From an uncultured Dokdonia sp. (lineage in GTDB: Bacteria > Bacteroidota > Bacteroidia > Flavobacteriales > Flavobacteriaceae), in contig CANNDF010000008.1 in assembly GCA_947503305.1 (NCBI GenBank), forward strand, positions 1 through 64,000: a stretch of DNA of 64,000 bases, in the 5' to 3' direction. Made by a program: the position numbers and the translations under genes. Below, in pieces: positions 1 to 64,000 of the stretch. Position 1 is the first letter of the stretch; every line of letters starts with the position of its first letter. The notes beneath the pieces were generated by a model, which saw only the letters and a list, made by a program, of their open reading frames with translations, was not told where the DNA came from and did not search any database.

Positions 1-32
1 GTCTAATACAGATATGTGTTAGACCTTTTTTT
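1..32 (+). terminator. Intrinsic terminator of a gene left of the window
   Basis: A 9-base stem (GTCTAATAC with GTGTTAGAC, one wobble pair) closes a 6-base loop and is followed by seven T. It would stop rightward transcription entering from outside the window. The stem may extend beyond base 1. Confidence 0.6.
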
Positions 33-136
33 ATTGCCTGAAATCATAGGAAAACCTAAAATACATTATCCTAATAGCGTAGAATATTATTGAGTGTTTT
101 GTTTAGGTAAGGAACAAAAATAATATGTACAGACAT

Positions 137-172
137 AAAAAAGGCTTCTAAGATACATTAGAAGCCTTTTTT
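137..172. terminator. Bidirectional intrinsic terminator
   Basis: An 11-base perfect stem (AAGGCTTCTAA / TTAGAAGCCTT) with a 6-base loop is flanked by A on the left and T on the right, so it can work both ways. It sits just past the end of the leftward zinc-ribbon-like gene. Bases 33 to 136 hold nothing I can identify. Confidence 0.8.
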
Positions 173-193
173 ATAGAATGGTAGAAAGTGAGT

Positions 194-973
194 TTAAATA
201 GATTTAAACATTGCTTCCATTTTTTGTTGTTCTTCAGAAGCAAGCTCGCTATCTACTAGGATACGACCACTATGCTCATCTGTAATAATCTTTTTGCGAC
301 CAGCAATTTCTACTTGCACTTGTGGTGGAATAGTAAAGAAAGAACCTCCAGATGCACCACGTTCTATGGCTACTACAGCTAGACCATTACGTACATTTTT
401 ACGTATACGTTTGTAAGCTTTTACAAGACGTTCATCTATTACTTTTTCATAATCTTCACTCTTTTGTATAAGAGCTTTCTCTTCTTTTTCTGTTTCAGCA
501 AGAATAGCATCAAGCTCACTCTTTTTATGCTTAAGGTGTTTTTCACGCTCACCAAGTCGTTCTTTTGTAGTACCGATTACTTCATTTTTTTGCTCAATTT
601 GAGCTTTGAATTCACGGATATTTTTTTCGGCTAATTGGATTTCTAATTCTTGAAATTCAACTTCTTTACTCAAGGCATTAAACTCACGATTGTTTCGAAC
701 ATTCTTTTGTTGCTCCGAGTATTTTTTGATAGAAGCCTTAGAGTCTTCAATTTGAATCTTCTTAGCTTTAATCTGATCTTCTATAATAGATAGCTCATTG
801 TCTAGTTTCTCAATGCGTTTATTGAGACCAGCTACTTCGTCTTCTAGATCTTCTACTTCTAATGGTAATTCACCTCGTACATTACGTATTTGATCCACAC
901 GTGAATCAATAAGTTGTAAATCATAAATAGCTCGTAGCTTTTCTTCGACAGTTGCCTCCTTTTTCTTTGCCAT
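194..973 (-). CDS. Coiled-coil protein with degenerate C4 zinc-ribbon domain
   Basis: 259 residues. Residues about 30 to 180 are a long Glu/Lys-rich coiled coil. The C-terminal part (about 200 to 245) matches the C4-type zinc ribbon of the CT398-like/zf-RING_7 family in spacing and in the conserved IPPQ and GRILVD segments. The family normally carries two Cys pairs there; this copy has GASGGSF and DEHSGRI, so every zinc ligand is gone while the fold signature remains. The family has been linked to nucleic-acid or flagellar/secretion functions elsewhere, but its role in flavobacteria is not established. It starts 2 bases after the Nif3-like gene, so the two are probably one transcript ending at the hairpin at 137-172. 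Confidence 0.85.
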   Translation of the reverse strand: MAKKKEATVEEKLRAIYDLQLIDSRVDQIRNVRGELPLEVEDLEDEVAGLNKRIEKLDNELSIIEDQIKAKKIQIEDSKASIKKYSEQQKNVRNNREFNALSKEVEFQELEIQLAEKNIREFKAQIEQKNEVIGTTKERLGEREKHLKHKKSELDAILAETEKEEKALIQKSEDYEKVIDERLVKAYKRIRKNVRNGLAVVAIERGASGGSFFTIPPQVQVEIAGRKKIITDEHSGRILVDSELASEEQQKMEAMFKSI

Positions 974-975
974 AC

Positions 976-2070
976 TTATATATAGTTGATGGGATTGGTA
1001 TTTTCTTCTGATAAAATGACTGCAAAATTACGAATTTTTTCTGTAAGATAATCGGCTATTAAGTTTTTTGTAAAACGCTCGCTTTCAAAATGCCCAATAT
1101 CTGCAATTAAAATTTGTTTTTCTGCCTTATAATAGTCGTGATATTTTAAATCTGACGTTACATAAGCGTCTGCATTATTTCTAATAGCTTGTGAAATTCC
1201 AAAGGCTCCACTTCCACCTAGAACGGCTACTTTCCTTATGGGCTTGTCTAATAATCCAGAATGTCTAATACCGCCCGTTTTAAAAATATCTTTAGTATAT
1301 TTTAAAAAATCTATTTCAGTCATAGGTTTTTTGAGATCTCCTATCATACCCATTCCTATATTTTGATGTGTATTTTGTAAGGCAGTAATTTCATAAGCTA
1401 CTTCTTCATATGGATGACTTGTAAAAAGCGCTTTAAGAATTTTGTTTTTAAGATGTTTTTCAAACGTAAGATTGATTTGTGTCTCTGCTTCTAGATGTTG
1501 TTTCCCAATCTCACCATAAGTTGGATTTGTATTTTCGCTTGCGCGAAAAGTGCCTTCTCCTTGAATATTGAAGCTACATTGATCATAATTTCCTATGTGA
1601 CCCGCTCCAACATTAAATAAAGCTTCTTTTACTTTTTTCGCGAAAGCGTGAGGGACATATGTGACAAGCTTATAAATGAAGTTTTCTTTTGGAATTAAAA
1701 TTCGAGTGTCTATAAGATCTAAAGCTTTTGCCATTCCATAATTTACTCCATGAAGAGCATTATCTAATGCAGTATGGATAGCATAAATTGCAATATCATT
1801 TTTTATAGCTTTGATTACTGCTCTTTCTACATAATTAGATCCTATTAGTTTTTTTAAACCTGAAAATATAATAGGGTGAAAACAAACAATTAGATTACAT
1901 TTTTTATCGATAGCTTCTTGAACTACATTTTCTAATGCATCATGTGCTACTAATATATTTGTCACTTTTTCTGATGAGTTCCCTACTAGTAAGCCTACAT
2001 TGTCAAAATCTTCTGCATAGGCTAGTGGAGCCCATTCTTCAAGGTCATCTATAATGTCTTGTATTGTCAT
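976..2070 (-). CDS. Nif3-like dinuclear metal centre protein (DUF34, YbgI type)
   Basis: 364 residues, the long form of the family with a PII-like insert in the middle (HPYEEVAYEI near residue 215). Metal-site motifs are visible: CFHPIIFSGLKKL, AIHTALDNALHGVN, and near the C-terminus SDLKYHDYYKA and DIGHFESERF. The family binds two metal ions; GTP cyclohydrolase-like or metal-handling roles have been proposed but the substrate is unsettled. It is co-transcribed with the zinc-ribbon-like gene, a pairing I recall as common in Bacteroidota. It carries one intact dispersed palindrome (read as HAFAKK) and one decayed copy (FRASEN). Confidence 0.9.
   Translation of the reverse strand: MTIQDIIDDLEEWAPLAYAEDFDNVGLLVGNSSEKVTNILVAHDALENVVQEAIDKKCNLIVCFHPIIFSGLKKLIGSNYVERAVIKAIKNDIAIYAIHTALDNALHGVNYGMAKALDLIDTRILIPKENFIYKLVTYVPHAFAKKVKEALFNVGAGHIGNYDQCSFNIQGEGTFRASENTNPTYGEIGKQHLEAETQINLTFEKHLKNKILKALFTSHPYEEVAYEITALQNTHQNIGMGMIGDLKKPMTEIDFLKYTKDIFKTGGIRHSGLLDKPIRKVAVLGGSGAFGISQAIRNNADAYVTSDLKYHDYYKAEKQILIADIGHFESERFTKNLIADYLTEKIRNFAVILSEENTNPINYI
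1536..1549. repeat. Decayed copy of the dispersed palindrome
   Basis: TCGCTTGCGCGAAAAG keeps both arms of CGCTTTCGCGAAAGCG but differs at two or three bases. It lies inside the Nif3-like gene, only about 100 bases from an intact copy, in a poorly conserved stretch. Confidence 0.5.
1636..1648. repeat. Dispersed palindrome, copy 1 (in Nif3-like gene)
   Basis: TTTCGCGAAAGCG: the full core and right arm, with the left arm replaced by T. Read on the minus strand it encodes AFAK in the segment PHAFAKKVKE. Confidence 0.85.
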
Positions 2071-2135
2071 ATAGTTAATGTTATTGTCAAATGTTGAATA
2101 ACTGGTTTGACATAAAGTAGTAAAGATAAAAATTA

Positions 2136-2143
2136 TACCTTCG
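2136..2143 (+). promoter_or_regulatory. Putative -7 element of lpxK
   Basis: TACCTTCG differs at one base from the Bacteroidota -7 element TAnnTTTG. It ends six bases before the lpxK ATG, so transcripts would be almost leaderless. I see no TTG at normal spacing upstream. Confidence 0.4.
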
Positions 2144-2149
2144 CAGTTT

Positions 2150-3160
2150 ATGAAACACCTTCGTAAAATCTTATTTCCTTTTGCAGGGCTTTATTACCTT
2201 ATTACGTATTTACGTAATAAGGGGTATGATTGGAAGTTGTTTTCTTCTAAAGAGTTTCAGTTACCCGTTATTTGTGTAGGTAATTTAAGTACTGGAGGAA
2301 CTGGTAAAACTCCCATGACAGAATATCTTATTAGACTTTTAAAAGACTCGTATAAGGTTGCTACTTTAAGTCGAGGATATGGAAGAAAGACAGAAGGGTA
2401 CCTTGATGTTTCTGCAAATGACTTATCTAAAAATGTAGGAGATGAGCCCTTACAGTTTGCTCAAAAATTTGATGATATAAGAGTTGCTGTTTCTGAAAAA
2501 CGAAGGGAAGGGATTGAGATTTTACTTAGTTCATCTCCTTCTCCAGAACTTATTATTCTTGATGATGCTTTTCAACATAGGAAAGTAAAAGCTGGGTTTC
2601 AAATTTTATTGACTACGTTTTCTGATATATATAGTAGTGATTTTTTACTTCCAGTAGGAAATTTACGAGAATCAAGAAAAGGAGCTCATAGAGCTCAGAG
2701 TATTATTGTTACAAAATGCCCTATTGAACTTTCTATAAACGATAGAGAAAAAATTAAGAAGGATCTTAAGACATTGCCTAATCAATCGGTTTATTTTACA
2801 GCAATTGATTATGATACTAAACTAGAAGGTAATAAGGGTAGCATTTCTTTTGAAGAGCTATCTAAAAGAAAAGTGACATTAGTCACTGGGATTGCAAACC
2901 CAAAACCATTGGTTTCTTTTATAAAAAAACAAGATATTGTATTTACTCATGATGCGTATGGAGATCACCATAACTTCACAGCAAATGAAATAAGAAAACT
3001 GGATACTTGTGAATGTATTATCACTACAGAAAAAGATTATATGCGCCTTGCTCCTGTGCTTAAAAACGCATCTATATACTATCTTCCTATTCGTGTAAAA
3101 TTTTTAGATAAGGGCGCTCTTTTTAATGAAGAGATTATACACTTTGCAAAAGGGTTTTAG
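2150..3160 (+). CDS. lpxK: Tetraacyldisaccharide 4'-kinase LpxK
   Basis: 336 residues, usual family length. LpxK phosphorylates the 4' position of the tetraacyl-disaccharide precursor at the inner membrane to give lipid IVA. The N-terminus has a hydrophobic anchor (residues about 8 to 20) and a Walker A P-loop, GGTGKTP, at 49-55. The family segment ILDDAFQHRKVKAG follows, and the C-terminal half carries the HHNF/TTEKDYMRL motifs. It stands alone between divergent (Nif3-like) and convergent (histidine kinase) neighbours. The 3' end overlaps the histidine kinase stop by four bases, leaving no room for a terminator. Confidence 0.95.
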   Translation: MKHLRKILFPFAGLYYLITYLRNKGYDWKLFSSKEFQLPVICVGNLSTGGTGKTPMTEYLIRLLKDSYKVATLSRGYGRKTEGYLDVSANDLSKNVGDEPLQFAQKFDDIRVAVSEKRREGIEILLSSSPSPELIILDDAFQHRKVKAGFQILLTTFSDIYSSDFLLPVGNLRESRKGAHRAQSIIVTKCPIELSINDREKIKKDLKTLPNQSVYFTAIDYDTKLEGNKGSISFEELSKRKVTLVTGIANPKPLVSFIKKQDIVFTHDAYGDHHNFTANEIRKLDTCECIITTEKDYMRLAPVLKNASIYYLPIRVKFLDKGALFNEEIIHFAKGF

Positions 3161-5373
3161 CTTGTAACCTTAGATTGCTTTAGTCCATTATGAATTTTCT
3201 GGAAAAATTCTTCTACTTTATATGGTTTTGGGATAATATCATTAAAACCAGCCTCATAAAATTCATCAATATTTTCATCTATAGTAACCGCGGTTAATGC
3301 TAGAATTGGGATATCTCTGTCAAAAAGCCGTATTTGCTCTGTAGCTTCTATACCGCTAATACCCGGCATGTGAATATCCATTAAAATGAGATCAAATTCT
3401 TTTGTTCTAGCCTTTTCTACAGCAATTTCTCCATTATCTGCGACATCACATATCATCTTATTTTTTTCAAGAATCTTACGTGTTATCATCTGATTGATTT
3501 TATTGTCTTCTACCACTAGAATTTTACGATTTTCTAATGCTACATAATCCACATCATAAATAATGTTATGCGGGTTTTGTTCTTCCTCAGATTGCTTAGT
3601 AAGAGAATACTTAATATCAAATGAGAATGTAGATCCTTTACCCAATGTACTTTCTAAAGATATTTTACTATTAAGTAAATCAAGTAAATTCTTGACAATA
3701 GATAGGCCTAGTCCTGTACCTCCAAATTTTCGATTAATTGCTACTGATCCTTGTGTAAAGTTTTGGAAAATATTTTTTTGTTTTTTCTTTGAGATTCCTT
3801 CTCCTGTATCGGCAATTTCAAAATGCAGATAGATTTCAGTATCGTTTTGTTTGATTTTTTGAACTCGAACGCTTACTGTACCATCTCTAGTAAACTTCAC
3901 TGCATTTCCGACAAGATTAATTAGAATTTGAGAAATCATAAGTGGGTCCCCTAAAAGCTCTCCAGGGATATCTTCATCAAATTCAAAATTGAGCTTATTT
4001 CCTTTGTCTTTAGCCGATTTCCCTAAAGCAAATAATACATCTTCAATACGTTTTCTAAGATTAAAGCTTGTTTGTTCGACCTCTACTTTATTTGCTTCAA
4101 GTTTATTGAGATCTAGTATGTTATTAATAAGAGATAATAGATATTCACCAGAAAATTTAAGAGAATCTAGATGCTTTTTCTGTTCCTCTGTTGGATTTTC
4201 ACTTAGTAGTAAATGCGTAAGACCTGTTACTGCATACATCGGAGTACGGAGTTCATGAGTAATCGTAGATAAGAACTGTGCTTTTACCATGGATGCTTTT
4301 TCTGCATTGTCTTTTGCAATAATAAGCTCTGTATTTTTGGCTTGTAGTAATTCGTTTGCTTTGGCTCTAAGATTGTTGTTTTTATATAAGGATAGAATAA
4401 GTAGTGATAATATGGTAACCATAGCAATACTTAGTACAGTGGTAAGTTTGCTGGCTTTTAGAGATCTATCTTTTTCCCGTTCTATTTCTATTTTTAAATT
4501 TTCAGAAAGGAATTTGTTTTGGGGTGCCTGATCTAATGTGGCAAGGTTTGTATTGCTTTCTTGAAGTTTTTCGAGTTGTGTATTATAAAGCGTAGTTTGC
4601 TCATAAGCTTTTTGGTAATCATTTTGATCATTTGCAATAACACTTGATGTTTTATACGACTCAAAAAGAAGGCCTTGAAAATCTTCTTTTGCACTTAGTG
4701 TTTGTGCTATTTCTAATGCGGTTTTAGCTTCAGGATATTTTTTAAGGATAGTAAGCGCTTTTGCTTTGTGTAAATTACTTTGTGCGAGTAAATAATTATT
4801 ACCTATTTCCTGAGCTTGATTAATAGCGCTATTGAATAGATTTTCTCCATTTTGAGCATTGTTATTTATTAATGCAATAATACCTTGATTAATAAATATT
4901 TCGGCTAATAACTCAGGTCTTCGCTTATTTTTAAGGAGCTCTTCGGCTTGTGTTAAATAAAGGGATGCTTTATTATATTCTTTTTCTTGCTGTTCTATTT
5001 TTGCTGCAATAATATAGCTTTGACCCAATCCCTCTTGCTCATTAGTTTCTTCTCTCATGGCAATAGCAAGGTCTATTTCTTCACGGGCTTTTTTAAAATT
5101 ATTTGTTTGGATATAAAGCCGAGATAGTGAACTTGAAATAAGTCCTATACGGTTTTTATTATCTATCGATTTAGCAAGTTCTCGAGCATTAATAAGTGTC
5201 TGGGCTGAGCTTGAATAGTCATTTGCCTCAATAGATACAGTAGCCGCTGTAAGTAAAGAATCAATTTTTTTGTTTGTAACTTTTTGCACAGACAAATCCT
5301 CTTCCTGTGCTCCAGCTAATATGGGCAAGAAGAGTAAGAATGTGAGCAAAAAACGTACTGAAAACATGCTCAT
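3157..5373 (-). CDS. Hybrid sensor histidine kinase with TPR sensor region and receiver domain
   Basis: 738 residues. A signal peptide (1-23) precedes a periplasmic all-helical region (30-290) of TPR-like repeats. One membrane helix lies at 311-330, then a short coiled coil, then HisKA with the phosphorylated His373 (THELRTP), HATPase with N490, DTGEG at 522 and GGTGLGL at 551, and a receiver with the phospho-acceptor Asp666 (LMDIHMP) and Lys716. No DNA-binding domain and no separate regulator sits nearby, so the output is unknown; a histidine phosphotransfer partner would be needed. It follows gap by 30 bases and may share the lipA-gap transcript. The stimulus is not evident. Confidence 0.93.
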   Translation of the reverse strand: MSMFSVRFLLTFLLFLPILAGAQEEDLSVQKVTNKKIDSLLTAATVSIEANDYSSSAQTLINARELAKSIDNKNRIGLISSSLSRLYIQTNNFKKAREEIDLAIAMREETNEQEGLGQSYIIAAKIEQQEKEYNKASLYLTQAEELLKNKRRPELLAEIFINQGIIALINNNAQNGENLFNSAINQAQEIGNNYLLAQSNLHKAKALTILKKYPEAKTALEIAQTLSAKEDFQGLLFESYKTSSVIANDQNDYQKAYEQTTLYNTQLEKLQESNTNLATLDQAPQNKFLSENLKIEIEREKDRSLKASKLTTVLSIAMVTILSLLILSLYKNNNLRAKANELLQAKNTELIIAKDNAEKASMVKAQFLSTITHELRTPMYAVTGLTHLLLSENPTEEQKKHLDSLKFSGEYLLSLINNILDLNKLEANKVEVEQTSFNLRKRIEDVLFALGKSAKDKGNKLNFEFDEDIPGELLGDPLMISQILINLVGNAVKFTRDGTVSVRVQKIKQNDTEIYLHFEIADTGEGISKKKQKNIFQNFTQGSVAINRKFGGTGLGLSIVKNLLDLLNSKISLESTLGKGSTFSFDIKYSLTKQSEEEQNPHNIIYDVDYVALENRKILVVEDNKINQMITRKILEKNKMICDVADNGEIAVEKARTKEFDLILMDIHMPGISGIEATEQIRLFDRDIPILALTAVTIDENIDEFYEAGFNDIIPKPYKVEEFFQKIHNGLKQSKVTS

Positions 5374-5403
5374 ATAAGTAGGTTATAACAACACGAATAT
5401 AAA

Positions 5404-6426
5404 TTAATTCTTCGAAATGTGTGAAATTAATTCAATAATTCGACTAGAATATCCTATCTCATTATCATACCAACCTATAATTTTTACCATTTTCCCAATA
5501 ACAGAAGTCATTTGAGAGTCAAAAATACATGAGTGTGTGTTTCCTATAATATCAACAGATACTAATGGTAAGTCCGTATACTCAACAATACCTTTTAAAT
5601 GTGTTTCAGAGGCGTTTTTAAGAGCTTGATTTACTTCTTTTATAGTGGTACTTTCTTTTACATTAAGTGTAATGTCTGTAAGAGATCCATTTGCAATAGG
5701 GACTCTGATACCACACCCTCCAATTGTATTTGAAAGGTGAGGAAATATTTTTGTCAACGCTTTTGCAGCTCCTGTAGTAGTAGGTACAATACTTTGTCCG
5801 GCAGCTCTGGCTCTTCTCAAATCCCTATGTGGTTGATCGTGTAGGCTTTGATCTGTAGTATAAGAATGTACCGTTGTGATATATGCTTGTTCAATACCGC
5901 ATAAGTCATCAAGTACACTGATCATAGGTGCTGCATTATTTGTAGTACATGACGCATTTGAAATAATAGTTTCGGTACCATCTAGAATATGATCATTCAC
6001 TCCGAGGACAACCATTTTAATCCCTTCATCTTGAGGTGGAACCGTAAGAATTACTTTTTTAGCACCGTTGGTAATATGGTGCTCAAGTGCATTTTTAGTT
6101 TTAAATTTTCCTGTACTTTCAATGACAATATCTGGATTTACAATGTGCCAAGGAATCTTTTCGATGTTTGGTTGATTAAATAAGGGTATTTCTTTGGAAT
6201 TTACTATAATGACTGATGGGTGAAGAGGGTTTTCGCTTTCGCGAAAGCGGACATCTGTGTTAAAAATACCATGAATACTGTCAAACTTTACTAAGTGACT
6301 CAAGGTATGTGCATTTGCTAAGTCATTAATTGCAACAACTTCTATATTTGGGTGTTTATGAAGTAGCCTAAAGAGATTACGACCTATACGCCCAAAGCCG
6401 TTAATTGCAACTTTGATAGAACTCAT
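5404..6426 (-). CDS. gap: Glyceraldehyde-3-phosphate dehydrogenase
   Basis: 340 residues. It oxidises glyceraldehyde 3-phosphate with NAD and phosphate. Visible are the NAD-binding start INGFGRIGR, the nucleophile Cys160 in NASCTTN, the phosphate-binding SYTTDQSLHD segment, the S-loop ARAAGQSIVPTTTGAA and the C-terminal WYDNEIGYSSR. Residues 60-65 (RFRESE) are encoded by the dispersed palindrome and fall in a variable surface region. It follows lipA by six bases. Flavobacteria often carry more than one GAPDH, so this could be a second isozyme rather than the main glycolytic one; the sequence does not decide. Confidence 0.95.
   Translation of the reverse strand: MSSIKVAINGFGRIGRNLFRLLHKHPNIEVVAINDLANAHTLSHLVKFDSIHGIFNTDVRFRESENPLHPSVIIVNSKEIPLFNQPNIEKIPWHIVNPDIVIESTGKFKTKNALEHHITNGAKKVILTVPPQDEGIKMVVLGVNDHILDGTETIISNASCTTNNAAPMISVLDDLCGIEQAYITTVHSYTTDQSLHDQPHRDLRRARAAGQSIVPTTTGAAKALTKIFPHLSNTIGGCGIRVPIANGSLTDITLNVKESTTIKEVNQALKNASETHLKGIVEYTDLPLVSVDIIGNTHSCIFDSQMTSVIGKMVKIIGWYDNEIGYSSRIIELISHISKN
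6234..6249. repeat. Dispersed palindrome, copy 2 (in gap)
   Basis: A perfect 16-base palindrome, CGCTTTCGCGAAAGCG. On the gap coding strand it is read as RFRES. Confidence 0.95.
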
Positions 6427-6432
6427 AGTGTA

Positions 6433-7305
6433 TTACTTAAGGTGTTTCTGTGCTTTGTATGACGAACGTACAAGAGCTCCACTTTCTACATGTCTGAACC
6501 CCATTTCCAGACCTATTTTTTCATATTTCTTAAATTGATCAGGAGTAATAAACTGTTTTACAGGTAAATGCTTTTTTGAAGGTTGTAAATATTGCCCTAT
6601 AGTTATAATATCTAACCCTACGGCTCTTAAGTCTTTCATAGTTTGAATAACTTCATCTTCGGTCTCTCCTAATCCTAGCATGATCCCCGATTTAGTTCTT
6701 TTAATTCCATTGTCCTTAAGATATTTTAGGACTCCTAAACTACGCTCGTATTTGGCTTGTATGCGTACTTCTCGAGTCAGGCGTTTTACAGTTTCCATAT
6801 TATGAGAAACAACCTCAGGATTTACTTCTATAATACGATCTAAAAGGTTTTCTTCTCCTTGAAAGTCTGGAATTAAAGTTTCCAGTGTAGTCTCTGGGTT
6901 CATGCGACGAATGGCCTTTACAGTTTCACTCCAGATAATGGTTCCCATATCTTTAAGATCATCTCTGTCTACAGAGGTGATTACTGCATGTTTAATGGAC
7001 ATTATTTTTATAGATCTAGCCACTTTTTCTGGCTCTTCCCAATCTACAGTTTCGGGACGTCCAGTTTTGACCCCACAAAAACCACATGAACGTGTACAAA
7101 CATTACCTAGTATCATAAAAGTAGCCGTTCCTTCACTCCAACATTCACCCATATTTGGGCAACTACCAGATGTACATATCGTATGTAGATCATATTTATC
7201 TACAAGGCCTCTGAGTTCTGTATATTTTTTTCCTGTGGGTAATTTTACCCTAAGCCATTTAGGTTTAGGTTGTCGAACAGGGGGTGTAATTGTTTCTTCT
7301 TGCAT
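6433..7305 (-). CDS. lipA: Lipoyl synthase LipA
   Basis: 290 residues from the ATG at 7305. An upstream in-frame TTG at 7326 lies inside a promoter element and is rejected as start. LipA is a radical SAM enzyme that inserts two sulfurs into protein-bound octanoyl groups. The auxiliary cluster Cys are C44, C49 and C55 ([12 protein letters not shown]), the SAM cluster Cys are C70, C74 and C77 (CTRSCGFC), and the closing RSSY motif is present (LVRSSYKA). It leads a leftward lipA-gap-(kinase) unit. No lipB is seen nearby. Lipoate serves pyruvate and 2-oxoglutarate dehydrogenases, so grouping with GAPDH fits central carbon metabolism. Confidence 0.96.
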
Positions 7306-7323
7306 AGCTTTTTTCAAGGAAGA

Positions 7324-7331
7324 CAAAGATA
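7324..7331 (-). promoter_or_regulatory. -7 promoter element of lipA
   Basis: On the minus strand TATCTTTG matches TAnnTTTG exactly, 18 bases before the lipA ATG at 7305. No TTG at the usual distance is obvious. Confidence 0.55.
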
Positions 7332-7378
7332 CGAATAAAAGCTTTTTAGTAACCCATGCATATGATGGTATGGATACA

Positions 7379-8110
7379 CTAAAAAAGTAGCTGAAGTTCT
7401 TTTAAATCATATTCATTCATAATGTCATCTTCTTCTAGTAATATGAGTTTGCCTTGATCTGTTACTCCTTTTATAATTCCCACAAATTGCTCTTGGTTGG
7501 GTTTTACAAAAGTAGAAGGTTTGTTTATTCGAAATAAGTGGTTTTCATAATCTTTTTTAATGTCATCAAATCCACCTTCAAGTAAAGTTTTGACATAGTA
7601 ATGAAATTGATCGAGGAGTAGATTTAGAATTTCTTCTAGGTCAAAGTGTATTCCTGTTTGAGATTTTATAGAGGTTACTCGTGAAACATTTTCCCATTCT
7701 GTTTGATTAACATTGAGTCCTACTCCTAAGATCATAGCATCTAATTCCCCTTTTTTTATGACATTTTCGATAAGAATACCACATATTTTTTGCTTGTCTG
7801 ACAATATGTCGTTAGGCCATTTTACTTTAACATTTTTAATCAATAATTTATGTAATACATCTTTTACAGCTAGTGATGCTGCCATTAGGGCATAAAATTG
7901 TTGATTTATAGTAATACGTTGTATTTTTCTAAAAACACTGAATGTGAGGTTTTTACCTGACTCTGTGCTCCATTGTGTACCCATTTGTCCTCTGCCTTTC
8001 GTTTGCTCTAAGGACCATACGACAGTGTCTTCCTGAAGGTGTTCGATTTTGGCTAATGACTTTATATAGTCATTTGTTGAATCAGTGGTATGAAGTTTGA
8101 CAATACGCAT
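7379..8110 (-). CDS. birA: Biotin-[acetyl-CoA-carboxylase] ligase
   Basis: 243 residues. It activates biotin as biotinyl-AMP and transfers it to the biotin carboxyl carrier protein. Family motifs are TDSTNDYIK, the GRGQMGTQW biotinyl-AMP loop (near residue 40), VKWPNDIL and GVGLNVNQ. There is no N-terminal helix-turn-helix, so it is the monofunctional type without a repressor role. It faces rsfS across an 86-base divergent promoter region. The partner carboxylase subunit gene accA lies 20 kb away in this window. Confidence 0.93.
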
Positions 8111-8149
8111 ATACGTATAATAATGTTATTTAAACTTATGTTAAGAAGG

Positions 8150-8178
8150 TTGATAAACGTAAAATTGTGATAACTTTG
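8150..8178 (+). promoter_or_regulatory. Promoter of the rsfS-ftsH unit
   Basis: TTG at 8150-8152, an 18-base spacer, and TAACTTTG at 8171-8178 match the Bacteroidota -33/-7 pattern. The rsfS ATG follows 18 bases later. Confidence 0.7.
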
Positions 8179-8196
8179 TGTAAATAAAAGGATTTA

Positions 8197-8568
8197 ATGG
8201 CAAAAAAGGAAACGAGCACAGACCAATTAATTACAAAAATAATAGGAGGAATTGAAGAAGTTAAAGGTCAGAATATTGATATTCTGGATTTAAGGGATAT
8301 TGAAAATACGGTATGTGATTATTTCATTATTTGTAATGGTACTTCAAATACTCAGGTAACTGCTATCGTTAATTCGGTACAAAAACTGGTGAGTAAAGAA
8401 TTAAAAGAAAAGCCTTGGCATGTAGAAGGTATGGATAATTCTGAATGGGTACTTATGGATTACGTAAATGTTGTTGTTCATGTATTTCAAAAGCATATCC
8501 GTGAATTTTACGATATAGAAAGCCTTTGGGGTGATGCAAAAATTACTACCATAGCAACTAGTTACTAA
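8197..8568 (+). CDS. rsfS: Ribosome silencing factor RsfS
   Basis: 123 residues, usual length. RsfS binds ribosomal protein L14 on the large subunit and blocks subunit joining, lowering translation when nutrients run short. Family segments are DIRDIE-like ILDLRDIENTVCDYFIICNG, the central KPWHVEGMDNSEWVLMDY and the C-terminal RXFYDIESLWGDA-like stretch. It is 11 bases ahead of ftsH and almost surely co-transcribed from the promoter at 8150-8178. Confidence 0.93.
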   Translation: MAKKETSTDQLITKIIGGIEEVKGQNIDILDLRDIENTVCDYFIICNGTSNTQVTAIVNSVQKLVSKELKEKPWHVEGMDNSEWVLMDYVNVVVHVFQKHIREFYDIESLWGDAKITTIATSY

Positions 8569-8579
8569 AAAAACAATTA

Positions 8580-10526
8580 ATGTCTAAAGAAACAAAAAAT
8601 ACCCCTCAGGCTAATAAGCCAAAGTTTAGCAGTTATTGGATCTATGGTTTGATAGTTGTCATTTTCATCGCTATTAGTATGTTGAGTGGAAATAGTGGTC
8701 TTAACGAGCCTAAGAAAACGTCTCTATATCAGTTTAGTCAATTTTTAAAGGATGGAGATATAGAACGTGTTGAGATCGTTAATAAAAGTGTAGCCAAAGT
8801 ATATCTTACACGAGAAGCAGAATCAAAAGAAGTACATAATAAAGGAAGAGGATCATCATTTCTCAAACCTTCTCCTGGAGCAGCAGATTATAAATTTCAG
8901 TTTGGAGATTTGCAAAACTTTGAAAATGAGATCAATACTCTTATTGCTCAGAATAACCTTTCGACTAGAGTAGAATATGATACAGAAGGTAATGTATGGG
9001 AAATGCTAGTCAATTTTTTTCCTATTATCCTTATCATAGGAATTTGGATTTTTATTATGCGGCGTATGTCTGCTGGTTCTGGAGGAGGTCCAGGAGGTCA
9101 GATTTTTAATATTGGAAAATCTAAGGCAAAGTTATTTGATGAAAAGACAGATATAAAAACATCTTTTAAAGATGTTGCAGGTCTTGAAGGAGCAAAAGAA
9201 GAAATACAAGAAATAGTAGACTTTCTTAAAAATCCAGAAAAATATACAGACCTAGGAGGGAAGATTCCTAAGGGAGCATTACTTGTAGGGCAACCAGGAA
9301 CTGGGAAAACATTACTAGCAAAAGCGGTTGCAGGAGAGGCTAAAGTTCCTTTCTTTTCACTTTCAGGTTCTGATTTTGTAGAAATGTTTGTAGGAGTAGG
9401 TGCTTCAAGAGTGCGTGATCTATTTAAACAAGCCAAAGAAAAATCTCCAGCAATTATATTTATAGATGAAATTGATGCGATAGGTCGTGCTCGAGGTAAA
9501 AATAATTTCTCAGGGTCTAATGATGAACGAGAGAATACATTAAACCAGTTACTTACAGAAATGGATGGTTTTGGTACAAATACAAATGTTATTGTACTCG
9601 CAGCGACAAACCGAGCAGATGTATTGGATAAAGCTTTAATGCGTGCAGGTCGTTTTGATAGACAGATATATGTTGATCTTCCCGATGTTAGAGAACGTAA
9701 AGAAATTTTTGAAGTTCACTTACGCCCACTTAAAAAGATAGATGAAGAACTAGATGTAGAGTTTCTTGCAAAACAGACCCCAGGATTTTCTGGTGCAGAT
9801 ATAGCAAATGTATGTAATGAAGCCGCACTTATAGCAGCTAGAAAAGGAAATAAAGCTGTAGGAAAACAGGATTTCTTAGATGCTGTAGATCGTATCGTTG
9901 GAGGTCTTGAAAAGAAAAATAAAATTATCACTCCAGAAGAGAAAAAAGCAATTGCATATCACGAAGCTGGTCATGCTACTGTGAGTTGGATGTTAGAACA
10001 TGCAGCACCCCTTGTAAAAGTGACTATAGTTCCTAGAGGAAACTCATTAGGGGCCGCGTGGTATCTCCCAGAAGAACGCCTTATCGTTCGTCCAGAACAA
10101 ATGCTAGATGAGATGTGTGCAGCCTTGGGAGGACGAGCAGCAGAAAAAGTAATATTTGATAAAATATCTACAGGAGCACTTAGCGATCTAGAAAAAGTTA
10201 CCAAACAAGCTAGAATGATGGTCACTGTCTATGGTTTAAATGATAAGGTAGGAAACCTTACATATTATGATTCTTCAGGACAGTCTGAATATAACTTTAG
10301 TAAGCCTTACAGTGAAAAAACAGCTGAGCTTATTGATAAAGAAATATCTGAGATTATTGAAGAGCAATATCAGCGAGCGATACAGCTTTTAGAAAATAAT
10401 AAAGATAAACTTACACAATTAGCAAACTTACTTTTAGACAAAGAAGTGATTTTTAAAGATAATCTTTTAGATATTTTTGGAGAACGTCCTTTTGGTAAAA
10501 AGGAAGACGTCGAAGTAATTGCTTAG
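8580..10526 (+). CDS. ftsH: ATP-dependent zinc metalloprotease FtsH
   Basis: 648 residues. FtsH is a membrane-bound AAA+ protease that degrades misfolded membrane proteins and regulatory substrates. Two membrane helices (about 19-36 and 145-162) flank the small periplasmic domain. The AAA domain has Walker A GQPGTGKT at 237-244, Walker B FIDEIDA near 295 and the second region of homology around RAGRFDR. The zinc site is HEAGH at 461-465. The transcript ends at the strong hairpin at 10555-10593. Confidence 0.97.
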   Translation: MSKETKNTPQANKPKFSSYWIYGLIVVIFIAISMLSGNSGLNEPKKTSLYQFSQFLKDGDIERVEIVNKSVAKVYLTREAESKEVHNKGRGSSFLKPSPGAADYKFQFGDLQNFENEINTLIAQNNLSTRVEYDTEGNVWEMLVNFFPIILIIGIWIFIMRRMSAGSGGGPGGQIFNIGKSKAKLFDEKTDIKTSFKDVAGLEGAKEEIQEIVDFLKNPEKYTDLGGKIPKGALLVGQPGTGKTLLAKAVAGEAKVPFFSLSGSDFVEMFVGVGASRVRDLFKQAKEKSPAIIFIDEIDAIGRARGKNNFSGSNDERENTLNQLLTEMDGFGTNTNVIVLAATNRADVLDKALMRAGRFDRQIYVDLPDVRERKEIFEVHLRPLKKIDEELDVEFLAKQTPGFSGADIANVCNEAALIAARKGNKAVGKQDFLDAVDRIVGGLEKKNKIITPEEKKAIAYHEAGHATVSWMLEHAAPLVKVTIVPRGNSLGAAWYLPEERLIVRPEQMLDEMCAALGGRAAEKVIFDKISTGALSDLEKVTKQARMMVTVYGLNDKVGNLTYYDSSGQSEYNFSKPYSEKTAELIDKEISEIIEEQYQRAIQLLENNKDKLTQLANLLLDKEVIFKDNLLDIFGERPFGKKEDVEVIA

Positions 10527-10554
10527 TTGGTCGGTAAAATAGCATTTAAAAATT

Positions 10555-10593
10555 AAAAACTTGATTTAACCCTTGGTTAAATCAAGTTTTTTT
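10555..10593 (+). terminator. Intrinsic terminator after ftsH
   Basis: A 15-base perfect stem (10557-10571 with 10575-10589) has a 3-base loop and a run of seven T. The loop and T run also seem to supply the two elements of the next promoter. Confidence 0.88.
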
Positions 10594-10600
10594 ATATTTG
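10573..10600 (+). promoter_or_regulatory. Promoter of the LUD-cdsA-psd-acbP unit, embedded in a terminator
   Basis: TTG at 10573-10575, in the loop and first stem base of the ftsH terminator, then 17 bases, then TATATTTG at 10593-10600. Spacing and -7 match the Bacteroidota pattern. Confidence 0.55.
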
Positions 10601-10634
10601 ATAAACTCTTGATACCTGAATCTAAAGCCCATTC

Positions 10635-11249
10635 ATGAGTCTATTTAGGAAATTATTTAAAGGAACCTCTAAATCAGACAAGCCCCGTGCAGAGAAACAT
10701 CAGGTAGAGCGCAGTAAATATATGCCAGATGTACATACACCTGCAGATGAGCGTTTTACTAAAAATTTCATTCTTAACGGAGGGCGGTTTTTGTATGCGC
10801 TAAATTTAGAAGAAGTAAAGGAAAATTTTGATAATATATTATTAGAGAATGATTGGTATGAGCAGAATGTATTTTGCTTAGATAAGCACTTAGAAGATAC
10901 TTTTAAAGGGTTTAATTTAAAATTTGGACAATCTAAAGAAGCTCCTTTTTTTATAACTACCTGCGAGAGTCTCATCGCTGATAATGGATCTATATTAGTG
11001 AGCTCGCATCAACTCAAAGAACTAAAACTACATGAGTTCCCACAGTATATGGTGGTATATGCTACAACAAGTCAAATCGTAAATAGTATCGGAGAAGGGC
11101 TACGACTTATTAAAAATAGAAATGCGGGTAGTATACCTACAAATATTACTACTATCAAGCATTTTGAGACCAAAGAAGATGAAAAAGACTTTATGAGCTA
11201 TGGAAGCAGTACAAAAAATTTATATTTGTTACTGCTAGAAGACTTGTAG
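10635..11249 (+). CDS. LUD domain protein (lactate-utilisation LutC-like)
   Basis: 204 residues. Weak but recognisable match to the LUD fold: the ITTCESLIADNGSILVSS segment (about 115-132) corresponds to the family's alanine/glycine-rich strand, and the TTNITTIKHFE stretch to its late motif. No iron-sulfur Cys clusters are present, so this resembles LutC rather than LutB. There are no lutA or lutB partners, and the gene is tied to cdsA and psd (one base apart), so lactate oxidation is not supported by context. I recall this protein in the same place in other flavobacteria. Its function is unknown. Confidence 0.65.
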   Translation: MSLFRKLFKGTSKSDKPRAEKHQVERSKYMPDVHTPADERFTKNFILNGGRFLYALNLEEVKENFDNILLENDWYEQNVFCLDKHLEDTFKGFNLKFGQSKEAPFFITTCESLIADNGSILVSSHQLKELKLHEFPQYMVVYATTSQIVNSIGEGLRLIKNRNAGSIPTNITTIKHFETKEDEKDFMSYGSSTKNLYLLLLEDL

Positions 11250-11250
11250 T

Positions 11251-12054
11251 ATGCGTGAGGTTATTATTAGGGCACTTTCGGGATTGTTATATATGGCATG
11301 TTTACTACTTGCGATATTTTCTCTTGAAAATGCTTATTTATTATTGTTATTAATTTTTGGATTCATATGTCTCTATGAATTTTTAAAGTTAGTAGGTATA
11401 AAATCCTATATACCTTATCTATTGTTTATTATAGTAACCGTAGTTTTCTGTTACTTTAAATGGTCACGACTAGCTACTCTTTTATTTTTAGGATTAACGG
11501 TTACTACAAATCTCTACTTAATAAAGAATTTAATACGTCCTTCAGAAAAGTACATAACCCTATCTCAAAAATACGGATACACACTATTTTATATTATAGG
11601 AGGATTTGTATTTACAATATTATTACCGTCATATCAAGGTGATTATACATCATATTTAGTAGCAAGTGTTTTTGCTCTGATATGGATTAATGATACCTTT
11701 GCATTTATAGTGGGTAAAAGCATAGGAAAGCATAAGCTTCTTGAACGCATTTCTCCTAAGAAGACAATAGAAGGTTTTATAGGGGGGCTTGTTTTTTCAT
11801 GTATTGCAAGTTTTTTTATTTTCAAATTTACAGGTTTGCTAACTATTCAATTGTGGATTACGGTAGCAATAGTTACTTCTGTATTTGGTACATTAGGAGA
11901 TCTTATACAATCACAATTAAAACGTCAGGCGGGAGTTAAAGATAGTGGTCAATTAATGCCAGGACACGGAGGTTTTTATGACAGACTGGATAGTATCATT
12001 TTTGCAAGCCCGTTTATTTATCTTTTTTTAATAGTATTAGAATATGTTTCATAA
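11251..12054 (+). CDS. cdsA: Phosphatidate cytidylyltransferase CdsA
   Basis: 267 residues with about seven or eight membrane helices. It makes CDP-diacylglycerol from phosphatidate and CTP at the inner membrane. The C-terminal CDS signature is clear: SPKKTIEGFIGG near residue 170, then GDLIQSQLKRQAGVKDSG and PGHGGFYDRLDS. The ATG follows the LUD stop by one base, and its end overlaps the psd start by 11 bases, showing translational coupling of consecutive phospholipid steps. Confidence 0.95.
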   Translation: MREVIIRALSGLLYMACLLLAIFSLENAYLLLLLIFGFICLYEFLKLVGIKSYIPYLLFIIVTVVFCYFKWSRLATLLFLGLTVTTNLYLIKNLIRPSEKYITLSQKYGYTLFYIIGGFVFTILLPSYQGDYTSYLVASVFALIWINDTFAFIVGKSIGKHKLLERISPKKTIEGFIGGLVFSCIASFFIFKFTGLLTIQLWITVAIVTSVFGTLGDLIQSQLKRQAGVKDSGQLMPGHGGFYDRLDSIIFASPFIYLFLIVLEYVS

Positions 12055-12694
12055 AGAAGGAAATACAATAATAGTTATCTCACTTTCAGTGTTTACGATA
12101 GGCTTGTTGACCGCAAATCGATTTGTGACAAACAAACTATTATTCTATGCAACCGTAGTTATTCTAGTCGTGTTATTATACCTTATTCTTCAATTTTTTA
12201 GAAACCCAGCTAGGATAGCTCCTAATGATATAAATAAAATTGTATCTCCTGTAGATGGAAAGGTTGTGGTGATAGAAGAAGTGTTTGAAAAAGAATATTT
12301 TAAGGATCAACGCTTGCAAGTTTCTGTATTTATGTCACCTCTTAATGTGCATGTGACAAGATATCCAGGAGCAGGAAAGGTTGTTTTTAGTAAATATCAT
12401 CCTGGGAAATATCTTGTAGCTTGGCATCCTAAAGCAAGTGAAGAAAATGAGCGTACAACAGTGGTTGTAAAAACAGAAAAATTTGGAGAAGTCATGCATA
12501 GGCAAATTGCAGGAGCACTGGCAAAACGTATCGTTAATTATGCCACAGAAGGAGATGCTGTTTTGCAAGGGGACGAGAGTGGATTTATTAAATTTGGATC
12601 GCGGGTTGATATTTACCTTCCCGTAGGAACTAATGTCCAGGTAGCACTTAATCAAAAAGTAAAAGGAGCATCATCAATAATAGCGACAGCATAA
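12044..12694 (+). CDS. psd: Phosphatidylserine decarboxylase proenzyme
   Basis: 216 residues, the short class of Psd. It decarboxylates phosphatidylserine to phosphatidylethanolamine. Two N-terminal membrane helices (about 8-50) are followed by SPVDGKVV (68-75) and the NVHVTRYP motif (101-108). The self-cleavage site is Gly185-Ser186 in KFGSRVD, where Ser becomes the pyruvoyl group. It overlaps cdsA upstream by 11 bases and shares the TAATG stop/start with the acyl-CoA-binding gene. A phosphatidylserine synthase gene is not in the window. Confidence 0.94.
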   Translation: MFHKEGNTIIVISLSVFTIGLLTANRFVTNKLLFYATVVILVVLLYLILQFFRNPARIAPNDINKIVSPVDGKVVVIEEVFEKEYFKDQRLQVSVFMSPLNVHVTRYPGAGKVVFSKYHPGKYLVAWHPKASEENERTTVVVKTEKFGEVMHRQIAGALAKRIVNYATEGDAVLQGDESGFIKFGSRVDIYLPVGTNVQVALNQKVKGASSIIATA

Positions 12695-12960
12695 TGGGAG
12701 ATAAGGCGATCCATACCAAATTTTGGGACGCTTTTAAAAAAGTGAGTGAGACAGATCAGGAATTTCCTCCGGATGTATTACTTAAATTTTATGCATTGTA
12801 TAAGCAAGCTACACAAGAAAACACATTTAGTTACCAAGAAGGAGAACATGAGCTTGTAAGTGCATTTAAAATGAACGCACTATTACAAGTAAAAAGTTTA
12901 TCTGCAGATCAAGCTAAGAAAGCCTATATAAAACTTGCAAAGAAATATCTCAAAAACTAG
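12694..12960 (+). CDS. Acyl-CoA-binding protein
   Basis: 88 residues, the full length of a single ACBP domain. The helix 1 motif (FWDAFKKVSE) and the LLKFYALYKQAT segment with the conserved tyrosine and lysine that contact CoA are visible; the helix 4 end KAYIKLAKKYL fits too. It would buffer cytosolic long-chain acyl-CoA. Its start overlaps the psd stop by one base, so it belongs to the phospholipid operon. Its stop interlocks with the valS stop in a CTAG shared by both strands. Confidence 0.88.
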   Translation: MGDKAIHTKFWDAFKKVSETDQEFPPDVLLKFYALYKQATQENTFSYQEGEHELVSAFKMNALLQVKSLSADQAKKAYIKLAKKYLKN

Positions 12961-15590
12961 CTTAAACTAGCTAATCTTTTTTCAAGAGCTTCTACTTTTG
13001 CTTCTGCATCTGCTAATTTTTGTTTTTCAATAGCCACTACTTTTTCTGGAGCATTATTTACAAAACGTTCATTACTTAACTTCTTTGAAACGGATACTAA
13101 GAAACCTTTAGTGTATTTTAATTCGTCTTCTATTTTTGCAATTTCAGCCTCTATATCTATAGTACCGGTAAGAGGAATAAAATATTCATTAGACTTTACT
13201 CTAAAAGAAAGCGCTTTTTCCAAAGGTGTTTGTGTATTTTCAATCTCACTTATATTACCCAGTTTAGTAATGATAGAGTCAAAATCTGATGAAACCTTTT
13301 CGTTTGAAAGCAGGTGTAATTCGATAGAATCTTTAAAAGGAATATTTTTGCTTTTACGAATCGTTCTTATTCCAGAAATAACATGAGAAGCATACTCAAA
13401 ACCTTCAATAACTTTTGTGTCGATTGCTTCTTGCTCTGGCCAGTGATTGATAATAAGAGCTTCTTCAGAACTACGTTCTTTAATTGTTTGCCAGATCTCT
13501 TCTGTAGCAAAAGGTGCAAACGGGTGTAAAATACGTAGATTGTTTTCTAATGCATGTATAATATCATTATACGTCTTGCGATCTATAGGTTGTTGATATG
13601 CAGGTTTGGCAATTTCTAATAACCAACTACAGAAATCATCCCATATTAGTTTGTAGGTAGCCATTAATGCATCACTTATTCTATATTTAGAAAAATGATC
13701 TTCTATTTCTGCGAGTGTTTGTTGAAAACGTGCATGATACCATTCTATGCCTTTTTTACTGGATTCAGGTTGTTTAATGGTATCGCTTACTTCCCACCCT
13801 TTAATTAATCGGAAAGCATTCCATATTTTATTTACAAAGCTTTTCCCTTGATTACAAAGATCCTCATCAAACATGAGGTCATTTCCAGCTGCACTACTTA
13901 ACAAAAGTCCTACACGTACCCCATCTGCTCCATACTGTTCTATTAATTTTAATGCATCAGGAGAATTGCCAAGTTGTTTTGACATCTTACGACGTTGTTT
14001 GTCACGCACTAATCCAGTAAGATATACATTGTTAAAAGGACGTTCATCTGTGTATTCATATCCAGCAATAATCATACGGGCAACCCAGAAAAATAAAATA
14101 TCTGGACCAGTTACAAGATCATTAGTAGGGTAGTAGTATTTAAATTCTGCGTTGTCAGGATTACGTACTCCATCAAAAACACTCATAGGCCATAACCAAG
14201 AAGAAAACCAAGTGTCCAGTGCATCTTCATCTTGTCGTAAATCAGATAGTTGTATGTTGTCATTTTGAGTACGCTTTCGCGAAAGCGTTAACGCTTCCTC
14301 TATACTTTCGGCAACAACAAAATCTTCTTTACCGTCTCCATAGTAATATGCAGGAATTTGTTGCCCCCACCATAATTGACGCGAGATATTCCAATCACGG
14401 ATATTTTCCATCCAGTGACGATAGGTATTTTCAAATTTCTTAGGAAATAATTGAACTTGTCCAGTTTCTAAAACCGCTTTTATTGCTGGTTTTACAAGGT
14501 CTTCCATTTTTAAAAACCATTGATCAGAAAGTCTGGGTTCTATAACCGCTTTTGTGCGTTCTGAAGTTCCTACCTTATTTATGTGGTTTTCTGTTTTAAT
14601 AAGATGACCTTTTTGGTCTAGCTCTTTTTTGATGTTTTTACGAGCTTCAAATCGATCTTGACCTTCATAATGTAATCCAAAACTATTAAGAGACGCGTCT
14701 TCATTAAAAATATCTATAACTTCTAGATTGTGTTTATCTCCAAGAACTTTATCATTCTCATCATGAGCAGGAGTTACTTTAAGACAACCTGTTCCAAACT
14801 CAATATCAACATACTCGTCTTCTATAATTGGAATTACACGACCACATATTGGGACAATGGCTTTCTTTCCTTTTAAATGTGTAAAACGATCATCATTTGG
14901 GTTAATACAGATTGCAGTATCACCAAAAATAGTTTCTGGTCGTGTAGTAGCAATTGTTAAGAAGTCTTCTGAACCTTCGATTTGATAGTTAAGGTAATAG
15001 AGTAATCCCTGTCGCTCTTCATGAATAACTTCTTCATCAGAAAGCGTAGTTTTTGCTTCTGGATCCCAATTTACCATACGGTATCCTCGATAGATTTTTC
15101 CTTTATTGTAGAGATCTACAAAGGTTTTAATAACTGCTTCTGACATCTCAGGATCCATCGTAAACTTTGTGCGCTCCCAATCACAGGAGGCTCCAAGTTT
15201 TTTAAGTTGCTCAAGAATAACTCCTCCGTATTCTTCTTTCCATTCCCAGGCATGTTTTAAAAATTCTTCACGAGTAAGATCAGATTTGTTAATGCCCTGT
15301 TCGGCAAGTTTTGCAACTACCTTAGCTTCGGTAGCAATAGAGGCATGATCTGTGCCAGGAACCCAGCAGGCATTAAGACCAGTTAAACGAGCACGTCGTA
15401 TTAAAACGTCTTGTATTGTATTGTTGAGCATATGTCCCATATGAAGTACTCCCGTCACATTAGGAGGTGGAATAACGATGGTATATGGTTTTTTTTCATT
15501 TGGTGTTGAATGAAAATAATTGTGTTCCATCCAGTATGTATACCACTTATCTTCTACTTGTGAAGCGTCATATTTTGAAGCTATGCTCAT
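12957..15590 (-). CDS. valS: Valyl-tRNA synthetase
   Basis: 877 residues from the ATG at 15590 (MSIASKYDASQVEDKWY, the usual family start). An in-frame TTG at 15623 lies within a -7 element and is rejected. Class I signatures are PPPNVTGVLHMGHML (HIGH) and KMSKQLGNSPD (KMSKS). The editing domain (TTRPETIFGDTA) and the C-terminal coiled-coil tail are present. The dispersed palindrome encodes TLSRKR in the CP-insert region, where relatives vary. It ends inside the acyl-CoA-binding gene stop, with no terminator between. Confidence 0.97.
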   Translation of the reverse strand: MSIASKYDASQVEDKWYTYWMEHNYFHSTPNEKKPYTIVIPPPNVTGVLHMGHMLNNTIQDVLIRRARLTGLNACWVPGTDHASIATEAKVVAKLAEQGINKSDLTREEFLKHAWEWKEEYGGVILEQLKKLGASCDWERTKFTMDPEMSEAVIKTFVDLYNKGKIYRGYRMVNWDPEAKTTLSDEEVIHEERQGLLYYLNYQIEGSEDFLTIATTRPETIFGDTAICINPNDDRFTHLKGKKAIVPICGRVIPIIEDEYVDIEFGTGCLKVTPAHDENDKVLGDKHNLEVIDIFNEDASLNSFGLHYEGQDRFEARKNIKKELDQKGHLIKTENHINKVGTSERTKAVIEPRLSDQWFLKMEDLVKPAIKAVLETGQVQLFPKKFENTYRHWMENIRDWNISRQLWWGQQIPAYYYGDGKEDFVVAESIEEALTLSRKRTQNDNIQLSDLRQDEDALDTWFSSWLWPMSVFDGVRNPDNAEFKYYYPTNDLVTGPDILFFWVARMIIAGYEYTDERPFNNVYLTGLVRDKQRRKMSKQLGNSPDALKLIEQYGADGVRVGLLLSSAAGNDLMFDEDLCNQGKSFVNKIWNAFRLIKGWEVSDTIKQPESSKKGIEWYHARFQQTLAEIEDHFSKYRISDALMATYKLIWDDFCSWLLEIAKPAYQQPIDRKTYNDIIHALENNLRILHPFAPFATEEIWQTIKERSSEEALIINHWPEQEAIDTKVIEGFEYASHVISGIRTIRKSKNIPFKDSIELHLLSNEKVSSDFDSIITKLGNISEIENTQTPLEKALSFRVKSNEYFIPLTGTIDIEAEIAKIEDELKYTKGFLVSVSKKLSNERFVNNAPEKVVAIEKQKLADAEAKVEALEKRLASLS
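14272..14287. repeat. Dispersed palindrome, copy 3 (in valS)
   Basis: A perfect 16-base palindrome, extended to 18 by flanking A and T. It is read as TLSRKR on the valS strand. Confidence 0.95.
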
Positions 15591-15620
15591 AGTTTGGTCT
15601 AATTCTTGAATTATAGTTTG

Positions 15621-15628
15621 CAAAAGTA
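15621..15628 (-). promoter_or_regulatory. -7 promoter element of valS
   Basis: TACTTTTG on the minus strand matches TAnnTTTG and lies 30 bases before the valS ATG. No matching TTG is clear. Confidence 0.5.
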
Positions 15629-15773
15629 CTGATAACAGTAGGATTAATAAATAAGTAGTCTTGTATTTTTATGAATTTGAGAATAATATAAGTGCCGATA
15701 GGTATTGTTGATATGATTATTTGGTCAGTGGTGTAATTCTAACTATTTTTAACGTCCTCAAATATTGGAAATT

Positions 15774-16157
15774 ATGAAAAAACTAATGTTATTGCTGTTT
15801 ACTGGTCTTATGATGATTAGTGTAACAGCGCAAGAGAAAAAAGCGGCAATCACTTTTGAGAGTGATGTTGTAGATTATGGAGAAATAGCGTATGGATCAG
15901 ACGGTGTCCGTAAATTTAATTTTACAAATACGGGTAATGATGTTCTTATAGTAGCCAGAGTATACTCAACTTGTGGATGTACAATTCCCAAAAAACCTGA
16001 AAACCCTATTCAACCAGGAGAAACAGGGGTGATTGAAGTAAAATATGACACAAAACGTCCAGGGCCTATACGAAAGACTATAACAGTATATAGTAATGCA
16101 TCGGAGGTGCCTCATACCTTAAAAATAAAAGGGAAGGTAATGCCTGAAAGCAAATAA
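15774..16157 (+). CDS. Secreted DUF1573 domain protein
   Basis: 127 residues from the ATG at 15774; an in-frame TTG nine bases earlier is rejected because the signal peptide starts at MKKLML. The signal peptide runs to about residue 19 (VTAQ). The rest is one DUF1573 (Ig-like, ASH/PapD-like) domain: YGEIAYGSDGVRKFNFTNTG, then YSTCGCTIP with the family's CGC motif, and PGETGVIEVKYDT. Role unknown; these proteins are abundant in Bacteroidota and lie in the periplasm or outer membrane. It is a single-gene unit ending at the hairpin at 16179-16209. Confidence 0.85.
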   Translation: MKKLMLLLFTGLMMISVTAQEKKAAITFESDVVDYGEIAYGSDGVRKFNFTNTGNDVLIVARVYSTCGCTIPKKPENPIQPGETGVIEVKYDTKRPGPIRKTITVYSNASEVPHTLKIKGKVMPESK

Positions 16158-16178
16158 AATAAAAGATATTTTAATTTT

Positions 16179-16209
16179 AAAAAGGCTCCTAATTGTAGGG
16201 GCCTTTTTT
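16179..16209. terminator. Bidirectional terminator between convergent genes
   Basis: AAAAGGCTCCT and AGGGGCCTTTT form a stem with one wobble pair and a 6-base loop, with A before it and six T after it. It separates the DUF1573 gene from the leftward protease gene. Confidence 0.75.
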
Positions 16210-16212
16210 GTT

Positions 16213-17553
16213 TTAAAGAATAGAAGTTAGCACAAAAGACACTTTAGAGGGGATACCATTACGTTCTATTTTTAAATGGATTGTTTTTCCATCTTCTTGA
16301 AAAAAATACTTGTTTACATCCTCCAGTTTCATTCGTTCTGTACTCTTATTATTGATGGCAATGATTAAATCTCCCTTTTGTACTCCTGCTTTTTCTGCTA
16401 TAGATCCTTTTCTAATTTGTGAGACAACATAAGTAGGAAGTAATTTAGTTTTGTATTTATTATGAGTTTTAAAGATATTAACAACCTGATTGGTATACTC
16501 ATTTGCCCGAGTAATACTCTTATCATTACTACTGAGTAATTCTTTATCAATAGTATAATCCCCATGCTGAACTAACAAACCGCTTTTATTATATGAGAAT
16601 GGTTTGTCATAGTTTCTGTTTTTTGAGAGTGTTATTTTTTTGTTTGGATAATCAATGATACAATGAAAACGGTATAGAAAACCTGCTCCTATACTTCCGT
16701 TTCGATTATTGTTCTTGATAATGTTTTTTATAGAAATACTATCTGGAAAAGCAGTAGTGACATTTTTGAAATTAAAACGTCCTAAAGTAAGGGATTCTGT
16801 AAAAGCTCTTTTGCCTTCTATAATTCCATTAAGCCCTACTCCTAGAAAATCTTTAAAATTACTTTTAGGAACTTTTATAGAGGATAGACTATTTTCAAAT
16901 AACCACAATGGATCACTTGCTCCAGAGTCTAGTAGCATTTTTGTAGTAAACGAATCATTAATTGTCCTTATATCCGTATGTATATAGGGTCTGTTTTTTA
17001 TAAAATCCAAAGAAAAGGTCTCACATTTTTTACATGTGTCGTAAGTATACGACTGAGGGGTGTTTACGATAATGTGCTTTTTTATGTAGTTTATTTTTAC
17101 AATAAAATCTTTAAAAAAATCATGCCCTATAATACCATGAATTTCATATCCTAGGCGAGGAGAGAAATTATGTTGTTCATCTATGATGACATACATCTCT
17201 TGATTATTACTTACAGCTTGCCCAATTTTGATAGTATTTTTACGAGATTTTAATGCTTTGATGGGAGCTCCTGTTCCAGCGCCTTTAAGTTCTACAAAGA
17301 CAGCATTATTTGCTAGAATTTCCTGATTCTCTTTAATCTCAAAAATGATAGTGCCATTTGCTCCAGTATCTAAAAGAAAGTTAAGATCTATTCCATTTAC
17401 GGTGACAGGTACGACTACTAGATTACTTATGATTTCTATAGGAATTTTTTCTTCTATGATCCCTTTTGGAAAAGAAAAAGAAGCTTGCCCCCATCCCTGT
17501 GTTGATAGAAATAGAAAAAAAACAAATCGTAATATGTGTTTCCTTGTCGTCAT
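16213..17553 (-). CDS. Secreted retropepsin-like aspartic protease with PDZ domain
   Basis: 446 residues. Signal peptide 1-23 (ending WGQ). Two aspartyl protease half-domains follow, each with its own active-site motif: DTGA at 62-65 and DSGA at 209-212, so one chain could form a whole active site. A PDZ domain covers about 365-446 (GSIAEKAGVQKGDLIIAINN). This architecture recurs in Bacteroidota as envelope or periplasmic proteins, but substrates are not known. A CKKC pair sits at 174-177. It is monocistronic with a dispersed palindrome in its upstream region. Confidence 0.85.
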   Translation of the reverse strand: MTTRKHILRFVFFLFLSTQGWGQASFSFPKGIIEEKIPIEIISNLVVVPVTVNGIDLNFLLDTGANGTIIFEIKENQEILANNAVFVELKGAGTGAPIKALKSRKNTIKIGQAVSNNQEMYVIIDEQHNFSPRLGYEIHGIIGHDFFKDFIVKINYIKKHIIVNTPQSYTYDTCKKCETFSLDFIKNRPYIHTDIRTINDSFTTKMLLDSGASDPLWLFENSLSSIKVPKSNFKDFLGVGLNGIIEGKRAFTESLTLGRFNFKNVTTAFPDSISIKNIIKNNNRNGSIGAGFLYRFHCIIDYPNKKITLSKNRNYDKPFSYNKSGLLVQHGDYTIDKELLSSNDKSITRANEYTNQVVNIFKTHNKYKTKLLPTYVVSQIRKGSIAEKAGVQKGDLIIAINNKSTERMKLEDVNKYFFQEDGKTIHLKIERNGIPSKVSFVLTSIL

Positions 17554-17595
17554 AGGATTCGTATACTCTCATAATTTACAAAAAGTGTTTTACAT

Positions 17596-17608
17596 TTTCG
17601 CGAAAGCG
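17596..17608. repeat. Dispersed palindrome, copy 4 (intergenic)
   Basis: TTTCGCGAAAGCG, core plus right arm, between the divergent protease and aminotransferase genes. Confidence 0.85.
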
Positions 17609-17663
17609 AACGTATAAATACCAATATAATTTGCATTTTTGTAACGCAAAAAAGTAAAAGATT

Positions 17664-18854
17664 ATGCCAAGAATATCTCAGAAAGGGCAAGCAATGCCTC
17701 AATCTCCTATTCGAAAATTAGTTCCTTTTGCCGATGCAGCAAAAGAACGGGGGATACATATACATCACCTTAATATTGGACAACCTGATATTAAGACACC
17801 TCAAGTAGCACTAGATGCTGTAAAAGAAAATACAATAGATGTATTGGCTTATTCACATAGTGCAGGTTTTGCCTCTTATAGGAATAAACTAGCGCATTAC
17901 TATAAAAATAATGGAATTACTATAAATTCAGAAGACATTATAGTAACTACTGGAGGGTCTGAAGCATTACTTTTTGCTATGGGTAGTATTACAGATCCTG
18001 GTGACGAGGTAATTATACCCGAACCTTTTTATGCAAACTATAATGGATTTGCAACGGCAAGTGGTGTAACGGTTGTTCCGGTTATTTCAGATCTTGATTC
18101 TGGTTTTGCATTGCCTCCAATTGCAGATTTTGAAAATTTAATTACTGATAAAACAAAAGCTATTGTCATTTGTAACCCTGGAAACCCTACAGGGTATTTA
18201 TATAGCGAAGAAGAAATTAAACAGCTGGCAGCATTAGTAAAAAAGCATGATCTTTTTCTTATTGCTGATGAGGTATATCGAGAGTTTGCATATGATGGAC
18301 TGAAACATCATTCTGTTATGGCACAAAGAGATATTGATGCACATACAATTATGATAGATTCTGTATCAAAACGATACTCTATGTGTGGAGCTCGTATAGG
18401 ATGTATTGTGAGTAGAAATAAAGAAATTATTGCTACGGCAATGAAGTTTGCGCAGGCACGATTAAGCCCTCCCACGTATGCACAAGTTGCAAGTGAAGCA
18501 GCTTTAGAAACTCCTGATTCTTATTTTACAGGTGTTATAGATGAGTATGTTTCAAGGCGTAATACGCTTGTTTCAGGTTTGGAGTCTATTCCAGGGGTGA
18601 AAGTTGCAAAACCTAAAGGGGCTTTTTATTGCATAGCTGCCCTTCCTGTAAAAGATGCAGATGCATTTGCACAATGGTTATTGGAGTCTTTTGAATTAGA
18701 TGGTAAAACGATTATGGTAGCTCCTGCAGCTGGGTTTTATTCAAGTAAAGGAGTAGGGTTAAATCAGATTCGTATTGCATATGTTTTGGAAGAAGATCTA
18801 CTTAGAGAAGCAGTCACAATTTTACGTACTGCGTTAGAAAAATATACCGACTAG
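17664..18854 (+). CDS. PLP-dependent aminotransferase, class I/II
   Basis: 396 residues, aspartate-aminotransferase-like fold type I. Visible are the cofactor-binding GGSEALLFAMGS, the NPGNPTGYLYS segment, DEVYREFAYDG, and the Schiff-base lysine in SVSKRYSMCGARIG (near residue 235). The substrate cannot be read from the sequence; aspartate, alanine or aromatic amino acids are possible. The TAG stop overlaps the GTG start of murB by one base, suggesting coupled translation. Confidence 0.88.
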   Translation: MPRISQKGQAMPQSPIRKLVPFADAAKERGIHIHHLNIGQPDIKTPQVALDAVKENTIDVLAYSHSAGFASYRNKLAHYYKNNGITINSEDIIVTTGGSEALLFAMGSITDPGDEVIIPEPFYANYNGFATASGVTVVPVISDLDSGFALPPIADFENLITDKTKAIVICNPGNPTGYLYSEEEIKQLAALVKKHDLFLIADEVYREFAYDGLKHHSVMAQRDIDAHTIMIDSVSKRYSMCGARIGCIVSRNKEIIATAMKFAQARLSPPTYAQVASEAALETPDSYFTGVIDEYVSRRNTLVSGLESIPGVKVAKPKGAFYCIAALPVKDADAFAQWLLESFELDGKTIMVAPAAGFYSSKGVGLNQIRIAYVLEEDLLREAVTILRTALEKYTD

Positions 18855-19873
18855 TGGACATCAAGCAACAATTTTCTCTCAAAGCGTATAATACTTTTGG
18901 TATTGACGTGATGACTCCTTTTTTTATATCTGTAACATCTGAGAACGAACTTAAAGAAGCTTTGAGTATGTCTGAGTTCAAAGATGCACTTGTAATAGGA
19001 GGAGGGAGTAATATGTTACTTACTAAAGATTTAGACCGTCCTGTTATTCATATTGCTTTAAAAGGGATGGAACGGCAGAATATCCCTATGGGGGATAACG
19101 AGATATTACTTAAAGTCCAAGGGGGAGAAAATTGGCATACTTTTGTTATGTATTGTGTCCAGAATAATTTAGGAGGGGTAGAGAATCTCTCTTTAATACC
19201 TGGAAATGTAGGAACTGCACCTATTCAAAATATAGGAGCCTATGGTGTTGAGCTTAAAGATGTTTTTTATAGTTGTAATACAATTCACCGGGAAAGCTTA
19301 GAAGAACGAGTTTTTTTATTAGAAGATTGCAAGTTTGGGTATAGAGATTCAATATTTAAAAACAAACTTAAAGATCAGTATGTCATTACTTCTGTAACCT
19401 TTAAACTTACAACTACTGTTCATACTATTCGTACAGACTATGGAGCTATCTATGATACACTCAAGACAAAAAATATTCCTGCCCCTACATTAAAAGATGT
19501 CTCAGATGCTGTTATCCAGATCAGAAATTCTAAACTTCCAGATCCTTCTAAGTTAGGTAATAGCGGAAGTTTTTTTAAAAACCCAGTGATTGATCAGCAT
19601 ACATTTACAGTATTACGGACTACATACAAGGATATTCCTTATTATCCTATAGGGTCAGATCAAATTAAAGTTCCAGCTGGATGGCTCATAGAGAAAGCTG
19701 GTTTTAAAGGGAAACGTTATGGAGACGCAGGGGTTCATGATAAACAAGCATTAGTGCTTGTAAATTATGGAGGTGCAAGTGGTAAGGAGATTTGGGCACT
19801 TGCTTTACGCATACAGAAAGCTGTACAATCTAAATTTGGGCTCACTATTACCCCTGAAGTCAATATTTTTTAG
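18854..19873 (+). CDS. murB: UDP-N-acetylenolpyruvoylglucosamine reductase MurB
   Basis: 339 residues with a GTG start overlapping the preceding stop. MurB reduces UDP-GlcNAc-enolpyruvate to UDP-MurNAc with NADPH and FAD in peptidoglycan synthesis. FAD-binding segments GGGSNMLLT and SLIPGNVGTAPIQNIGAYG are clear, as are the active-site GNSGSFFKNP (catalytic Ser) and the C-terminal PAGWLIEKAGFKG. The length and C-terminal Tyr loop fit type I MurB. Confidence 0.95.
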   Translation: MDIKQQFSLKAYNTFGIDVMTPFFISVTSENELKEALSMSEFKDALVIGGGSNMLLTKDLDRPVIHIALKGMERQNIPMGDNEILLKVQGGENWHTFVMYCVQNNLGGVENLSLIPGNVGTAPIQNIGAYGVELKDVFYSCNTIHRESLEERVFLLEDCKFGYRDSIFKNKLKDQYVITSVTFKLTTTVHTIRTDYGAIYDTLKTKNIPAPTLKDVSDAVIQIRNSKLPDPSKLGNSGSFFKNPVIDQHTFTVLRTTYKDIPYYPIGSDQIKVPAGWLIEKAGFKGKRYGDAGVHDKQALVLVNYGGASGKEIWALALRIQKAVQSKFGLTITPEVNIF

Positions 19874-19883
19874 GCATAAAAAT

Positions 19884-19905
19884 AGCCCTACCTTTCGATA
19901 GGGCT
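19884..19905 (+). terminator. Possible terminator after murB
   Basis: AGCCCTA and TAGGGCT pair around an 8-base loop. The T run is poor, so termination would be weak. Confidence 0.4.
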
Positions 19906-19932
19906 TCCCAAATAAATGAGATCTGGAGCACC

Positions 19933-20442
19933 TTATTTAGGTAATACGACGCTATCTATAACGTGTATTACTCCATTAGAAGCATTAAGATCTGTTGCAG
20001 TGATCTTTGCTTTGCTCCCGTTTTCATCAATAAGGATCACATTTTCCTTTTCCATGGTAATTGTTAATGAGCCCCCACTAACAGTTTTTGCGGTAAACTT
20101 ACCTCCATTTTTCTTGATGGCCGCTACTACATCTGCAGCTTTAAAATTGCCTGCAATTACATGATAGGTGAGAATTGATGTTAATTTGCCTTTGCTTTTA
20201 GGGGCTAATAGGCTCTCTAAAGTCCCTTTTGGAAGTGCATCAAAAGCGGCGTTTGTAGGTGCAAAAACTGTAAAAGGACCTTCGCCTTTTAATGTGTTGA
20301 CTAGGTCAGCAGCCTTTACCGCAGCAACTAATGTTGTATGGTCTTTAGAGGACACTGCAACATCTACGACATCAGACTGTGCAATAGAAATTGCTGAAAA
20401 ACAAAGGGTTATTGCAGTTAAAACTAATTTGATCTTTTTCAT
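19933..20442 (-). CDS. Secreted fasciclin domain protein
   Basis: 169 residues. Signal peptide 1-21 (ending SIAQ), then one FAS1 domain: the H1 motif TVFAPTNAAFDALP, the YHVIAG segment and the H2 motif GVIHVIDSVVLP. FAS1 domains mediate adhesion or act as small secreted stress proteins. It is divergent from an ECF sigma/anti-sigma pair; fasciclin genes next to such pairs are common in flavobacteria, so it may be a target of that sigma factor. This is inference from position. Confidence 0.9.
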   Translation of the reverse strand: MKKIKLVLTAITLCFSAISIAQSDVVDVAVSSKDHTTLVAAVKAADLVNTLKGEGPFTVFAPTNAAFDALPKGTLESLLAPKSKGKLTSILTYHVIAGNFKAADVVAAIKKNGGKFTAKTVSGGSLTITMEKENVILIDENGSKAKITATDLNASNGVIHVIDSVVLPK

Positions 20443-20566
20443 AATAAATAAATAATAGTTGAGTTAATATTAAAAGTTTTTTTCATTTGTAATAGATACG
20501 CCGTAACTTTAACCGATAGATTTCTACGAAGTCCCAAACTTTTGTTAAATCAAAGACCCCTCGTTT

Positions 20567-21118
20567 TTGAAGCCATTTATAGAAACACATATTGTCGAGC
20601 TTCTTAAAGCTCGAGACGAACGCGCCATAGGATTGTTATATGATCATTATGCAGATGCGCTATACGGTGTTGCTATTAAAGTGATGAAAGATGAGGTACT
20701 TGCACAAGATGTATTACAAGAAGCTTTTGTGAAAATCTGGAAAAACGCCGATCGTTATGATCCAGATAAAGCGCGATTGTTTACTTGGTTATTTCGAGTT
20801 GTGCAAAATACTGCTATAGATGCAGTTAGGAGTAGGCAGCGTAAGACCTCAAAAGAAATCCAAACCCAAGATTCTAACGTATATCATATACCAACAACAC
20901 AACTTGCAATAGAACATCTCGATTTAAAAGCACATACGGATGGGCTTGAAGATAAATATAAAGTAGTAATTGATGCCTTATTTTTTCAGGGTATGACACA
21001 ACAGGAAGCTAGTGACGAATTAAATATTCCGCTAGGAACTGTAAAATCACGTTTGAAAATTGGACTCAGAGAATTACGTAAGCTGTTTGGTATGGTAGTT
21101 GTATTTTTGATGCTATGA
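20567..21118 (+). CDS. ECF-type RNA polymerase sigma factor
   Basis: 183 residues with an apparent TTG start; there is no in-frame ATG before region 2. Region 2 is at about 20-90 (LYDHYADALYGVA, then FTWLFRVVQNTAIDAVRSRQRK) and region 4 at about 125-175 (DALFFQGMTQQEASDELNIPLGTVKSRLKIGL). It overlaps the anti-sigma gene by four bases (ATGA), the usual arrangement for a sigma held by its partner. Likely regulon members include its own operon and the divergent fasciclin gene. Confidence 0.9.
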   Translation: MKPFIETHIVELLKARDERAIGLLYDHYADALYGVAIKVMKDEVLAQDVLQEAFVKIWKNADRYDPDKARLFTWLFRVVQNTAIDAVRSRQRKTSKEIQTQDSNVYHIPTTQLAIEHLDLKAHTDGLEDKYKVVIDALFFQGMTQQEASDELNIPLGTVKSRLKIGLRELRKLFGMVVVFLML

Positions 21119-21876
21119 ATGAAAGAGTGAAGATATTTTTAGAAGGCGATTTGCTGGAGCGTTACCTTATGGAAACTACATCCCCTATGGAGTCTCAAGA
21201 GGTAGAGCATTATATAGAAAAATATCCAAAAGTAAAGGAGACATATATAGAGCTTCAAGAGAATTTAGAAGAGTATGCAAAGTCATTTTCTGTATCACCT
21301 CCAAGTGATCTTAAGGAAAAAATAGTAAGTCAGGTTAAATCACGACCAAAGCCGCCTGCAATATCATTGTTAGCAATAACAGCATGCGTGGCTGCGATTC
21401 TATTTGGAATTATGACTTTTATGATTTGGAATCAAAATCAAGAACTTCTTAAGGATAGAATGCTTACAACGACTCTTATCGAAGAACTTAATGAAGATAT
21501 CGTTTCTAACCGTGAGACATTACAGTCTGTAGAAGAGCAGTTTATGATTCTTAATAATTCATCTACTCAAAAATATGTACTTAGAGGAAATAGGCGCGCA
21601 CGTAAACTAGAAACTGTGGCATATGTAAATGAATTAGAAAAAAAGTCATACGTACATGTAGTAGCATTACCAGAACTTCCAGATGAACAAGTCTATCAAA
21701 TGTGGGCAGATGTAGATGGTCATATGGTTCCTTTAGATATTCTTAAGGTTACTAAAGAGAATCTTGTTGAGATTCCTTATGAAGATCGTATGGCAAGTCT
21801 CAATATTACGATTGAACCTAAAGGCGGTAGTAAAGAGGCTACGGTAGATAACTTAGTGGCTAATATTTCATTCTAA
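21115..21876 (+). CDS. Membrane anti-sigma factor, RskA-like
   Basis: 253 residues. A cytoplasmic N-terminus (FLEGDLLERYLMETTSPMESQEVEHYI) matches the start of the anti-sigma domain, without the zinc HxxxCxxC motif. One membrane helix lies at 82-105. The C-terminal extracytoplasmic domain (about 155-250; ALPELPDEQVYQMWADVDG) is the RskA/anti-sigma-K type. It would bind the ECF sigma factor upstream, with which it overlaps by four bases, and release it on an envelope signal. Confidence 0.88.
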   Translation: MNERVKIFLEGDLLERYLMETTSPMESQEVEHYIEKYPKVKETYIELQENLEEYAKSFSVSPPSDLKEKIVSQVKSRPKPPAISLLAITACVAAILFGIMTFMIWNQNQELLKDRMLTTTLIEELNEDIVSNRETLQSVEEQFMILNNSSTQKYVLRGNRRARKLETVAYVNELEKKSYVHVVALPELPDEQVYQMWADVDGHMVPLDILKVTKENLVEIPYEDRMASLNITIEPKGGSKEATVDNLVANISF

Positions 21877-21930
21877 AACCCCTCATCTTATTTTGTGATT
21901 TTCATAGCTTTTTGGCTCTTGGATTCTTTG

Positions 21931-21938
21931 TATATTTG
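21931..21938 (+). promoter_or_regulatory. -7 element before the small Cys-rich gene
   Basis: TATATTTG fits TAnnTTTG. A TTG at 21912-21914 is 16 bases upstream, slightly short. Confidence 0.5.
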
Positions 21939-21948
21939 CATAAAATAA

Positions 21949-22152
21949 ATGACTATGAAATTACTCCTTCTTACGTTAGCACTTTTAGGACTTGCTGTTG
22001 CAGGTATTGCCATAAAAATATGGGCAAAAAAAGATGGTAAATTTGCAGGGACATGCGCAAGCCAGAATCCTTTTTTAAATAAAGAAGGAGAAGCGTGTGG
22101 AATGTGCGGTCGGTTACCTTCAGAAATGGGAGATTGCTCTAGCGATAAGTAA
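21949..22152 (+). CDS. Small membrane-anchored Cys-rich protein
   Basis: 67 residues (65 if the second ATG at 21955 is used). An N-terminal hydrophobic helix (3-24) is followed by a short soluble tail with four Cys: C36, C50, C53 and C63, the middle two as CGMC. Such spacing could bind one metal ion or form disulfides outside the membrane. I recall homologues labelled only as membrane or secreted protein in flavobacteria; no function is known to me. It is 11 bases before the glycosyltransferase and probably co-transcribed with it. Confidence 0.75.
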   Translation: MTMKLLLLTLALLGLAVAGIAIKIWAKKDGKFAGTCASQNPFLNKEGEACGMCGRLPSEMGDCSSDK

Positions 22153-22163
22153 TTGAAATAGTA

Positions 22164-23279
22164 TTGGAGCCCATTCTTACGTATCTTTTTTATGTGTTTC
22201 TTGTAGTAGTAGTAATTAATATTACCTATTATCTTTTTTTCTTTTTATTCGCTTTCGCGAAAGCGAACTATATAAAGCCCAAAACATTTCCTCCAGTATC
22301 TATAATTGTCTGTTCAAAAAACGAAGCCGAAAATTTACGTAATAATATTCCTAAATGGCTTGATCAGGAATATGCAGAGTTTGAATTAATTTTAATTAAT
22401 GATGCTTCTTATGATGAGACAGAATCTGTTATAGAAGAATTTGCAAAAAAACACTCTTCAATTACGCAAGTACATGTAGAAAATAATGAAGCATTTTGGG
22501 GAAGTAAAAAATACGCTTTAACCCTAGGAATTAAAAAAGCTCAATATCCTTATTTGTTATTTACAGATGCCGATTGTTACCCTTCTTCAAGGTATTGGAT
22601 ACAGGAGATGGCCAAACATTTTGTGTCTACAAAAGAAATTGTTTTAGGATATGGAAGCTATGAAAAAGTAAAGAATTCTTGGCTTAATCAATTAATTAGA
22701 TTTGAAACAGTTATTACGGCAATGCAATATTTTAGCTATGCCATAGGCGGAAGGCCATATATGGGAGTAGGTCGTAATCTTGCCTATACATCACAGTTGT
22801 TCTATAAACAACGAGGTTTTATGGATCATATGAATGTCCAAAGCGGGGATGATGATCTTTTTGTAAATCAGGCTGCTACAAAAAAGAATGTAGCTATAAA
22901 TTTTGATCCTAAAGGATATACAATCTCTATACCTAAGATGAGTTTTGGATCATGGTATACACAAAAACGTAGGCATATAAGTGTTGCAAAACATTACAGA
23001 TTTTCTGATAAATTCTTTTTAGGTCTTTTTCATTTGAGTCAGGTATTGTTTTTTTTGCTCTTGACAGTATTATTAATTACCATGTGGGAGTGGCAACTCG
23101 TTCTTATAATCATAGGAATACGGTACCTTATTTCTTGGATAAGTGTAGGCGTAAGCTCATTTAAACTTAATGAAAAGGATATTCCACTTTTATACCCTAT
23201 ACATGAGTTGTTTTTATTATTTTTCCAATTGAGTATCTTTATCACAAACTTGATCTCAAAACCTACTCGTTGGAAATAA
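22164..23279 (+). CDS. Membrane glycosyltransferase, family 2
   Basis: 371 residues with a TTG start; no in-frame ATG is nearby. An N-terminal membrane helix (about 5-28) precedes a GT-A domain with VSIIVCSKNEAENL, the metal-binding FTDADCYPSS near residue 138, and the QSGDDDLFVNQ and QKRRH motifs of processive-type enzymes. Two or three C-terminal membrane helices follow. The dispersed palindrome encodes AFAKA at the end of the first helix. The acceptor is unknown. Its last ten bases overlap the next sigma factor gene. Confidence 0.87.
   Translation: MEPILTYLFYVFLVVVVINITYYLFFFLFAFAKANYIKPKTFPPVSIIVCSKNEAENLRNNIPKWLDQEYAEFELILINDASYDETESVIEEFAKKHSSITQVHVENNEAFWGSKKYALTLGIKKAQYPYLLFTDADCYPSSRYWIQEMAKHFVSTKEIVLGYGSYEKVKNSWLNQLIRFETVITAMQYFSYAIGGRPYMGVGRNLAYTSQLFYKQRGFMDHMNVQSGDDDLFVNQAATKKNVAINFDPKGYTISIPKMSFGSWYTQKRRHISVAKHYRFSDKFFLGLFHLSQVLFFLLLTVLLITMWEWQLVLIIIGIRYLISWISVGVSSFKLNEKDIPLLYPIHELFLLFFQLSIFITNLISKPTRWK
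22250..22265. repeat. Dispersed palindrome, copy 5 (in glycosyltransferase)
   Basis: A perfect 16-base palindrome; the symmetry extends to 20 bases (flanking TT and AA). Read as FAFAKAN. Confidence 0.95.
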
Positions 23280-23839
23280 CTCAAGGTAAAATTCATATAG
23301 AAATAGAAAAGGCAAAAGAAGGCAAACAGAGTGCCTTTAATTTTTTGTTGAATACATTTTGGAATGAAGTATATGGTTTCCAATTAAAACGAACTCAAAA
23401 TGAATATGAGGCTGAAGATATCACTATTCAAACATTTTCTAAGGCATTTGATAAGTTAGACACCTATAAAAAAGAATATAAGTTTAATACATGGCTTATT
23501 GCGATCTCAAAGAATATACATGTAGATATGTTACGTAAGCGTGCTTCATCTATACGATCGCAAATGACAGTAAAAGATGATGAAGGGGTATATAAAGTAC
23601 CAGATGAAAATCCTACCCCCGAAGATGCTTTGATCAAAAAACAAAATTTAGCACAACTATTACAATATATTAAAATGCTAAAACCTCATTATCAAGAGAT
23701 GATTAATTTGCGTTATTTTCAAGAGATGAGTTATAAAGAGATGGAAGAATCTCTTAATGAACCTATGAATAATGTAAAAGTAAAATTACTGCGTGCAAGG
23801 CGTCTTTTAGCCGATATCATTCAAAAAGCCGAAGGATGA
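23270..23839 (+). CDS. Sigma-70 family (ECF) sigma factor without adjacent anti-sigma
   Basis: 189 residues, TTG start inside the end of the glycosyltransferase gene. Region 2 (about 20-90: FNFLLNTFWNEVYGF, YEAEDITIQTFSKAF, FNTWLIAISKNIHVDMLRKR) and region 4 (about 130-185: HYQEMINLRYFQEMSYKEMEESL) are clear. No anti-sigma follows; instead the Nramp-like gene overlaps by four bases. So this sigma is translationally coupled to a glycosyltransferase and a transporter, and must be controlled by some other means. Confidence 0.88.
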   Translation: MEITQGKIHIEIEKAKEGKQSAFNFLLNTFWNEVYGFQLKRTQNEYEAEDITIQTFSKAFDKLDTYKKEYKFNTWLIAISKNIHVDMLRKRASSIRSQMTVKDDEGVYKVPDENPTPEDALIKKQNLAQLLQYIKMLKPHYQEMINLRYFQEMSYKEMEESLNEPMNNVKVKLLRARRLLADIIQKAEG

Positions 23840-25071
23840 GTACAATATCTCTTAAAAAACTAGGACCAGGACTCTTATTTGCAGGAGCAGCAATTGGGGT
23901 ATCTCACTTAGTACAGAGTACACGTGCAGGAGCAGATTTTGGTTTTGGCTTATTATGGGCTCTTCTACTCATTAATGTGATAAAATACCCCTTTTTTCAA
24001 TTTGGACCTAGATATGCATCAGCTACGGGAAAGAGTTTACTAGACGGATATCTTAGTATCAATAGAGGTGTATTAATCACCTATTTTATACTCACACTTT
24101 TAACAATGTTTACAATTCAAACTGCAGTTACCATTGTAACGGCAGGTATAGCAGTACAATTGTTTGGAGTAGGTGATAGTGCTATATGGAGTGTCGTTAT
24201 TACATTGTTATGTGCACTTATATTAGCGATAGGACGTTATAAGGTTTTGGATAGTCTAATGAAGGCAATTATTACGGTACTTACATTAAGTACAATGGTA
24301 GCTGTGTTTTTTGCTTTTAGAGAAAGCATACAAACCCATGGAATTGGATCCTCGCATGGATTAGCTCAACTACTTCCTACAGATGCTGCTGGAATTGCTT
24401 TCTTAATAGCATTTATGGGTTGGATGCCAGCACCACTAGACATTTCAATATTTCATTCTTTATGGACGCTCGAAAAAGGCAAATCACAAACAAATGATGT
24501 AAAAACATCGCTATTCGATTTTAATATTGGGTATTTCGGAACTATAGTTCTTGGGATAGGTTTTGTTACATTAGGAGCACTGGTTATGTATGGAACTGGA
24601 GAGACTTTTTCAAGTAAAGGTGGCGTTTTTGCAGGACAGTTAATTAACATGTATACTTCGAGTTTAGGAAGTTGGGCAACTATATTTATTGGGATTGCTG
24701 CTTTTACAACGATGTTTAGTACCACATTAACAACACTAGATGCCTCGCCTCGTGCCATGGCAAAAACGACAGAGCTTCTGGGAGCTAAAGAACTATTTAA
24801 GAAATATATTTTCTGGCTAGTTATTCTTATCCTAGGGACAAGTATTATTCTATTTTTCTTTGTAAGCGAAATGGGAATATTAATAAAAGTAGCAACCATT
24901 CTATCCTTCCTTACGGCCCCATTTTATGCCATATGTAACTATTTGGTTTTTAAAGACCCATCGGTGCCTAAAGAAGCACGATTGGGAATCCCTATGAAAA
25001 TATATAGCATTATAAGTATTGTGTTTTTACTAGCTTTTAGCGTGTGGTATGTGAGTACATTGTTTAACTAG
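23836..25071 (+). CDS. Nramp-related transporter with non-canonical ion site
   Basis: 411 residues with about eleven membrane helices. The start (LGPGLLFAGAAIGVSHLVQSTRAGADFGF) aligns with helix 1 of Nramp proteins, but the metal-coordinating DPGN is replaced by IGVS (about 20-23). Helix 6 keeps the Met of the MPH motif as MPAP (197-200) but not the His. It is therefore a divergent clade, and manganese or iron transport cannot be assumed. The ATG overlaps the sigma factor stop (ATGA). Confidence 0.82.
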   Translation: MSTISLKKLGPGLLFAGAAIGVSHLVQSTRAGADFGFGLLWALLLINVIKYPFFQFGPRYASATGKSLLDGYLSINRGVLITYFILTLLTMFTIQTAVTIVTAGIAVQLFGVGDSAIWSVVITLLCALILAIGRYKVLDSLMKAIITVLTLSTMVAVFFAFRESIQTHGIGSSHGLAQLLPTDAAGIAFLIAFMGWMPAPLDISIFHSLWTLEKGKSQTNDVKTSLFDFNIGYFGTIVLGIGFVTLGALVMYGTGETFSSKGGVFAGQLINMYTSSLGSWATIFIGIAAFTTMFSTTLTTLDASPRAMAKTTELLGAKELFKKYIFWLVILILGTSIILFFFVSEMGILIKVATILSFLTAPFYAICNYLVFKDPSVPKEARLGIPMKIYSIISIVFLLAFSVWYVSTLFN

Positions 25072-25112
25072 ATTTTATTACAAGCTATATAGCACGTCGT
25101 ATTTATAAAAAC

Positions 25113-25120
25113 TATCTTTG
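25113..25120 (+). promoter_or_regulatory. -7 element of tgt, nearly leaderless
   Basis: TATCTTTG matches TAnnTTTG exactly and ends six bases before the tgt ATG. Confidence 0.5.
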
Positions 25121-25126
25121 CGCCTT

Positions 25127-26257
25127 ATGCAATTTGATCTTCTTACAACAGATACCGCTAGTCAAGCTCGTGCTGGCAAATTAACAACAGATCATGGAGT
25201 CATTGAGACGCCTATTTTTATGCCAGTGGGTACTGTAGCTTCTGTAAAAGGAGTACACCAACGAGAATTACGTGAAGATATCAATCCCGATATTATACTA
25301 GGAAACACATACCATTTATACTTACGACCAGGAACAGAAATTCTTCAAAAAGCCGGAGGATTGCATAAATTTATGAACTGGAATCGCCCTATACTTACTG
25401 ATAGTGGTGGATATCAAGTATATTCTTTGTCTAATAGACGTAAGATTAAAGAAGAAGGTGTAAAATTTAAGTCACATGTAGATGGTTCCATGCATTTATT
25501 TACTCCCGAGAATGTAATGGAAATCCAGCGAAAGATTGGAGCAGATATTATCATGGCTTTTGATGAGTGCACTCCCTATCCTTGTGATTATAAGTATGCA
25601 AAGCGATCTATGCATATGACTCACCGTTGGTTAGATAGGTGTATTACCCATTTTGATAAAACACCTGCTTTGTATGATTATGATCAAGTCTTATTTCCTA
25701 TTGTGCAGGGAAGTACATATAAAGATTTAAGAGTGCAATCTGCAGAGTATATTGCAAATGCAAATGCTTTTGGGAATGCGATAGGAGGGCTATCTGTAGG
25801 AGAACCTGCCGAAGAGATGTATGCTATGACAGAAGTGGTAACAGCTGTATTGCCTAAAGAAAAACCAAGGTATTTGATGGGAGTAGGGACGCCTATTAAT
25901 ATTCTTGAGAACATTGCTTTAGGAATCGATATGTTTGACTGCGTGATGCCTACTCGTAATGCTCGTAATGGAATGTTATTTACAGCCTATGGTACAATTA
26001 ATATCAAAAATCAAAAATGGGAAGATGATTTTTCTCCTATTGATGACATGGGAATAACCTGGGTAGATACGGAGTATAGCAAAGCGTATTTAAGACATCT
26101 TTTTAAATGTCACGAATTGTTAGGAATGCAAATCGCTTCTATACACAATTTAGGTTTTTATTTATGGTTAGTGCGTCAAGCTAGAGAACAGATTTTAGCA
26201 GGCACTTTTACAAATTGGAAAGAGAAAATGGTCAAACAAATGGATAATCGATTATAG
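25127..26257 (+). CDS. tgt: tRNA-guanine (queuine) transglycosylase
   Basis: 376 residues from the ATG at 25127; an in-frame TTG nine bases upstream belongs to the promoter. Tgt exchanges guanine 34 for preQ1 in tRNAs with GUN anticodons. Catalytic Asp92 is in TDSGGYQVYS, and AFDECTPYP, GGLSVGEP and the tRNA-binding FDCVMPTRNARNG are present. The usual zinc site CxCxxC is replaced near residues 306-316 by a Cys-free stretch (DDMGITWVD), although the later SIHN histidine remains. I recall this as a Bacteroidota trait. The LptF/G gene begins right after its stop. Confidence 0.94.
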   Translation: MQFDLLTTDTASQARAGKLTTDHGVIETPIFMPVGTVASVKGVHQRELREDINPDIILGNTYHLYLRPGTEILQKAGGLHKFMNWNRPILTDSGGYQVYSLSNRRKIKEEGVKFKSHVDGSMHLFTPENVMEIQRKIGADIIMAFDECTPYPCDYKYAKRSMHMTHRWLDRCITHFDKTPALYDYDQVLFPIVQGSTYKDLRVQSAEYIANANAFGNAIGGLSVGEPAEEMYAMTEVVTAVLPKEKPRYLMGVGTPINILENIALGIDMFDCVMPTRNARNGMLFTAYGTINIKNQKWEDDFSPIDDMGITWVDTEYSKAYLRHLFKCHELLGMQIASIHNLGFYLWLVRQAREQILAGTFTNWKEKMVKQMDNRL

Positions 26258-27334
26258 ATGAAAATCTTAGATTGGTATATAGTAAAAAGATACATCGGGA
26301 CTTTTGCCATGATGTTATTGCTATTTATCCCTATCGGAATAACCGTAAATCTTGCGGAGAAGATCGATAAGATGCTTGCAAATGATGTCCCATTTGTGGA
26401 GATAGCAATCTATTATTTAAACTTTACTATTTATTTTGCAAATCTGTTATTTCCTCTCTTTCTTTTTTTATCGGTCATTTGGTTTACTTCTAAACTAGCA
26501 AACAATACAGAGGTGATTGCTTTTTTGAGTAGTGGAGTTTCTTTTTGGCGTTTTTTAAGACCCTATATGATAGGGGCGACTATTGTTTCTTTAGGCGCAT
26601 TTGTGTTAGGTACTTATCTGGCACCAAAAGCGAGTAAAGGATATCAAGAGTTTATTTTTGAGTACTTAAAAAAAGGAAGAAACGATCGAGAGACTCAGGA
26701 TGTATATCGCCAGATAGCAGAAGGAGATTATATATATGTAAGTAGTTTTAGTCCAAAAACTAAAACGGGACGTAATTTTACATGGGAACATTTTGATGAT
26801 AATTCTATGACGTATAAAATTTCTGCAGCTCGTTTAAAATTTAATGAAAAAGACACCACATATACGTTATTCAATTACAAAAAACGAATTGTAGGGACAG
26901 ATGGTGATATTCTGGAGAGTAGAGCAAAAGTAGATACAACTTTTGCTTTTGACCTTGATGATTTGACGCCTGTACAATATATAGCAGAAACATTAAGTAC
27001 ACCAGAATTACGAGACTTTATAGAAAAAGAAAGAACCAGAGGGTCGTCATACATAAGTAGATATGAAGTGACACTACAGAAACGTTTTAGCCTTCCTGTA
27101 GCAGCTTATATCCTTACCATTATAGCAGTTGCAGTTTCGTCTATGAAACGTCGTGGCGGTATGGGGATTAACTTGGCGTTTGGTATTTTATTAGCCTTTA
27201 TTTTCATATTTTTTGATAAGATTTTTGGGACATTAGCAGAACAATCAGATTTTCCTCCTTTAGTAGCGGTTTGGTTTCCTAATGCTCTGTTTGCTATTTT
27301 AGCAGTATATCTATTGCAAAATGCAAAACGCTAA
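26258..27334 (+). CDS. LptF/LptG family LPS export permease
   Basis: 358 residues. Six membrane helices: three at the N-terminus (about 12-35, 48-75, 100-122), a periplasmic beta-jellyroll region (about 130-270) and three at the C-terminus (about 285-355). This is the layout of LptF/LptG, which with LptB extracts LPS from the inner membrane and passes it to LptC. The sequence does not say which of the two it is. It begins on the base after the tgt stop and overlaps the EamA gene by 14 bases. Confidence 0.88.
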   Translation: MKILDWYIVKRYIGTFAMMLLLFIPIGITVNLAEKIDKMLANDVPFVEIAIYYLNFTIYFANLLFPLFLFLSVIWFTSKLANNTEVIAFLSSGVSFWRFLRPYMIGATIVSLGAFVLGTYLAPKASKGYQEFIFEYLKKGRNDRETQDVYRQIAEGDYIYVSSFSPKTKTGRNFTWEHFDDNSMTYKISAARLKFNEKDTTYTLFNYKKRIVGTDGDILESRAKVDTTFAFDLDDLTPVQYIAETLSTPELRDFIEKERTRGSSYISRYEVTLQKRFSLPVAAYILTIIAVAVSSMKRRGGMGINLAFGILLAFIFIFFDKIFGTLAEQSDFPPLVAVWFPNALFAILAVYLLQNAKR

Positions 27335-28223
27335 ACTAGGAAGTTATCTTCATTACCATCTGATCGTATTTATCTGGGGTTTTACAGCAGTTTTGGGAGC
27401 GCTTATACAAATAGATGCTTTGCCCTTGGTGTGGTATCGTATGGGATTGGCCAGTATTTTTATTTACCTCTATATAAAAGTAAAAAAAATAGATAGTACA
27501 CTTTCAAAAAAAGATGCTGTTGTCTTTACTATTGCAGGGATTATCATAGCATTACACTGGGTGACTTTTTTTGAAGCTATTAAAGTGTCTAATGTTTCTA
27601 TTACGCTAGCAATGATGAGTACTGGTGCATTTTTTACAGCGTTATTAGAACCTATTTTTTATAAACGAAAACTCATTTGGTATGAATTGCTATTTGGCGC
27701 TATTGTGGTAGCAGCGCTTTATCTCATATTTGAAGTGCAACCTGAATATAGATTGGGAATAGGACTTGCATTACTATCTGCTTTTTTATCTGCTGTATTT
27801 ACCTTGATTAATGGAAAGATTATCCATAATCACAATCCAACAAAAATCTCATTTTATGAATTGTTAATAGGGGCATTATTTATTACAGTGTATTTCGCTT
27901 TCGCGAAAGCGGATACTTTTTTTTCAAAATCATTTTACATATTATCAGAAACAGATTGGATCTATCTTTTTATACTAGCATCTGTTTGTACAGCATATGC
28001 CTTTATTGCTGCTGTAAAAGTGATGCGCTATTTAAGCCCTTATACTGTGATGCTTACCATCAATCTAGAGCCTGTATATGGAATTTTACTTGCTTTTTTT
28101 GTTTTTGGTGATAAAGAAAAAATGAGTGTTGAGTTTTATTATGGGGCAGGTATTATACTAGCTGTAGTACTCGCAAATGGGGTATTAAAAAACAGTGACT
28201 ATTTTCTGAAGAAAAAATCATGA
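27321..28223 (+). CDS. EamA/DMT superfamily transporter
   Basis: 300 residues with ten predicted membrane helices in two EamA repeats (about 10-135 and 150-290). Substrate unknown; family members export amino acids, nucleosides or other metabolites. The loop between the second-half helices is encoded by the dispersed palindrome (FAFAKAD). It overlaps the LptF/G-type gene by 14 bases. Confidence 0.85.
   Translation: MQNAKLGSYLHYHLIVFIWGFTAVLGALIQIDALPLVWYRMGLASIFIYLYIKVKKIDSTLSKKDAVVFTIAGIIIALHWVTFFEAIKVSNVSITLAMMSTGAFFTALLEPIFYKRKLIWYELLFGAIVVAALYLIFEVQPEYRLGIGLALLSAFLSAVFTLINGKIIHNHNPTKISFYELLIGALFITVYFAFAKADTFFSKSFYILSETDWIYLFILASVCTAYAFIAAVKVMRYLSPYTVMLTINLEPVYGILLAFFVFGDKEKMSVEFYYGAGIILAVVLANGVLKNSDYFLKKKS
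27896..27911. repeat. Dispersed palindrome, copy 6 (in EamA gene)
   Basis: A perfect 16-base palindrome read as FAFAKAD, at a membrane-helix end as in the glycosyltransferase copy. Confidence 0.95.
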
Positions 28224-28243
28224 CAACTCGATTAGAAAACTAT

Positions 28244-28251
28244 TATCTTTG
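28244..28251 (+). promoter_or_regulatory. -7 element of accA
   Basis: TATCTTTG matches TAnnTTTG, 52 bases before the accA ATG. No clear TTG is at the expected distance. Confidence 0.4.
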
Positions 28252-28303
28252 TATAACCTAACATGTCTTTATATTTATTAATTAGAGAGACAATAAAAAA
28301 TAA

Positions 28304-29257
28304 ATGGAATATTTAGATTTTGAATTACCCATTAAAGAGCTAGAAGAACAACTAGAGAAATGTGCTATAATAGGTGCAGAGAGTAATGTAGATGTGAGTC
28401 AAACTTGCAAACAAATTGAAAAGAAGCTCGCACAAACAAAAAAAGATATATACAAGAACTTGACATCTTGGCAACGTGTACAATTATCACGTCATCCTAA
28501 TCGTCCATATACCCTCGATTATATAAATGCTATATGTGGTGATACTTTCTTAGAGCTACATGGAGATCGTAATGTAAAAGACGATAAAGCAATGATAGGT
28601 GGTCTCGGAAAGATAGGAGACCAGAGTTATATGTTCGTAGGGCAACAAAAAGGCTATAATACAAAGACAAGACAATATCGGAACTTTGGTATGGCAAACC
28701 CTGAAGGATACCGTAAAGCACTGCGATTGATGAAGAGTGCCGAAAAATTTGGAGTCCCAGTAGTCACTATTATTGATACTCCAGGCGCATATCCTGGTCT
28801 CGAAGCAGAAGAACGTGGTCAAGGAGAAGCAATTGCACGTAATATTCTAGAGATGACCCGTCTTAAAGTACCTATTATTGTTGTTATTATAGGAGAAGGT
28901 GCTAGTGGAGGTGCGTTAGGTATAGGTGTGGGAGATAAAGTACTTATGTTAGAAAACACTTGGTACTCTGTAATTTCTCCAGAATCCTGCTCTTCTATTT
29001 TATGGCGTAGTTGGGAGTTTAAAGAACAAGCGGCAGATGCTCTTAAGTTAACTGCTTCTGATATGAAGAAACAAAAGATTATAGACGAAATTGTCAAAGA
29101 ACCTTTAGGAGGTGCACATGCCAATAGAGAAGAAACTTTTGATACTGTAAAAAAAGCAATAGAAGCATCATATAATGAGTTTAAAAACTTATCACCAAAA
29201 GATCTAGTTGCTCAACGCATGGAAAAATATTCTCAAATGGGAGTCTTTAAAGGCTAA
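28304..29257 (+). CDS. accA: Acetyl-CoA carboxylase carboxyltransferase subunit alpha
   Basis: 317 residues, standard length. With AccD it moves the carboxyl group from carboxybiotin to acetyl-CoA, the first step of fatty acid synthesis. Motifs: [63 protein letters not shown], and the oxyanion-hole [12 protein letters not shown]. It is a single-gene unit followed by the terminator at 29281-29313. Confidence 0.97.
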
Positions 29258-29280
29258 TCCCCATTTTATCACTTGCTATC

Positions 29281-29313
29281 AAAATCTGAGGTATATGCAC
29301 TTCGGATTTTTTT
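29281..29313 (+). terminator. Terminator after accA
   Basis: AAAATCTGA pairs with TCGGATTTT (one wobble) around a 12-base loop, followed by T. Confidence 0.6.
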
Positions 29314-29317
29314 AGGG

Positions 29318-29346
29318 ATATCAACAATAAATAAGATTTATCAACA
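29318..29346 (+). promoter_or_regulatory. Two DnaA-box-like sites upstream of dnaB
   Basis: ATATCAACA at 29318-29326 and TTATCAACA at 29338-29346 are direct repeats 20 bases apart start to start, close to two helical turns. Both resemble the DnaA box TTATCCACA (one or two differences). They lie about 80 bases before the dnaB start. Confidence 0.45.
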
Positions 29347-29413
29347 GTTGCATTGTTAATGAGGTGTGAAGATTAGACCTTAGTCAGAATCGTGTCTCCC
29401 TTAACAATTTGTT

Positions 29414-29421
29414 TACTTTCG
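29414..29421 (+). promoter_or_regulatory. Putative -7 element of dnaB
   Basis: TACTTTCG is one base from TAnnTTTG and ends five bases before the dnaB ATG at 29427. Confidence 0.4.
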
Positions 29422-29426
29422 TAGCC

Positions 29427-30956
29427 ATGGAAAAAATCAAACCTACACCTGCCTTTAACATAGCTAAAGGACAAGTTATTCCTTTGGAGAAAGGGAAAAT
29501 ACCTCCTCAAGCCCTTGATTTAGAGGTTGTTGTGTTAGGTGCTTTGATGATTGATAAAAAAGGAGTTGATGAAGTAATCGATATCCTTAGTCCAGAAGTT
29601 TTTTATAAAGACCAACACCAATACATTTTTGAAGCCATTCGAATTCTTTTTGAGGAAGGGCAACCAGTTGACTTATTAACTGTTTCTGAGCAACTTAAGA
29701 AAATGGCGAAGCTGGATGCTGCTGGAGGGGATTATTATTTGATTCAACTTACACAAAAAGTAGCTTCATCTGCACATATTGAATACCATGCTCGTATTAT
29801 TCTTCAAAAATTTATACAACGTTCATTGATTAAAATTTCTAATGAAATTATTGAAGATGCCTACGATGATACTACTGACGTATTTGATCTTTTAGATACT
29901 GCAGAGAGTAAATTATATGAAGTTACTCAAGGGAATGTAAAACGTAGTAGTGAATCTGCCCAGAATCTTGTTATACAAGCTAAAAAGAAAATAGAAGAAA
30001 TCTCTAATAAAGAAGGACTTTCTGGAATCCCTACTGGATTTACAAAAGTAGATGCATTGACATCTGGATGGCAACCTAGTGATTTAATTATTGTTGCTGC
30101 ACGTCCAGGTATGGGTAAAACCGCAATGACATTGACAATGGCACGTAATATGGCTGTAGATCAAAATATTCCTGTTGCCTTTTTCTCTCTAGAGATGTCT
30201 TCTGTACAATTGATCACACGTTTAATATCATCAGAAACAGGACTTTCTTCAGAAAAATTACGTACAGGAAAATTAGAGAAGCATGAGTGGGAACAATTAA
30301 ATGTAAAGGTAAAAAGCCTAGAAAAAGCACCTTTGTATATAGATGATACTCCTTCACTTTCCATTTTTGATCTTCGAGCAAAGGCGAGAAGACTGGCCTC
30401 TCAATTTGGTATAAAAATCATCATGATTGATTACTTACAGTTAATGACTGGAGGATCAAATCAGAAAGGAGGAAATCGCGAGCAAGAAATCTCTATGATT
30501 TCAAGGAACTTAAAAGCGCTTGCCAAAGAGCTTGCAGTCCCTGTGATCGCATTATCTCAATTATCACGTGCTGTAGAAACCCGTGGAGGAAGTAAACGTC
30601 CTTTGCTTTCTGACCTTCGTGAATCGGGAGCGATTGAGCAAGATGCAGATATTGTATCTTTTATTTATCGTCCTGAATATTATAAAATAGAAGAATGGGA
30701 TGATGAAGAACGTAGCCCTACAGAAGGACAAGGAGAGTTTATTGTCGCAAAGCATCGTAACGGAGGACTTGATAATATACGTTTAAAGTTTATCGGACAC
30801 TTAGGTAAATTTGATAATCTTGACGACTTTAGTACCCCCTATGAATTCCATAGTAGTATGAATGCTGCTGCAAATGATGATACCTTTAAGCCAGATAACC
30901 TCCCATCACCCGATCAAGCTTTTGGAGGAGAAGAAGAAGATGGAGTTCCATTTTAG
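29427..30956 (+). CDS. dnaB: Replicative DNA helicase DnaB
   Basis: 509 residues from the ATG at 29427; an in-frame TTG at 29409 falls in the promoter element. DnaB is the hexameric fork helicase. The N-terminal domain starts at PPQALDLEVVVLGALMID, and the RecA-like core has Walker A ARPGMGKTA (near residue 230), FFSLEMSS, IIMIDYLQLM and SDLRESGAIEQDAD. The C-terminal tail is acidic (GGEEEDG). No intein is present. Two DnaA-box-like sites lie upstream. Confidence 0.97.
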   Translation: MEKIKPTPAFNIAKGQVIPLEKGKIPPQALDLEVVVLGALMIDKKGVDEVIDILSPEVFYKDQHQYIFEAIRILFEEGQPVDLLTVSEQLKKMAKLDAAGGDYYLIQLTQKVASSAHIEYHARIILQKFIQRSLIKISNEIIEDAYDDTTDVFDLLDTAESKLYEVTQGNVKRSSESAQNLVIQAKKKIEEISNKEGLSGIPTGFTKVDALTSGWQPSDLIIVAARPGMGKTAMTLTMARNMAVDQNIPVAFFSLEMSSVQLITRLISSETGLSSEKLRTGKLEKHEWEQLNVKVKSLEKAPLYIDDTPSLSIFDLRAKARRLASQFGIKIIMIDYLQLMTGGSNQKGGNREQEISMISRNLKALAKELAVPVIALSQLSRAVETRGGSKRPLLSDLRESGAIEQDADIVSFIYRPEYYKIEEWDDEERSPTEGQGEFIVAKHRNGGLDNIRLKFIGHLGKFDNLDDFSTPYEFHSSMNAAANDDTFKPDNLPSPDQAFGGEEEDGVPF

Positions 30957-31089
30957 ATAGATGGATACCCATTGCATGGAACATGCATACAATGAATCAT
31001 AATATCTCCTTAAATCAAATCACCGGCATCACTTTTGTCATAACAATTCCGTATTTTTAAACGTTACATACTATACAACTACATAGTTT

Positions 31090-32361
31090 ATGTACTTGCT
31101 TATGAAAAGAATATTTGTATTACTAGTCTTTGTGCTGTCTAGCCATTTCGCGCAAGCGTCATATATATTACTGCCCATGGATGTAGATGGGCAGCGAGAA
31201 CACTTAAAAGCCTATGGGATTACCTACTGGACGTTAGACCAACAAATCAAAGTAAAATGGTTGCTCAATTATAGAGGAGGGTCTTTTTTATTACCTGATA
31301 CAGAAGAAATAAGAAGAGAGTGTACCATACGAGGGGTCTCTTATGAAGTACTCTCCGATGGGAAAACGGAAGAGTTGCTAACCATGATTAGTAGTCCTTC
31401 TCAAAATATGGAGGCAGTAGTATTAGAAAAAGCTCCAAAAATTGCAGTATATACTCCAGATAGTAAAGTTCCTTGGGATGATGCCGTTACAATGGTGCTT
31501 ACCTATGCAGAAATTCCGTATAAGACCATATATGATGAAGCCGTATTAAGTGATCAATTAATTTTATACGATTGGTTGCACTTACACCATGAAGATTTTA
31601 CGGGGCAATTTGGAAAGTTCTATGGAGCCTATCGATCTGCACCATGGTATATAGAAGAAAAGAAAGCTGCCGAAACACTAGCGACACAATTAGGATATGA
31701 TAAGGTATCTGAAGAAAAACGGGATGTATCATTAAAAATAAGAGATTATGTTGTAGGTGGAGGCTTTATGTTTGCCATGTGTAGTGCTACAGATAGTTTT
31801 GATATAGCATTAGCTGCCGAGGGAGTAGATATTTGCGAGCCTATGTTTGATGGGGATGCTTCAGAACCTGACTATCAATCTAAAATAGATTTTAGTAGAA
31901 CATTTGCCTTTAAAAATTTTACATTAGAACGCTCTCCCACAGTTTATGAGTTTTCTTCTATAGATATGACGCGTAAACGCCGTATTCCTTTTGAAACAGA
32001 TTACTTTACACTAAAAGATTATAGTGCAAAATGGGACCCTATTCCTACGATGTTGTGTCAAAATCATACTGCATTAGTCAAAGGGTTTATGGGGCAGACA
32101 ACTTCCTATGATTCCAATATGATCAAATCTAATGTCTTGGTAATGGGAGAAAATCTTACCAATGGAGAAGCACGTTATATTCATGGGATTAAAGGCAAAG
32201 GATTTTTTACATTCTATGGAGGGCATGATCCAGAAGATTATAGACATCGTGTGGGAGATCCTAAGACAGAGTTAGAATTACATCCTAATTCTCCAGGATA
32301 CCGTCTTATACTTAATAATGTGCTTTTTCCAGCAGCTAGAAAGAAAAAACAAAAGACGTGA
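31090..32361 (+). CDS. Conserved secreted protein of unknown function
   Basis: 423 residues. Signal peptide about 1-23 (MKRIFVLLVFVL, ending QAS); either of two ATGs (31090, 31102) could start it. The mature part begins LLPMDVDGQREHLKAYGITYW and contains LNYRGGSFLLPD, a YDWLHLHHEDFTGQFGKFY segment and a C-terminal FFTFYGGHDPEDYRH motif rich in His and Asp. I recall homologues in Bacteroidota carried under the label asparagine synthetase B, but none of that enzyme's motifs are here and the protein is exported, so I do not adopt that name. The HEQTH protein gene starts 10 bases after it. Confidence 0.8.
   Translation: MYLLMKRIFVLLVFVLSSHFAQASYILLPMDVDGQREHLKAYGITYWTLDQQIKVKWLLNYRGGSFLLPDTEEIRRECTIRGVSYEVLSDGKTEELLTMISSPSQNMEAVVLEKAPKIAVYTPDSKVPWDDAVTMVLTYAEIPYKTIYDEAVLSDQLILYDWLHLHHEDFTGQFGKFYGAYRSAPWYIEEKKAAETLATQLGYDKVSEEKRDVSLKIRDYVVGGGFMFAMCSATDSFDIALAAEGVDICEPMFDGDASEPDYQSKIDFSRTFAFKNFTLERSPTVYEFSSIDMTRKRRIPFETDYFTLKDYSAKWDPIPTMLCQNHTALVKGFMGQTTSYDSNMIKSNVLVMGENLTNGEARYIHGIKGKGFFTFYGGHDPEDYRHRVGDPKTELELHPNSPGYRLILNNVLFPAARKKKQKT
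31146..31158. repeat. Decayed copy of the dispersed palindrome
   Basis: TTTCGCGCAAGCG differs from the intact form at one core base. Read as HFAQAS at the end of a signal peptide. Confidence 0.5.
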
Positions 32362-32371
32362 TCACGTGAAT

Positions 32372-32887
32372 ATGAAAAAATCATCCATACTCATCTGTAT
32401 TATTCTTAGTTCATTTATAAGTCCTCCAGATCGTATTGCATGGAAACCTGATCAACGCTTACAATGGTCAGATTTTAAAGGGCAACCAGATGCATTAGAT
32501 GGATATGTAGCAAGTACAAGTAGTGGTATGAGTCAGTCATATGCTATAGATGGCCACGGATTTTTAAAAAAAGAAGAAACAGAAGTTACAGCTCATTTTT
32601 ATCCAGAGTTCTCATGGTATAGAGCAAAAGATACTACATATGCATTATTACGTCATGAACAGACACATTTTGATATTACAGAAATACATGTGCGCTTACT
32701 GAAAGATCGTATTGCCAATTTTTCTTTTTCATCAAATTCTAAAGTAGAGATTAAAGCATTATACGATCAAGTAGAGAAAGAGCGAAGAGCTATGCAAGCA
32801 TTATTTGATAAGGAAACAGATCATTCCCGAAATAAAGAAGTAGAAATTGAGTGGGAGCAAAAAATATATCTACGTTTAACCCAATAA
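32372..32887 (+). CDS. Secreted DUF922-like protein with HExxH motif
   Basis: 171 residues from the ATG at 32372, where a signal-like helix begins (MKKSSILICIILSSF). The centre holds RHEQTHFDITEIHVR: HEQTH is an HExxH zinc-protease motif, with a Glu four residues later as a possible third ligand. WSDFKG and the HFYPEFSW segment resemble DUF922 proteins, which are presumed zinc-dependent proteases. It follows the unknown secreted protein gene by ten bases, so the two may act on a shared envelope target. Confidence 0.75.
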   Translation: MKKSSILICIILSSFISPPDRIAWKPDQRLQWSDFKGQPDALDGYVASTSSGMSQSYAIDGHGFLKKEETEVTAHFYPEFSWYRAKDTTYALLRHEQTHFDITEIHVRLLKDRIANFSFSSNSKVEIKALYDQVEKERRAMQALFDKETDHSRNKEVEIEWEQKIYLRLTQ

Positions 32888-32932
32888 AAAAAGCGCCTTA
32901 TATAAAATAGAGCGCTTTTTTTAAATTGTATA
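32886..32932. terminator. Bidirectional terminator
   Basis: An 11-base stem (AAAAAAAGCGC / GCGCTTTTTTT) around a 25-base loop separates convergent genes. Confidence 0.7.
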
Positions 32933-32941
32933 TACCTCTTC

Positions 32942-33481
32942 TTAGTTATAGAAAGGCACTTCTACGAGTGTAGTGTCCCATCCAAGTAACATGTGGTATC
33001 CTTTGTCAACGGCTTTAAATCCTATTCCAAAAGCTTCTACTTCTTTATTGCTTGTAGATGCTACAGGTACTTTAATACGAGCAACGTCTTTGCTTTCATC
33101 ATACGAGTAGTGACCCCACTCATCAAGAGCAGAATTTAAGATAATAGTCCATTCTTTTTCTCCAGGAATTGTAAATAAAGAATAAGTTCCAGCTTTTACA
33201 AGTTTGTCACCTACTTTATAATCTTGGAATAATTTGACTTCTGTTGCTTCATCAGCACCCGTGCGCCATACTTTATCAAATGGAACTAAACTTCCAAAAA
33301 TATCACGCCCTTTCTTCATAGGACGGCTATAGATTACTTTAATAGTAGGTGCAGCACGACGATCAGCTTTTGCATAGGCAATGTCTGTTGGACTTTTTTG
33401 AATAGGTGCAAACTGCGCTTGTAGGTCAGATAAGTTAAAAACAATTCCCAAAACAAGAACTGCGATCATTTTGATTTTCAT
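32942..33481 (-). CDS. Secreted DUF2911 domain protein
   Basis: 179 residues. Signal peptide about 1-22 (ending LQAQ). The DUF2911 domain fills the rest: IKVIYSRPMKKGRDIFGSLVPFDKVWRTGADEAT, then AGTYSLFTIPGEKEWTIILN and the DVARIKVPV segment. Function is not known; these proteins are common in Bacteroidota. It is a single gene with a -7 element at 33526-33533. Confidence 0.88.
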   Translation of the reverse strand: MKIKMIAVLVLGIVFNLSDLQAQFAPIQKSPTDIAYAKADRRAAPTIKVIYSRPMKKGRDIFGSLVPFDKVWRTGADEATEVKLFQDYKVGDKLVKAGTYSLFTIPGEKEWTIILNSALDEWGHYSYDESKDVARIKVPVASTSNKEVEAFGIGFKAVDKGYHMLLGWDTTLVEVPFYN

Positions 33482-33525
33482 AATATAGGTTTATAAGTTG
33501 TTTGTGAATATTTATTGGTTTACTA

Positions 33526-33533
33526 CAAATGTA
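33526..33533 (-). promoter_or_regulatory. -7 element of the DUF2911 gene
   Basis: TACATTTG on the minus strand matches TAnnTTTG, 44 bases before the ATG. Confidence 0.4.
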
Positions 33534-33631
33534 AATTGGTTTTAGATAGTAGTTAGTTAATGAAATCCTAAAGATTTTAACCTGCTATTGGTCGTAATAA
33601 CAATTGAAAACTTTCAAATTATTTTTAAGTT

Positions 33632-33645
33632 CGCTTTCGCGAAAG
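33632..33645. repeat. Dispersed palindrome, copy 7 (intergenic)
   Basis: CGCTTTCGCGAAAG; the right arm is cut short (AAAG then A). The rest of the 292-base intergenic stretch 33482-33773 is very AT-rich and shows nothing else I can name. Confidence 0.9.
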
Positions 33646-33773
33646 AAAAATACTTTTATATAGATACATATATAGCATAAAAAATTACGATATGTAAGTA
33701 TATTAATAGTTATCATTTATTTATTGTAATTATATATTCATATTTGGCCTATCAAATTATTAAAATAAAAATC

Positions 33774-35444
33774 ATGTGTGGAATAGTATGTGCCTTTGAA
33801 CTCAAGCAAGATGTAACGACCTTACGCCCTCAATTGTTAGAAATGTCAAAAAGGATTCGTCACCGCGGACCCGATTGGAATGGTGTATATGATAGTAAAA
33901 ATGCAATTCTCGCCCATGAACGTCTAGCTATTGTAGATCCTTCATCGGGGAAACAGCCATTATTTAGTAAAGATAAATCTATAGTGTTGGCAGCAAATGG
34001 AGAAATATATAATCATAAAGCATTACGAGAATCACTTCAAAGTGATTATGAATTCCAAACAGCATCTGATTGCGAGATTATACTAGCGCTTTACAAAGAA
34101 AAAGGACATGACTTTTGCGATGATTTGAATGGGATCTTTGGATTTGCATTATATGATGAAGAAAAAGACGAATACTTTGTGGCTAGAGACCATATGGGAA
34201 TTATACCATTGTATATGGGATGGGATCAACATGGGACATTTTATGTAGCATCAGAGTTAAAAGCACTGGAAGGAGTATGTTCAAAAATAGAGTTATTTCC
34301 TCCAGGACATTATATGTCAAGTAAGGATGGGGAGTTGGTACGATGGTACAATCGTGACTGGATGGACTATGAAAACGTAAAAGACAATACTACGAGTATA
34401 GATGAATTACATGATGCACTTGCAGCAGCAGTAAAGCGTCAATTAATGAGTGATGTTCCGTATGGTGTCTTATTGTCAGGAGGATTAGATTCTTCTGTAA
34501 CAAGCGCACTTGCAAAACTATATGCAGACAAACGAATAGAGTCAGGAGATAAGCATGCGGCATGGTGGCCACAATTACATTCGTTTAGTATAGGTCTTGA
34601 GGGTTCTCCTGACCTTGCAGCAGCACAAGTTGTTGCTAAAGAAATAGGAACAGTTCACCATGAAATAAAGTTTACGATACAAGAAGGACTTGATGCTATA
34701 CGGGATGTGATATATCATCTGGAAACCTATGATATTACAACCATACGAGCCAGTACACCTATGTATTTAATGGCGAGAGTCATTAAATCTATGGGGGTAA
34801 AAATGGTGTTATCAGGAGAGGGTGCCGATGAGATTTTTGGAGGATATCTGTATTTTCATAAAGCTCCTAGTGCAAAAGAGTTTCATGAAGAAACCGTTCG
34901 TAAACTAGACAAATTGCATATGTATGACTGTTTACGAGCAAACAAGTCACTTGCTGCATGGGGCATAGAGGGTCGTGTACCGTTTTTGGATAAAGAATTT
35001 ATGGATGTAGCCATGCGTATTAACCCTAAGGACAAGATGATTACTAAGGAACGTCGAGGAATGGAAAAATGGGTAGTGCGTAAGGCTTTTGAAAAATACT
35101 TACCTGAGAGTGTCGCGTGGAGGCAGAAAGAACAGTTTTCTGATGGCGTAGGATATAGTTGGATAGATACACTTAAAGAAGTAGTAGATGCAGCTGTAAG
35201 TGATATACAAATGGAAAATGCGCATCACCGTTTTCCAACACATACTCCTCAGAATAAAGAAGAATTTCATTACCGTACTATTTTTGAAGAACATTTCCCA
35301 AGTGAAGCAGCAGCACTTTGTGTCCCATCTGTACCGTCTGTGGCATGTAGTACACCTATTGCATTAGAGTGGGATGAGGCATTTAAAAATATGAATGATC
35401 CATCAGGAAGAGCAGTCGCAATGGTACATGATGATGCGTATTAA
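33774..35444 (+). CDS. asnB: Asparagine synthetase B (glutamine-hydrolysing)
   Basis: 556 residues from the ATG at 33774. This start is fixed by biology: Cys2 must become the N-terminal nucleophile of the glutaminase domain (MCGIVCAFE), so the in-frame TTG at 33744 is not used. The class II amidotransferase domain covers 1-190 (RHRGPDWNG, LAIVDPSSGKQPL). The synthetase domain has the ATP pyrophosphatase loop LLSGGLDSSV and SGEGADEIFGGYLYFHKAP. It converts aspartate and glutamine to asparagine with ATP. A hairpin at 35473-35503 ends it. Confidence 0.97.
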   Translation: MCGIVCAFELKQDVTTLRPQLLEMSKRIRHRGPDWNGVYDSKNAILAHERLAIVDPSSGKQPLFSKDKSIVLAANGEIYNHKALRESLQSDYEFQTASDCEIILALYKEKGHDFCDDLNGIFGFALYDEEKDEYFVARDHMGIIPLYMGWDQHGTFYVASELKALEGVCSKIELFPPGHYMSSKDGELVRWYNRDWMDYENVKDNTTSIDELHDALAAAVKRQLMSDVPYGVLLSGGLDSSVTSALAKLYADKRIESGDKHAAWWPQLHSFSIGLEGSPDLAAAQVVAKEIGTVHHEIKFTIQEGLDAIRDVIYHLETYDITTIRASTPMYLMARVIKSMGVKMVLSGEGADEIFGGYLYFHKAPSAKEFHEETVRKLDKLHMYDCLRANKSLAAWGIEGRVPFLDKEFMDVAMRINPKDKMITKERRGMEKWVVRKAFEKYLPESVAWRQKEQFSDGVGYSWIDTLKEVVDAAVSDIQMENAHHRFPTHTPQNKEEFHYRTIFEEHFPSEAAALCVPSVPSVACSTPIALEWDEAFKNMNDPSGRAVAMVHDDAY

Positions 35445-35472
35445 AAACTATAATTATATACATGGATATAAG

Positions 35473-35503
35473 CGCTAGCAATATGCTAGCGTTTGTTGTT
35501 TTT
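35473..35503 (+). terminator. Terminator after asnB
   Basis: CGCTAGCA and TGCTAGCG form a perfect 8-base stem with a 3-base loop, followed by a T-rich tail. Confidence 0.75.
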
Positions 35504-35560
35504 AAAAAACATATAACAAATTGATAATCAATGCACTATAAATAATTCAATTAGAATGTG

Positions 35561-35584
35561 TTTTTGCTTTCGCGAAAGCAAAAA
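35561..35584. repeat. Dispersed palindrome, copy 8 (intergenic, long form)
   Basis: GCTTTCGCGAAAGC flanked by TTTTT and AAAAA, so the dyad symmetry covers 24 bases although the outer C/G pair is replaced by T/A. It lies between asnB and gyrB. Confidence 0.9.
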
Positions 35585-35609
35585 AATACCACCTATAAAG
35601 CACCTATAT

Positions 35610-35630
35610 TTTTCCACAGATTGTTGATAA
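35610..35630. promoter_or_regulatory. Inverted pair of DnaA-box-like sites upstream of gyrB
   Basis: TTTTCCACA (35610-35618) and TGTTGATAA (35622-35630, complement TTATCAACA) lie head to head three bases apart. Each is one base from TTATCCACA. They are about 100 bases before gyrB. Confidence 0.45.
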
Positions 35631-35679
35631 CTTCAAGGGTTTCGGCGCGGTTTTTGCCATAGGTAGAGTACCCTTTTTC

Positions 35680-35687
35680 TATATTTG
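35680..35687 (+). promoter_or_regulatory. -7 element of gyrB
   Basis: TATATTTG fits TAnnTTTG; a TTG at 35654-35656 is 23 bases upstream, somewhat far. Confidence 0.45.
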
Positions 35688-35705
35688 TTAACCGTTGGTT
35701 TTTAA

Positions 35706-37670
<1,965 letters not shown>

Positions 37671-37691
37671 TTATTAATACAACATAATTAT

Positions 37692-37729
37692 AAAATGCCT
37701 GACTATCTATAAATAGTCAGGCATTTTTT
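37692..37729. terminator. Strong terminator after gyrB
   Basis: A 15-base perfect stem (37692-37706 with 37713-37727), 6-base loop and T tail, with A at the left side so it may work both ways. Confidence 0.9.
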
Positions 37730-37874
37730 ACTTTATATGACAGTTGTCCATCATTTACACGACTTAGGGTTTGAGTTTATAGAGATTAGCCTTAATTTTA
37801 TAAAAAATACTCTAGGATTAATCGTATTTTCGCATTCAAATAAATAACAATTTTTAACTAAAAAACCAAGTGCT

Positions 37875-38801
37875 ATGAAAGTTACTGTAGTAGGAGCAGG
37901 AGCAGTAGGGGCAAGTTGTGCCGAATATATTGCTATCAAAAATTTTGCAAGTGAAGTCGTATTATTAGATATTAAAGAGGGATATGCCGAAGGAAAGGCA
38001 ATGGATCTTATGCAGACAGCATCTTTGAATGGCTTTGATACAAAAATAACTGGATCTACAAGTGATTATAGTAAGACAGCAGGTAGTGATATTGCAGTAA
38101 TTACATCAGGAATTCCTCGTAAGCCAGGAATGACTCGTGAAGAATTAATAGGGATTAATGCAGGAATTGTAAAAGCAGTTTCTGCGAGCCTTGTAGAACA
38201 TTCTCCTAATGTAATATTGATAGTAGTATCTAATCCTATGGATACGATGACCTATCTAGCACATAAAGTAACGGGCCTTCCAAAACATCGTATTATTGGT
38301 ATGGGAGGAGCATTAGATAGTGCGCGTTTTAAATACCGTCTTGCAGAAGCATTAGGAGCTCCAATTTCTGATGTAGATGGGATGGTAATAGGAGGACACT
38401 CTGATAAAGGAATGGTGCCACTTACACGTCTTGCCACTCGTAATAGTGTACTCGCTTCTGAGTTCTTAAGTGAAGAGCGTTTACAACAAGTACTTGAAGA
38501 CACTAAAGTAGGTGGAGCAACTCTTACAAAACTTCTCGGTACATCAGCATGGTATGCTCCAGGAGCAGCAGTATCAGGACTGGTACAAGCAATAGCATGT
38601 GATCAAAAGAAAATCTTCCCGTGTTCAGCCTTATTAGATGGAGAATACGGATTGTCAGATTTATGTATAGGAGTGCCAGTCGTTTTAGGACGTAACGGAA
38701 TCGAAAAAATTGTAGAAATCAATCTAAGTGATGCCGAAAAGGCACATCTTACAGAAAGTGCTGCCGGAGTACAAAAGACAAATAGCTTGTTAGAAGCGTA
38801 A
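37875..38801 (+). CDS. mdh: Malate dehydrogenase
   Basis: 308 residues, LDH-like type. It interconverts malate and oxaloacetate with NAD. The NAD site is VVGAGAVGAS (5-14), with Asp33-type LLDIKEG for NAD preference. Substrate and catalytic residues are visible in GIPRKPGMTREEL (Arg pair), VVSNPMDTMTY, GMGGALDSARFKYRLAE and GGHSDKGMVP (catalytic His). A possible -7 element TATTTTCG lies at 37825-37832. A perfect hairpin follows. Confidence 0.96.
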   Translation: MKVTVVGAGAVGASCAEYIAIKNFASEVVLLDIKEGYAEGKAMDLMQTASLNGFDTKITGSTSDYSKTAGSDIAVITSGIPRKPGMTREELIGINAGIVKAVSASLVEHSPNVILIVVSNPMDTMTYLAHKVTGLPKHRIIGMGGALDSARFKYRLAEALGAPISDVDGMVIGGHSDKGMVPLTRLATRNSVLASEFLSEERLQQVLEDTKVGGATLTKLLGTSAWYAPGAAVSGLVQAIACDQKKIFPCSALLDGEYGLSDLCIGVPVVLGRNGIEKIVEINLSDAEKAHLTESAAGVQKTNSLLEA

Positions 38802-38853
38802 GTATATTAGTACGAGCATTGATTTATACAAATGCTTACATAAATGAGAAATT

Positions 38854-38883
38854 AAAAAAGGTGGCAATTTTGCCACCTTTTTT
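38854..38883. terminator. Terminator after mdh
   Basis: A 13-base perfect stem (AAAAAAGGTGGCA / TGCCACCTTTTTT) with a 4-base loop. Confidence 0.9.
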
Positions 38884-38947
38884 AATTTAAAAGGCTTCTT
38901 AATTTTTATTAAATCATAAGTTCTTTTTTTTGTAGTATTTGACTTAC

Positions 38948-38955
38948 TATATTTG
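38948..38955 (+). promoter_or_regulatory. -7 element of the T9SS-sorted protein gene
   Basis: TATATTTG fits TAnnTTTG, 32 bases before the ATG. Confidence 0.45.
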
Positions 38956-38987
38956 CTTACATAACTTTTAAAAACAAATATATTTTT

Positions 38988-40268
38988 ATGAAAAAAATTA
39001 CATTTTTAGTGCTGTTGTTTAGCATTAGTCTTATGACAACAGCAAAGGGGCAAGACTGTGATTTAATTGACACAACATCTTTTACAGGTTCTTATCAAAT
39101 GGAACAAATTATTCCGTCTGTATTTGGTTTCGAGACTTTTACAGATGGTTCGGGAATGCAATTTACGCTGTTTTCAGAAGTCACAGATGACTCCCAAGCA
39201 GAATCAGGTATTCCTCTTACAATTAATCAAAGATCATTTGATGCGGCATATATTCCAGGGGCAGGTGTTGGTCAGGCACCTCAAACCTTCATTATAGAGT
39301 TTACTGATTGTGGAGTGACTTTTTCGGAAATAGAGCTTACGGGCCTTCAATGCTCAACTGTATTGCGTTTAGGACCTGTTTTATCCGGAGGTAATTTTTC
39401 TTCTGATAACGATAATGAATTTACATTGACATTTGAAGATAATGTAGATGGCGATTGTGGATTGGAACCCGCAGTAGCTGAAATTCGTTTCTTTAAAGGT
39501 GCAACACTTGTGTGCCAGCCTGACATCACTGTTACAGCTGACTCGGGAAATTGTGAAGCTACGGTTTCGTTTGAGGCTCCTGTTGCAACCGATATTGATG
39601 GAAGTACAATAGTAGCAGAGCAAACAGGGGGACCTGTAAGTGGTAGTGTTTTTCCTGTAGGAATTACTGCTGTTCAGTTTTCTGTAATCAGTACTATTAC
39701 AGGCCAAATGAGCAATTGTAGTTTTAATATAATTGTAACAGAAGACGTAGCACCGACCATCGAATGTCCTGAAAATACCGTTATTCCGACAGACTCTCCG
39801 GATTCAGGAAGTTTGCCAGACTTTACGAGTTCCGTAGTGGTCTCAGATAATTGCAACGAAGTTGCTGATTTAGTTATTACACAGGATCCATTACCGGGAA
39901 CACCGGTTTTTACAGATGAGACCGTATCTGTAACACTTACGGTTACTGACTCATCAGGAAATCAAACGGAGTGTAGTTTTGATGTAACATCTGATGCTTC
40001 CTTGTCATTGGACAATGTAAGCTTAGAAAATGAAATTAGTTTGTATCCTAACCCTACCAGAGGAGCAATTACAATTAATAATTCTGGACAAATTCCTTTA
40101 ACACAAATTGTTATTTCAGATATTAATGGGCGCATTCTTCAAACCTTAGAGGTGTCGTCTTCATCTCTGGAAACAAAGATTAATTTAGATAACTATACTT
40201 CAGGAATCTATTTTGCTCGTATAAGTACTGAAAACGGAAATGTCGTTAAGCGTATTGTTAAACAATAA
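38988..40268 (+). CDS. Secreted HYR-domain protein with type IX sorting domain
   Basis: 426 residues. Signal peptide 1-21 (ending AKG or GQ). Residues about 22-160 are an unassigned Cys-containing region, and about 163-330 hold two HYR-like Ig modules (ITVTADSGNCEATVSFEAPVA; APTIECPENTVIPTD). The C-terminal 75 residues are a T9SS type A sorting domain: LYPNPTRGAITI, LQTLEVSS, YTSGIYFARIST and the final KRIVKQ. So it should cross the outer membrane by the type IX system and be attached or released. No secretion machinery gene is in the window. Ligand unknown. Confidence 0.88.
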   Translation: MKKITFLVLLFSISLMTTAKGQDCDLIDTTSFTGSYQMEQIIPSVFGFETFTDGSGMQFTLFSEVTDDSQAESGIPLTINQRSFDAAYIPGAGVGQAPQTFIIEFTDCGVTFSEIELTGLQCSTVLRLGPVLSGGNFSSDNDNEFTLTFEDNVDGDCGLEPAVAEIRFFKGATLVCQPDITVTADSGNCEATVSFEAPVATDIDGSTIVAEQTGGPVSGSVFPVGITAVQFSVISTITGQMSNCSFNIIVTEDVAPTIECPENTVIPTDSPDSGSLPDFTSSVVVSDNCNEVADLVITQDPLPGTPVFTDETVSVTLTVTDSSGNQTECSFDVTSDASLSLDNVSLENEISLYPNPTRGAITINNSGQIPLTQIVISDINGRILQTLEVSSSSLETKINLDNYTSGIYFARISTENGNVVKRIVKQ

Positions 40269-40298
40269 TCTTTAGTAATAATTAATACAAATTATAAG

Positions 40299-40332
40299 AA
40301 CCTGATATGGATATGTCTATATCAGGTTTTTA
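40299..40332 (+). terminator. Terminator after the T9SS-sorted gene
   Basis: AACCTGATAT and ATATCAGGTT form a perfect 10-base stem with a 10-base loop and T tail. Confidence 0.8.
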
Positions 40333-40386
40333 TTTGAATACAAGTGCATTTCAGGTAAACTCTATTCTTGTACTAGAATAAAAAGA

Positions 40387-40417
40387 TTGGGTAATTTTAA
40401 TTGAAACCCTATATTTG
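40387..40417 (+). promoter_or_regulatory. Promoter of the unknown gene before secDF
   Basis: TTG at 40387-40389, a 20-base spacer and TATATTTG at 40410-40417 match the Bacteroidota promoter. Confidence 0.65.
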
Positions 40418-40484
40418 CACGTTTTGTAAAAATGATGGATTCTTGTATGTATTATGAATGCCGTCTTATTACACACATAGGTAC

Positions 40485-41096
40485 ATGAAAAATAAGTGGT
40501 ATTTATTAGTTTTACTTTTTGCCATGGCTATCATTGGGATACGCCTGGAAAAAGGAACTGCGCCTAACCAAGAGATCGTTGTCCAATTTACAGACGGTCA
40601 GGTTACCTATGATGAAACTGAATGTGCTATAGCGCTTATTAAGAATCAGTTAAAAGCGGTAGATGTAGCTGATATACACATTCAGAATTCAGGAAATGGA
40701 ACATTAAAAATCACATACTACAGTGATGTTGAGGTTTCTAAAATAAAAAAAATTCTCTCACAAGAAAGTGATCTAGCATTAGATCCTACTTGGCCAGATA
40801 ATGATGGAGACACGTCGGAATTCCCTTCTGAAAAAGAAGTGATGCTTTATCAACTTGATGTATATGAAATTCATGACATGAATGACCTGCTAGGGTCTGA
40901 TGGAAATGTTGTAGAATTAAAGTCTGAAATTATTCGGTTTTTTACACCAGATGTTTACGCATCTATTGATAAAGTAATTGGTGAAGAAAAAAGTAAAAGT
41001 GAGAAAGTAGCATATACGATACATAGGAATATTGCTATTGCAATAGATAATTATTCATACAATAATCCAGAAGTTAGGGCTGGACCTACACTTTAA
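40485..41096 (+). CDS. Exported or membrane-anchored protein of unknown function
   Basis: 203 residues from the ATG at 40485, chosen because it opens a clean hydrophobic segment (MKNKWYLLVLLFAMAIIGIRL); an ATG at 40458 would add nine polar residues. I do not recognise a family. Residues about 30-90 alternate beta-like segments (EIVVQFTDGQVTYDE, GTLKITYYSDVEVSKIKKIL) that look like a small alpha/beta module, then an acidic linker (DNDGDTSEFPSEKE) and a helical C-terminal part. It has its own promoter and precedes secDF by 244 bases, so co-transcription is uncertain. Confidence 0.6.
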   Translation: MKNKWYLLVLLFAMAIIGIRLEKGTAPNQEIVVQFTDGQVTYDETECAIALIKNQLKAVDVADIHIQNSGNGTLKITYYSDVEVSKIKKILSQESDLALDPTWPDNDGDTSEFPSEKEVMLYQLDVYEIHDMNDLLGSDGNVVELKSEIIRFFTPDVYASIDKVIGEEKSKSEKVAYTIHRNIAIAIDNYSYNNPEVRAGPTL

Positions 41097-41340
41097 GAAC
41101 TTCTAACTTCTGATCTAGGAAGTAGTTTAATCAGTATATATGCCAGTAGCTAAATACCTGTTTAAACATCCATTTATTACACTTTTAATTCTACTAAATT
41201 TTTGACTGCCATTCATTAGGTATAATTAGTTTTTGAGATTTAAAAGTATTATTTAAAATCAATTAACATTCAAACAATTAATTATCAAACAATATATATA
41301 GCTTATATATAAAGTATGTTTGATTTAAAAAAACATTAAA

Positions 41341-44328
41341 ATGCAGAATAAAGGACTCATCAGAGTATTTGCAATTATTTTTGGATTGGTATGTCTTTAC
41401 CAACTTTCATTTACATATTTGACAAATAAAACAGAAGCAACAGCAAAGGAGTATGCCATTGCTCAAGCAGGTGACGATTCAGATTTAAGAGACGTTGTAG
41501 AACGTACCTATTTGGATAGTATTGGAAACACACCAATTTTTGCAGGAATTACGTATAATGATGCAAAAGATAAAGAACTTAATAAAGGACTTGACCTTAA
41601 AGGAGGTATTAATGTAATTCTTCAGATTTCTATACGTGATATCCTAGGCGGACTTTCTAATGATAGTACAGATCCAGGATTTATTTCGGCTTTAAACGCT
41701 ACAGATGAAATTCAGAAAAATAGTCAAAATACATATTTTGATGATTTTGTTACAGCTTTTGAAGGACAAGGGAGTGATGCTAGACTTGCATCTCCAGATA
41801 TCTTTTCTAATGTAATTTTAGCAGATAAAGTACAGGCTGGGATGACAAATGATGAAGTGGTTACAGTTTTAGAAAAAGAAATTAAAGAAACTATAGGTTC
41901 AGCTTTTGAGACACTTCGTAATCGTATCGATAAGTTTGGGGTAACACAGCCTAATATTCAAAGCCTTGGAGATAATGGTCGTATCCTTGTTGAACTCCCA
42001 GGAGCAAAAGATATAGAGCGTGCAAGAGATTTATTAGTACAAACAGCGCAGTTAGAATTTTATGAGACGCATCTTGCAGGAGATGTATTCCAATACTTAT
42101 TTACAGCAAACGAAGCATTAAAAGCTACAGTAAAGGCAGAGGAAGTAGAAGAAACAGTACAAGAAGTAGACTCTACAGATACAGATGATGATATCTCAGA
42201 ACTTCTTGAAGATGCAGATGCAGACGATACAGTCGTAGAAAAGAATCCAATATTTGATATTTTTTCTATTAACCCATCAGTACAACAATATCCATCGGTA
42301 CCTACTGTAGGATATGCAGCCGTTAAGGATACAGCAGCTATAAATGCGTATTTAAGAGATCCATCTATTGTTAGACTTCGTCCAGATAACTTACGTTTTG
42401 CAAAGTTTGCATGGGGAGAAGCAGATGATGAGGCTAGTGAGATACTTCCTTTTTATGCTTTAGAATCAAATCGTTCTGGAACACCAGTTATGGATGGAGA
42501 TGTAGTAAATGATGCTAGACAACAATTTACAGTTACACAACAGCCTTCTGTAGGACTTGATTTTGAAGGACAAGGGGTAAACCAATGGGCAAAATTAACG
42601 CGTACTGTAGCACAAAAAGGAAATGCAATTGCAATTGTACTGGATGATATTGTACGTTCGGCTGCAACGGCAAGACAAGAGATTAAAGGAGGAAGTACAG
42701 AAATATCAGGTAATTTTACTGTACAATCTGCACAAGATCTTGCAACGGTTTTAAAAGCGGGTAAACTTCCAGCTTCTGCAAAGATTATCCAAGCAGAGGA
42801 GATTGGACCTTCACTAGGTAAAGAAGCTATTGATAGTGGGATTCTTTCTTTCTTAATAGCACTTGTACTAGTCCTTATATGGATGGTAGTGTATTATGGA
42901 AAGGCAGGAATGTTTGCAGATATTGCGCTTGTCGTTAACATCCTTTTCATATTTGGAGTATTAGCAGGTTTAGGAGCCGTATTGACACTTCCTGGGATTG
43001 CAGGTATCGTATTAACCATAGGTATGTCGGTAGATGCAAACGTACTTATCTTTGAACGTATTAAAGAAGAGCTACGTAAAGGAAAATCACAAAAAGATGC
43101 GATTAAAGATGGATTTAACAATGCATTATCGTCTATTCTTGATGCAAACATTACGACTTTCTTAACGGCACTTATTCTTTTCTTATTTGGAACAGGACCT
43201 GTACAAGGATTTGCAACAACACTTATGATAGGTATCGCTACTTCATTATTCAGTGCGATATTCATTACACGTTTATTTATAGATGGATATGGTAAAAATG
43301 GAAAATCATTAGATTTTGCAACATCACTTACTAAGAACTTATTTGTAGATACTAAAATCAATTTCTTAGGAAAGCGTAAAATGGCATATGCTATTTCGGC
43401 AGTATTAGTAGGAGCTGGACTTGTAAGTTTATTTACAACAAGCCTAGATGCAGGTATTGATTTTGTAGGAGGGCGTACATTTACCGTTCGCTTTGATCAG
43501 CCTATGAATGCAAGTGAGGTAGAAGATGACCTTGCAGTCGTATTTGGAAGTGCAGATGTAAAAACATTTGGTGCAGAAAATCAATTAAAGATTACGACCA
43601 AATACCGTATTGATGAGACAGGTGTTGAGATCGATAGAGAAGTAGAGAACCAACTTTATACTACACTTCAAAAGTATTTGCCAGATGGAATGACATATGA
43701 TCAATTCAGTAAAGCTTCAGATAATAAGCAAGTAGGTAAGATGGAATTCTATATGGTAGGGCCTACCATTGCAGATGATATTAAAAGAGGTGCATTACTT
43801 GCTGTTATAGGATCGCTCATAGTTGTGTTCTTATATATATTATTGCGTTTCCGTAGATGGCAATTCTCATTAGGTGCTGTAGCTGCAGTATTCCATGATG
43901 TAATGATTGTACTTGGTATCTTCTCATTACTTAAAAATATCATGCCATTTGACATGGAAGTAGATCAAAACTTCATTGCGGCGATACTGACAGTAATTGG
44001 ATATTCACTCAATGATACCGTGGTTGTATTTGACCGTATTCGAGAGTATATCAAAGAACACGGATCTACTCGTGGATTCTTTAAATTGATCAATCAAGCA
44101 TTAAATAGTACATTAAGCCGTACATTAAATACTTCGGTAACGACCTTAATTGTGTTACTAGCGATCTTCTTCTTGGGAGCAGATTCTATTAAAGGATTGA
44201 TGTTTGCATTAATTGTTGGGGTCATTGTAGGAACCTATTCATCGTTGTTTATAGCAACGCCGGTAATGTTTGATACCGTTCAGAAAAAAGGATTAAAAGA
44301 AGAAAAGAAAGAAGCGGAAGAAGCTTAA
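41341..44328 (+). CDS. secDF: Fused protein translocase subunit SecDF
   Basis: 995 residues with twelve expected membrane helices. SecDF pulls preproteins out of the Sec channel using the proton gradient. The SecD half starts with GLDLKGG (83-89) and has the large first periplasmic domain and helices 4-6 (about 490-670). The SecF half begins near 680 with GIDFVGGR and ends with its own six-helix set. The periplasmic domain holds an acidic, low-complexity linker at about 266-301, probably disordered. Fused SecDF is normal for Bacteroidota. Confidence 0.97.
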   Translation: MQNKGLIRVFAIIFGLVCLYQLSFTYLTNKTEATAKEYAIAQAGDDSDLRDVVERTYLDSIGNTPIFAGITYNDAKDKELNKGLDLKGGINVILQISIRDILGGLSNDSTDPGFISALNATDEIQKNSQNTYFDDFVTAFEGQGSDARLASPDIFSNVILADKVQAGMTNDEVVTVLEKEIKETIGSAFETLRNRIDKFGVTQPNIQSLGDNGRILVELPGAKDIERARDLLVQTAQLEFYETHLAGDVFQYLFTANEALKATVKAEEVEETVQEVDSTDTDDDISELLEDADADDTVVEKNPIFDIFSINPSVQQYPSVPTVGYAAVKDTAAINAYLRDPSIVRLRPDNLRFAKFAWGEADDEASEILPFYALESNRSGTPVMDGDVVNDARQQFTVTQQPSVGLDFEGQGVNQWAKLTRTVAQKGNAIAIVLDDIVRSAATARQEIKGGSTEISGNFTVQSAQDLATVLKAGKLPASAKIIQAEEIGPSLGKEAIDSGILSFLIALVLVLIWMVVYYGKAGMFADIALVVNILFIFGVLAGLGAVLTLPGIAGIVLTIGMSVDANVLIFERIKEELRKGKSQKDAIKDGFNNALSSILDANITTFLTALILFLFGTGPVQGFATTLMIGIATSLFSAIFITRLFIDGYGKNGKSLDFATSLTKNLFVDTKINFLGKRKMAYAISAVLVGAGLVSLFTTSLDAGIDFVGGRTFTVRFDQPMNASEVEDDLAVVFGSADVKTFGAENQLKITTKYRIDETGVEIDREVENQLYTTLQKYLPDGMTYDQFSKASDNKQVGKMEFYMVGPTIADDIKRGALLAVIGSLIVVFLYILLRFRRWQFSLGAVAAVFHDVMIVLGIFSLLKNIMPFDMEVDQNFIAAILTVIGYSLNDTVVVFDRIREYIKEHGSTRGFFKLINQALNSTLSRTLNTSVTTLIVLLAIFFLGADSIKGLMFALIVGVIVGTYSSLFIATPVMFDTVQKKGLKEEKKEAEEA

Positions 44329-44345
44329 TTTCTTATTCGATTATA

Positions 44346-44380
44346 TTAAAAACCCATCGCATCTGTGTGATGGGTTTTTT
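44346..44380. terminator. Terminator after secDF
   Basis: AAAAACCCATC pairs with GATGGGTTTTT, followed by T, nine bases before a dispersed palindrome. Confidence 0.85.
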
Positions 44381-44388
44381 GATATATA

Positions 44389-44404
44389 CGCTTTCGCGAA
44401 AGCG
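44389..44404. repeat. Dispersed palindrome, copy 9 (intergenic)
   Basis: A perfect 16-base palindrome between the secDF terminator and ftsY. No T run follows, so it is unlikely to be a second terminator. Confidence 0.95.
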
Positions 44405-44471
44405 CAAACCTGCCATTATGGCTTTCTGCTCAAAAGGCACTATTTTTGACATAACTAACTAAAATAAATCC

Positions 44472-45425
44472 ATGAGTTTTTTTAAAAAAATATTCTCTAA
44501 AGAAAAAAAGGAGACCCTAGATAAAGGCCTAGAAAAATCAAAGACAAGTTTCTTTGAAAAAATGAGTAAGGCAGTTGCAGGAAAATCTAAGGTAGATGAT
44601 GATGTTTTAGATAATTTGGAAGAAGTATTAGTTACAAGTGATGTAGGTGTAACTACGACACTTAAAGTAATAGATCGTATTGAAGCTCGTGTTGCCAAAG
44701 ATAAATACCTAGGGACTGACGAACTTAATCAAATCCTTCGAGAAGAAATTGCGGGCTTATTAAGTGAAACCAATACGGGAAATGCTACAGATTTTGAAAT
44801 TCCAGAAGGGACAAAACCTCATGTAATTATGGTAGTAGGAGTGAATGGGGTTGGAAAGACAACAACCATAGGAAAACTTGCATACCAGTTTAAAAACCAA
44901 GGGAAGAAAGTAGTCTTAGGAGCAGCAGATACGTTTAGAGCAGCAGCAATAGATCAATTACAAGTATGGGCAGATCGTGTAGACGTACCTATTGTAAAAC
45001 AACAAATGGGAAGTGATCCTGCTTCTGTGGCCTTTGATGCTTTAGAAAGCGGCGTTAATCAAGATGCAGATGTCATTATCATAGATACTGCAGGACGTTT
45101 ACATAATAAAGTAAACTTGATGAATGAGCTTACCAAAGTTAAAAGAGTCATGCAAAAAGTCGTAGGAGATGCTCCTCATGATGTCCTATTAGTACTTGAT
45201 GGTTCTACAGGTCAAAATGCTTTTGAACAAGCTAAACAGTTTACAGCAGCGACCGAAGTTACATCGCTAGCCGTCACCAAGTTAGACGGTACAGCAAAAG
45301 GGGGTGTTGTAATTGGTATTTCAGATCAATTTCAGATCCCAGTAAAATATATAGGTGTAGGAGAAGGTATTGAAGACCTACAAGTATTCAATAAAATTGA
45401 GTTTGTAGATAGCTTCTTTAAATAG
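44472..45425 (+). CDS. ftsY: Signal recognition particle receptor FtsY
   Basis: 317 residues: NG domains with a short N-terminal region and no long acidic A domain. FtsY docks SRP-ribosome complexes at the membrane. G motifs: GVNGVGKTTTIGKLA (P-loop), DTFRAAAIDQL, IDTAGRLHNK and TKLDGTAKGG, ending FVDSFF. Next to secDF it gives a small membrane-protein-targeting cluster, though a terminator separates them. Confidence 0.96.
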   Translation: MSFFKKIFSKEKKETLDKGLEKSKTSFFEKMSKAVAGKSKVDDDVLDNLEEVLVTSDVGVTTTLKVIDRIEARVAKDKYLGTDELNQILREEIAGLLSETNTGNATDFEIPEGTKPHVIMVVGVNGVGKTTTIGKLAYQFKNQGKKVVLGAADTFRAAAIDQLQVWADRVDVPIVKQQMGSDPASVAFDALESGVNQDADVIIIDTAGRLHNKVNLMNELTKVKRVMQKVVGDAPHDVLLVLDGSTGQNAFEQAKQFTAATEVTSLAVTKLDGTAKGGVVIGISDQFQIPVKYIGVGEGIEDLQVFNKIEFVDSFFK

Positions 45426-45454
45426 CCTTTATTACAAACTCAAAATTTAGGAAC

Positions 45455-46588
45455 TTAATCAATAACTGCGTTGATTTTTTCCCAAAATATATTGTCAAAA
45501 CTGGAAGGTCCTAATAGTGTATCTCCAGTGTCATCACCCATCCTTATAATTACAAGCCCTTTGCTGGGGACAACATACATTTTTTGATCATTGGCACCTA
45601 GTCCTGCAATAAGATCACTAGGAGCATTGGGAATTAAAGGGCCTGAAAATAACTCCGTAGAAGCAGGAGTCCTATAACTTTCTTTTCCATTAAGCCACCA
45701 TAAATATCCATATGCGGGATTTACCCCTTGTGAGGTGGTGGTCATAGCTGCAAAATAATCTTCATTAATTAATCGTGTTTGCTCCCATACACCTCTGTTG
45801 AGACTAAGTAACCCAAAACGAGCCATACTTCGGGCATTACTTACATAAATGCTATTAAATCCGGAAGGAACCCAAATCCCATTCATTCCGATAGGAGTTT
45901 TAATTTCTTGTGTAAAAAAATCATTAAAACTAAAGGGTACTGCATTTTCAATAGCAGGTTGAATGAGGGTATAAAATGCATTATGATAAAACCAAAACTC
46001 CCCAGGGTCATTGAGATAACTCAGACATTCAGGATCTGTACAGTTCCAATTCAGCATTGTATAATCCCCTCCAGAGGTCATGGTCAATTGATTCCATAAT
46101 GTAATGGCTTCTTCTTGTGATGGGTTCATCGATGTCCAACCCTCTCCGAGATATAGAGAAGAACTATCATTTCTGTCCAGAAATCCTTGCTCTTCGGCAA
46201 TTCCTAATGTAAGAGCAGTAAGAGTTTTTCCAGCCGAAAACCAGGGTAAGTTTGTTGTTGCATCTGCATCATCAAAATAAGATTCTATAACAATTCTCCC
46301 ATCTTTCAGGATGATACAAGCTTTCGTATTATTTTCGGCTAAAAAAGTAATTAGCTCATCGGCAGCCTGGGGATTCCATTCCAATGTTTCCAGAGAAACC
46401 GTTTCCCAAGTGTCTGACCCTATCGGAGGAAAGTAAAGAGAAGAATCCTCAGAGCTACTATTCATAGTGTCCTCATCTTCCATTTCCTGCTCAGTAACAA
46501 TTTCTTCGTTGATGGGGTCAGGCATATCATCAGAAGAAGATGAACAACCTATATAACATATAAAGACAAAGAAGTATAAAAGTCGCAT
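45455..46588 (-). CDS. Lipoprotein serine hydrolase, beta-lactamase family
   Basis: 377 residues. A lipoprotein signal with lipobox YIGC places Cys15 as the lipidated residue; an acidic Ser/Glu linker follows. The beta-lactamase/class C fold has the nucleophile in SAGK (Ser118, Lys121) and the YxN motif as FYHN; GSD/GLGAND near the C-terminus may stand for the third motif. Such proteins are esterases or peptide amidases as often as penicillin-binding proteins. Substrate unknown. It converges on ftsY with 29 bases between. Confidence 0.82.
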   Translation of the reverse strand: MRLLYFFVFICYIGCSSSSDDMPDPINEEIVTEQEMEDEDTMNSSSEDSSLYFPPIGSDTWETVSLETLEWNPQAADELITFLAENNTKACIILKDGRIVIESYFDDADATTNLPWFSAGKTLTALTLGIAEEQGFLDRNDSSSLYLGEGWTSMNPSQEEAITLWNQLTMTSGGDYTMLNWNCTDPECLSYLNDPGEFWFYHNAFYTLIQPAIENAVPFSFNDFFTQEIKTPIGMNGIWVPSGFNSIYVSNARSMARFGLLSLNRGVWEQTRLINEDYFAAMTTTSQGVNPAYGYLWWLNGKESYRTPASTELFSGPLIPNAPSDLIAGLGANDQKMYVVPSKGLVIIRMGDDTGDTLLGPSSFDNIFWEKINAVID

Positions 46589-46667
46589 AGTTATAATAAT
46601 TAGATAGGGCTTAGACGAAGATAAAACGTAAAGGTTTAATATAAAGTACTTTTTTGGTTATAGTGAT

Positions 46668-46696
46668 TTGTACTTTACACATTAGGAGTATCTTTG
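46668..46696 (+). promoter_or_regulatory. Promoter of rimO
   Basis: TTG at 46668-46670, 18 bases, then TATCTTTG at 46689-46696: a full match to the Bacteroidota pattern. Confidence 0.75.
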
Positions 46697-46719
46697 CATT
46701 CCGTAAATAAACGAAGGAT

Positions 46720-48072
46720 ATGCGTACAAAAACTCTCAAAAAGAACAAGATCAATGTAGTGACTTTAGGTTGTTCTAAGAATGTGTACGACAGTGAAGTA
46801 TTGATGGGACAACTTAAAGCCAATGGCAAAGAAGTCGCTCATGAGGAAGAAGGCAATATTGTTGTGATTAATACTTGTGGCTTTATTGAGAATGCTAAAG
46901 AAGAATCGGTTAATACCATTCTTGACTATGTAAAACAGAAAGAAGAGGGTGATGTGGATAAGGTATTTGTGACTGGTTGCTTGTCCGAACGTTATAAACC
47001 CGATTTACAAAAAGAAATTCCAGATGTAGATCAATATTTTGGAACTACAGAATTACCTGGATTATTAAAAGCATTAGGAGCCGATTATAAACATGAACTT
47101 ATAGGAGAACGTCTTACAACTACTCCAAAAAACTATGCGTACCTTAAAATAGCCGAAGGATGTGATCGGCCGTGTTCATTTTGTGCCATACCACTAATGC
47201 GAGGCAAGCATAAATCTAAACCTATTGAAAATTTGGTAATAGAAGCTGAGAAACTTGCTGCCAATGGTGTTTCTGAGTTGATTCTTATTGCACAAGACCT
47301 TACCTATTACGGACTTGATTTATATAAGAAACGCAACCTCTCTGAGTTACTGGAAGCGCTTGTAAAAGTAGAAGGGATAGAATGGATCCGTTTGCATTAT
47401 GCATTTCCTACTGGTTTTCCAATGGAAGTACTGGATGTGATGAAACGAGAATCTAAAATCTGTAATTATATAGATATTCCTTTGCAACATATTTCAGATT
47501 CTATTTTAAAATCCATGAGGCGCGGAACAACTATGGCAAAGACCAATGCGTTGTTAGATCGCTTTCGCGAAAGCGTACCCAGTATGACCATCCGTACAAC
47601 TTTGATTGTAGGATATCCAGGGGAGACAGAAGAAGATTTTCAAGTATTAAAACAATGGGTGAAGGATCAGCGGTTTGAACGTTTGGGATGTTTTACCTAT
47701 TCTCATGAAGAAAATACACATGCTTTTCATCTTGAAGATGATGTGCCTGAAGAGGTGAAAATGGATCGTGCCAATCAAATTATGGAGATACAGTCTCAAA
47801 TCTCTTGGGAACTCAATCAACAAAAGATAGGGCAGGAATTCAAAATAGTAGTCGATCGTAAAGAAGGTAATTATTTTATTGGTCGTACCGAGTTTGATAG
47901 CCCAGATGTAGATAATGAAGTGTTGATAGATGCTACAAAATATTATCTAAAAACGGGAGGATACACAATGGTAAAAGTAATAGAAGCTGAAGATTTTGAT
48001 CTGTATGCGGAGCCTCTGGAAATTATAGAAAGGCCTAAACCTATGCATGCAAAATCTAAAACTAATAGTTAA
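46720..48072 (+). CDS. rimO: Ribosomal protein S12 methylthiotransferase RimO
   Basis: 450 residues. RimO is a radical SAM enzyme that methylthiolates the conserved Asp of ribosomal protein S12. The UPF0004 domain carries C18, C53 and C87 for the auxiliary cluster; the SAM cluster is C148, C152, C155 (GCDRPCSFC). IPLQHISDSILKSMRRG and TTLIVGYPGETEEDF are family hallmarks, and a C-terminal TRAM domain follows. LDRFRESVPSM is encoded over the dispersed palindrome, yet matches normal family residues. RimO rather than MiaB is favoured by the N-terminal LGCSKNVYDSE. Confidence 0.95.
   Translation: MRTKTLKKNKINVVTLGCSKNVYDSEVLMGQLKANGKEVAHEEEGNIVVINTCGFIENAKEESVNTILDYVKQKEEGDVDKVFVTGCLSERYKPDLQKEIPDVDQYFGTTELPGLLKALGADYKHELIGERLTTTPKNYAYLKIAEGCDRPCSFCAIPLMRGKHKSKPIENLVIEAEKLAANGVSELILIAQDLTYYGLDLYKKRNLSELLEALVKVEGIEWIRLHYAFPTGFPMEVLDVMKRESKICNYIDIPLQHISDSILKSMRRGTTMAKTNALLDRFRESVPSMTIRTTLIVGYPGETEEDFQVLKQWVKDQRFERLGCFTYSHEENTHAFHLEDDVPEEVKMDRANQIMEIQSQISWELNQQKIGQEFKIVVDRKEGNYFIGRTEFDSPDVDNEVLIDATKYYLKTGGYTMVKVIEAEDFDLYAEPLEIIERPKPMHAKSKTNS
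47560..47575. repeat. Dispersed palindrome, copy 10 (in rimO)
   Basis: A perfect 16-base palindrome read as RFRES, in a conserved helix where those residues are ordinary. Confidence 0.95.
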
Positions 48073-48198
48073 TACATCGTCATAAAATAACTATATGTGA
48101 TGTCCACATACTACTGGTACATTTCATCATTTATTAATAAACTATTAATGATAGTGTTAGTTGTTTTTAATTTTTACGAGAAATAAGTTGTATTTGTT

Positions 48199-49452
48199 AT
48201 GAGAAAAATCATTCTTCTTTTATGCGTTTGTCTTGCTTTTTCATGTAAACAAAAGGAAGAAACGTTATCAGTAGATGATAAGCAAGAAATAGGTATAAGA
48301 AAACATACTGAAAATATAGAAAATCCAACTCAAGGAAAAGCACACCTCCCACGATTAAAATCTCAAGATGGTAAATTGCATATGACATGGGTAGAGGAAG
48401 AAGATTCGCTGGCTTTATTAAAATATGCCCATTTTGATGGAGAAAGGTGGAGTACTCCGGAAAGAGTAGCTTCTGGAACAGATTGGTTTGTCAATTGGGC
48501 AGACTTTCCAACAATAGCAGAAAACAAAGGAGCGTTATTGTCAACTTTTTTGCAGAAATCTGCACAGGGAACCTATGACTATAATGTTATGTATACTATA
48601 AAAGGCAAAGAGCAAGAGAAATGGTCTGAACCTAAAGTATTACATAGTGATGGAGTTGCAGCAGAGCATGGGTTTGTGTCTGTATTACCCTATGGAGATA
48701 ATGCATTTTTTGCCGTATGGTTAGACGGTCGTAATACAAAATCGGGAGGTCATGATAACCATGACAGTCATAATGATGATGGAGGTGCCATGACATTACG
48801 TAGTGCATTAATACGTATAGATGGCACAGTGACCAACCGAACTGAATTAGATGCACGTATTTGTGATTGTTGTAATACATCTGTAACGATGACAGATCAA
48901 GGCCCCGCTGTTATCTATCGAGATCGCTCTGATGATATATTGGAAATACGGGATATTTCTATCACAAGATTGGTTAATGGATTTTGGACTTCACCTATGT
49001 CTGTAGGGGATGATCAATGGCAAATTAATGGGTGTCCAGTGAATGGTCCAACTATAGATGCTCAAGATTCTCATGTTATTGCTGCTTGGTTTACAGCCGC
49101 AAACGATACTCCTCAGGTATTGGCCGCTTTTTCTTCAACAAGTGGAGAAACTTTTATGCCTCCTATTCGTATAGATACAGGTAATGCAATAGGACGTGTA
49201 GATACTGTTATGCTTAACGATAATAGTGGCTTGGTAAGCTGGTTAGAGCCAAAAGGCGATGCTATTGTTTTACAAGTAGTACGTATTTATGAAAATGGGA
49301 TGCATAGTGATCCTATAGTAATTACAAATACATCAGCAGAACGGCAAAGTGGATTCCCTCAATTGGAAGTGATAGACGATGTAGTATATGTGGCGTGGAC
49401 AAATATAGAATCAAATAAATCAAGTATAGAAATAACAAAATATGAGCTTTAA
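48199..49452 (+). CDS. Sialidase-like beta-propeller lipoprotein with Cys and His/Asp motifs
   Basis: 417 residues. Lipobox AFSC puts the lipidated Cys at 16. The rest has repeated blades of sialidase/BNR type (HMTWVEEEDS, FFAVWLDGRNT, VYVAWTNIES), but the classical sialidase arginine triad and Asp-box repeats are not clear, so an enzyme activity is not supported. Two possible metal sites stand out: a His/Asp loop HDNHDSHNDD (185-194) and CDCC (222-225). It is a single-gene unit; function unknown. Confidence 0.7.
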   Translation: MRKIILLLCVCLAFSCKQKEETLSVDDKQEIGIRKHTENIENPTQGKAHLPRLKSQDGKLHMTWVEEEDSLALLKYAHFDGERWSTPERVASGTDWFVNWADFPTIAENKGALLSTFLQKSAQGTYDYNVMYTIKGKEQEKWSEPKVLHSDGVAAEHGFVSVLPYGDNAFFAVWLDGRNTKSGGHDNHDSHNDDGGAMTLRSALIRIDGTVTNRTELDARICDCCNTSVTMTDQGPAVIYRDRSDDILEIRDISITRLVNGFWTSPMSVGDDQWQINGCPVNGPTIDAQDSHVIAAWFTAANDTPQVLAAFSSTSGETFMPPIRIDTGNAIGRVDTVMLNDNSGLVSWLEPKGDAIVLQVVRIYENGMHSDPIVITNTSAERQSGFPQLEVIDDVVYVAWTNIESNKSSIEITKYEL

Positions 49453-49506
49453 TAGAAAAGGGCATACTTAAATATATGTTGGTTTTTCTATAGAAACAAG
49501 ATAAAG

Positions 49507-50430
49507 CTATACAATCTCATACAATGTATACTTACCACTTTTCCCTTTTAAAGTAGTATCAAAAGAATTATAACTCGGATAATCTTTTTTAGCTTTTTGA
49601 TATGCTTCTTCAGATAGTAGAAGATGTGTGTCAAACTCTTTATTTGCTGCTTCAATACGACTGGCATAGTTTACATTATCACCTATGACAGCAATTTTTT
49701 TCATTGCGCCAGTATCAAAAGGACCGACAATTACATTTCCATAATGAACTCCTGCTCGAATACCGAATTTTGTATTGAAGTTTTTTTCAAGGTATACATT
49801 GAATAGCTCTAATTTTTCATTCATAATCCTGATAGCATTAATGGCATCTAATACGGAGTTAGAACTCTTTTTATCTATCCCAAATACAGAAAGAATACCA
49901 TCTCCTGCCACATCACTTATGATACCGTTATTCTCTTGTATAATCGTATTCATGATTCTATAATATCTATTCAGTACGTGAACAATATCGTAAGGAGGAA
50001 ATTTTTCTGCAAAAGAAGTATAATTAATGATATCTGTAAACACAATAGTTAATTCCTGTTGGCTTCCAAGAGCAATTCCTGAATCTCTTGAAAACTCTTC
50101 AGTAATAATATCCATATCAAGTTTGTCTGAAACTATTCTTCTAATAGATATATCCCCCTTAATTGTAGATTGACATGCTAAGCGAATTTCTGGAGGAAAA
50201 TTAAGTAAATCAGCAATTTTTTGCTCTGCCTCGTTTCTGGGATTGCAATTTTCTATACCTTCTCTAATACTTATTCTGCATGTAGAACATTTTCCTTGCC
50301 CTCCACAAGCATGTGTATGATCTATACCCGAATCTAATGTAGCCTTCAAGATGCTACTATCTTCTGGACAATCAATGAGTCGTTTCTCTTTGAATAAATT
50401 AATTTTGTGTATTAGCGTATTTTCTTGCAT
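49507..50430 (-). CDS. [2Fe-2S] ferredoxin-adenylate/guanylate cyclase fusion
   Basis: 307 residues. Residues about 10-100 are a plant-type ferredoxin domain with cluster ligands C42, C48, C51 (CGGQGKCSTC) and C86. Residues about 125-305 are a class III nucleotide cyclase domain: metal Asp133 in FTDI and Asp177 in GDG, and GDNVNYASR at 250-258 with the transition-state Asn/Arg. There is no membrane segment. The fusion suggests cyclase activity controlled by cluster redox state or by an electron partner. Whether the product is cAMP or cGMP is not certain. It is a single gene with no neighbouring effector. Confidence 0.92.
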   Translation of the reverse strand: MQENTLIHKINLFKEKRLIDCPEDSSILKATLDSGIDHTHACGGQGKCSTCRISIREGIENCNPRNEAEQKIADLLNFPPEIRLACQSTIKGDISIRRIVSDKLDMDIITEEFSRDSGIALGSQQELTIVFTDIINYTSFAEKFPPYDIVHVLNRYYRIMNTIIQENNGIISDVAGDGILSVFGIDKKSSNSVLDAINAIRIMNEKLELFNVYLEKNFNTKFGIRAGVHYGNVIVGPFDTGAMKKIAVIGDNVNYASRIEAANKEFDTHLLLSEEAYQKAKKDYPSYNSFDTTLKGKSGKYTLYEIV

Positions 50431-50620
50431 AAGATATCAATTAAGAGCTTCATTACTTTATGAGCAAATTTGCGTAATCAGTTTGCCTTGCTAGGTATAA
50501 AAAACTAAAAAATCATCTGATTATATATGCAACAGCTTCTGTAAAAATATAAATTACTGGATTATAAACTTCTATTTTTATAGAGCTCCCTTTTTGTTTT
50601 GATCTCTAGGTTTGGGTCTT

Positions 50621-53110
50621 TTATATTCTGAACTTATTATTATTTGTAAAGAAAATAGCATTGGCAAAAAAGAGTTTTCCATGGTTCCAAAAAGCTCTAA
50701 ATAAAGGGTCATCTACCATATAGATAATACTACCTCCGCCCATACGTTCTTCTCCAAAAACGAGTGATTTACTTAAACCCGTTTTAGCACGATCACCAGC
50801 AAATCCAGACACATTGGTTATATCTTCTGAGATATAGCCTACATTAAATCCGTTATCTAAATAGCTATATGAACTACTTCCTAATTTAAGACTGTAATAA
50901 GTGTTTCCATACCCAAAAGCCATAGGATGTGTATTGTCTATATTGGTTTTAAAAATACTTCCCGTGATAAAATTGGTTACACTTTCAGACTCACGGTTTG
51001 CATAGGGGGTAAGATTATCTTTTTTGTCTTCTTTTGCATCATCTCCTTTAGAGTTTCGCTTTAAGTTAAATCCACTTTTTCCTGCAAACGATCCTACAGC
51101 TCTATCCAAAGCGATGATCTTACCTCCTCCTCTTACAAAATCTTTTATCTTATCAATGGTGTCATCATTTAAAAGGCTATTATACCAACCACTAGGCATT
51201 ACAATAATATCATATGAGTCTAGTGATACACGTCCCATAATATCTGTGTCTATAGAGGTTACAGGATATCCTAATGTTTGTTCAAAATAGTACCATGTAG
51301 CACCATAACTTAATGATGAGGTAGAATCTCCTTTTAATAAAGCAATTTTGGGAGGGTTAATGAGTTTTATTTCAGGAGATCCAAAATCAGGACCTGAAGA
51401 AGAAAAACTTGATGTAGATGGTGTGAGCTGGCGGTTGTGGTTATTTGCAATTGAATATACTTTATCAGCAAAATCATCCATATTTTTATTGTCACTCTTT
51501 GTAATAACTAAGGTTCCCCGATCAAATTGTTCACCACTATTAACAAAAGGCTTTTCTGAAAAGCGCACTTTAATACCAGCTTTTAAAAGAGAAGCAAGGA
51601 ATTTTGCATCTTTCATACTATGCCAACGAGCAATATATCCTGGAGCTTGTGCACGTTTTTGATTACCTATTTTAGAAAAAGGACTTACACTGTTTGCAGT
51701 TATCTTTGAAGTACTTGCAATTGCTTCTAACCCATAAGCATGAGGTAAACTCCACGCTGTAATATCATACGTAAGCGGTGTCGAAAGTTTTGCGTCGGGT
51801 TCTAAAAGTACTTTAACCATCTTTCCTTTAGGTTGGTCTGTACTTACTACCATTGCAAGATCATAATTCATACTTCCTTGTCCATTACTCATATAATTAA
51901 AACCACTAGCTTTTCCATTAGTAGCAAAACCATATTTGATTTCATGTTTATCGAGAAGATCAGCAAGTGACTGTAAATGATCTTGATGCCCTTTAAGGAC
52001 ATAACTTTTGTATTTTAATCTGCTATTATCAAAGAATTTTACAAACTCTGAATTGATTTTTGAAGCGTTTTGAGATGAAATTTCTACAGTAGAAAGCCCA
52101 GTTGTTTTATGATGCGCAACACGATCTACGAGTGTAAGTTCATAGCCTTCATCTGTATTAATACCCAAACCTGCTCTACCATGCCCAGCTTGTTCATAAG
52201 TCATTCCTATAGCACCCATATACGTAGGATAGGTATCTCCATAGCTAGGATAAAGTAAATCAAAGCGTTCTCTGGTAAAAAATAACCATCCTTCTTTATC
52301 AAAATAACGGGCGTGATTTTGTCCTATCTGTGTTTGAAAATCTCGTTGCCAGTCTGATATAATTTCATGAAAAGGCTCTGCTGCAGGAGCAAAATAATAA
52401 GGTTCATTAATACCTTGTTCATGAAAATCTACATGAACATGTGGCATCCATTGATTATATACTTTAAGGCGTTGTTGTGATTCTATCTGTGTAGCCCATG
52501 CCCAATCTCTATTCAAATCAAAGAGGTAATGATTAGGTCTTCCTCCTGGCCAAGGCTCATTATGTTCTGTGGCTACTTGTGATGGATCATATGGTGTTGC
52601 TGCTACTTGATTAAACCAGTTTGCATACCGATCTCTTCCATCAGGATTGATACAAGGATCTATAATAACTACTGTATTCTTAAGCCAATCTTTTTTTGTA
52701 GTAATAAGTTCGTATAGTGTGACCATAGAAGCTTCTGTACTAGAAGCTTCATTTCCATGTACATTATAGGAAAGCCATACAATGGCTTTGTCTGCAATAC
52801 CTGCATTTCCATTTTCGATACCTATCTGTTGCAAATTTGCTTTTCGTATAGATTCTAATTTTGCATGGTTCTCAGCAGTAGTAACCACAGCATATGTTAA
52901 CGGACGACGTTCATTGGTACGGCCATATTCTTGATAAGTAACAAGACTACTTTCTGAGGCAACATATTCAAAATAACGTACAACATCGGCATGACGAGAA
53001 AACTGAGTCCCTATCTCATACCCTAAGAATTCGGCAGGAGATTGTATCGTTTGGGCAGTGAGAATACATGTGAAAAGGAAGATAACGGGAAGGCTAATTT
53101 TTTTAAGCAT
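50621..53110 (-). CDS. Secreted M14 family zinc carboxypeptidase
   Basis: 829 residues. Signal peptide 1-20 (ending LTAQ). The peptidase domain (about 30-370) has the zinc pair His118 and Glu121 in HGNEASS and a third ligand, probably His230, in HVDFHEQG; NPDGRDRYANWFN also fits M14. The remaining 450 residues include a glutamine-amidotransferase-like region (PSGWYNSLLND, GGGKIIALDRAVGS), usual in this large Bacteroidota subgroup. It probably trims peptides in the periplasm or outside for nutrition. Its start is divergent from bshC. Confidence 0.9.
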   Translation of the reverse strand: MLKKISLPVIFLFTCILTAQTIQSPAEFLGYEIGTQFSRHADVVRYFEYVASESSLVTYQEYGRTNERRPLTYAVVTTAENHAKLESIRKANLQQIGIENGNAGIADKAIVWLSYNVHGNEASSTEASMVTLYELITTKKDWLKNTVVIIDPCINPDGRDRYANWFNQVAATPYDPSQVATEHNEPWPGGRPNHYLFDLNRDWAWATQIESQQRLKVYNQWMPHVHVDFHEQGINEPYYFAPAAEPFHEIISDWQRDFQTQIGQNHARYFDKEGWLFFTRERFDLLYPSYGDTYPTYMGAIGMTYEQAGHGRAGLGINTDEGYELTLVDRVAHHKTTGLSTVEISSQNASKINSEFVKFFDNSRLKYKSYVLKGHQDHLQSLADLLDKHEIKYGFATNGKASGFNYMSNGQGSMNYDLAMVVSTDQPKGKMVKVLLEPDAKLSTPLTYDITAWSLPHAYGLEAIASTSKITANSVSPFSKIGNQKRAQAPGYIARWHSMKDAKFLASLLKAGIKVRFSEKPFVNSGEQFDRGTLVITKSDNKNMDDFADKVYSIANNHNRQLTPSTSSFSSSGPDFGSPEIKLINPPKIALLKGDSTSSLSYGATWYYFEQTLGYPVTSIDTDIMGRVSLDSYDIIVMPSGWYNSLLNDDTIDKIKDFVRGGGKIIALDRAVGSFAGKSGFNLKRNSKGDDAKEDKKDNLTPYANRESESVTNFITGSIFKTNIDNTHPMAFGYGNTYYSLKLGSSSYSYLDNGFNVGYISEDITNVSGFAGDRAKTGLSKSLVFGEERMGGGSIIYMVDDPLFRAFWNHGKLFFANAIFFTNNNKFRI

Positions 53111-53233
53111 TTGATTGATTTAGAATAATTGTTAAAGCTACTAAAAAGCAAGGACATCAAATCTGCGATTTAACGTAAATTTGGGAATTCTCGTTTTTGT
53201 TAAATTTATATTTACGTTCCAAAACCGACCTTA

Positions 53234-54829
53234 ATGCCAGCCGACTGTATATCGTACCATAAAACCGGATATTTTTCTAAGCTTATTTGTAACTACCTTG
53301 ATAATGATAAAGCTTTAAAATCATTTTATCATCGGTTTCCAATAATAGAAAATTTTGATGCTCAGATACTAGAAAAAGGGCAGTGGTTTCCTAAGGATTC
53401 CCGTAAAGTGCTTGTAGAAGTATTACAATCTCAATATGAAGGTATAGACACCTCAGAAGCAACACTCAATAATATAAAATTGTTATCTCAGGAAACTAGT
53501 TTTACCATTACAACAGGGCATCAACTTAATTTGTTTACAGGACCTTTATATTTTCTGTATAAGATTATACATACGATTACGCTTTCGCGAAAGCTAAAAC
53601 AACAACACCCTACTTATGATTTTGTGCCTATATATTGGATGGCAACAGAAGATCATGATTTTGAGGAGATTAATTATTTCCGTTTCCGTGGAAAGAAGGT
53701 TCAATGGAATAGGGAAGCAGGAGGTGCTGTGGGAGAGCTGTCAACAGATGGACTAGATGCTGTTTTTGAATTATTTGCTACTCAACTAGGAGGATCACAA
53801 AATGCAATTTCTTTAAAAAGCCTTTTTGAAAATGCATACCTCAAACATGATACACTTGCCACTGCAACTCGATATATAGCCAATGAATTATTTAAGGAAT
53901 ATGGATTGATTATTATAGACGGTAATGATACTTCCTTAAAATCTCTTTTTACACCGTATGTAAAATATGAGTTACTGGAACAAATATCTCATAAAAAAGT
54001 TACCCAACAGACAGAAAAACTTACAACTTTAGGCTATCCAGCACAAGTACACCCTCGAGAGATTAATCTCTTTTATATAATTAAAGGAATACGTGAACGT
54101 ATTATAAAAGAAGGGACTATTTATAGTGTTAACAATACAGAAATTCGTTTTACAGAAAGCGAGATTTTATTAGAACTCGAAAAGCACCCAGAACGATTTT
54201 CTCCCAATGCTTTGTTACGACCTCTCTATCAAGAGGTGATTTTACCTAACCTGTGTTATATTGGAGGGGGAGGAGAACTTGCCTATTGGTTTCAACTTAA
54301 AGATTATTTTGAGGCTATTGATGTACCTTTTCCTATGTTGCTTCTTCGTAATTCTGCATTGTTACGTACAGAAAAACAAAAACAAAAAACAGATCGTTTA
54401 GGTGTGTCTTTGCCTCAGTTGTTTTTAAAACAAAATGAACTTGTAAATCAAAAAATACGAACTGTCTCAAATATAAATATTGATTTTACAGAACAACGTG
54501 CTTTCCTCAAAGAACAATTTAAAGCAATGCATCTTATTGCCGAGGAGACAGACGCTTCTTTTATCGGTGCTGTAAATGCACAAGAAGTGAAGCAACTTAA
54601 AGGTTTAGATCATTTAGAATCAAGGTTGTTACGGGCTCAAAAACGTAAATTGAGTGATCATGTACAACGTCTTGTGGATCTTCAAAATGAAATGTTTCCA
54701 TTGCAAAGTCTTCAGGAGCGTAATACCAATTTTGCAGAGTTTTATCTAGAATTTGGTGATACTTTGATTCCATCTATACTAGATAATCTTGATCCTATGA
54801 ATTCAGAATTTACAGTAATTACATTATAG
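53234..54829 (+). CDS. bshC: Bacillithiol biosynthesis cysteine-adding enzyme BshC
   Basis: 531 residues. BshC adds cysteine to GlcN-malate, the last step of bacillithiol synthesis. Family segments: TTGHQLNLFTGPLYFLYK, PIYWMATEDHDFEEIN, GGGGELAYWFQLKDYF and a C-terminal coiled coil (about 440-490). So the organism very likely uses bacillithiol as its low-molecular-weight thiol, although bshA and bshB are not in this window. The dispersed palindrome encodes TLSRKL in an alpha-helix. Confidence 0.95.
   Translation: MPADCISYHKTGYFSKLICNYLDNDKALKSFYHRFPIIENFDAQILEKGQWFPKDSRKVLVEVLQSQYEGIDTSEATLNNIKLLSQETSFTITTGHQLNLFTGPLYFLYKIIHTITLSRKLKQQHPTYDFVPIYWMATEDHDFEEINYFRFRGKKVQWNREAGGAVGELSTDGLDAVFELFATQLGGSQNAISLKSLFENAYLKHDTLATATRYIANELFKEYGLIIIDGNDTSLKSLFTPYVKYELLEQISHKKVTQQTEKLTTLGYPAQVHPREINLFYIIKGIRERIIKEGTIYSVNNTEIRFTESEILLELEKHPERFSPNALLRPLYQEVILPNLCYIGGGGELAYWFQLKDYFEAIDVPFPMLLLRNSALLRTEKQKQKTDRLGVSLPQLFLKQNELVNQKIRTVSNINIDFTEQRAFLKEQFKAMHLIAEETDASFIGAVNAQEVKQLKGLDHLESRLLRAQKRKLSDHVQRLVDLQNEMFPLQSLQERNTNFAEFYLEFGDTLIPSILDNLDPMNSEFTVITL
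53580..53594. repeat. Dispersed palindrome, copy 11 (in bshC)
   Basis: CGCTTTCGCGAAAGC, missing only the final G. Read as TLSRKL. Confidence 0.92.
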
Positions 54830-54851
54830 TTTTGGATAAGAAAAGGTTGTG

Positions 54852-55310
54852 TTATTTATGTGTAGATAATTGTCTTATTCCTTCATACACAACAATTCCC
54901 ACAGCATTGGCAAGGTTTAAACTTCGTATGTGTTTACTAAATAATGGGATCTTATATAATTGATTACGATACTTCTCCGTAATATAGGAGGGTAGTCCTT
55001 TTGATTCTTTTCCAAAAACAAGGAAGAGATTATCTTCAAAGGGGACATTCCAATGATTTTTTGTTCCATGGCTAGAGAAGAATACCATTTTTGCATCCTT
55101 ATGCTGAGCAAAAAAATCTTCAATACTTTCATAATATGTCACCGATAGATGCTTCCAATAATCAAGCCCTGCACGTTTGAGACGAGTATCATTTATTTCA
55201 AAACCAAAGGGTTTTACCAGATGTAAATGACATCCAGATCCCAGACTAAGTCTCCCTATATTTCCTGTATTATTAGGAATTTCAGGATTGATAAGTACAA
55301 TGTTAAGCAT
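54852..55310 (-). CDS. trmL: tRNA (cytidine/uridine-34 2'-O)-methyltransferase TrmL
   Basis: 152 residues, a compact SPOUT methyltransferase. It methylates the wobble 2'-OH of some tRNA-Leu in species studied. Motif 1 is PEIPNNTGNIGRL, motif 2 FGKESKGLP, motif 3 IPLFSKHIRSLNLANAVGIVVYEG, together forming the knotted SAM site. RAGLDYW matches the family loop. It is the last gene of a leftward GMC-subunit 3-trmL run, five bases after the previous stop. Confidence 0.94.
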   Translation of the reverse strand: MLNIVLINPEIPNNTGNIGRLSLGSGCHLHLVKPFGFEINDTRLKRAGLDYWKHLSVTYYESIEDFFAQHKDAKMVFFSSHGTKNHWNVPFEDNLFLVFGKESKGLPSYITEKYRNQLYKIPLFSKHIRSLNLANAVGIVVYEGIRQLSTHK

Positions 55311-55315
55311 ATAAA

Positions 55316-56032
55316 TTAGGTGAGTAAATTACCGTTTTCATCCCAAGTAGCTATATCACCTCTTGTATTCTGATCAATACACTTTGCAATCCATTCTGGA
55401 TCATAGGACATACCGTGTTGGTCTAATACATCTTGAGGAACACCATCCCAAACATTGGGTTGATTTCCTTTATACCCTAAATCTTTGATTCCTAATTCAG
55501 ACGTATAGTAACCAGTTAGAGTTAGATTACGCATTAAGCTAAACCATTGGATTTCAAAAGGGCGTTCTCTTGTTGGTATTTCTGGATCGTAAAAAGCAAT
55601 CGGATCCAAAATCTGTTTTTGTAGATCGAGTGACAAGCTTTTGAATTCTGTATTGAAGAGTTCATTAGAAGTGCTATCTAACCATAAAAGGCCACCTAAT
55701 AAAGTATTTTGCATTCTAGGTATATCTTTACCTATAAATTCTATAAACTCAGGCACTCCTGCTTCTAGAGGGCCTCCTACTTCTGGTTTAGGAGGCAAAA
55801 TAACTTCGCTCAAAACAGCAATGGTTTCTAGTTCATGAGTTGTAAATAGTGCTTCAGCATTTAATTTTTCAATGCGTTCTAATTCTTCAGGAGTCCTTCC
55901 AAAATAATTATCGGCACTATCTATAATTTGCTGATCTAATTCTGGTTCTCCTTCACCTACACAGCTCTGTAGTCCAAGACTTATTGCGCCTGCACCTAAA
56001 AGCATGGTTTGTATACTTTGTCTTCTATCCAT
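55316..56032 (-). CDS. Gluconate 2-dehydrogenase subunit 3-like protein
   Basis: 238 residues. The N-terminus DRRQSIQTMLLGAGAISLGLQSC has a twin-arginine-like start and a lipobox with Cys24, so it may be Tat-exported and lipidated. The body matches the small subunit 3 of periplasmic gluconate-type dehydrogenases (ETIAVLSEVILPPKPEVGG; ARxVP-like PEFIEFIGKDIPRM). Such subunits assist export and stability of the flavin subunit, here the GMC protein encoded three bases upstream. No cytochrome c subunit is adjacent. Confidence 0.88.
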   Translation of the reverse strand: MDRRQSIQTMLLGAGAISLGLQSCVGEGEPELDQQIIDSADNYFGRTPEELERIEKLNAEALFTTHELETIAVLSEVILPPKPEVGGPLEAGVPEFIEFIGKDIPRMQNTLLGGLLWLDSTSNELFNTEFKSLSLDLQKQILDPIAFYDPEIPTRERPFEIQWFSLMRNLTLTGYYTSELGIKDLGYKGNQPNVWDGVPQDVLDQHGMSYDPEWIAKCIDQNTRGDIATWDENGNLLT

Positions 56033-56035
56033 GGT

Positions 56036-57757
56036 CTAGATGTTTTGTTGTTTAAGTTGTTCTATAATGTAGTCTGAAGCTCTCCAAGATAAGGCAAGAA
56101 TAGTCCATGTACAGTTTTTATCTGCTTGTGATACAAAAGGACCGGCATCTACAATAAACACATTATTCACATCATGCAATTGATTAAATTTATTGGTAAC
56201 AGATGTTTTAGGGTTATTACCCATACGAGTGGTACCTACTTCGTGAATAATATTACCTGGTGTTTCAAGGCCATAATCGCGATCTTTTCCTGGTTTGTCC
56301 CCTAAGGGTTCACCTCCCATATTATGAAGAATTTCTTCAAAAGTGTCTTGCATATGTTTGGCCTGTTTAATCTCAAGATCAGACCATTTATAATTAAATT
56401 TTAATACAGGTACTCCAAATTGATCTACAGTCGTTGGGTCAATTTCGCAATAATTATCCTTACGGGCAATACCTTCGCCTCTTCCTCCAAACCCTACGAC
56501 GGAACCATAATATTTTTTGACATCATCTCTAAGACGATCTCCATATCCACCTACCTTAAGTCCAAAAAACTTATTGAATTCATTGGCATTAAACCCAAAT
56601 CCATAGTTGGGCATTCCCATACCTCCCCATACTTCGATATGATATCCTCTGGGGAAGTCTAGTTTTGAATTATCCCCCCACCAAGGAGAATAGACATGCA
56701 TACCACCCACACCATCCTCATTGTAAGATGTTTTCCTATTCATTAAGCCAGGAATAAAACCCGCACGGCTAGCACCTGTAGAATCGTGTAAATATTTACC
56801 TACTACATCACTACTATTACCTAATCCATTGGGATGTTGTTTGCTTTTACTATTTAATAATATTCGTGCCGAACTACATGCAGATGCTGCGAGTACGACA
56901 ACTCTTGCTTTAAGTTTATATTCTTTTCGGTCATCTTTACTTATATAAGAAACCCCTGTAGCTTTACCTTCTTCATTAGTGGTCACTTCTCGCACCACAG
57001 AGTTGACATAAATTCTTATTTTCCCTCCACTTTTTTGCGCTGGAAAAATGAGACAACTCCCTGAAGAAAAATCAGCATATACAGAGCAAGAACGCGCACA
57101 TTGACCACAATAAAAACAAACTCCACGATCCTTATTAATTCGTTTGGTAAGCATCGATAAGCGACCTGGAATTACAGGAATTCCTGATTTTTTAGCACCT
57201 TCTATATAAAATAACTCGTGTAATCTTGGTTTAGGTGGTGGTAAGAAAAAACCATCTGGATCATTGGGGAGTCCCTCATTTGTGCCAAATACACCAATTA
57301 ATTTATCTACTTTGTCATAATATGGTTTGACATCATCATATCCTATAGGCCAATCTTCCCCATATCCATCACGGCTTTTCCCTTTAAAATCTTTTGGTCC
57401 AAAACGTAAAGAAATACGCCCCCAATGATTGGTACGTCCTCCCAACATATGGGAGCGAAACCAATTAAATTTAGTTCCTTCTTCATGCGTATACGGTTCT
57501 CCTTCTATTTGCCATCCTCCATATGCCATATCCCATTCACCAAAAGGACGGTCTGTTCCTGCCCCTCTTCTAGGAGATTGATAGGGCCATTTCATTTGTG
57601 TCATGGTCTTAGGATCGGCAGGGTCAAAAAAGGGTCCTGCTTCTACAACAGCTACATTAAAACCTGCATCCGCTAGTTGCTTGGTAGCCATGCCACCACC
57701 CGCTCCAGAGCCTACAATAATAACATCGTATACTTCTGGCGATTCTTTGATTTGCAT
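56036..57757 (-). CDS. GMC family FAD-dependent oxidoreductase
   Basis: 573 residues. The FAD dinucleotide site is VIIVGSGAGGGMATKQL (about 14-30) with E41-type VVEAGPF. A Cys-rich stretch CFYCGQCARSCSVYA (about 218-232) resembles an iron-sulfur or disulfide motif seen in the gluconate/fructose dehydrogenase branch. The C-terminal GMC part has HEVGTTRMG (active-site His) and VDAGPFVSQADKNCTWTILALSWRASDYI. Substrate is probably a sugar or sugar alcohol, unproven. It has no own signal peptide, consistent with export in complex with the subunit-3-like partner. Confidence 0.9.
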   Translation of the reverse strand: MQIKESPEVYDVIIVGSGAGGGMATKQLADAGFNVAVVEAGPFFDPADPKTMTQMKWPYQSPRRGAGTDRPFGEWDMAYGGWQIEGEPYTHEEGTKFNWFRSHMLGGRTNHWGRISLRFGPKDFKGKSRDGYGEDWPIGYDDVKPYYDKVDKLIGVFGTNEGLPNDPDGFFLPPPKPRLHELFYIEGAKKSGIPVIPGRLSMLTKRINKDRGVCFYCGQCARSCSVYADFSSGSCLIFPAQKSGGKIRIYVNSVVREVTTNEEGKATGVSYISKDDRKEYKLKARVVVLAASACSSARILLNSKSKQHPNGLGNSSDVVGKYLHDSTGASRAGFIPGLMNRKTSYNEDGVGGMHVYSPWWGDNSKLDFPRGYHIEVWGGMGMPNYGFGFNANEFNKFFGLKVGGYGDRLRDDVKKYYGSVVGFGGRGEGIARKDNYCEIDPTTVDQFGVPVLKFNYKWSDLEIKQAKHMQDTFEEILHNMGGEPLGDKPGKDRDYGLETPGNIIHEVGTTRMGNNPKTSVTNKFNQLHDVNNVFIVDAGPFVSQADKNCTWTILALSWRASDYIIEQLKQQNI

Positions 57758-57843
57758 TATATGGTTTTTTAGTTGCTACAATTTAGAAAAAATACAGCAA
57801 AGGAGCAATACTTCAGATAAAAGAGGGTATCGCATCTATAGGA

Positions 57844-58148
57844 TTATGCAAAAAACCAGTAATCGATTATCGGTTTTTTATTCCATTGATTTAATAATTT
57901 TTGGATTTCCTTTTTTCCATCTGGCGAAGAGACTACAATCATAATTTGGGGGTTGTCAATATCTGGAAGACTTTTATAATCTTGCATACGTACATCATAG
58001 ATGTCTTTCCCTATTTGTTTTTGATTGTTAGATACCCAATGAAAAGTGTCTTGGTAAGACTGTAAGATTTTGGCCATATCCTTACCATTACGACCAGCTC
58101 CCCAAAGTAATAAAGGTCTATTATAATCACGATCTATCTCATAAAAAA
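57844..58148 (-). pseudogene. Frameshifted C-terminal part of the glycosyltransferase
   Basis: In the next frame after the glycosyltransferase stop, translation reads FFYEIDRDYNRPLLLWGAGRNG and continues without a stop through MAKILQSYQDTFHW to the end at 57844. This is about 98 residues, joining smoothly to the upstream gene if one base is added to the seven-A run at 58143-58149. WGAGRNGKD is a Rossmann-like glycine motif. Its own first ATG (58077) would give only 77 residues and is probably not a real start. A hairpin at 57850-57879 overlaps its 3' end. Confidence 0.8.
57850..57879 (-). terminator. Terminator overlapping the end of the glycosyltransferase tail
   Basis: AAAAAACC and GGTTTTTT enclose a partly paired 14-base centre containing AATCGATT. 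On the minus strand it ends in six T, four bases past the stem and just before the stop codon. Confidence 0.5.
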
Positions 58149-58859
58149 ACGCATTTTTAGATCAAAATAACGATTGTCTTTGTATTCCTCCCAGGTTCTA
58201 GATATACGATTTGAACGATCTCGCCAATGATGTAAAATGGTATCAATACCTATAATTTTTAACCTATGGCGATACATTCTAAAACATAAATCATAGTCTT
58301 CAGGATAGATAAGCGGGTTAAATGCATCTATAGCATCTAGATCATTTTTGTGAAGTAACCAGCAATGTGATGGGATGACACATTCTTTATAGATTTGTTC
58401 ATAATGAGTGCCTGTGCGTGCTACTTCATTCAGCCATTGTTCGTATTTGATAAAACCGTCTCCTACAACTCCTACATCAACAAAATGTTGAGTACCTCCA
58501 GCAATCACATGTCCTTCCCCGTATTGTAGCCATGTATCAACAAGAACTTGTAACTTATAATCAGGCATTTTGTCATCCGAGTCCATACGGTTGATGAGTG
58601 TTCCCTTTACTTCTCGATATCCGTATTGTAGTGTCGGGATTAGTTTTGGAGTGTCACTGTGAAACACGCGTATTCTTGAGTCCGCTTTCGCGAAAGCTTC
58701 CAAAATCTCAGGAGTTGCATCGGTACTATGATCATTTACCGCAATGAGTTCCCAGTTTTGATACGTTTGTGCAATGATAGAATTAATACATGCATGTAAA
58801 TAGGGGGCAGTATCTTTTACTGCCATAATAATAGAAACAAGAGGCGGGTTTGTTGTCAT
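58134..58859 (-). CDS. Glycosyltransferase family 2, C-terminally truncated by frameshift
   Basis: 241 residues from the ATG at 58859 (MTTNPPLVSIIMAVKDTAPY), eight bases after the epimerase stop. The GT-A domain is complete: NDHSTDATPE, RMDSDDKMP as the metal motif, and YPEDYDLCFRMYRH near 195. The frame ends at RFFMR, but the natural continuation is in the next frame after a run of seven T (minus strand). One extra base would give a single product of about 338 residues. EAFAKADSRI is encoded over the dispersed palindrome. The acceptor is unknown; pairing with a nucleotide-sugar epimerase suggests surface polysaccharide or glycoprotein synthesis. Confidence 0.85.
   Translation of the reverse strand: MTTNPPLVSIIMAVKDTAPYLHACINSIIAQTYQNWELIAVNDHSTDATPEILEAFAKADSRIRVFHSDTPKLIPTLQYGYREVKGTLINRMDSDDKMPDYKLQVLVDTWLQYGEGHVIAGGTQHFVDVGVVGDGFIKYEQWLNEVARTGTHYEQIYKECVIPSHCWLLHKNDLDAIDAFNPLIYPEDYDLCFRMYRHRLKIIGIDTILHHWRDRSNRISRTWEEYKDNRYFDLKMRFFMR
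58683..58697. repeat. Dispersed palindrome, copy 12 (in glycosyltransferase)
   Basis: CGCTTTCGCGAAAGC, last G changed to T. Read as AFAKAD on the coding strand. Confidence 0.92.
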
Positions 58860-58866
58860 AGTTGTA

Positions 58867-59871
58867 TTACTTCCAAGAATCAGGGAGGTGCTTAGTGATT
58901 TCGATATTTTTAAATGTACTACTTTCTCTAGCACCGTGTTGTCTTACCCAAGCGGCTGTTTTAGAAAGCCCTTCTGTTAGGGGTGTTTCAGGTTTTGGAG
59001 AAAAAAGAGTTTTGAATATAGTGTGATCAGAATAAGCATGTACGACTTCTTCACGTTGTTCCAGATAGTGTATTTGCGGAGAACTTTTCATGGCAGAACT
59101 CACTTCCGTGGTAAGTTTTTTTACCGTTATTGGAGTGTCACTACCTATATTAAAAGTTTGATTATATGCATTTGCAAAAGTGGCACTTTGCGCAATATAG
59201 GGAGCAATATCATCGATATACGTAAAAGCACGACTTTGTAAACCATCTCCAAAAACAGTGAGAGGCTCCCCCTTTAATAATTGATTCATAAAAATGCCTA
59301 CAACATTACGATACTTATCTCCTATATTTTGATGCGGGCCATAGACATTATGAGGTCTAAATATCACATAATTTAAGCCAAATAGTTTACGTGCATTGTG
59401 AAGATCCATCTCTACAGCATATTTAGCAATTCCATAAGGATCTTCTGGTTTAGGGATTTGAGACTCTTTAAGTGGAAGTTCTTGAGTACCATATACGGCT
59501 ATAGATGATGTAAATACAAAGCATTTAATATTATGAAGTACAGATGCATTAATTAGATTAATACTACCTATAAGATTGTTTTCATAGTTAAATTTTCTGA
59601 TGAAATGACTCAAGCCTTCGGCTGCATATGCGGCAAAGTGATACACATATGAAAATGTATAGGTTTCAAAAAGTGTGTTAATAAGTACAGTATCTGTAAT
59701 AGATCCTTTGTGAAAGATAGCTTCGGGGTGAACATTTTCTATAAAACCTCCCGATAAATCATCTAATACAATCACTTTGTAGGAATCATGTATTAAGTAA
59801 TTAACGACATGGGACCCTATAAATCCTGCGCCTCCTGTAACCAGTACGGTTTCTTTTTGGAATGTATTCAA
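58867..59871 (-). CDS. NAD-dependent epimerase/dehydratase (UDP-glucose 4-epimerase-like)
   Basis: 334 residues with a TTG start; the reading frame has a stop 18 bases upstream and no ATG. It is an extended short-chain dehydrogenase: GGAGFIGSHVV for NAD, VLDDLSGGF, the catalytic triad with TSSIAVYG and YGIAKYA (YxxxK), and RPHNVYGPHQNIGDKYRNVV. It should act on a nucleotide sugar; the exact one is not readable. Eight bases separate it from the glycosyltransferase. Confidence 0.9.
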   Translation of the reverse strand: MNTFQKETVLVTGGAGFIGSHVVNYLIHDSYKVIVLDDLSGGFIENVHPEAIFHKGSITDTVLINTLFETYTFSYVYHFAAYAAEGLSHFIRKFNYENNLIGSINLINASVLHNIKCFVFTSSIAVYGTQELPLKESQIPKPEDPYGIAKYAVEMDLHNARKLFGLNYVIFRPHNVYGPHQNIGDKYRNVVGIFMNQLLKGEPLTVFGDGLQSRAFTYIDDIAPYIAQSATFANAYNQTFNIGSDTPITVKKLTTEVSSAMKSSPQIHYLEQREEVVHAYSDHTIFKTLFSPKPETPLTEGLSKTAAWVRQHGARESSTFKNIEITKHLPDSWK

Positions 59872-59894
59872 TGAAATCTCTTTTCTGCCTTAGA

Positions 59895-59902
59895 CAAAAA
59901 TA
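59895..59902 (-). promoter_or_regulatory. -7 element of the epimerase-glycosyltransferase unit
   Basis: TATTTTTG on the minus strand fits TAnnTTTG, 23 bases before the TTG start. Confidence 0.4.
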
Positions 59903-59952
59903 GGGGATTTTACTTGAAAGAAATTAACAAAAACGAGACAGTATACTATACC

Positions 59953-61089
59953 TTAATCACTCCATTCTAATTTATAGATTGCATTAGATACTACTTGATT
60001 ATTTTTCATACCACCCGCTATATATTTTATAGTATTGCTTATATCTGCAATTCCTCGCAGGTCCATGGGCAATTGTGTGTTAGAAATCTCTTTCCATGCT
60101 ATTGATGTAGTTGCTGTATATAGATCCCTTTTTGCAGTCGGAACTCCTCCAGATCCATCATAGGCTATACCGTCAAAATTATAGGTGTTTTTACTGCCTC
60201 CTACCCAATGTGGGACACTATTAACGACAGTTGCAGCCATTCTATATCCATTTATAGTTGTATTAGGAGTAGAAATTGACCACGATATTTCTGTAGGATT
60301 GTCTGGATTTATAACCCCTACACGTAATTGATTTTGAATTCCAAAACCACTATCAGATGTAGCGCCACCAAAATAATAAATAGTATCACCTATAATGGTT
60401 CCTGAGGCTCCAAAAGAGCGATAGTCATTTGTAGGAACATTGGATCCAGATAACCATGTATTAGTCGCGGGATTATAAATTTGGACATTGGGAATATTTG
60501 CGGTCGTATTCCAACCAGTAATTAGATATATAAGTTGGTTACGCCATACAGCTTGTACATGATCATCCGTAGGTACAGGAATATCAGGCGCATCTTCCAG
60601 AAATACATTATTAATAATGTCATAACGATGCATTTTGTCAGAAGTAATTTCACTTCCATTACTTAAAACATGATATCCTCCAGCTATGTATATGATAGAA
60701 TCAATACGAGATGCTGCACTCGCTATTTTACCCATTGTATCTGGTAAGTCAGGAATTTGATCTATTGCTCCCGTATGGATATTATATCGATAAGATCTGA
60801 GGTGAATTCCTGAAAATAATTTGGTTTCATCAATACCTCCAAATGAAAAAAGGAAGGGGTCATTATTTATAAATCCTTCTATAACAGCATTGTTTGTAAC
60901 AGCTTCAGGAAGAGTGCCTATTTGGGTGACATTTAATGAAAGTGTATTTGTGTCTGGAGGTGTCGTTTCGTTTTGAATTTCTATGGGTTGCATTTCCTCC
61001 GCCTCTGTTGTCGGGATATTGGAATCTGAGCAGCCTATAAGAATTATACTTAAGTTAAGGTAAAATAATGTTCTTATAAAATTGTACAT
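59953..61089 (-). CDS. Kelch-repeat lipoprotein
   Basis: 378 residues from the ATG at 61089; the upstream in-frame TTG at 61122 is less likely since the lipoprotein signal starts at MYNFIRTLFY. Lipobox LIGC puts lipidated Cys at 20. About five or six Kelch blades follow (YIAGGYHVLS, YLITGWNTT, YYFGGATSD, KYIAGGMKNN), forming a beta-propeller on the envelope surface. Ligand unknown. It follows crtZ by 91 bases on the same strand, and may or may not belong to the carotenoid transcript. Confidence 0.83.
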   Translation of the reverse strand: MYNFIRTLFYLNLSIILIGCSDSNIPTTEAEEMQPIEIQNETTPPDTNTLSLNVTQIGTLPEAVTNNAVIEGFINNDPFLFSFGGIDETKLFSGIHLRSYRYNIHTGAIDQIPDLPDTMGKIASAASRIDSIIYIAGGYHVLSNGSEITSDKMHRYDIINNVFLEDAPDIPVPTDDHVQAVWRNQLIYLITGWNTTANIPNVQIYNPATNTWLSGSNVPTNDYRSFGASGTIIGDTIYYFGGATSDSGFGIQNQLRVGVINPDNPTEISWSISTPNTTINGYRMAATVVNSVPHWVGGSKNTYNFDGIAYDGSGGVPTAKRDLYTATTSIAWKEISNTQLPMDLRGIADISNTIKYIAGGMKNNQVVSNAIYKLEWSD

Positions 61090-61180
61090 GGGTAGTATTC
61101 TAATAATAGATGTTCTTTTCAAAAGGCAGAAATATATAACAAGCCCCCTTTATTATAGTAAAAGCCGATAGAATACTACT

Positions 61181-61651
61181 TTATTTTTTGGATTGTGCTT
61201 TTGCCTGTTTAAAATATTTGATAGGGGGAAACAACATACCAAAAGATTCACCATCTTCTTTTCCGAGGTGTTTATGGTGCATTTTATGAGCACGTCTTAA
61301 AGCTTTTCCATACCATCCATTTGCATTTCTAAACATTTTAAACCGTTGATGTATAAAGATGTCATGAACCATAAAATATGCAACTCCGTATGCAAAAATA
61401 CCTAAGCCTACAGGAAGTCCTTGCCATACATTCTCATAGCGCCATAGTAAGAAACACCCGATACTTACAAGAGCATAAAAAATAAAGAATAAATCATTCC
61501 GTTCCCACCAAGAACTATGGTCTTTGTGATGATGATCTTTATGCACAGACCACATAAACCCATGCATTACATATTTATGAGTAAACCATGCCATAAATTC
61601 CATGATACAAAATGTAAGTAAAAAAATGATAATCCAGAAAAATAGTTGCAT
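61181..61651 (-). CDS. crtZ: Beta-carotene hydroxylase CrtZ
   Basis: 156 residues, fatty acid hydroxylase superfamily. It hydroxylates beta-carotene rings to zeaxanthin. The di-iron His clusters are visible: HKYVMH (25-30), HKDHHHKDH (37-45), HDIFIH and RRAHKMHHKH. Four membrane helices lie between. It follows crtB by nine bases. Lycopene cyclase (crtY), required to make its substrate, is not seen in this window. Confidence 0.93.
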   Translation of the reverse strand: MQLFFWIIIFLLTFCIMEFMAWFTHKYVMHGFMWSVHKDHHHKDHSSWWERNDLFFIFYALVSIGCFLLWRYENVWQGLPVGLGIFAYGVAYFMVHDIFIHQRFKMFRNANGWYGKALRRAHKMHHKHLGKEDGESFGMLFPPIKYFKQAKAQSKK

Positions 61652-61660
61652 TGAGGTAAC

Positions 61661-62500
61661 TTAAATAAGATTTAAACGATATTTTACATAACTACGCGCA
61701 AGAAGACTCACTTTTACATAATCTGGTACGCGAATTCTACTATTTTTAATCTCGGCCGAAGGTACACGCTTTAGTTTAGTTAGCAATTTTTTATAATAAC
61801 GATATGCGGTATATACTCCAAATTTTGCTTCTATAGGAAGTTTGTGAATTCCAGAGAGACCTTTTCTAAAATCGTCTTCAATTTCATCAATGATACGTTT
61901 TTTAGAAGCTTCATCCAGTTCAAGAAGATTTGTATTTGGAAAATAAGTTCTACTCAGACCTTCAAAATCTGCTTTTAAATCCCTAAGAAAATTTACTTTT
62001 TGAAAGGCAGACCCTAGACTCATAGCACTTTCTTTAAGTTCTTCATAACGATCTTTGTCTCCATTAACAAATACAGTAAGACACATAAGACCTACAACAT
62101 CTGCAGACCCATAAATGTATTCTTTGTATTCTTGATCTGTGAGGTACTCAGATTTAGAAAGGTCAAGACGCATACTTTTCATAAATGCATCAATAAGATG
62201 GTGTTTGATATCATACTTATGTACTGTTTCTTGAAAGGCATTTAGAATAGGGTTTAAGCTTATTTTATCGACAAGTGCGTTTTTTAAATCTTCTTCAAAT
62301 CGATTAAAAAGGACTGGTTTGTCATAGTCATGAAAAGAATCTACAATTTCATCTGCAAATCGTACAAAGCCATAGATATTATAGATATCCTGTCGTATAA
62401 GAGGGGATAACATTTTAGTGGCACTTGCAAAAGAAGTGCTGTAAGACTTGGTTACAGTCTTAGCACATTTTCTAGATACGGTGTCAAAAAGAGATTTCAT
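61661..62500 (-). CDS. crtB: Phytoene synthase CrtB
   Basis: 279 residues. It condenses two geranylgeranyl diphosphates into phytoene. The trans-isoprenyl motifs are present as YGFVRFADEIVDSFHD (first Asp-rich motif) and GSAFQKVNFLRDLKADFEGLSRTYFP (second motif). SYSTSFASATKML near the N-terminus is also typical. It is five bases after crtI and nine before crtZ, so the three form one transcript. Confidence 0.95.
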   Translation of the reverse strand: MKSLFDTVSRKCAKTVTKSYSTSFASATKMLSPLIRQDIYNIYGFVRFADEIVDSFHDYDKPVLFNRFEEDLKNALVDKISLNPILNAFQETVHKYDIKHHLIDAFMKSMRLDLSKSEYLTDQEYKEYIYGSADVVGLMCLTVFVNGDKDRYEELKESAMSLGSAFQKVNFLRDLKADFEGLSRTYFPNTNLLELDEASKKRIIDEIEDDFRKGLSGIHKLPIEAKFGVYTAYRYYKKLLTKLKRVPSAEIKNSRIRVPDYVKVSLLARSYVKYRLNLI

Positions 62501-62505
62501 TAGAT

Positions 62506-63966
62506 TTATTTGTTTTTTGTGATGAGTTGAGCCGTTAGTTTTCCAGAAATTAATGAAGGGGGGACACCAGGTCCTGGAACAGTTAGTTGTCCAGTAAAAT
62601 ACAAATTTTTCACCTTTTTACTTTTTAATTTTGGTCTAAGGAATGCAGTTTGTAATAAGGTATTTGCCATACCATATGCATTTCCTTTATAAGAATTGTA
62701 ATCTTTTATAAAATCATTTACGCAAAAAGAAGCTTTGAAGTTTACAAAATCTAGAACTTTTTGATCTGTTAATTTTTCGAAGCGATCCATTATGATATCA
62801 AAGTATTGTTGACGTAATTCTGGAGTGTCTTCAAGTCCCGGAGCTAATGGGATTAAAAAGATCCCAGCTTCTTTACCTTCGGGAGCGGCACTTGAATCTG
62901 TCATTGATGGAAAACTAGCGTAAAATAATGGCTTTTCAGGCCATTGTGGATTGTCATAGATTGCCTCTGCATGTTGTGCAAAGTCTACATCAAAGAATAG
63001 TGTATGATGATCTACATTTTTTAATTTTTTATTGAATCCTACATAAAACAGTAGTGATGAAGGGGCAAAGGTTTTACTATCCCAATATTTTTCAGAATAT
63101 TGACGTAAGTGTTGAGGTAGTAATGTTTCGGTATGATGGTAGTCTGCGCCCGAGAGTATTAAGTCCGCTTTCGCGAAAGCGTTATTAACTTCAATCCCAG
63201 TTGCAATAACTCCTTCTGTTTGAATGGAGGTTACATCACTATGAGTGTGGATATTTACTCCCAGTTCTTGAGCTAAAGTAGCCATTCCTTGAATTACAGA
63301 ATACATTCCGTCTTTAGGGTGAAAGGTGCCTATACCAAAATCGGCATAGTTCATAAAGCTATAAAATGCAGGAGTATTACTAGGTTTTGCTCCTAAAAAT
63401 AATACTGGAAATTCAAGAATGGCTACTAGCCTAGGGTTATTAAATTCTTTACGTACTTCTTTTGCGATGGTACTAAAAAATTTTCCGATTCGAGTCATCG
63501 TTTGTGGAGTGACGAGTTCAAGAGGTGATACTCCAGGACGATATACTAAGTCTTTTATAGCAATGTCATAATTACTTTGGGCATCATCTATAAATTTTTG
63601 AAGTTTTATGGCACTTCCTGATTCTTCTTCTTCAAATACTTTTTTAATTTTTTCTAAAGTGTCTCCTATAGTAATGTAATCTTTTTTTCCAAAGTACACA
63701 CGATATGCAGGGCCTAGTTTAATGAGTTCGTAGTAATCGCTAGGGGACTTGCCAAAATCTGAAAAAAAACGTTCAAAAACATCTGGCATCCAATACCATG
63801 TAGGTCCAATGTCAAAGGTATACCCATCTCTTTTATATTGTCTAGCTCTACCACCTATTGTTTCATTTTTTTCATAGATATGAACATTATGCCCCTCCTT
63901 AGCAAGATAGCAGGCTGCCGCTAGCGAAGAAAATCCAGAACCTATGATTGCAATTTTTTTAGGCAT
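62506..63966 (-). CDS. crtI: Phytoene desaturase CrtI
   Basis: 486 residues from the ATG at 63966 (MPKKIAIIGSGFSSLAAACYLA); an in-frame TTG at 63978 is rejected. CrtI desaturates phytoene stepwise to lycopene using FAD. The dinucleotide site is IGSGFSSLAAACYLAKEGHNVHIYEKN, then GGRARQYKRDGYTFDIGPTWYWMPD, and the C-terminal GQLTVPGPGVPPSLISGKL motif. AFAKADLILSGADY is encoded over the dispersed palindrome just before the conserved GADY. It is the first visible gene of the crt operon; its promoter is at or beyond the window edge. Confidence 0.95.
   Translation of the reverse strand: MPKKIAIIGSGFSSLAAACYLAKEGHNVHIYEKNETIGGRARQYKRDGYTFDIGPTWYWMPDVFERFFSDFGKSPSDYYELIKLGPAYRVYFGKKDYITIGDTLEKIKKVFEEEESGSAIKLQKFIDDAQSNYDIAIKDLVYRPGVSPLELVTPQTMTRIGKFFSTIAKEVRKEFNNPRLVAILEFPVLFLGAKPSNTPAFYSFMNYADFGIGTFHPKDGMYSVIQGMATLAQELGVNIHTHSDVTSIQTEGVIATGIEVNNAFAKADLILSGADYHHTETLLPQHLRQYSEKYWDSKTFAPSSLLFYVGFNKKLKNVDHHTLFFDVDFAQHAEAIYDNPQWPEKPLFYASFPSMTDSSAAPEGKEAGIFLIPLAPGLEDTPELRQQYFDIIMDRFEKLTDQKVLDFVNFKASFCVNDFIKDYNSYKGNAYGMANTLLQTAFLRPKLKSKKVKNLYFTGQLTVPGPGVPPSLISGKLTAQLITKNK
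63166..63181. repeat. Dispersed palindrome, copy 13 (in crtI)
   Basis: A perfect 16-base palindrome read as AFAKAD. Confidence 0.95.
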
Positions 63967-64000
63967 ATTGAGGTGCAATTTTTGATATAATATTTACAAA

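Follow-up and report, generated by a model that had tools for sequence, protein, structure and literature searches.

An iterated palindrome in Dokdonia suggests an undescribed genome-wide signal, perhaps guiding DNA repair or DNA exchange

Analysis of a 64,000-nt window of a Dokdonia genome, followed into related genomes, identified a dyad-symmetric palindrome that is over-represented, nearly invariant, conserved as DNA, evenly spaced and set in a strand asymmetry specific to its sites. Together, these properties point to a so far undescribed signal acting genome-wide, with a possible role in directing DNA repair or DNA exchange. To our knowledge, few genome-wide sequence marks have been recognized in bacteria; this one belongs to a cultured marine group, reaches hundreds to about 1,000 copies per genome and stays intact at a cost to protein sequence, and its strand signature hints at its way of working. 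Among the publications listed for the motif strings and related terms, none is about this motif by its title or the start of its abstract. Identifying the reader would point to a new control of recombination or uptake, or to a new chromosome organiser, in Bacteroidota.

A near-invariant palindrome and its distribution

The original prediction described 13 copies of an invariant 10-bp core, TTTCGCGAAA, in the window. All 13 were recovered as exact matches in a count over the 64,000 nt; the positions it gave are real sites and mostly mark the start of the longer arms, three bases before the core. Two further copies, near 1536 and 31146, were located and are imperfect, as predicted for decayed sites. 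The 13 exact sites are as follows.

Site 1, 1633-1648 (core from 1636): TTTTTTCGCGAAAGCG, left arm decayed; inside a Nif3-like gene, 976-2070 (-), peptide AFAKK
Site 2, 6234-6249 (core from 6237): full 16-mer; inside the GAPDH gene, 5404-6426 (-), peptide RFRES
Site 3, 14272-14287 (core from 14275): full 16-mer; inside valS, 12957-15623 (-), peptide TLSRKR
Site 4, 17593-17608 (core from 17596): CATTTTCGCGAAAGCG; intergenic, between 16213-17553 (-) and 17664-18854 (+)
Site 5, 22250-22265 (core from 22253): full 16-mer; inside a glycosyltransferase-like gene, 22164-23279 (+), peptide AFAKA
Site 6, 27896-27911 (core from 27899): full 16-mer; inside a transporter-like gene, 27321-28223 (+), peptide AFAKA
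Site 7, 33632-33647 (core from 33635): CGCTTTCGCGAAAGAA; intergenic, between 32942-33481 (-) and 33744-35444 (+)
Site 8, 35565-35580 (core from 35568): TGCTTTCGCGAAAGCA; intergenic, between 33744-35444 (+) and 35727-37670 (+)
Site 9, 44389-44404 (core from 44392): full 16-mer; intergenic, about 60 bp past the stop of 41341-44328 (+)
Site 10, 47560-47575 (core from 47563): full 16-mer; inside rimO, 46720-48072 (+), peptide RFRES
Site 11, 53580-53595 (core from 53583): CGCTTTCGCGAAAGCT; inside bshC, 53234-54829 (+), peptide LSRK
Site 12, 58683-58698 (core from 58686): CGCTTTCGCGAAAGCT; inside a glycosyltransferase-like gene, 58134-58934 (-), peptide AFAKA
Site 13, 63166-63181 (core from 63169): full 16-mer; inside a crtI-family gene, 62506-63978 (-), peptide AFAKA

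The core is kept as predicted, but the near-invariant unit is a 14-bp palindrome, GCTTTCGCGAAAGC, rather than one of 10 bp. Ten of the 13 window copies contain this 14-mer, and the complete 16-mer is present in seven; among core copies, the 14-mer is present in 23 of 26 in the source Dokdonia genome (G000) and in 117 of 139, 112 of 115 and 8 of 11 in three other motif-carrying genomes compared with it (G016, G280 and G461). Where a 16-mer carries a single mismatch, the altered base is the outermost one in 10/10 (G000), 19/27 (G016) and 14/22 (G280) cases, and G461 holds no 16-mer with one mismatch. The wider consensus around the 14-mer is symmetric over 22-24 bp and has two flank dialects, TACGC in Dokdonia and TTCGC in a second genus, g11 (probably Nonlabens). 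The half-site CGCTTTCG occurs almost only within the palindrome, being followed by CGAAA in 37/37 (G000), 231/239 (G016), 213/228 (G280) and 12/17 (G461) instances, with both strands included in the tally. TCGCGA falls within the palindrome at 26 of 32, 139 of 157, 115 of 175 and 11 of 23 occurrences in the sequence examined from the same four genomes.

These counts are far from chance. The original prediction expected such a core well under once, and Markov models of orders 1-3 give 0.09-0.12 against 26 observed in the 144 kb of G000 examined. Genome-wide, G000 has 663 copies of TTTCGCGAAA and 13 of the reversed control; together, the control and the Markov expectation exclude chance or base composition as the source of the copies. 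Nor are they confined to the window: the other Dokdonia genomes examined carry 481-1195 copies each (17/17), making 18 of 18 motif-rich, and g11 carries 319-893 copies in 23/23 genomes. A third related genus contributed one motif-rich genome, and the remaining Flavobacteriaceae sampled have few copies, often bunched on islands. Some virus records also bear the site; the 12 considered were chosen, chiefly because they had multiple sites and an AT-rich sequence, from among at least 120 stretches. It is absent from two Nonlabens phages, and four long gaps lack it, two of them with conjugation genes. A scan of named loci around valS for a comparable palindrome peculiar to another genus (at least 3 copies and more than 30-fold enrichment, a threshold that passes over sparse motifs) returned none; it covered 73 of the 80 loci, the seven shorter than 12 kb being skipped. 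A quick single-gene valS tree separated the motif carriers; a tree that groups them was likelier and was not rejected (p 0.69, one gene only), which allows a single origin of the motif.

Placement, conservation and flank asymmetry of the sites

Copies fall inside ORFs at 16/26 (G000), 69/139 (G016), 78/115 (G280) and 8/11 (G461) sites, in all three frames. They are also enriched past stop codons, with intergenic copies between tandem genes at a median of 25-41 bp after the stop. That position is what a transcription terminator or RNA hairpin element would show, but the copies in ORFs, in every frame, speak against one, as does the sequence beyond intergenic copies, which is A-rich rather than T-rich and lacks a T-tract. 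Moreover, the left and right halves vary almost independently among copies in the four genomes, with little or no covariation: agreement is slightly in excess at the fourth position outside the core (67 versus 57 expected in G016, 66 versus 56 in G280). A symmetric consensus with nearly independent halves argues against a hairpin and for a double-stranded site of a dimeric protein, and we consider the terminator reading largely refuted and very improbable. The longer repeat unit and purely intergenic placement of REP/BIME elements or a transposon family were not seen either, since copies occupy ORFs in all frames and, past roughly 12 bp from the centre, no more than a weak compositional bias persists.

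The copies are spaced more evenly than random. The trimmed coefficient of variation of spacing, computed from the listed subset of sites (100 of the 663 in G000, 67 in G016 and 92 in G280), is 0.47-0.60 against 0.87 for random placement, and short gaps are scarce. Counts per 20 kb are under-dispersed, with variance-to-mean ratios of 0.38 and 0.16 after exclusion of the first three G016 and first six G280 stretches, which are adjacent stretches. Neither the G016 nor the G280 sample, in which ori and ter were not located, shows an obvious trend in density.

Individual sites are conserved as DNA and kept even where protein sequence changes. In the valS region of nine Dokdonia lineages, the core was kept in 86 of 94 ordered pairs at a flank identity of at least 0.75, where 8-15% would be expected; pairs are ordered and drawn from related genomes, so their counts are non-independent. 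With the site soft-masked during alignment and a flank identity of at least 0.70, cores were kept in 419/472 pairs in Dokdonia, 56/67 in g11 and 70/100 on islands in motif-poor hosts, the islands having been selected for having the site. The lower retention on islands fits host-dependent upkeep. In 24 valS rows from Dokdonia and g11, the site sits at an identical codon position, and it occurs at this one place in carriers from three genera, G461 reading it in a different frame. Copy number, site conservation and even spacing thus back the original suggestion of selection or a sequence-specific process; the palindrome is not in itself a mobile element, as also proposed, and behaves as a genome-wide sequence-specific mark under selection.

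A new feature here is an inward asymmetry of the flanks. Over about 30 bp to the left and to the right, whichever strand leads 5'->3' into the site is rich in G and T and poor in C, with GC skews at -13 to -20 of +0.52 (G000), +0.59 (G016), +0.62 (G280) and +0.28 (G461), enrichment of the words TGTG, GGGT, GTGG and GTTG, and loss of most of the skew more than 40 bp from the site. Coding and intergenic sites are alike in this respect (G000 and G016 stretches), and control palindromes from the same DNA, 11 in all and including CGCG and TCGCGA, lack the asymmetry. Chance matches in GC-rich viruses are flat at -13 to -20 and have small positive skews at -21 to -40 (GC +0.07 and +0.11; TA +0.15 and +0.18), which leaves the inner flank as the one well-controlled part. 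At two valS positions, the skew was only somewhat higher with the site than without it. The G/T-rich flanks could reflect a protein footprint that reaches beyond the core, not a single-strand trace. They also qualify the original statement that a perfect dyad cannot give direction: it holds for the core, but the flanks to its left and right are asymmetric between strands, and their G/T-rich strands both point toward the site.

Known systems and rival roles

The mark could be the site of an architectural protein (Noc-, MatP- or SMC-loader-like) bound every ~3-7 kb to organise the chromosome, such that loss of a site anywhere is harmful. Like parS, Noc-binding sites and matS, which are (near-)palindromic sites of dimeric chromosome proteins, it is symmetric, and even spacing, strong per-site conservation and the flat-looking density in G016 and G280 would suit such a role. 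Noc and MatP sites, however, are far fewer and unevenly placed on the ori-ter axis, whereas the Dokdonia motif occurs in hundreds without an obvious chromosomal trend; the inward G/T asymmetry would be left unexplained, and some virus records carry the site too. We considered ParB itself, since its ParB_N scores seemed by eye to be reduced in the motif-rich genomes, and then dropped it: ParB is present in 40/40 genomes (single in 34, double in 6), an alignment of 20 ParB proteins (13 from carriers, 7 from others) has no helix-turn-helix residues that separate the groups by eye, and the canonical parS core word, a separate 12-mer, is kept in 9/9 g11 genomes. The segregation-protein site of the original prediction therefore looks unlikely to be ParB/parS, and we rate the broader nucleoid reading, with a role in chromosome organisation, as possible rather than probable. 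The cyanobacterial HIP1 (GCGATCGC) and other HIPs, offered as the closest analogy, are likewise short, GC-rich, lineage-specific palindromes in very many genic and intergenic copies, far over Markov expectation genome-wide in the Dokdonia case as well, and TCGCGA, too, lies mostly within the palindrome outside G461. The Dokdonia motif nevertheless differs in sequence and phylum, in being near-invariant over 14 bp within its 22-24-bp consensus and in its symmetric G/T-rich flanks, and a term search of Elhai 2015 (PMC4390886) gave no occurrence of Flavobacter, Bacteroid or Dokdonia. The analogy thus describes the motif but does not extend to the cognate methyltransferase associated with HIPs, as far as two families show, and a tie to an orphan DNA methyltransferase and repair is improbable: of 23 motif-rich genomes, 13 lack m5C methylases (PF00145) and 13 lack N4/N6 methylases (PF01555), which rules out these two families as partners.

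The same two methylase families, ParB and the pilus family described next all fail to track the motif among the genomes tested. Preferential uptake by competent cells, with accumulation through biased transformation as in Haemophilus and Neisseria, would account for other features. Uptake sequences (USS of Pasteurellaceae, DUS of Neisseriaceae) are genome-wide, even, enriched after genes, able to impose amino acids and divided into dialects between genera; here, frequency, even spacing, genic copies alongside intergenic ones after stop codons, peptide-changing copies and the two flank dialects all correspond, as do the two phages without the site and the site-free gaps. The related genus Riemerella is reported to prefer its own DNA in transformation (PMC7965970) and to require ComEC, DprA, ComF and proteins of unknown function (PMC8459023). 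Against this, hits to the pilus/secretion ATPase PF00437 above cut-off came from no more than 8 of 23 motif-rich genomes, and from 5 of 17 others. With the ATPase absent from 15 of the 23, carriers do not have the known uptake machine in common, and we rejected uptake through a type IV pilus. Known uptake sequences are, moreover, non-palindromic with many one-mismatch copies, unlike this perfect palindrome with few near-misses, and the one paper listed that mentions both Dokdonia and natural transformation is, judging by its title, about another organism. We regard uptake as unlikely overall, on a par with the nucleoid reading.

A candidate orientation-free recombination signal

Inward G/T-rich flanks make a role in recombination or uptake the leading idea. 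We tentatively favour, short of thinking it probable, an orientation-free genome-wide signal that would direct homologous recombination and be read by a candidate dimeric protein. This protein would recognise the 14-bp core, within its wider consensus, in double-stranded DNA, and the signal would act either in chromosomal break repair, in the manner of Chi but as a palindrome, or on transforming DNA while it is processed after entry. If DNA were processed at the site, each of the two strands leading 5'->3' into it would be left as a 3' single strand; because the inward strand would be the single-stranded one, a direction-free Chi-like or uptake signal is favoured. The strands so left would be the G/T-rich ones, a composition favoured by RecA, which is reported to prefer TGG repeats resembling Chi (PMC3763553).

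Compared with Chi and its readers RecBCD/AddAB, the motif is similarly over-represented at one site per few kb and G/T-rich 5' of the site on the predicted 3'-tail strand; it is not a short, asymmetric, replication-oriented sequence but a 14-bp palindrome without polarity. Chi sequences described so far are short and asymmetric and are recognised in single-stranded form; in E. coli they are spaced by a few kb, and the strand that will form the 3' tail is rich in G and T around them. In its most specific form, the favoured recombination signal would be a dyad Chi-like sequence working from either side, with G/T-rich islands on both arms at ~1 per 3-7 kb and a candidate dimeric reader, fixed once in the ancestor of Dokdonia, a sister genus and the Nonlabens-like genus, and present also on phages and metal-resistance islands moving among such hosts; this full combination is doubtful. 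The island copies in other genera probably arrived by horizontal transfer, and blocks of sites there, on copper-resistance islands, offer a practical marker of DNA probably derived from motif-rich hosts.

Abundance and host range of the palindrome

All 13 copies of the palindrome reported in the window by the original prediction are present as exact TTTCGCGAAA matches, 10 extending to GCTTTCGCGAAAGC and 7 to CGCTTTCGCGAAAGCG, in 64 kb of 35% G+C. Neither outcome that it named as refuting, a genome-wide count near the Markov expectation or confinement to the window, was seen: the genome of the window (G000; 4.26 Mb, 57 contigs) holds 663 copies versus 13 of the pattern read backward, and 144 kb of it holds 26 copies where about 0.1 are expected. 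The excess is both genuine and large, and we found no description of the palindrome in the open-licence PMC papers searched.

The valS gene of the window best matches that of Dokdonia sp. MAG-19 (L078; 85% identity), where 7.1 kb contain 4 sites. The L078 valS row does not differ from the row of G002, which belongs to the genus of G000; judged by sequence, this genus, g1, is Dokdonia. High counts extend to all 17 other Dokdonia genomes examined (481-1195 copies each) and all 23 genomes of a second genus, g11, which we take to be Nonlabens (319-893 each). Among 397 genomes of the family, a 12-mer search found six rich genomes (445-917), all from Dokdonia, g11 or a third genus, g259, represented by one genome (G461); the remaining 391 have at most 21 copies. 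With the 14-mer, the highest count after G000 among 246 genomes of the order is 6. In a set of 80 named valS loci, each 3-23 kb long, L078 has four sites, six loci have one and 73 have none, with Polaribacter, Winogradskyella, Tenacibaculum, Aquimarina, Maribacter, Gramella and Flavobacterium at 0 or 1. An earlier quick valS tree put carriers in two places; a later tree does not reject a single carrier clade (p 0.69), the constrained tree being likelier.

Placement and conservation of sites

With ORFs defined by simple rules, intergenic copies exceed expectation in G000 (10 of 26 versus 2.3), in a Dokdonia genome, G016 (70 of 139 versus 12), in a g11 genome, G280 (37 of 115 versus 9.9), and in G461 (3 of 11 versus 1.4). 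Copies within ORFs are read in all three frames, most commonly as AFAKA. Between tandem genes, the median distance from the upstream stop to the copy is 25-41 bp, and 64 of 83 copies are closer to the stop. Divergent regions have half the site density of other classes in G016, approximately the tandem density in G280, and are not the lowest class in G000. Among the sites listed, neighbour gaps vary less than randomly placed sites would give (trimmed CV 0.47 in G000, 0.57 in G016 and 0.60 in G280 versus 0.87) and very short gaps are rare (3-6% versus 22%). Counts in evenly placed 20-kb stretches have a variance/mean of 0.38 (G016, 20 stretches) and 0.16 (G280, 13 stretches), and no obvious density trend along the chromosome appeared in the samples of these two genomes. 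One 20-kb stretch of G016 (L034, G016:C1:40001-60000) carries four sites despite 28.5% G+C in a 38% G+C genome.

Of four long site-free gaps read, one in G000 encodes a T4SS coupling protein and one in G280 a relaxase, while three proteins tried from a second G000 gap gave no Pfam match. The fourth, a site-free 20-kb gap in G280 (L370, G280:C4:332001-352000), holds a secretin/pilus-type cluster, perhaps recently acquired, that includes very large ORFs of 1793 and 1546 aa.

Conservation acts on the DNA rather than the peptide. At one codon position of valS the site is read as TLSRK in 24 rows (15 Dokdonia genomes, L078 and 8 g11), with no net length change between adjacent conserved residues; other Flavobacteriaceae mostly have LAKE, LAQE or similar there. 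In G461 the site occupies the same place shifted by two bases, and so reads AFAKA. Either one old site survived a local frame change, or the site was gained there a second time; each of these readings implies that selection acts on the DNA. Thirteen Dokdonia rows have another valS site, read as AFAKA. In stretches around valS from nine Dokdonia lineages, with the site masked from seeding, 86 of 94 ordered pairs retain the core when their flanks are at least 0.75 identical (8-15% by chance); the figure is 34 of 53 for identities of 0.70-0.75 and 38 of 74 for lower ones. The stretches compared cover the valS side of the window, where 5 of its 13 sites could be aligned. All 13 comparisons at site 3 and all 7 at site 5 retain the site, as against 1 of 4 at site 1, 5 of 10 at site 2 and 0 of 2 at site 6, indicating that sites come and go between distant species.

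Form of the site, its flanks and candidate function

Consensus sequences from 26 (G000), 139 (G016), 115 (G280) and 11 (G461) copies are symmetric and approximate KTACGCTTTCGCGAAAGCGTAM for Dokdonia and KTTCGCTTTCGCGAAAGCGAAM for g11. With both strands counted, CGAAA follows the half-site CGCTTTCG in 37 of 37 cases in G000, 231 of 239 in G016 and 213 of 228 in G280, and more weakly in G461 (12 of 17). Each half carries approximately 17-18 bits within 12 bp, by our reckoning far above what locating one site per several kb needs. The two halves match each other at roughly the rate expected of independent columns, the pattern that a protein dimer on double-stranded DNA, rather than a hairpin, would give; matches are slightly in excess four bases outside the core (67 versus 57 expected in G016, 66 versus 56 in G280) and in deficit at some outer positions.

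On the inward strand, which runs 5' to 3' toward the site centre on either side, there is less C and more T and G. In G000 and G016 taken together, the C fraction at -13 to -20 is 0.084 beside coding sites and 0.055 beside intergenic ones, versus 0.179 at random places; in G280 it is 0.080 and 0.036 versus 0.198. GC skew at these positions is +0.52 in G000, +0.59 in G016, +0.62 in G280 and +0.28 in G461, with +0.45 at sites in islands of other genera and +0.40 in chosen virus records; skews past 40 bp are mostly low (no more than +0.10 in G016, +0.07 in G280 and +0.15 at island sites), and in G461 it is already -0.17 at -31 to -40. Enriched 4-mers are TGTG, GGGT, GTGG, GTTG and GGTT. No comparable skew is seen at -13 to -20 around eleven further palindromes of this DNA, among them CGCG (1972 halves) and those TCGCGA copies that lie outside the site (156 halves); chance matches in GC-rich viruses are flat there, with small positive skews at -21 to -40. 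At the two valS positions, skew is 0.35 with the site versus 0.19 without, and 0.06 versus -0.06, a weak difference in the same direction, between rows that are related.

Because its inward flanks are G/T-rich, we favour a recombination or uptake signal. Cutting or degradation of DNA up to the site would leave the inward strands as 3' single strands, and RecA is reported to prefer G/T sequence of this type (PMC3763553). A chromosome-organising site is the less favoured alternative. No reader of the site was found among the protein families tested in 23 motif-rich and 17 motif-poor genomes; tallies are negative or uninformative for PF00145 (10 of 23 versus 12 of 17), PF01555 (10 versus 7), PF00437 over cut-off (8 versus 5) and ParB (40 of 40). 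The canonical parS core, TTTCACGTGAAA, occurs 1-3 times in 9 of 9 g11 genomes, 7 of which have a pair of copies spaced by about 1.89 kb. It is present in 2 of 13 Dokdonia and 3 of 17 motif-poor genomes and absent from the one g259 genome. Examples in g11 are:
G280:C4:2611163 and 2613055, TTTCACGTGAAA
G283:C1:1525834 and 1527727, TTTCACGTGAAA

Islands and phages

Other genera contain blocks of sites whose spacings are identical, often including a pair separated by 933 bp:
G137, island with motif (L015, L016)
G382, island with motif (L020, L021)
G368, island with motif (L024, L025)
G359, island with motif (L023)
G603, island with motif (L022)
G029, island with motif (L018, L019)
G485:C1:1156267, island with motif
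G357:C3:32333-94752, island with motif, at least 17 sites in 62 kb

The G137 block lies amid RND efflux, outer-membrane efflux, multicopper oxidase and copper ATPase genes, and the longest pieces of the G382, G368, G359 and G603 blocks that align with it do so at 74-95%. Copper/heavy-metal resistance was annotated in the G137 island, the others being assigned by DNA similarity or spacing; such islands, common to several Flavobacteriaceae genera, probably mark transfer from motif-rich hosts. Outside the copper island, G485 has two further sites (L017, G485:C1:2415000-2430000), in a beta-lactamase-family ORF and a guanylate-cyclase-domain ORF.

Two Nonlabens phages (about 35.7 kb each) contain no site. 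Twelve chosen IMG/VR records (G660-G671) carry 2-5 each in 12-40 kb. Protein scans of five of them showed portal, head, terminase or tail genes in three and, in the other two, nothing but families of unknown function. Phage contigs with 2-5 copies indicate that some viruses also acquire the motif. Tailed-phage contigs L243, L263 and L192 are among these viral bearers, their inner flanks similarly G/T-rich.
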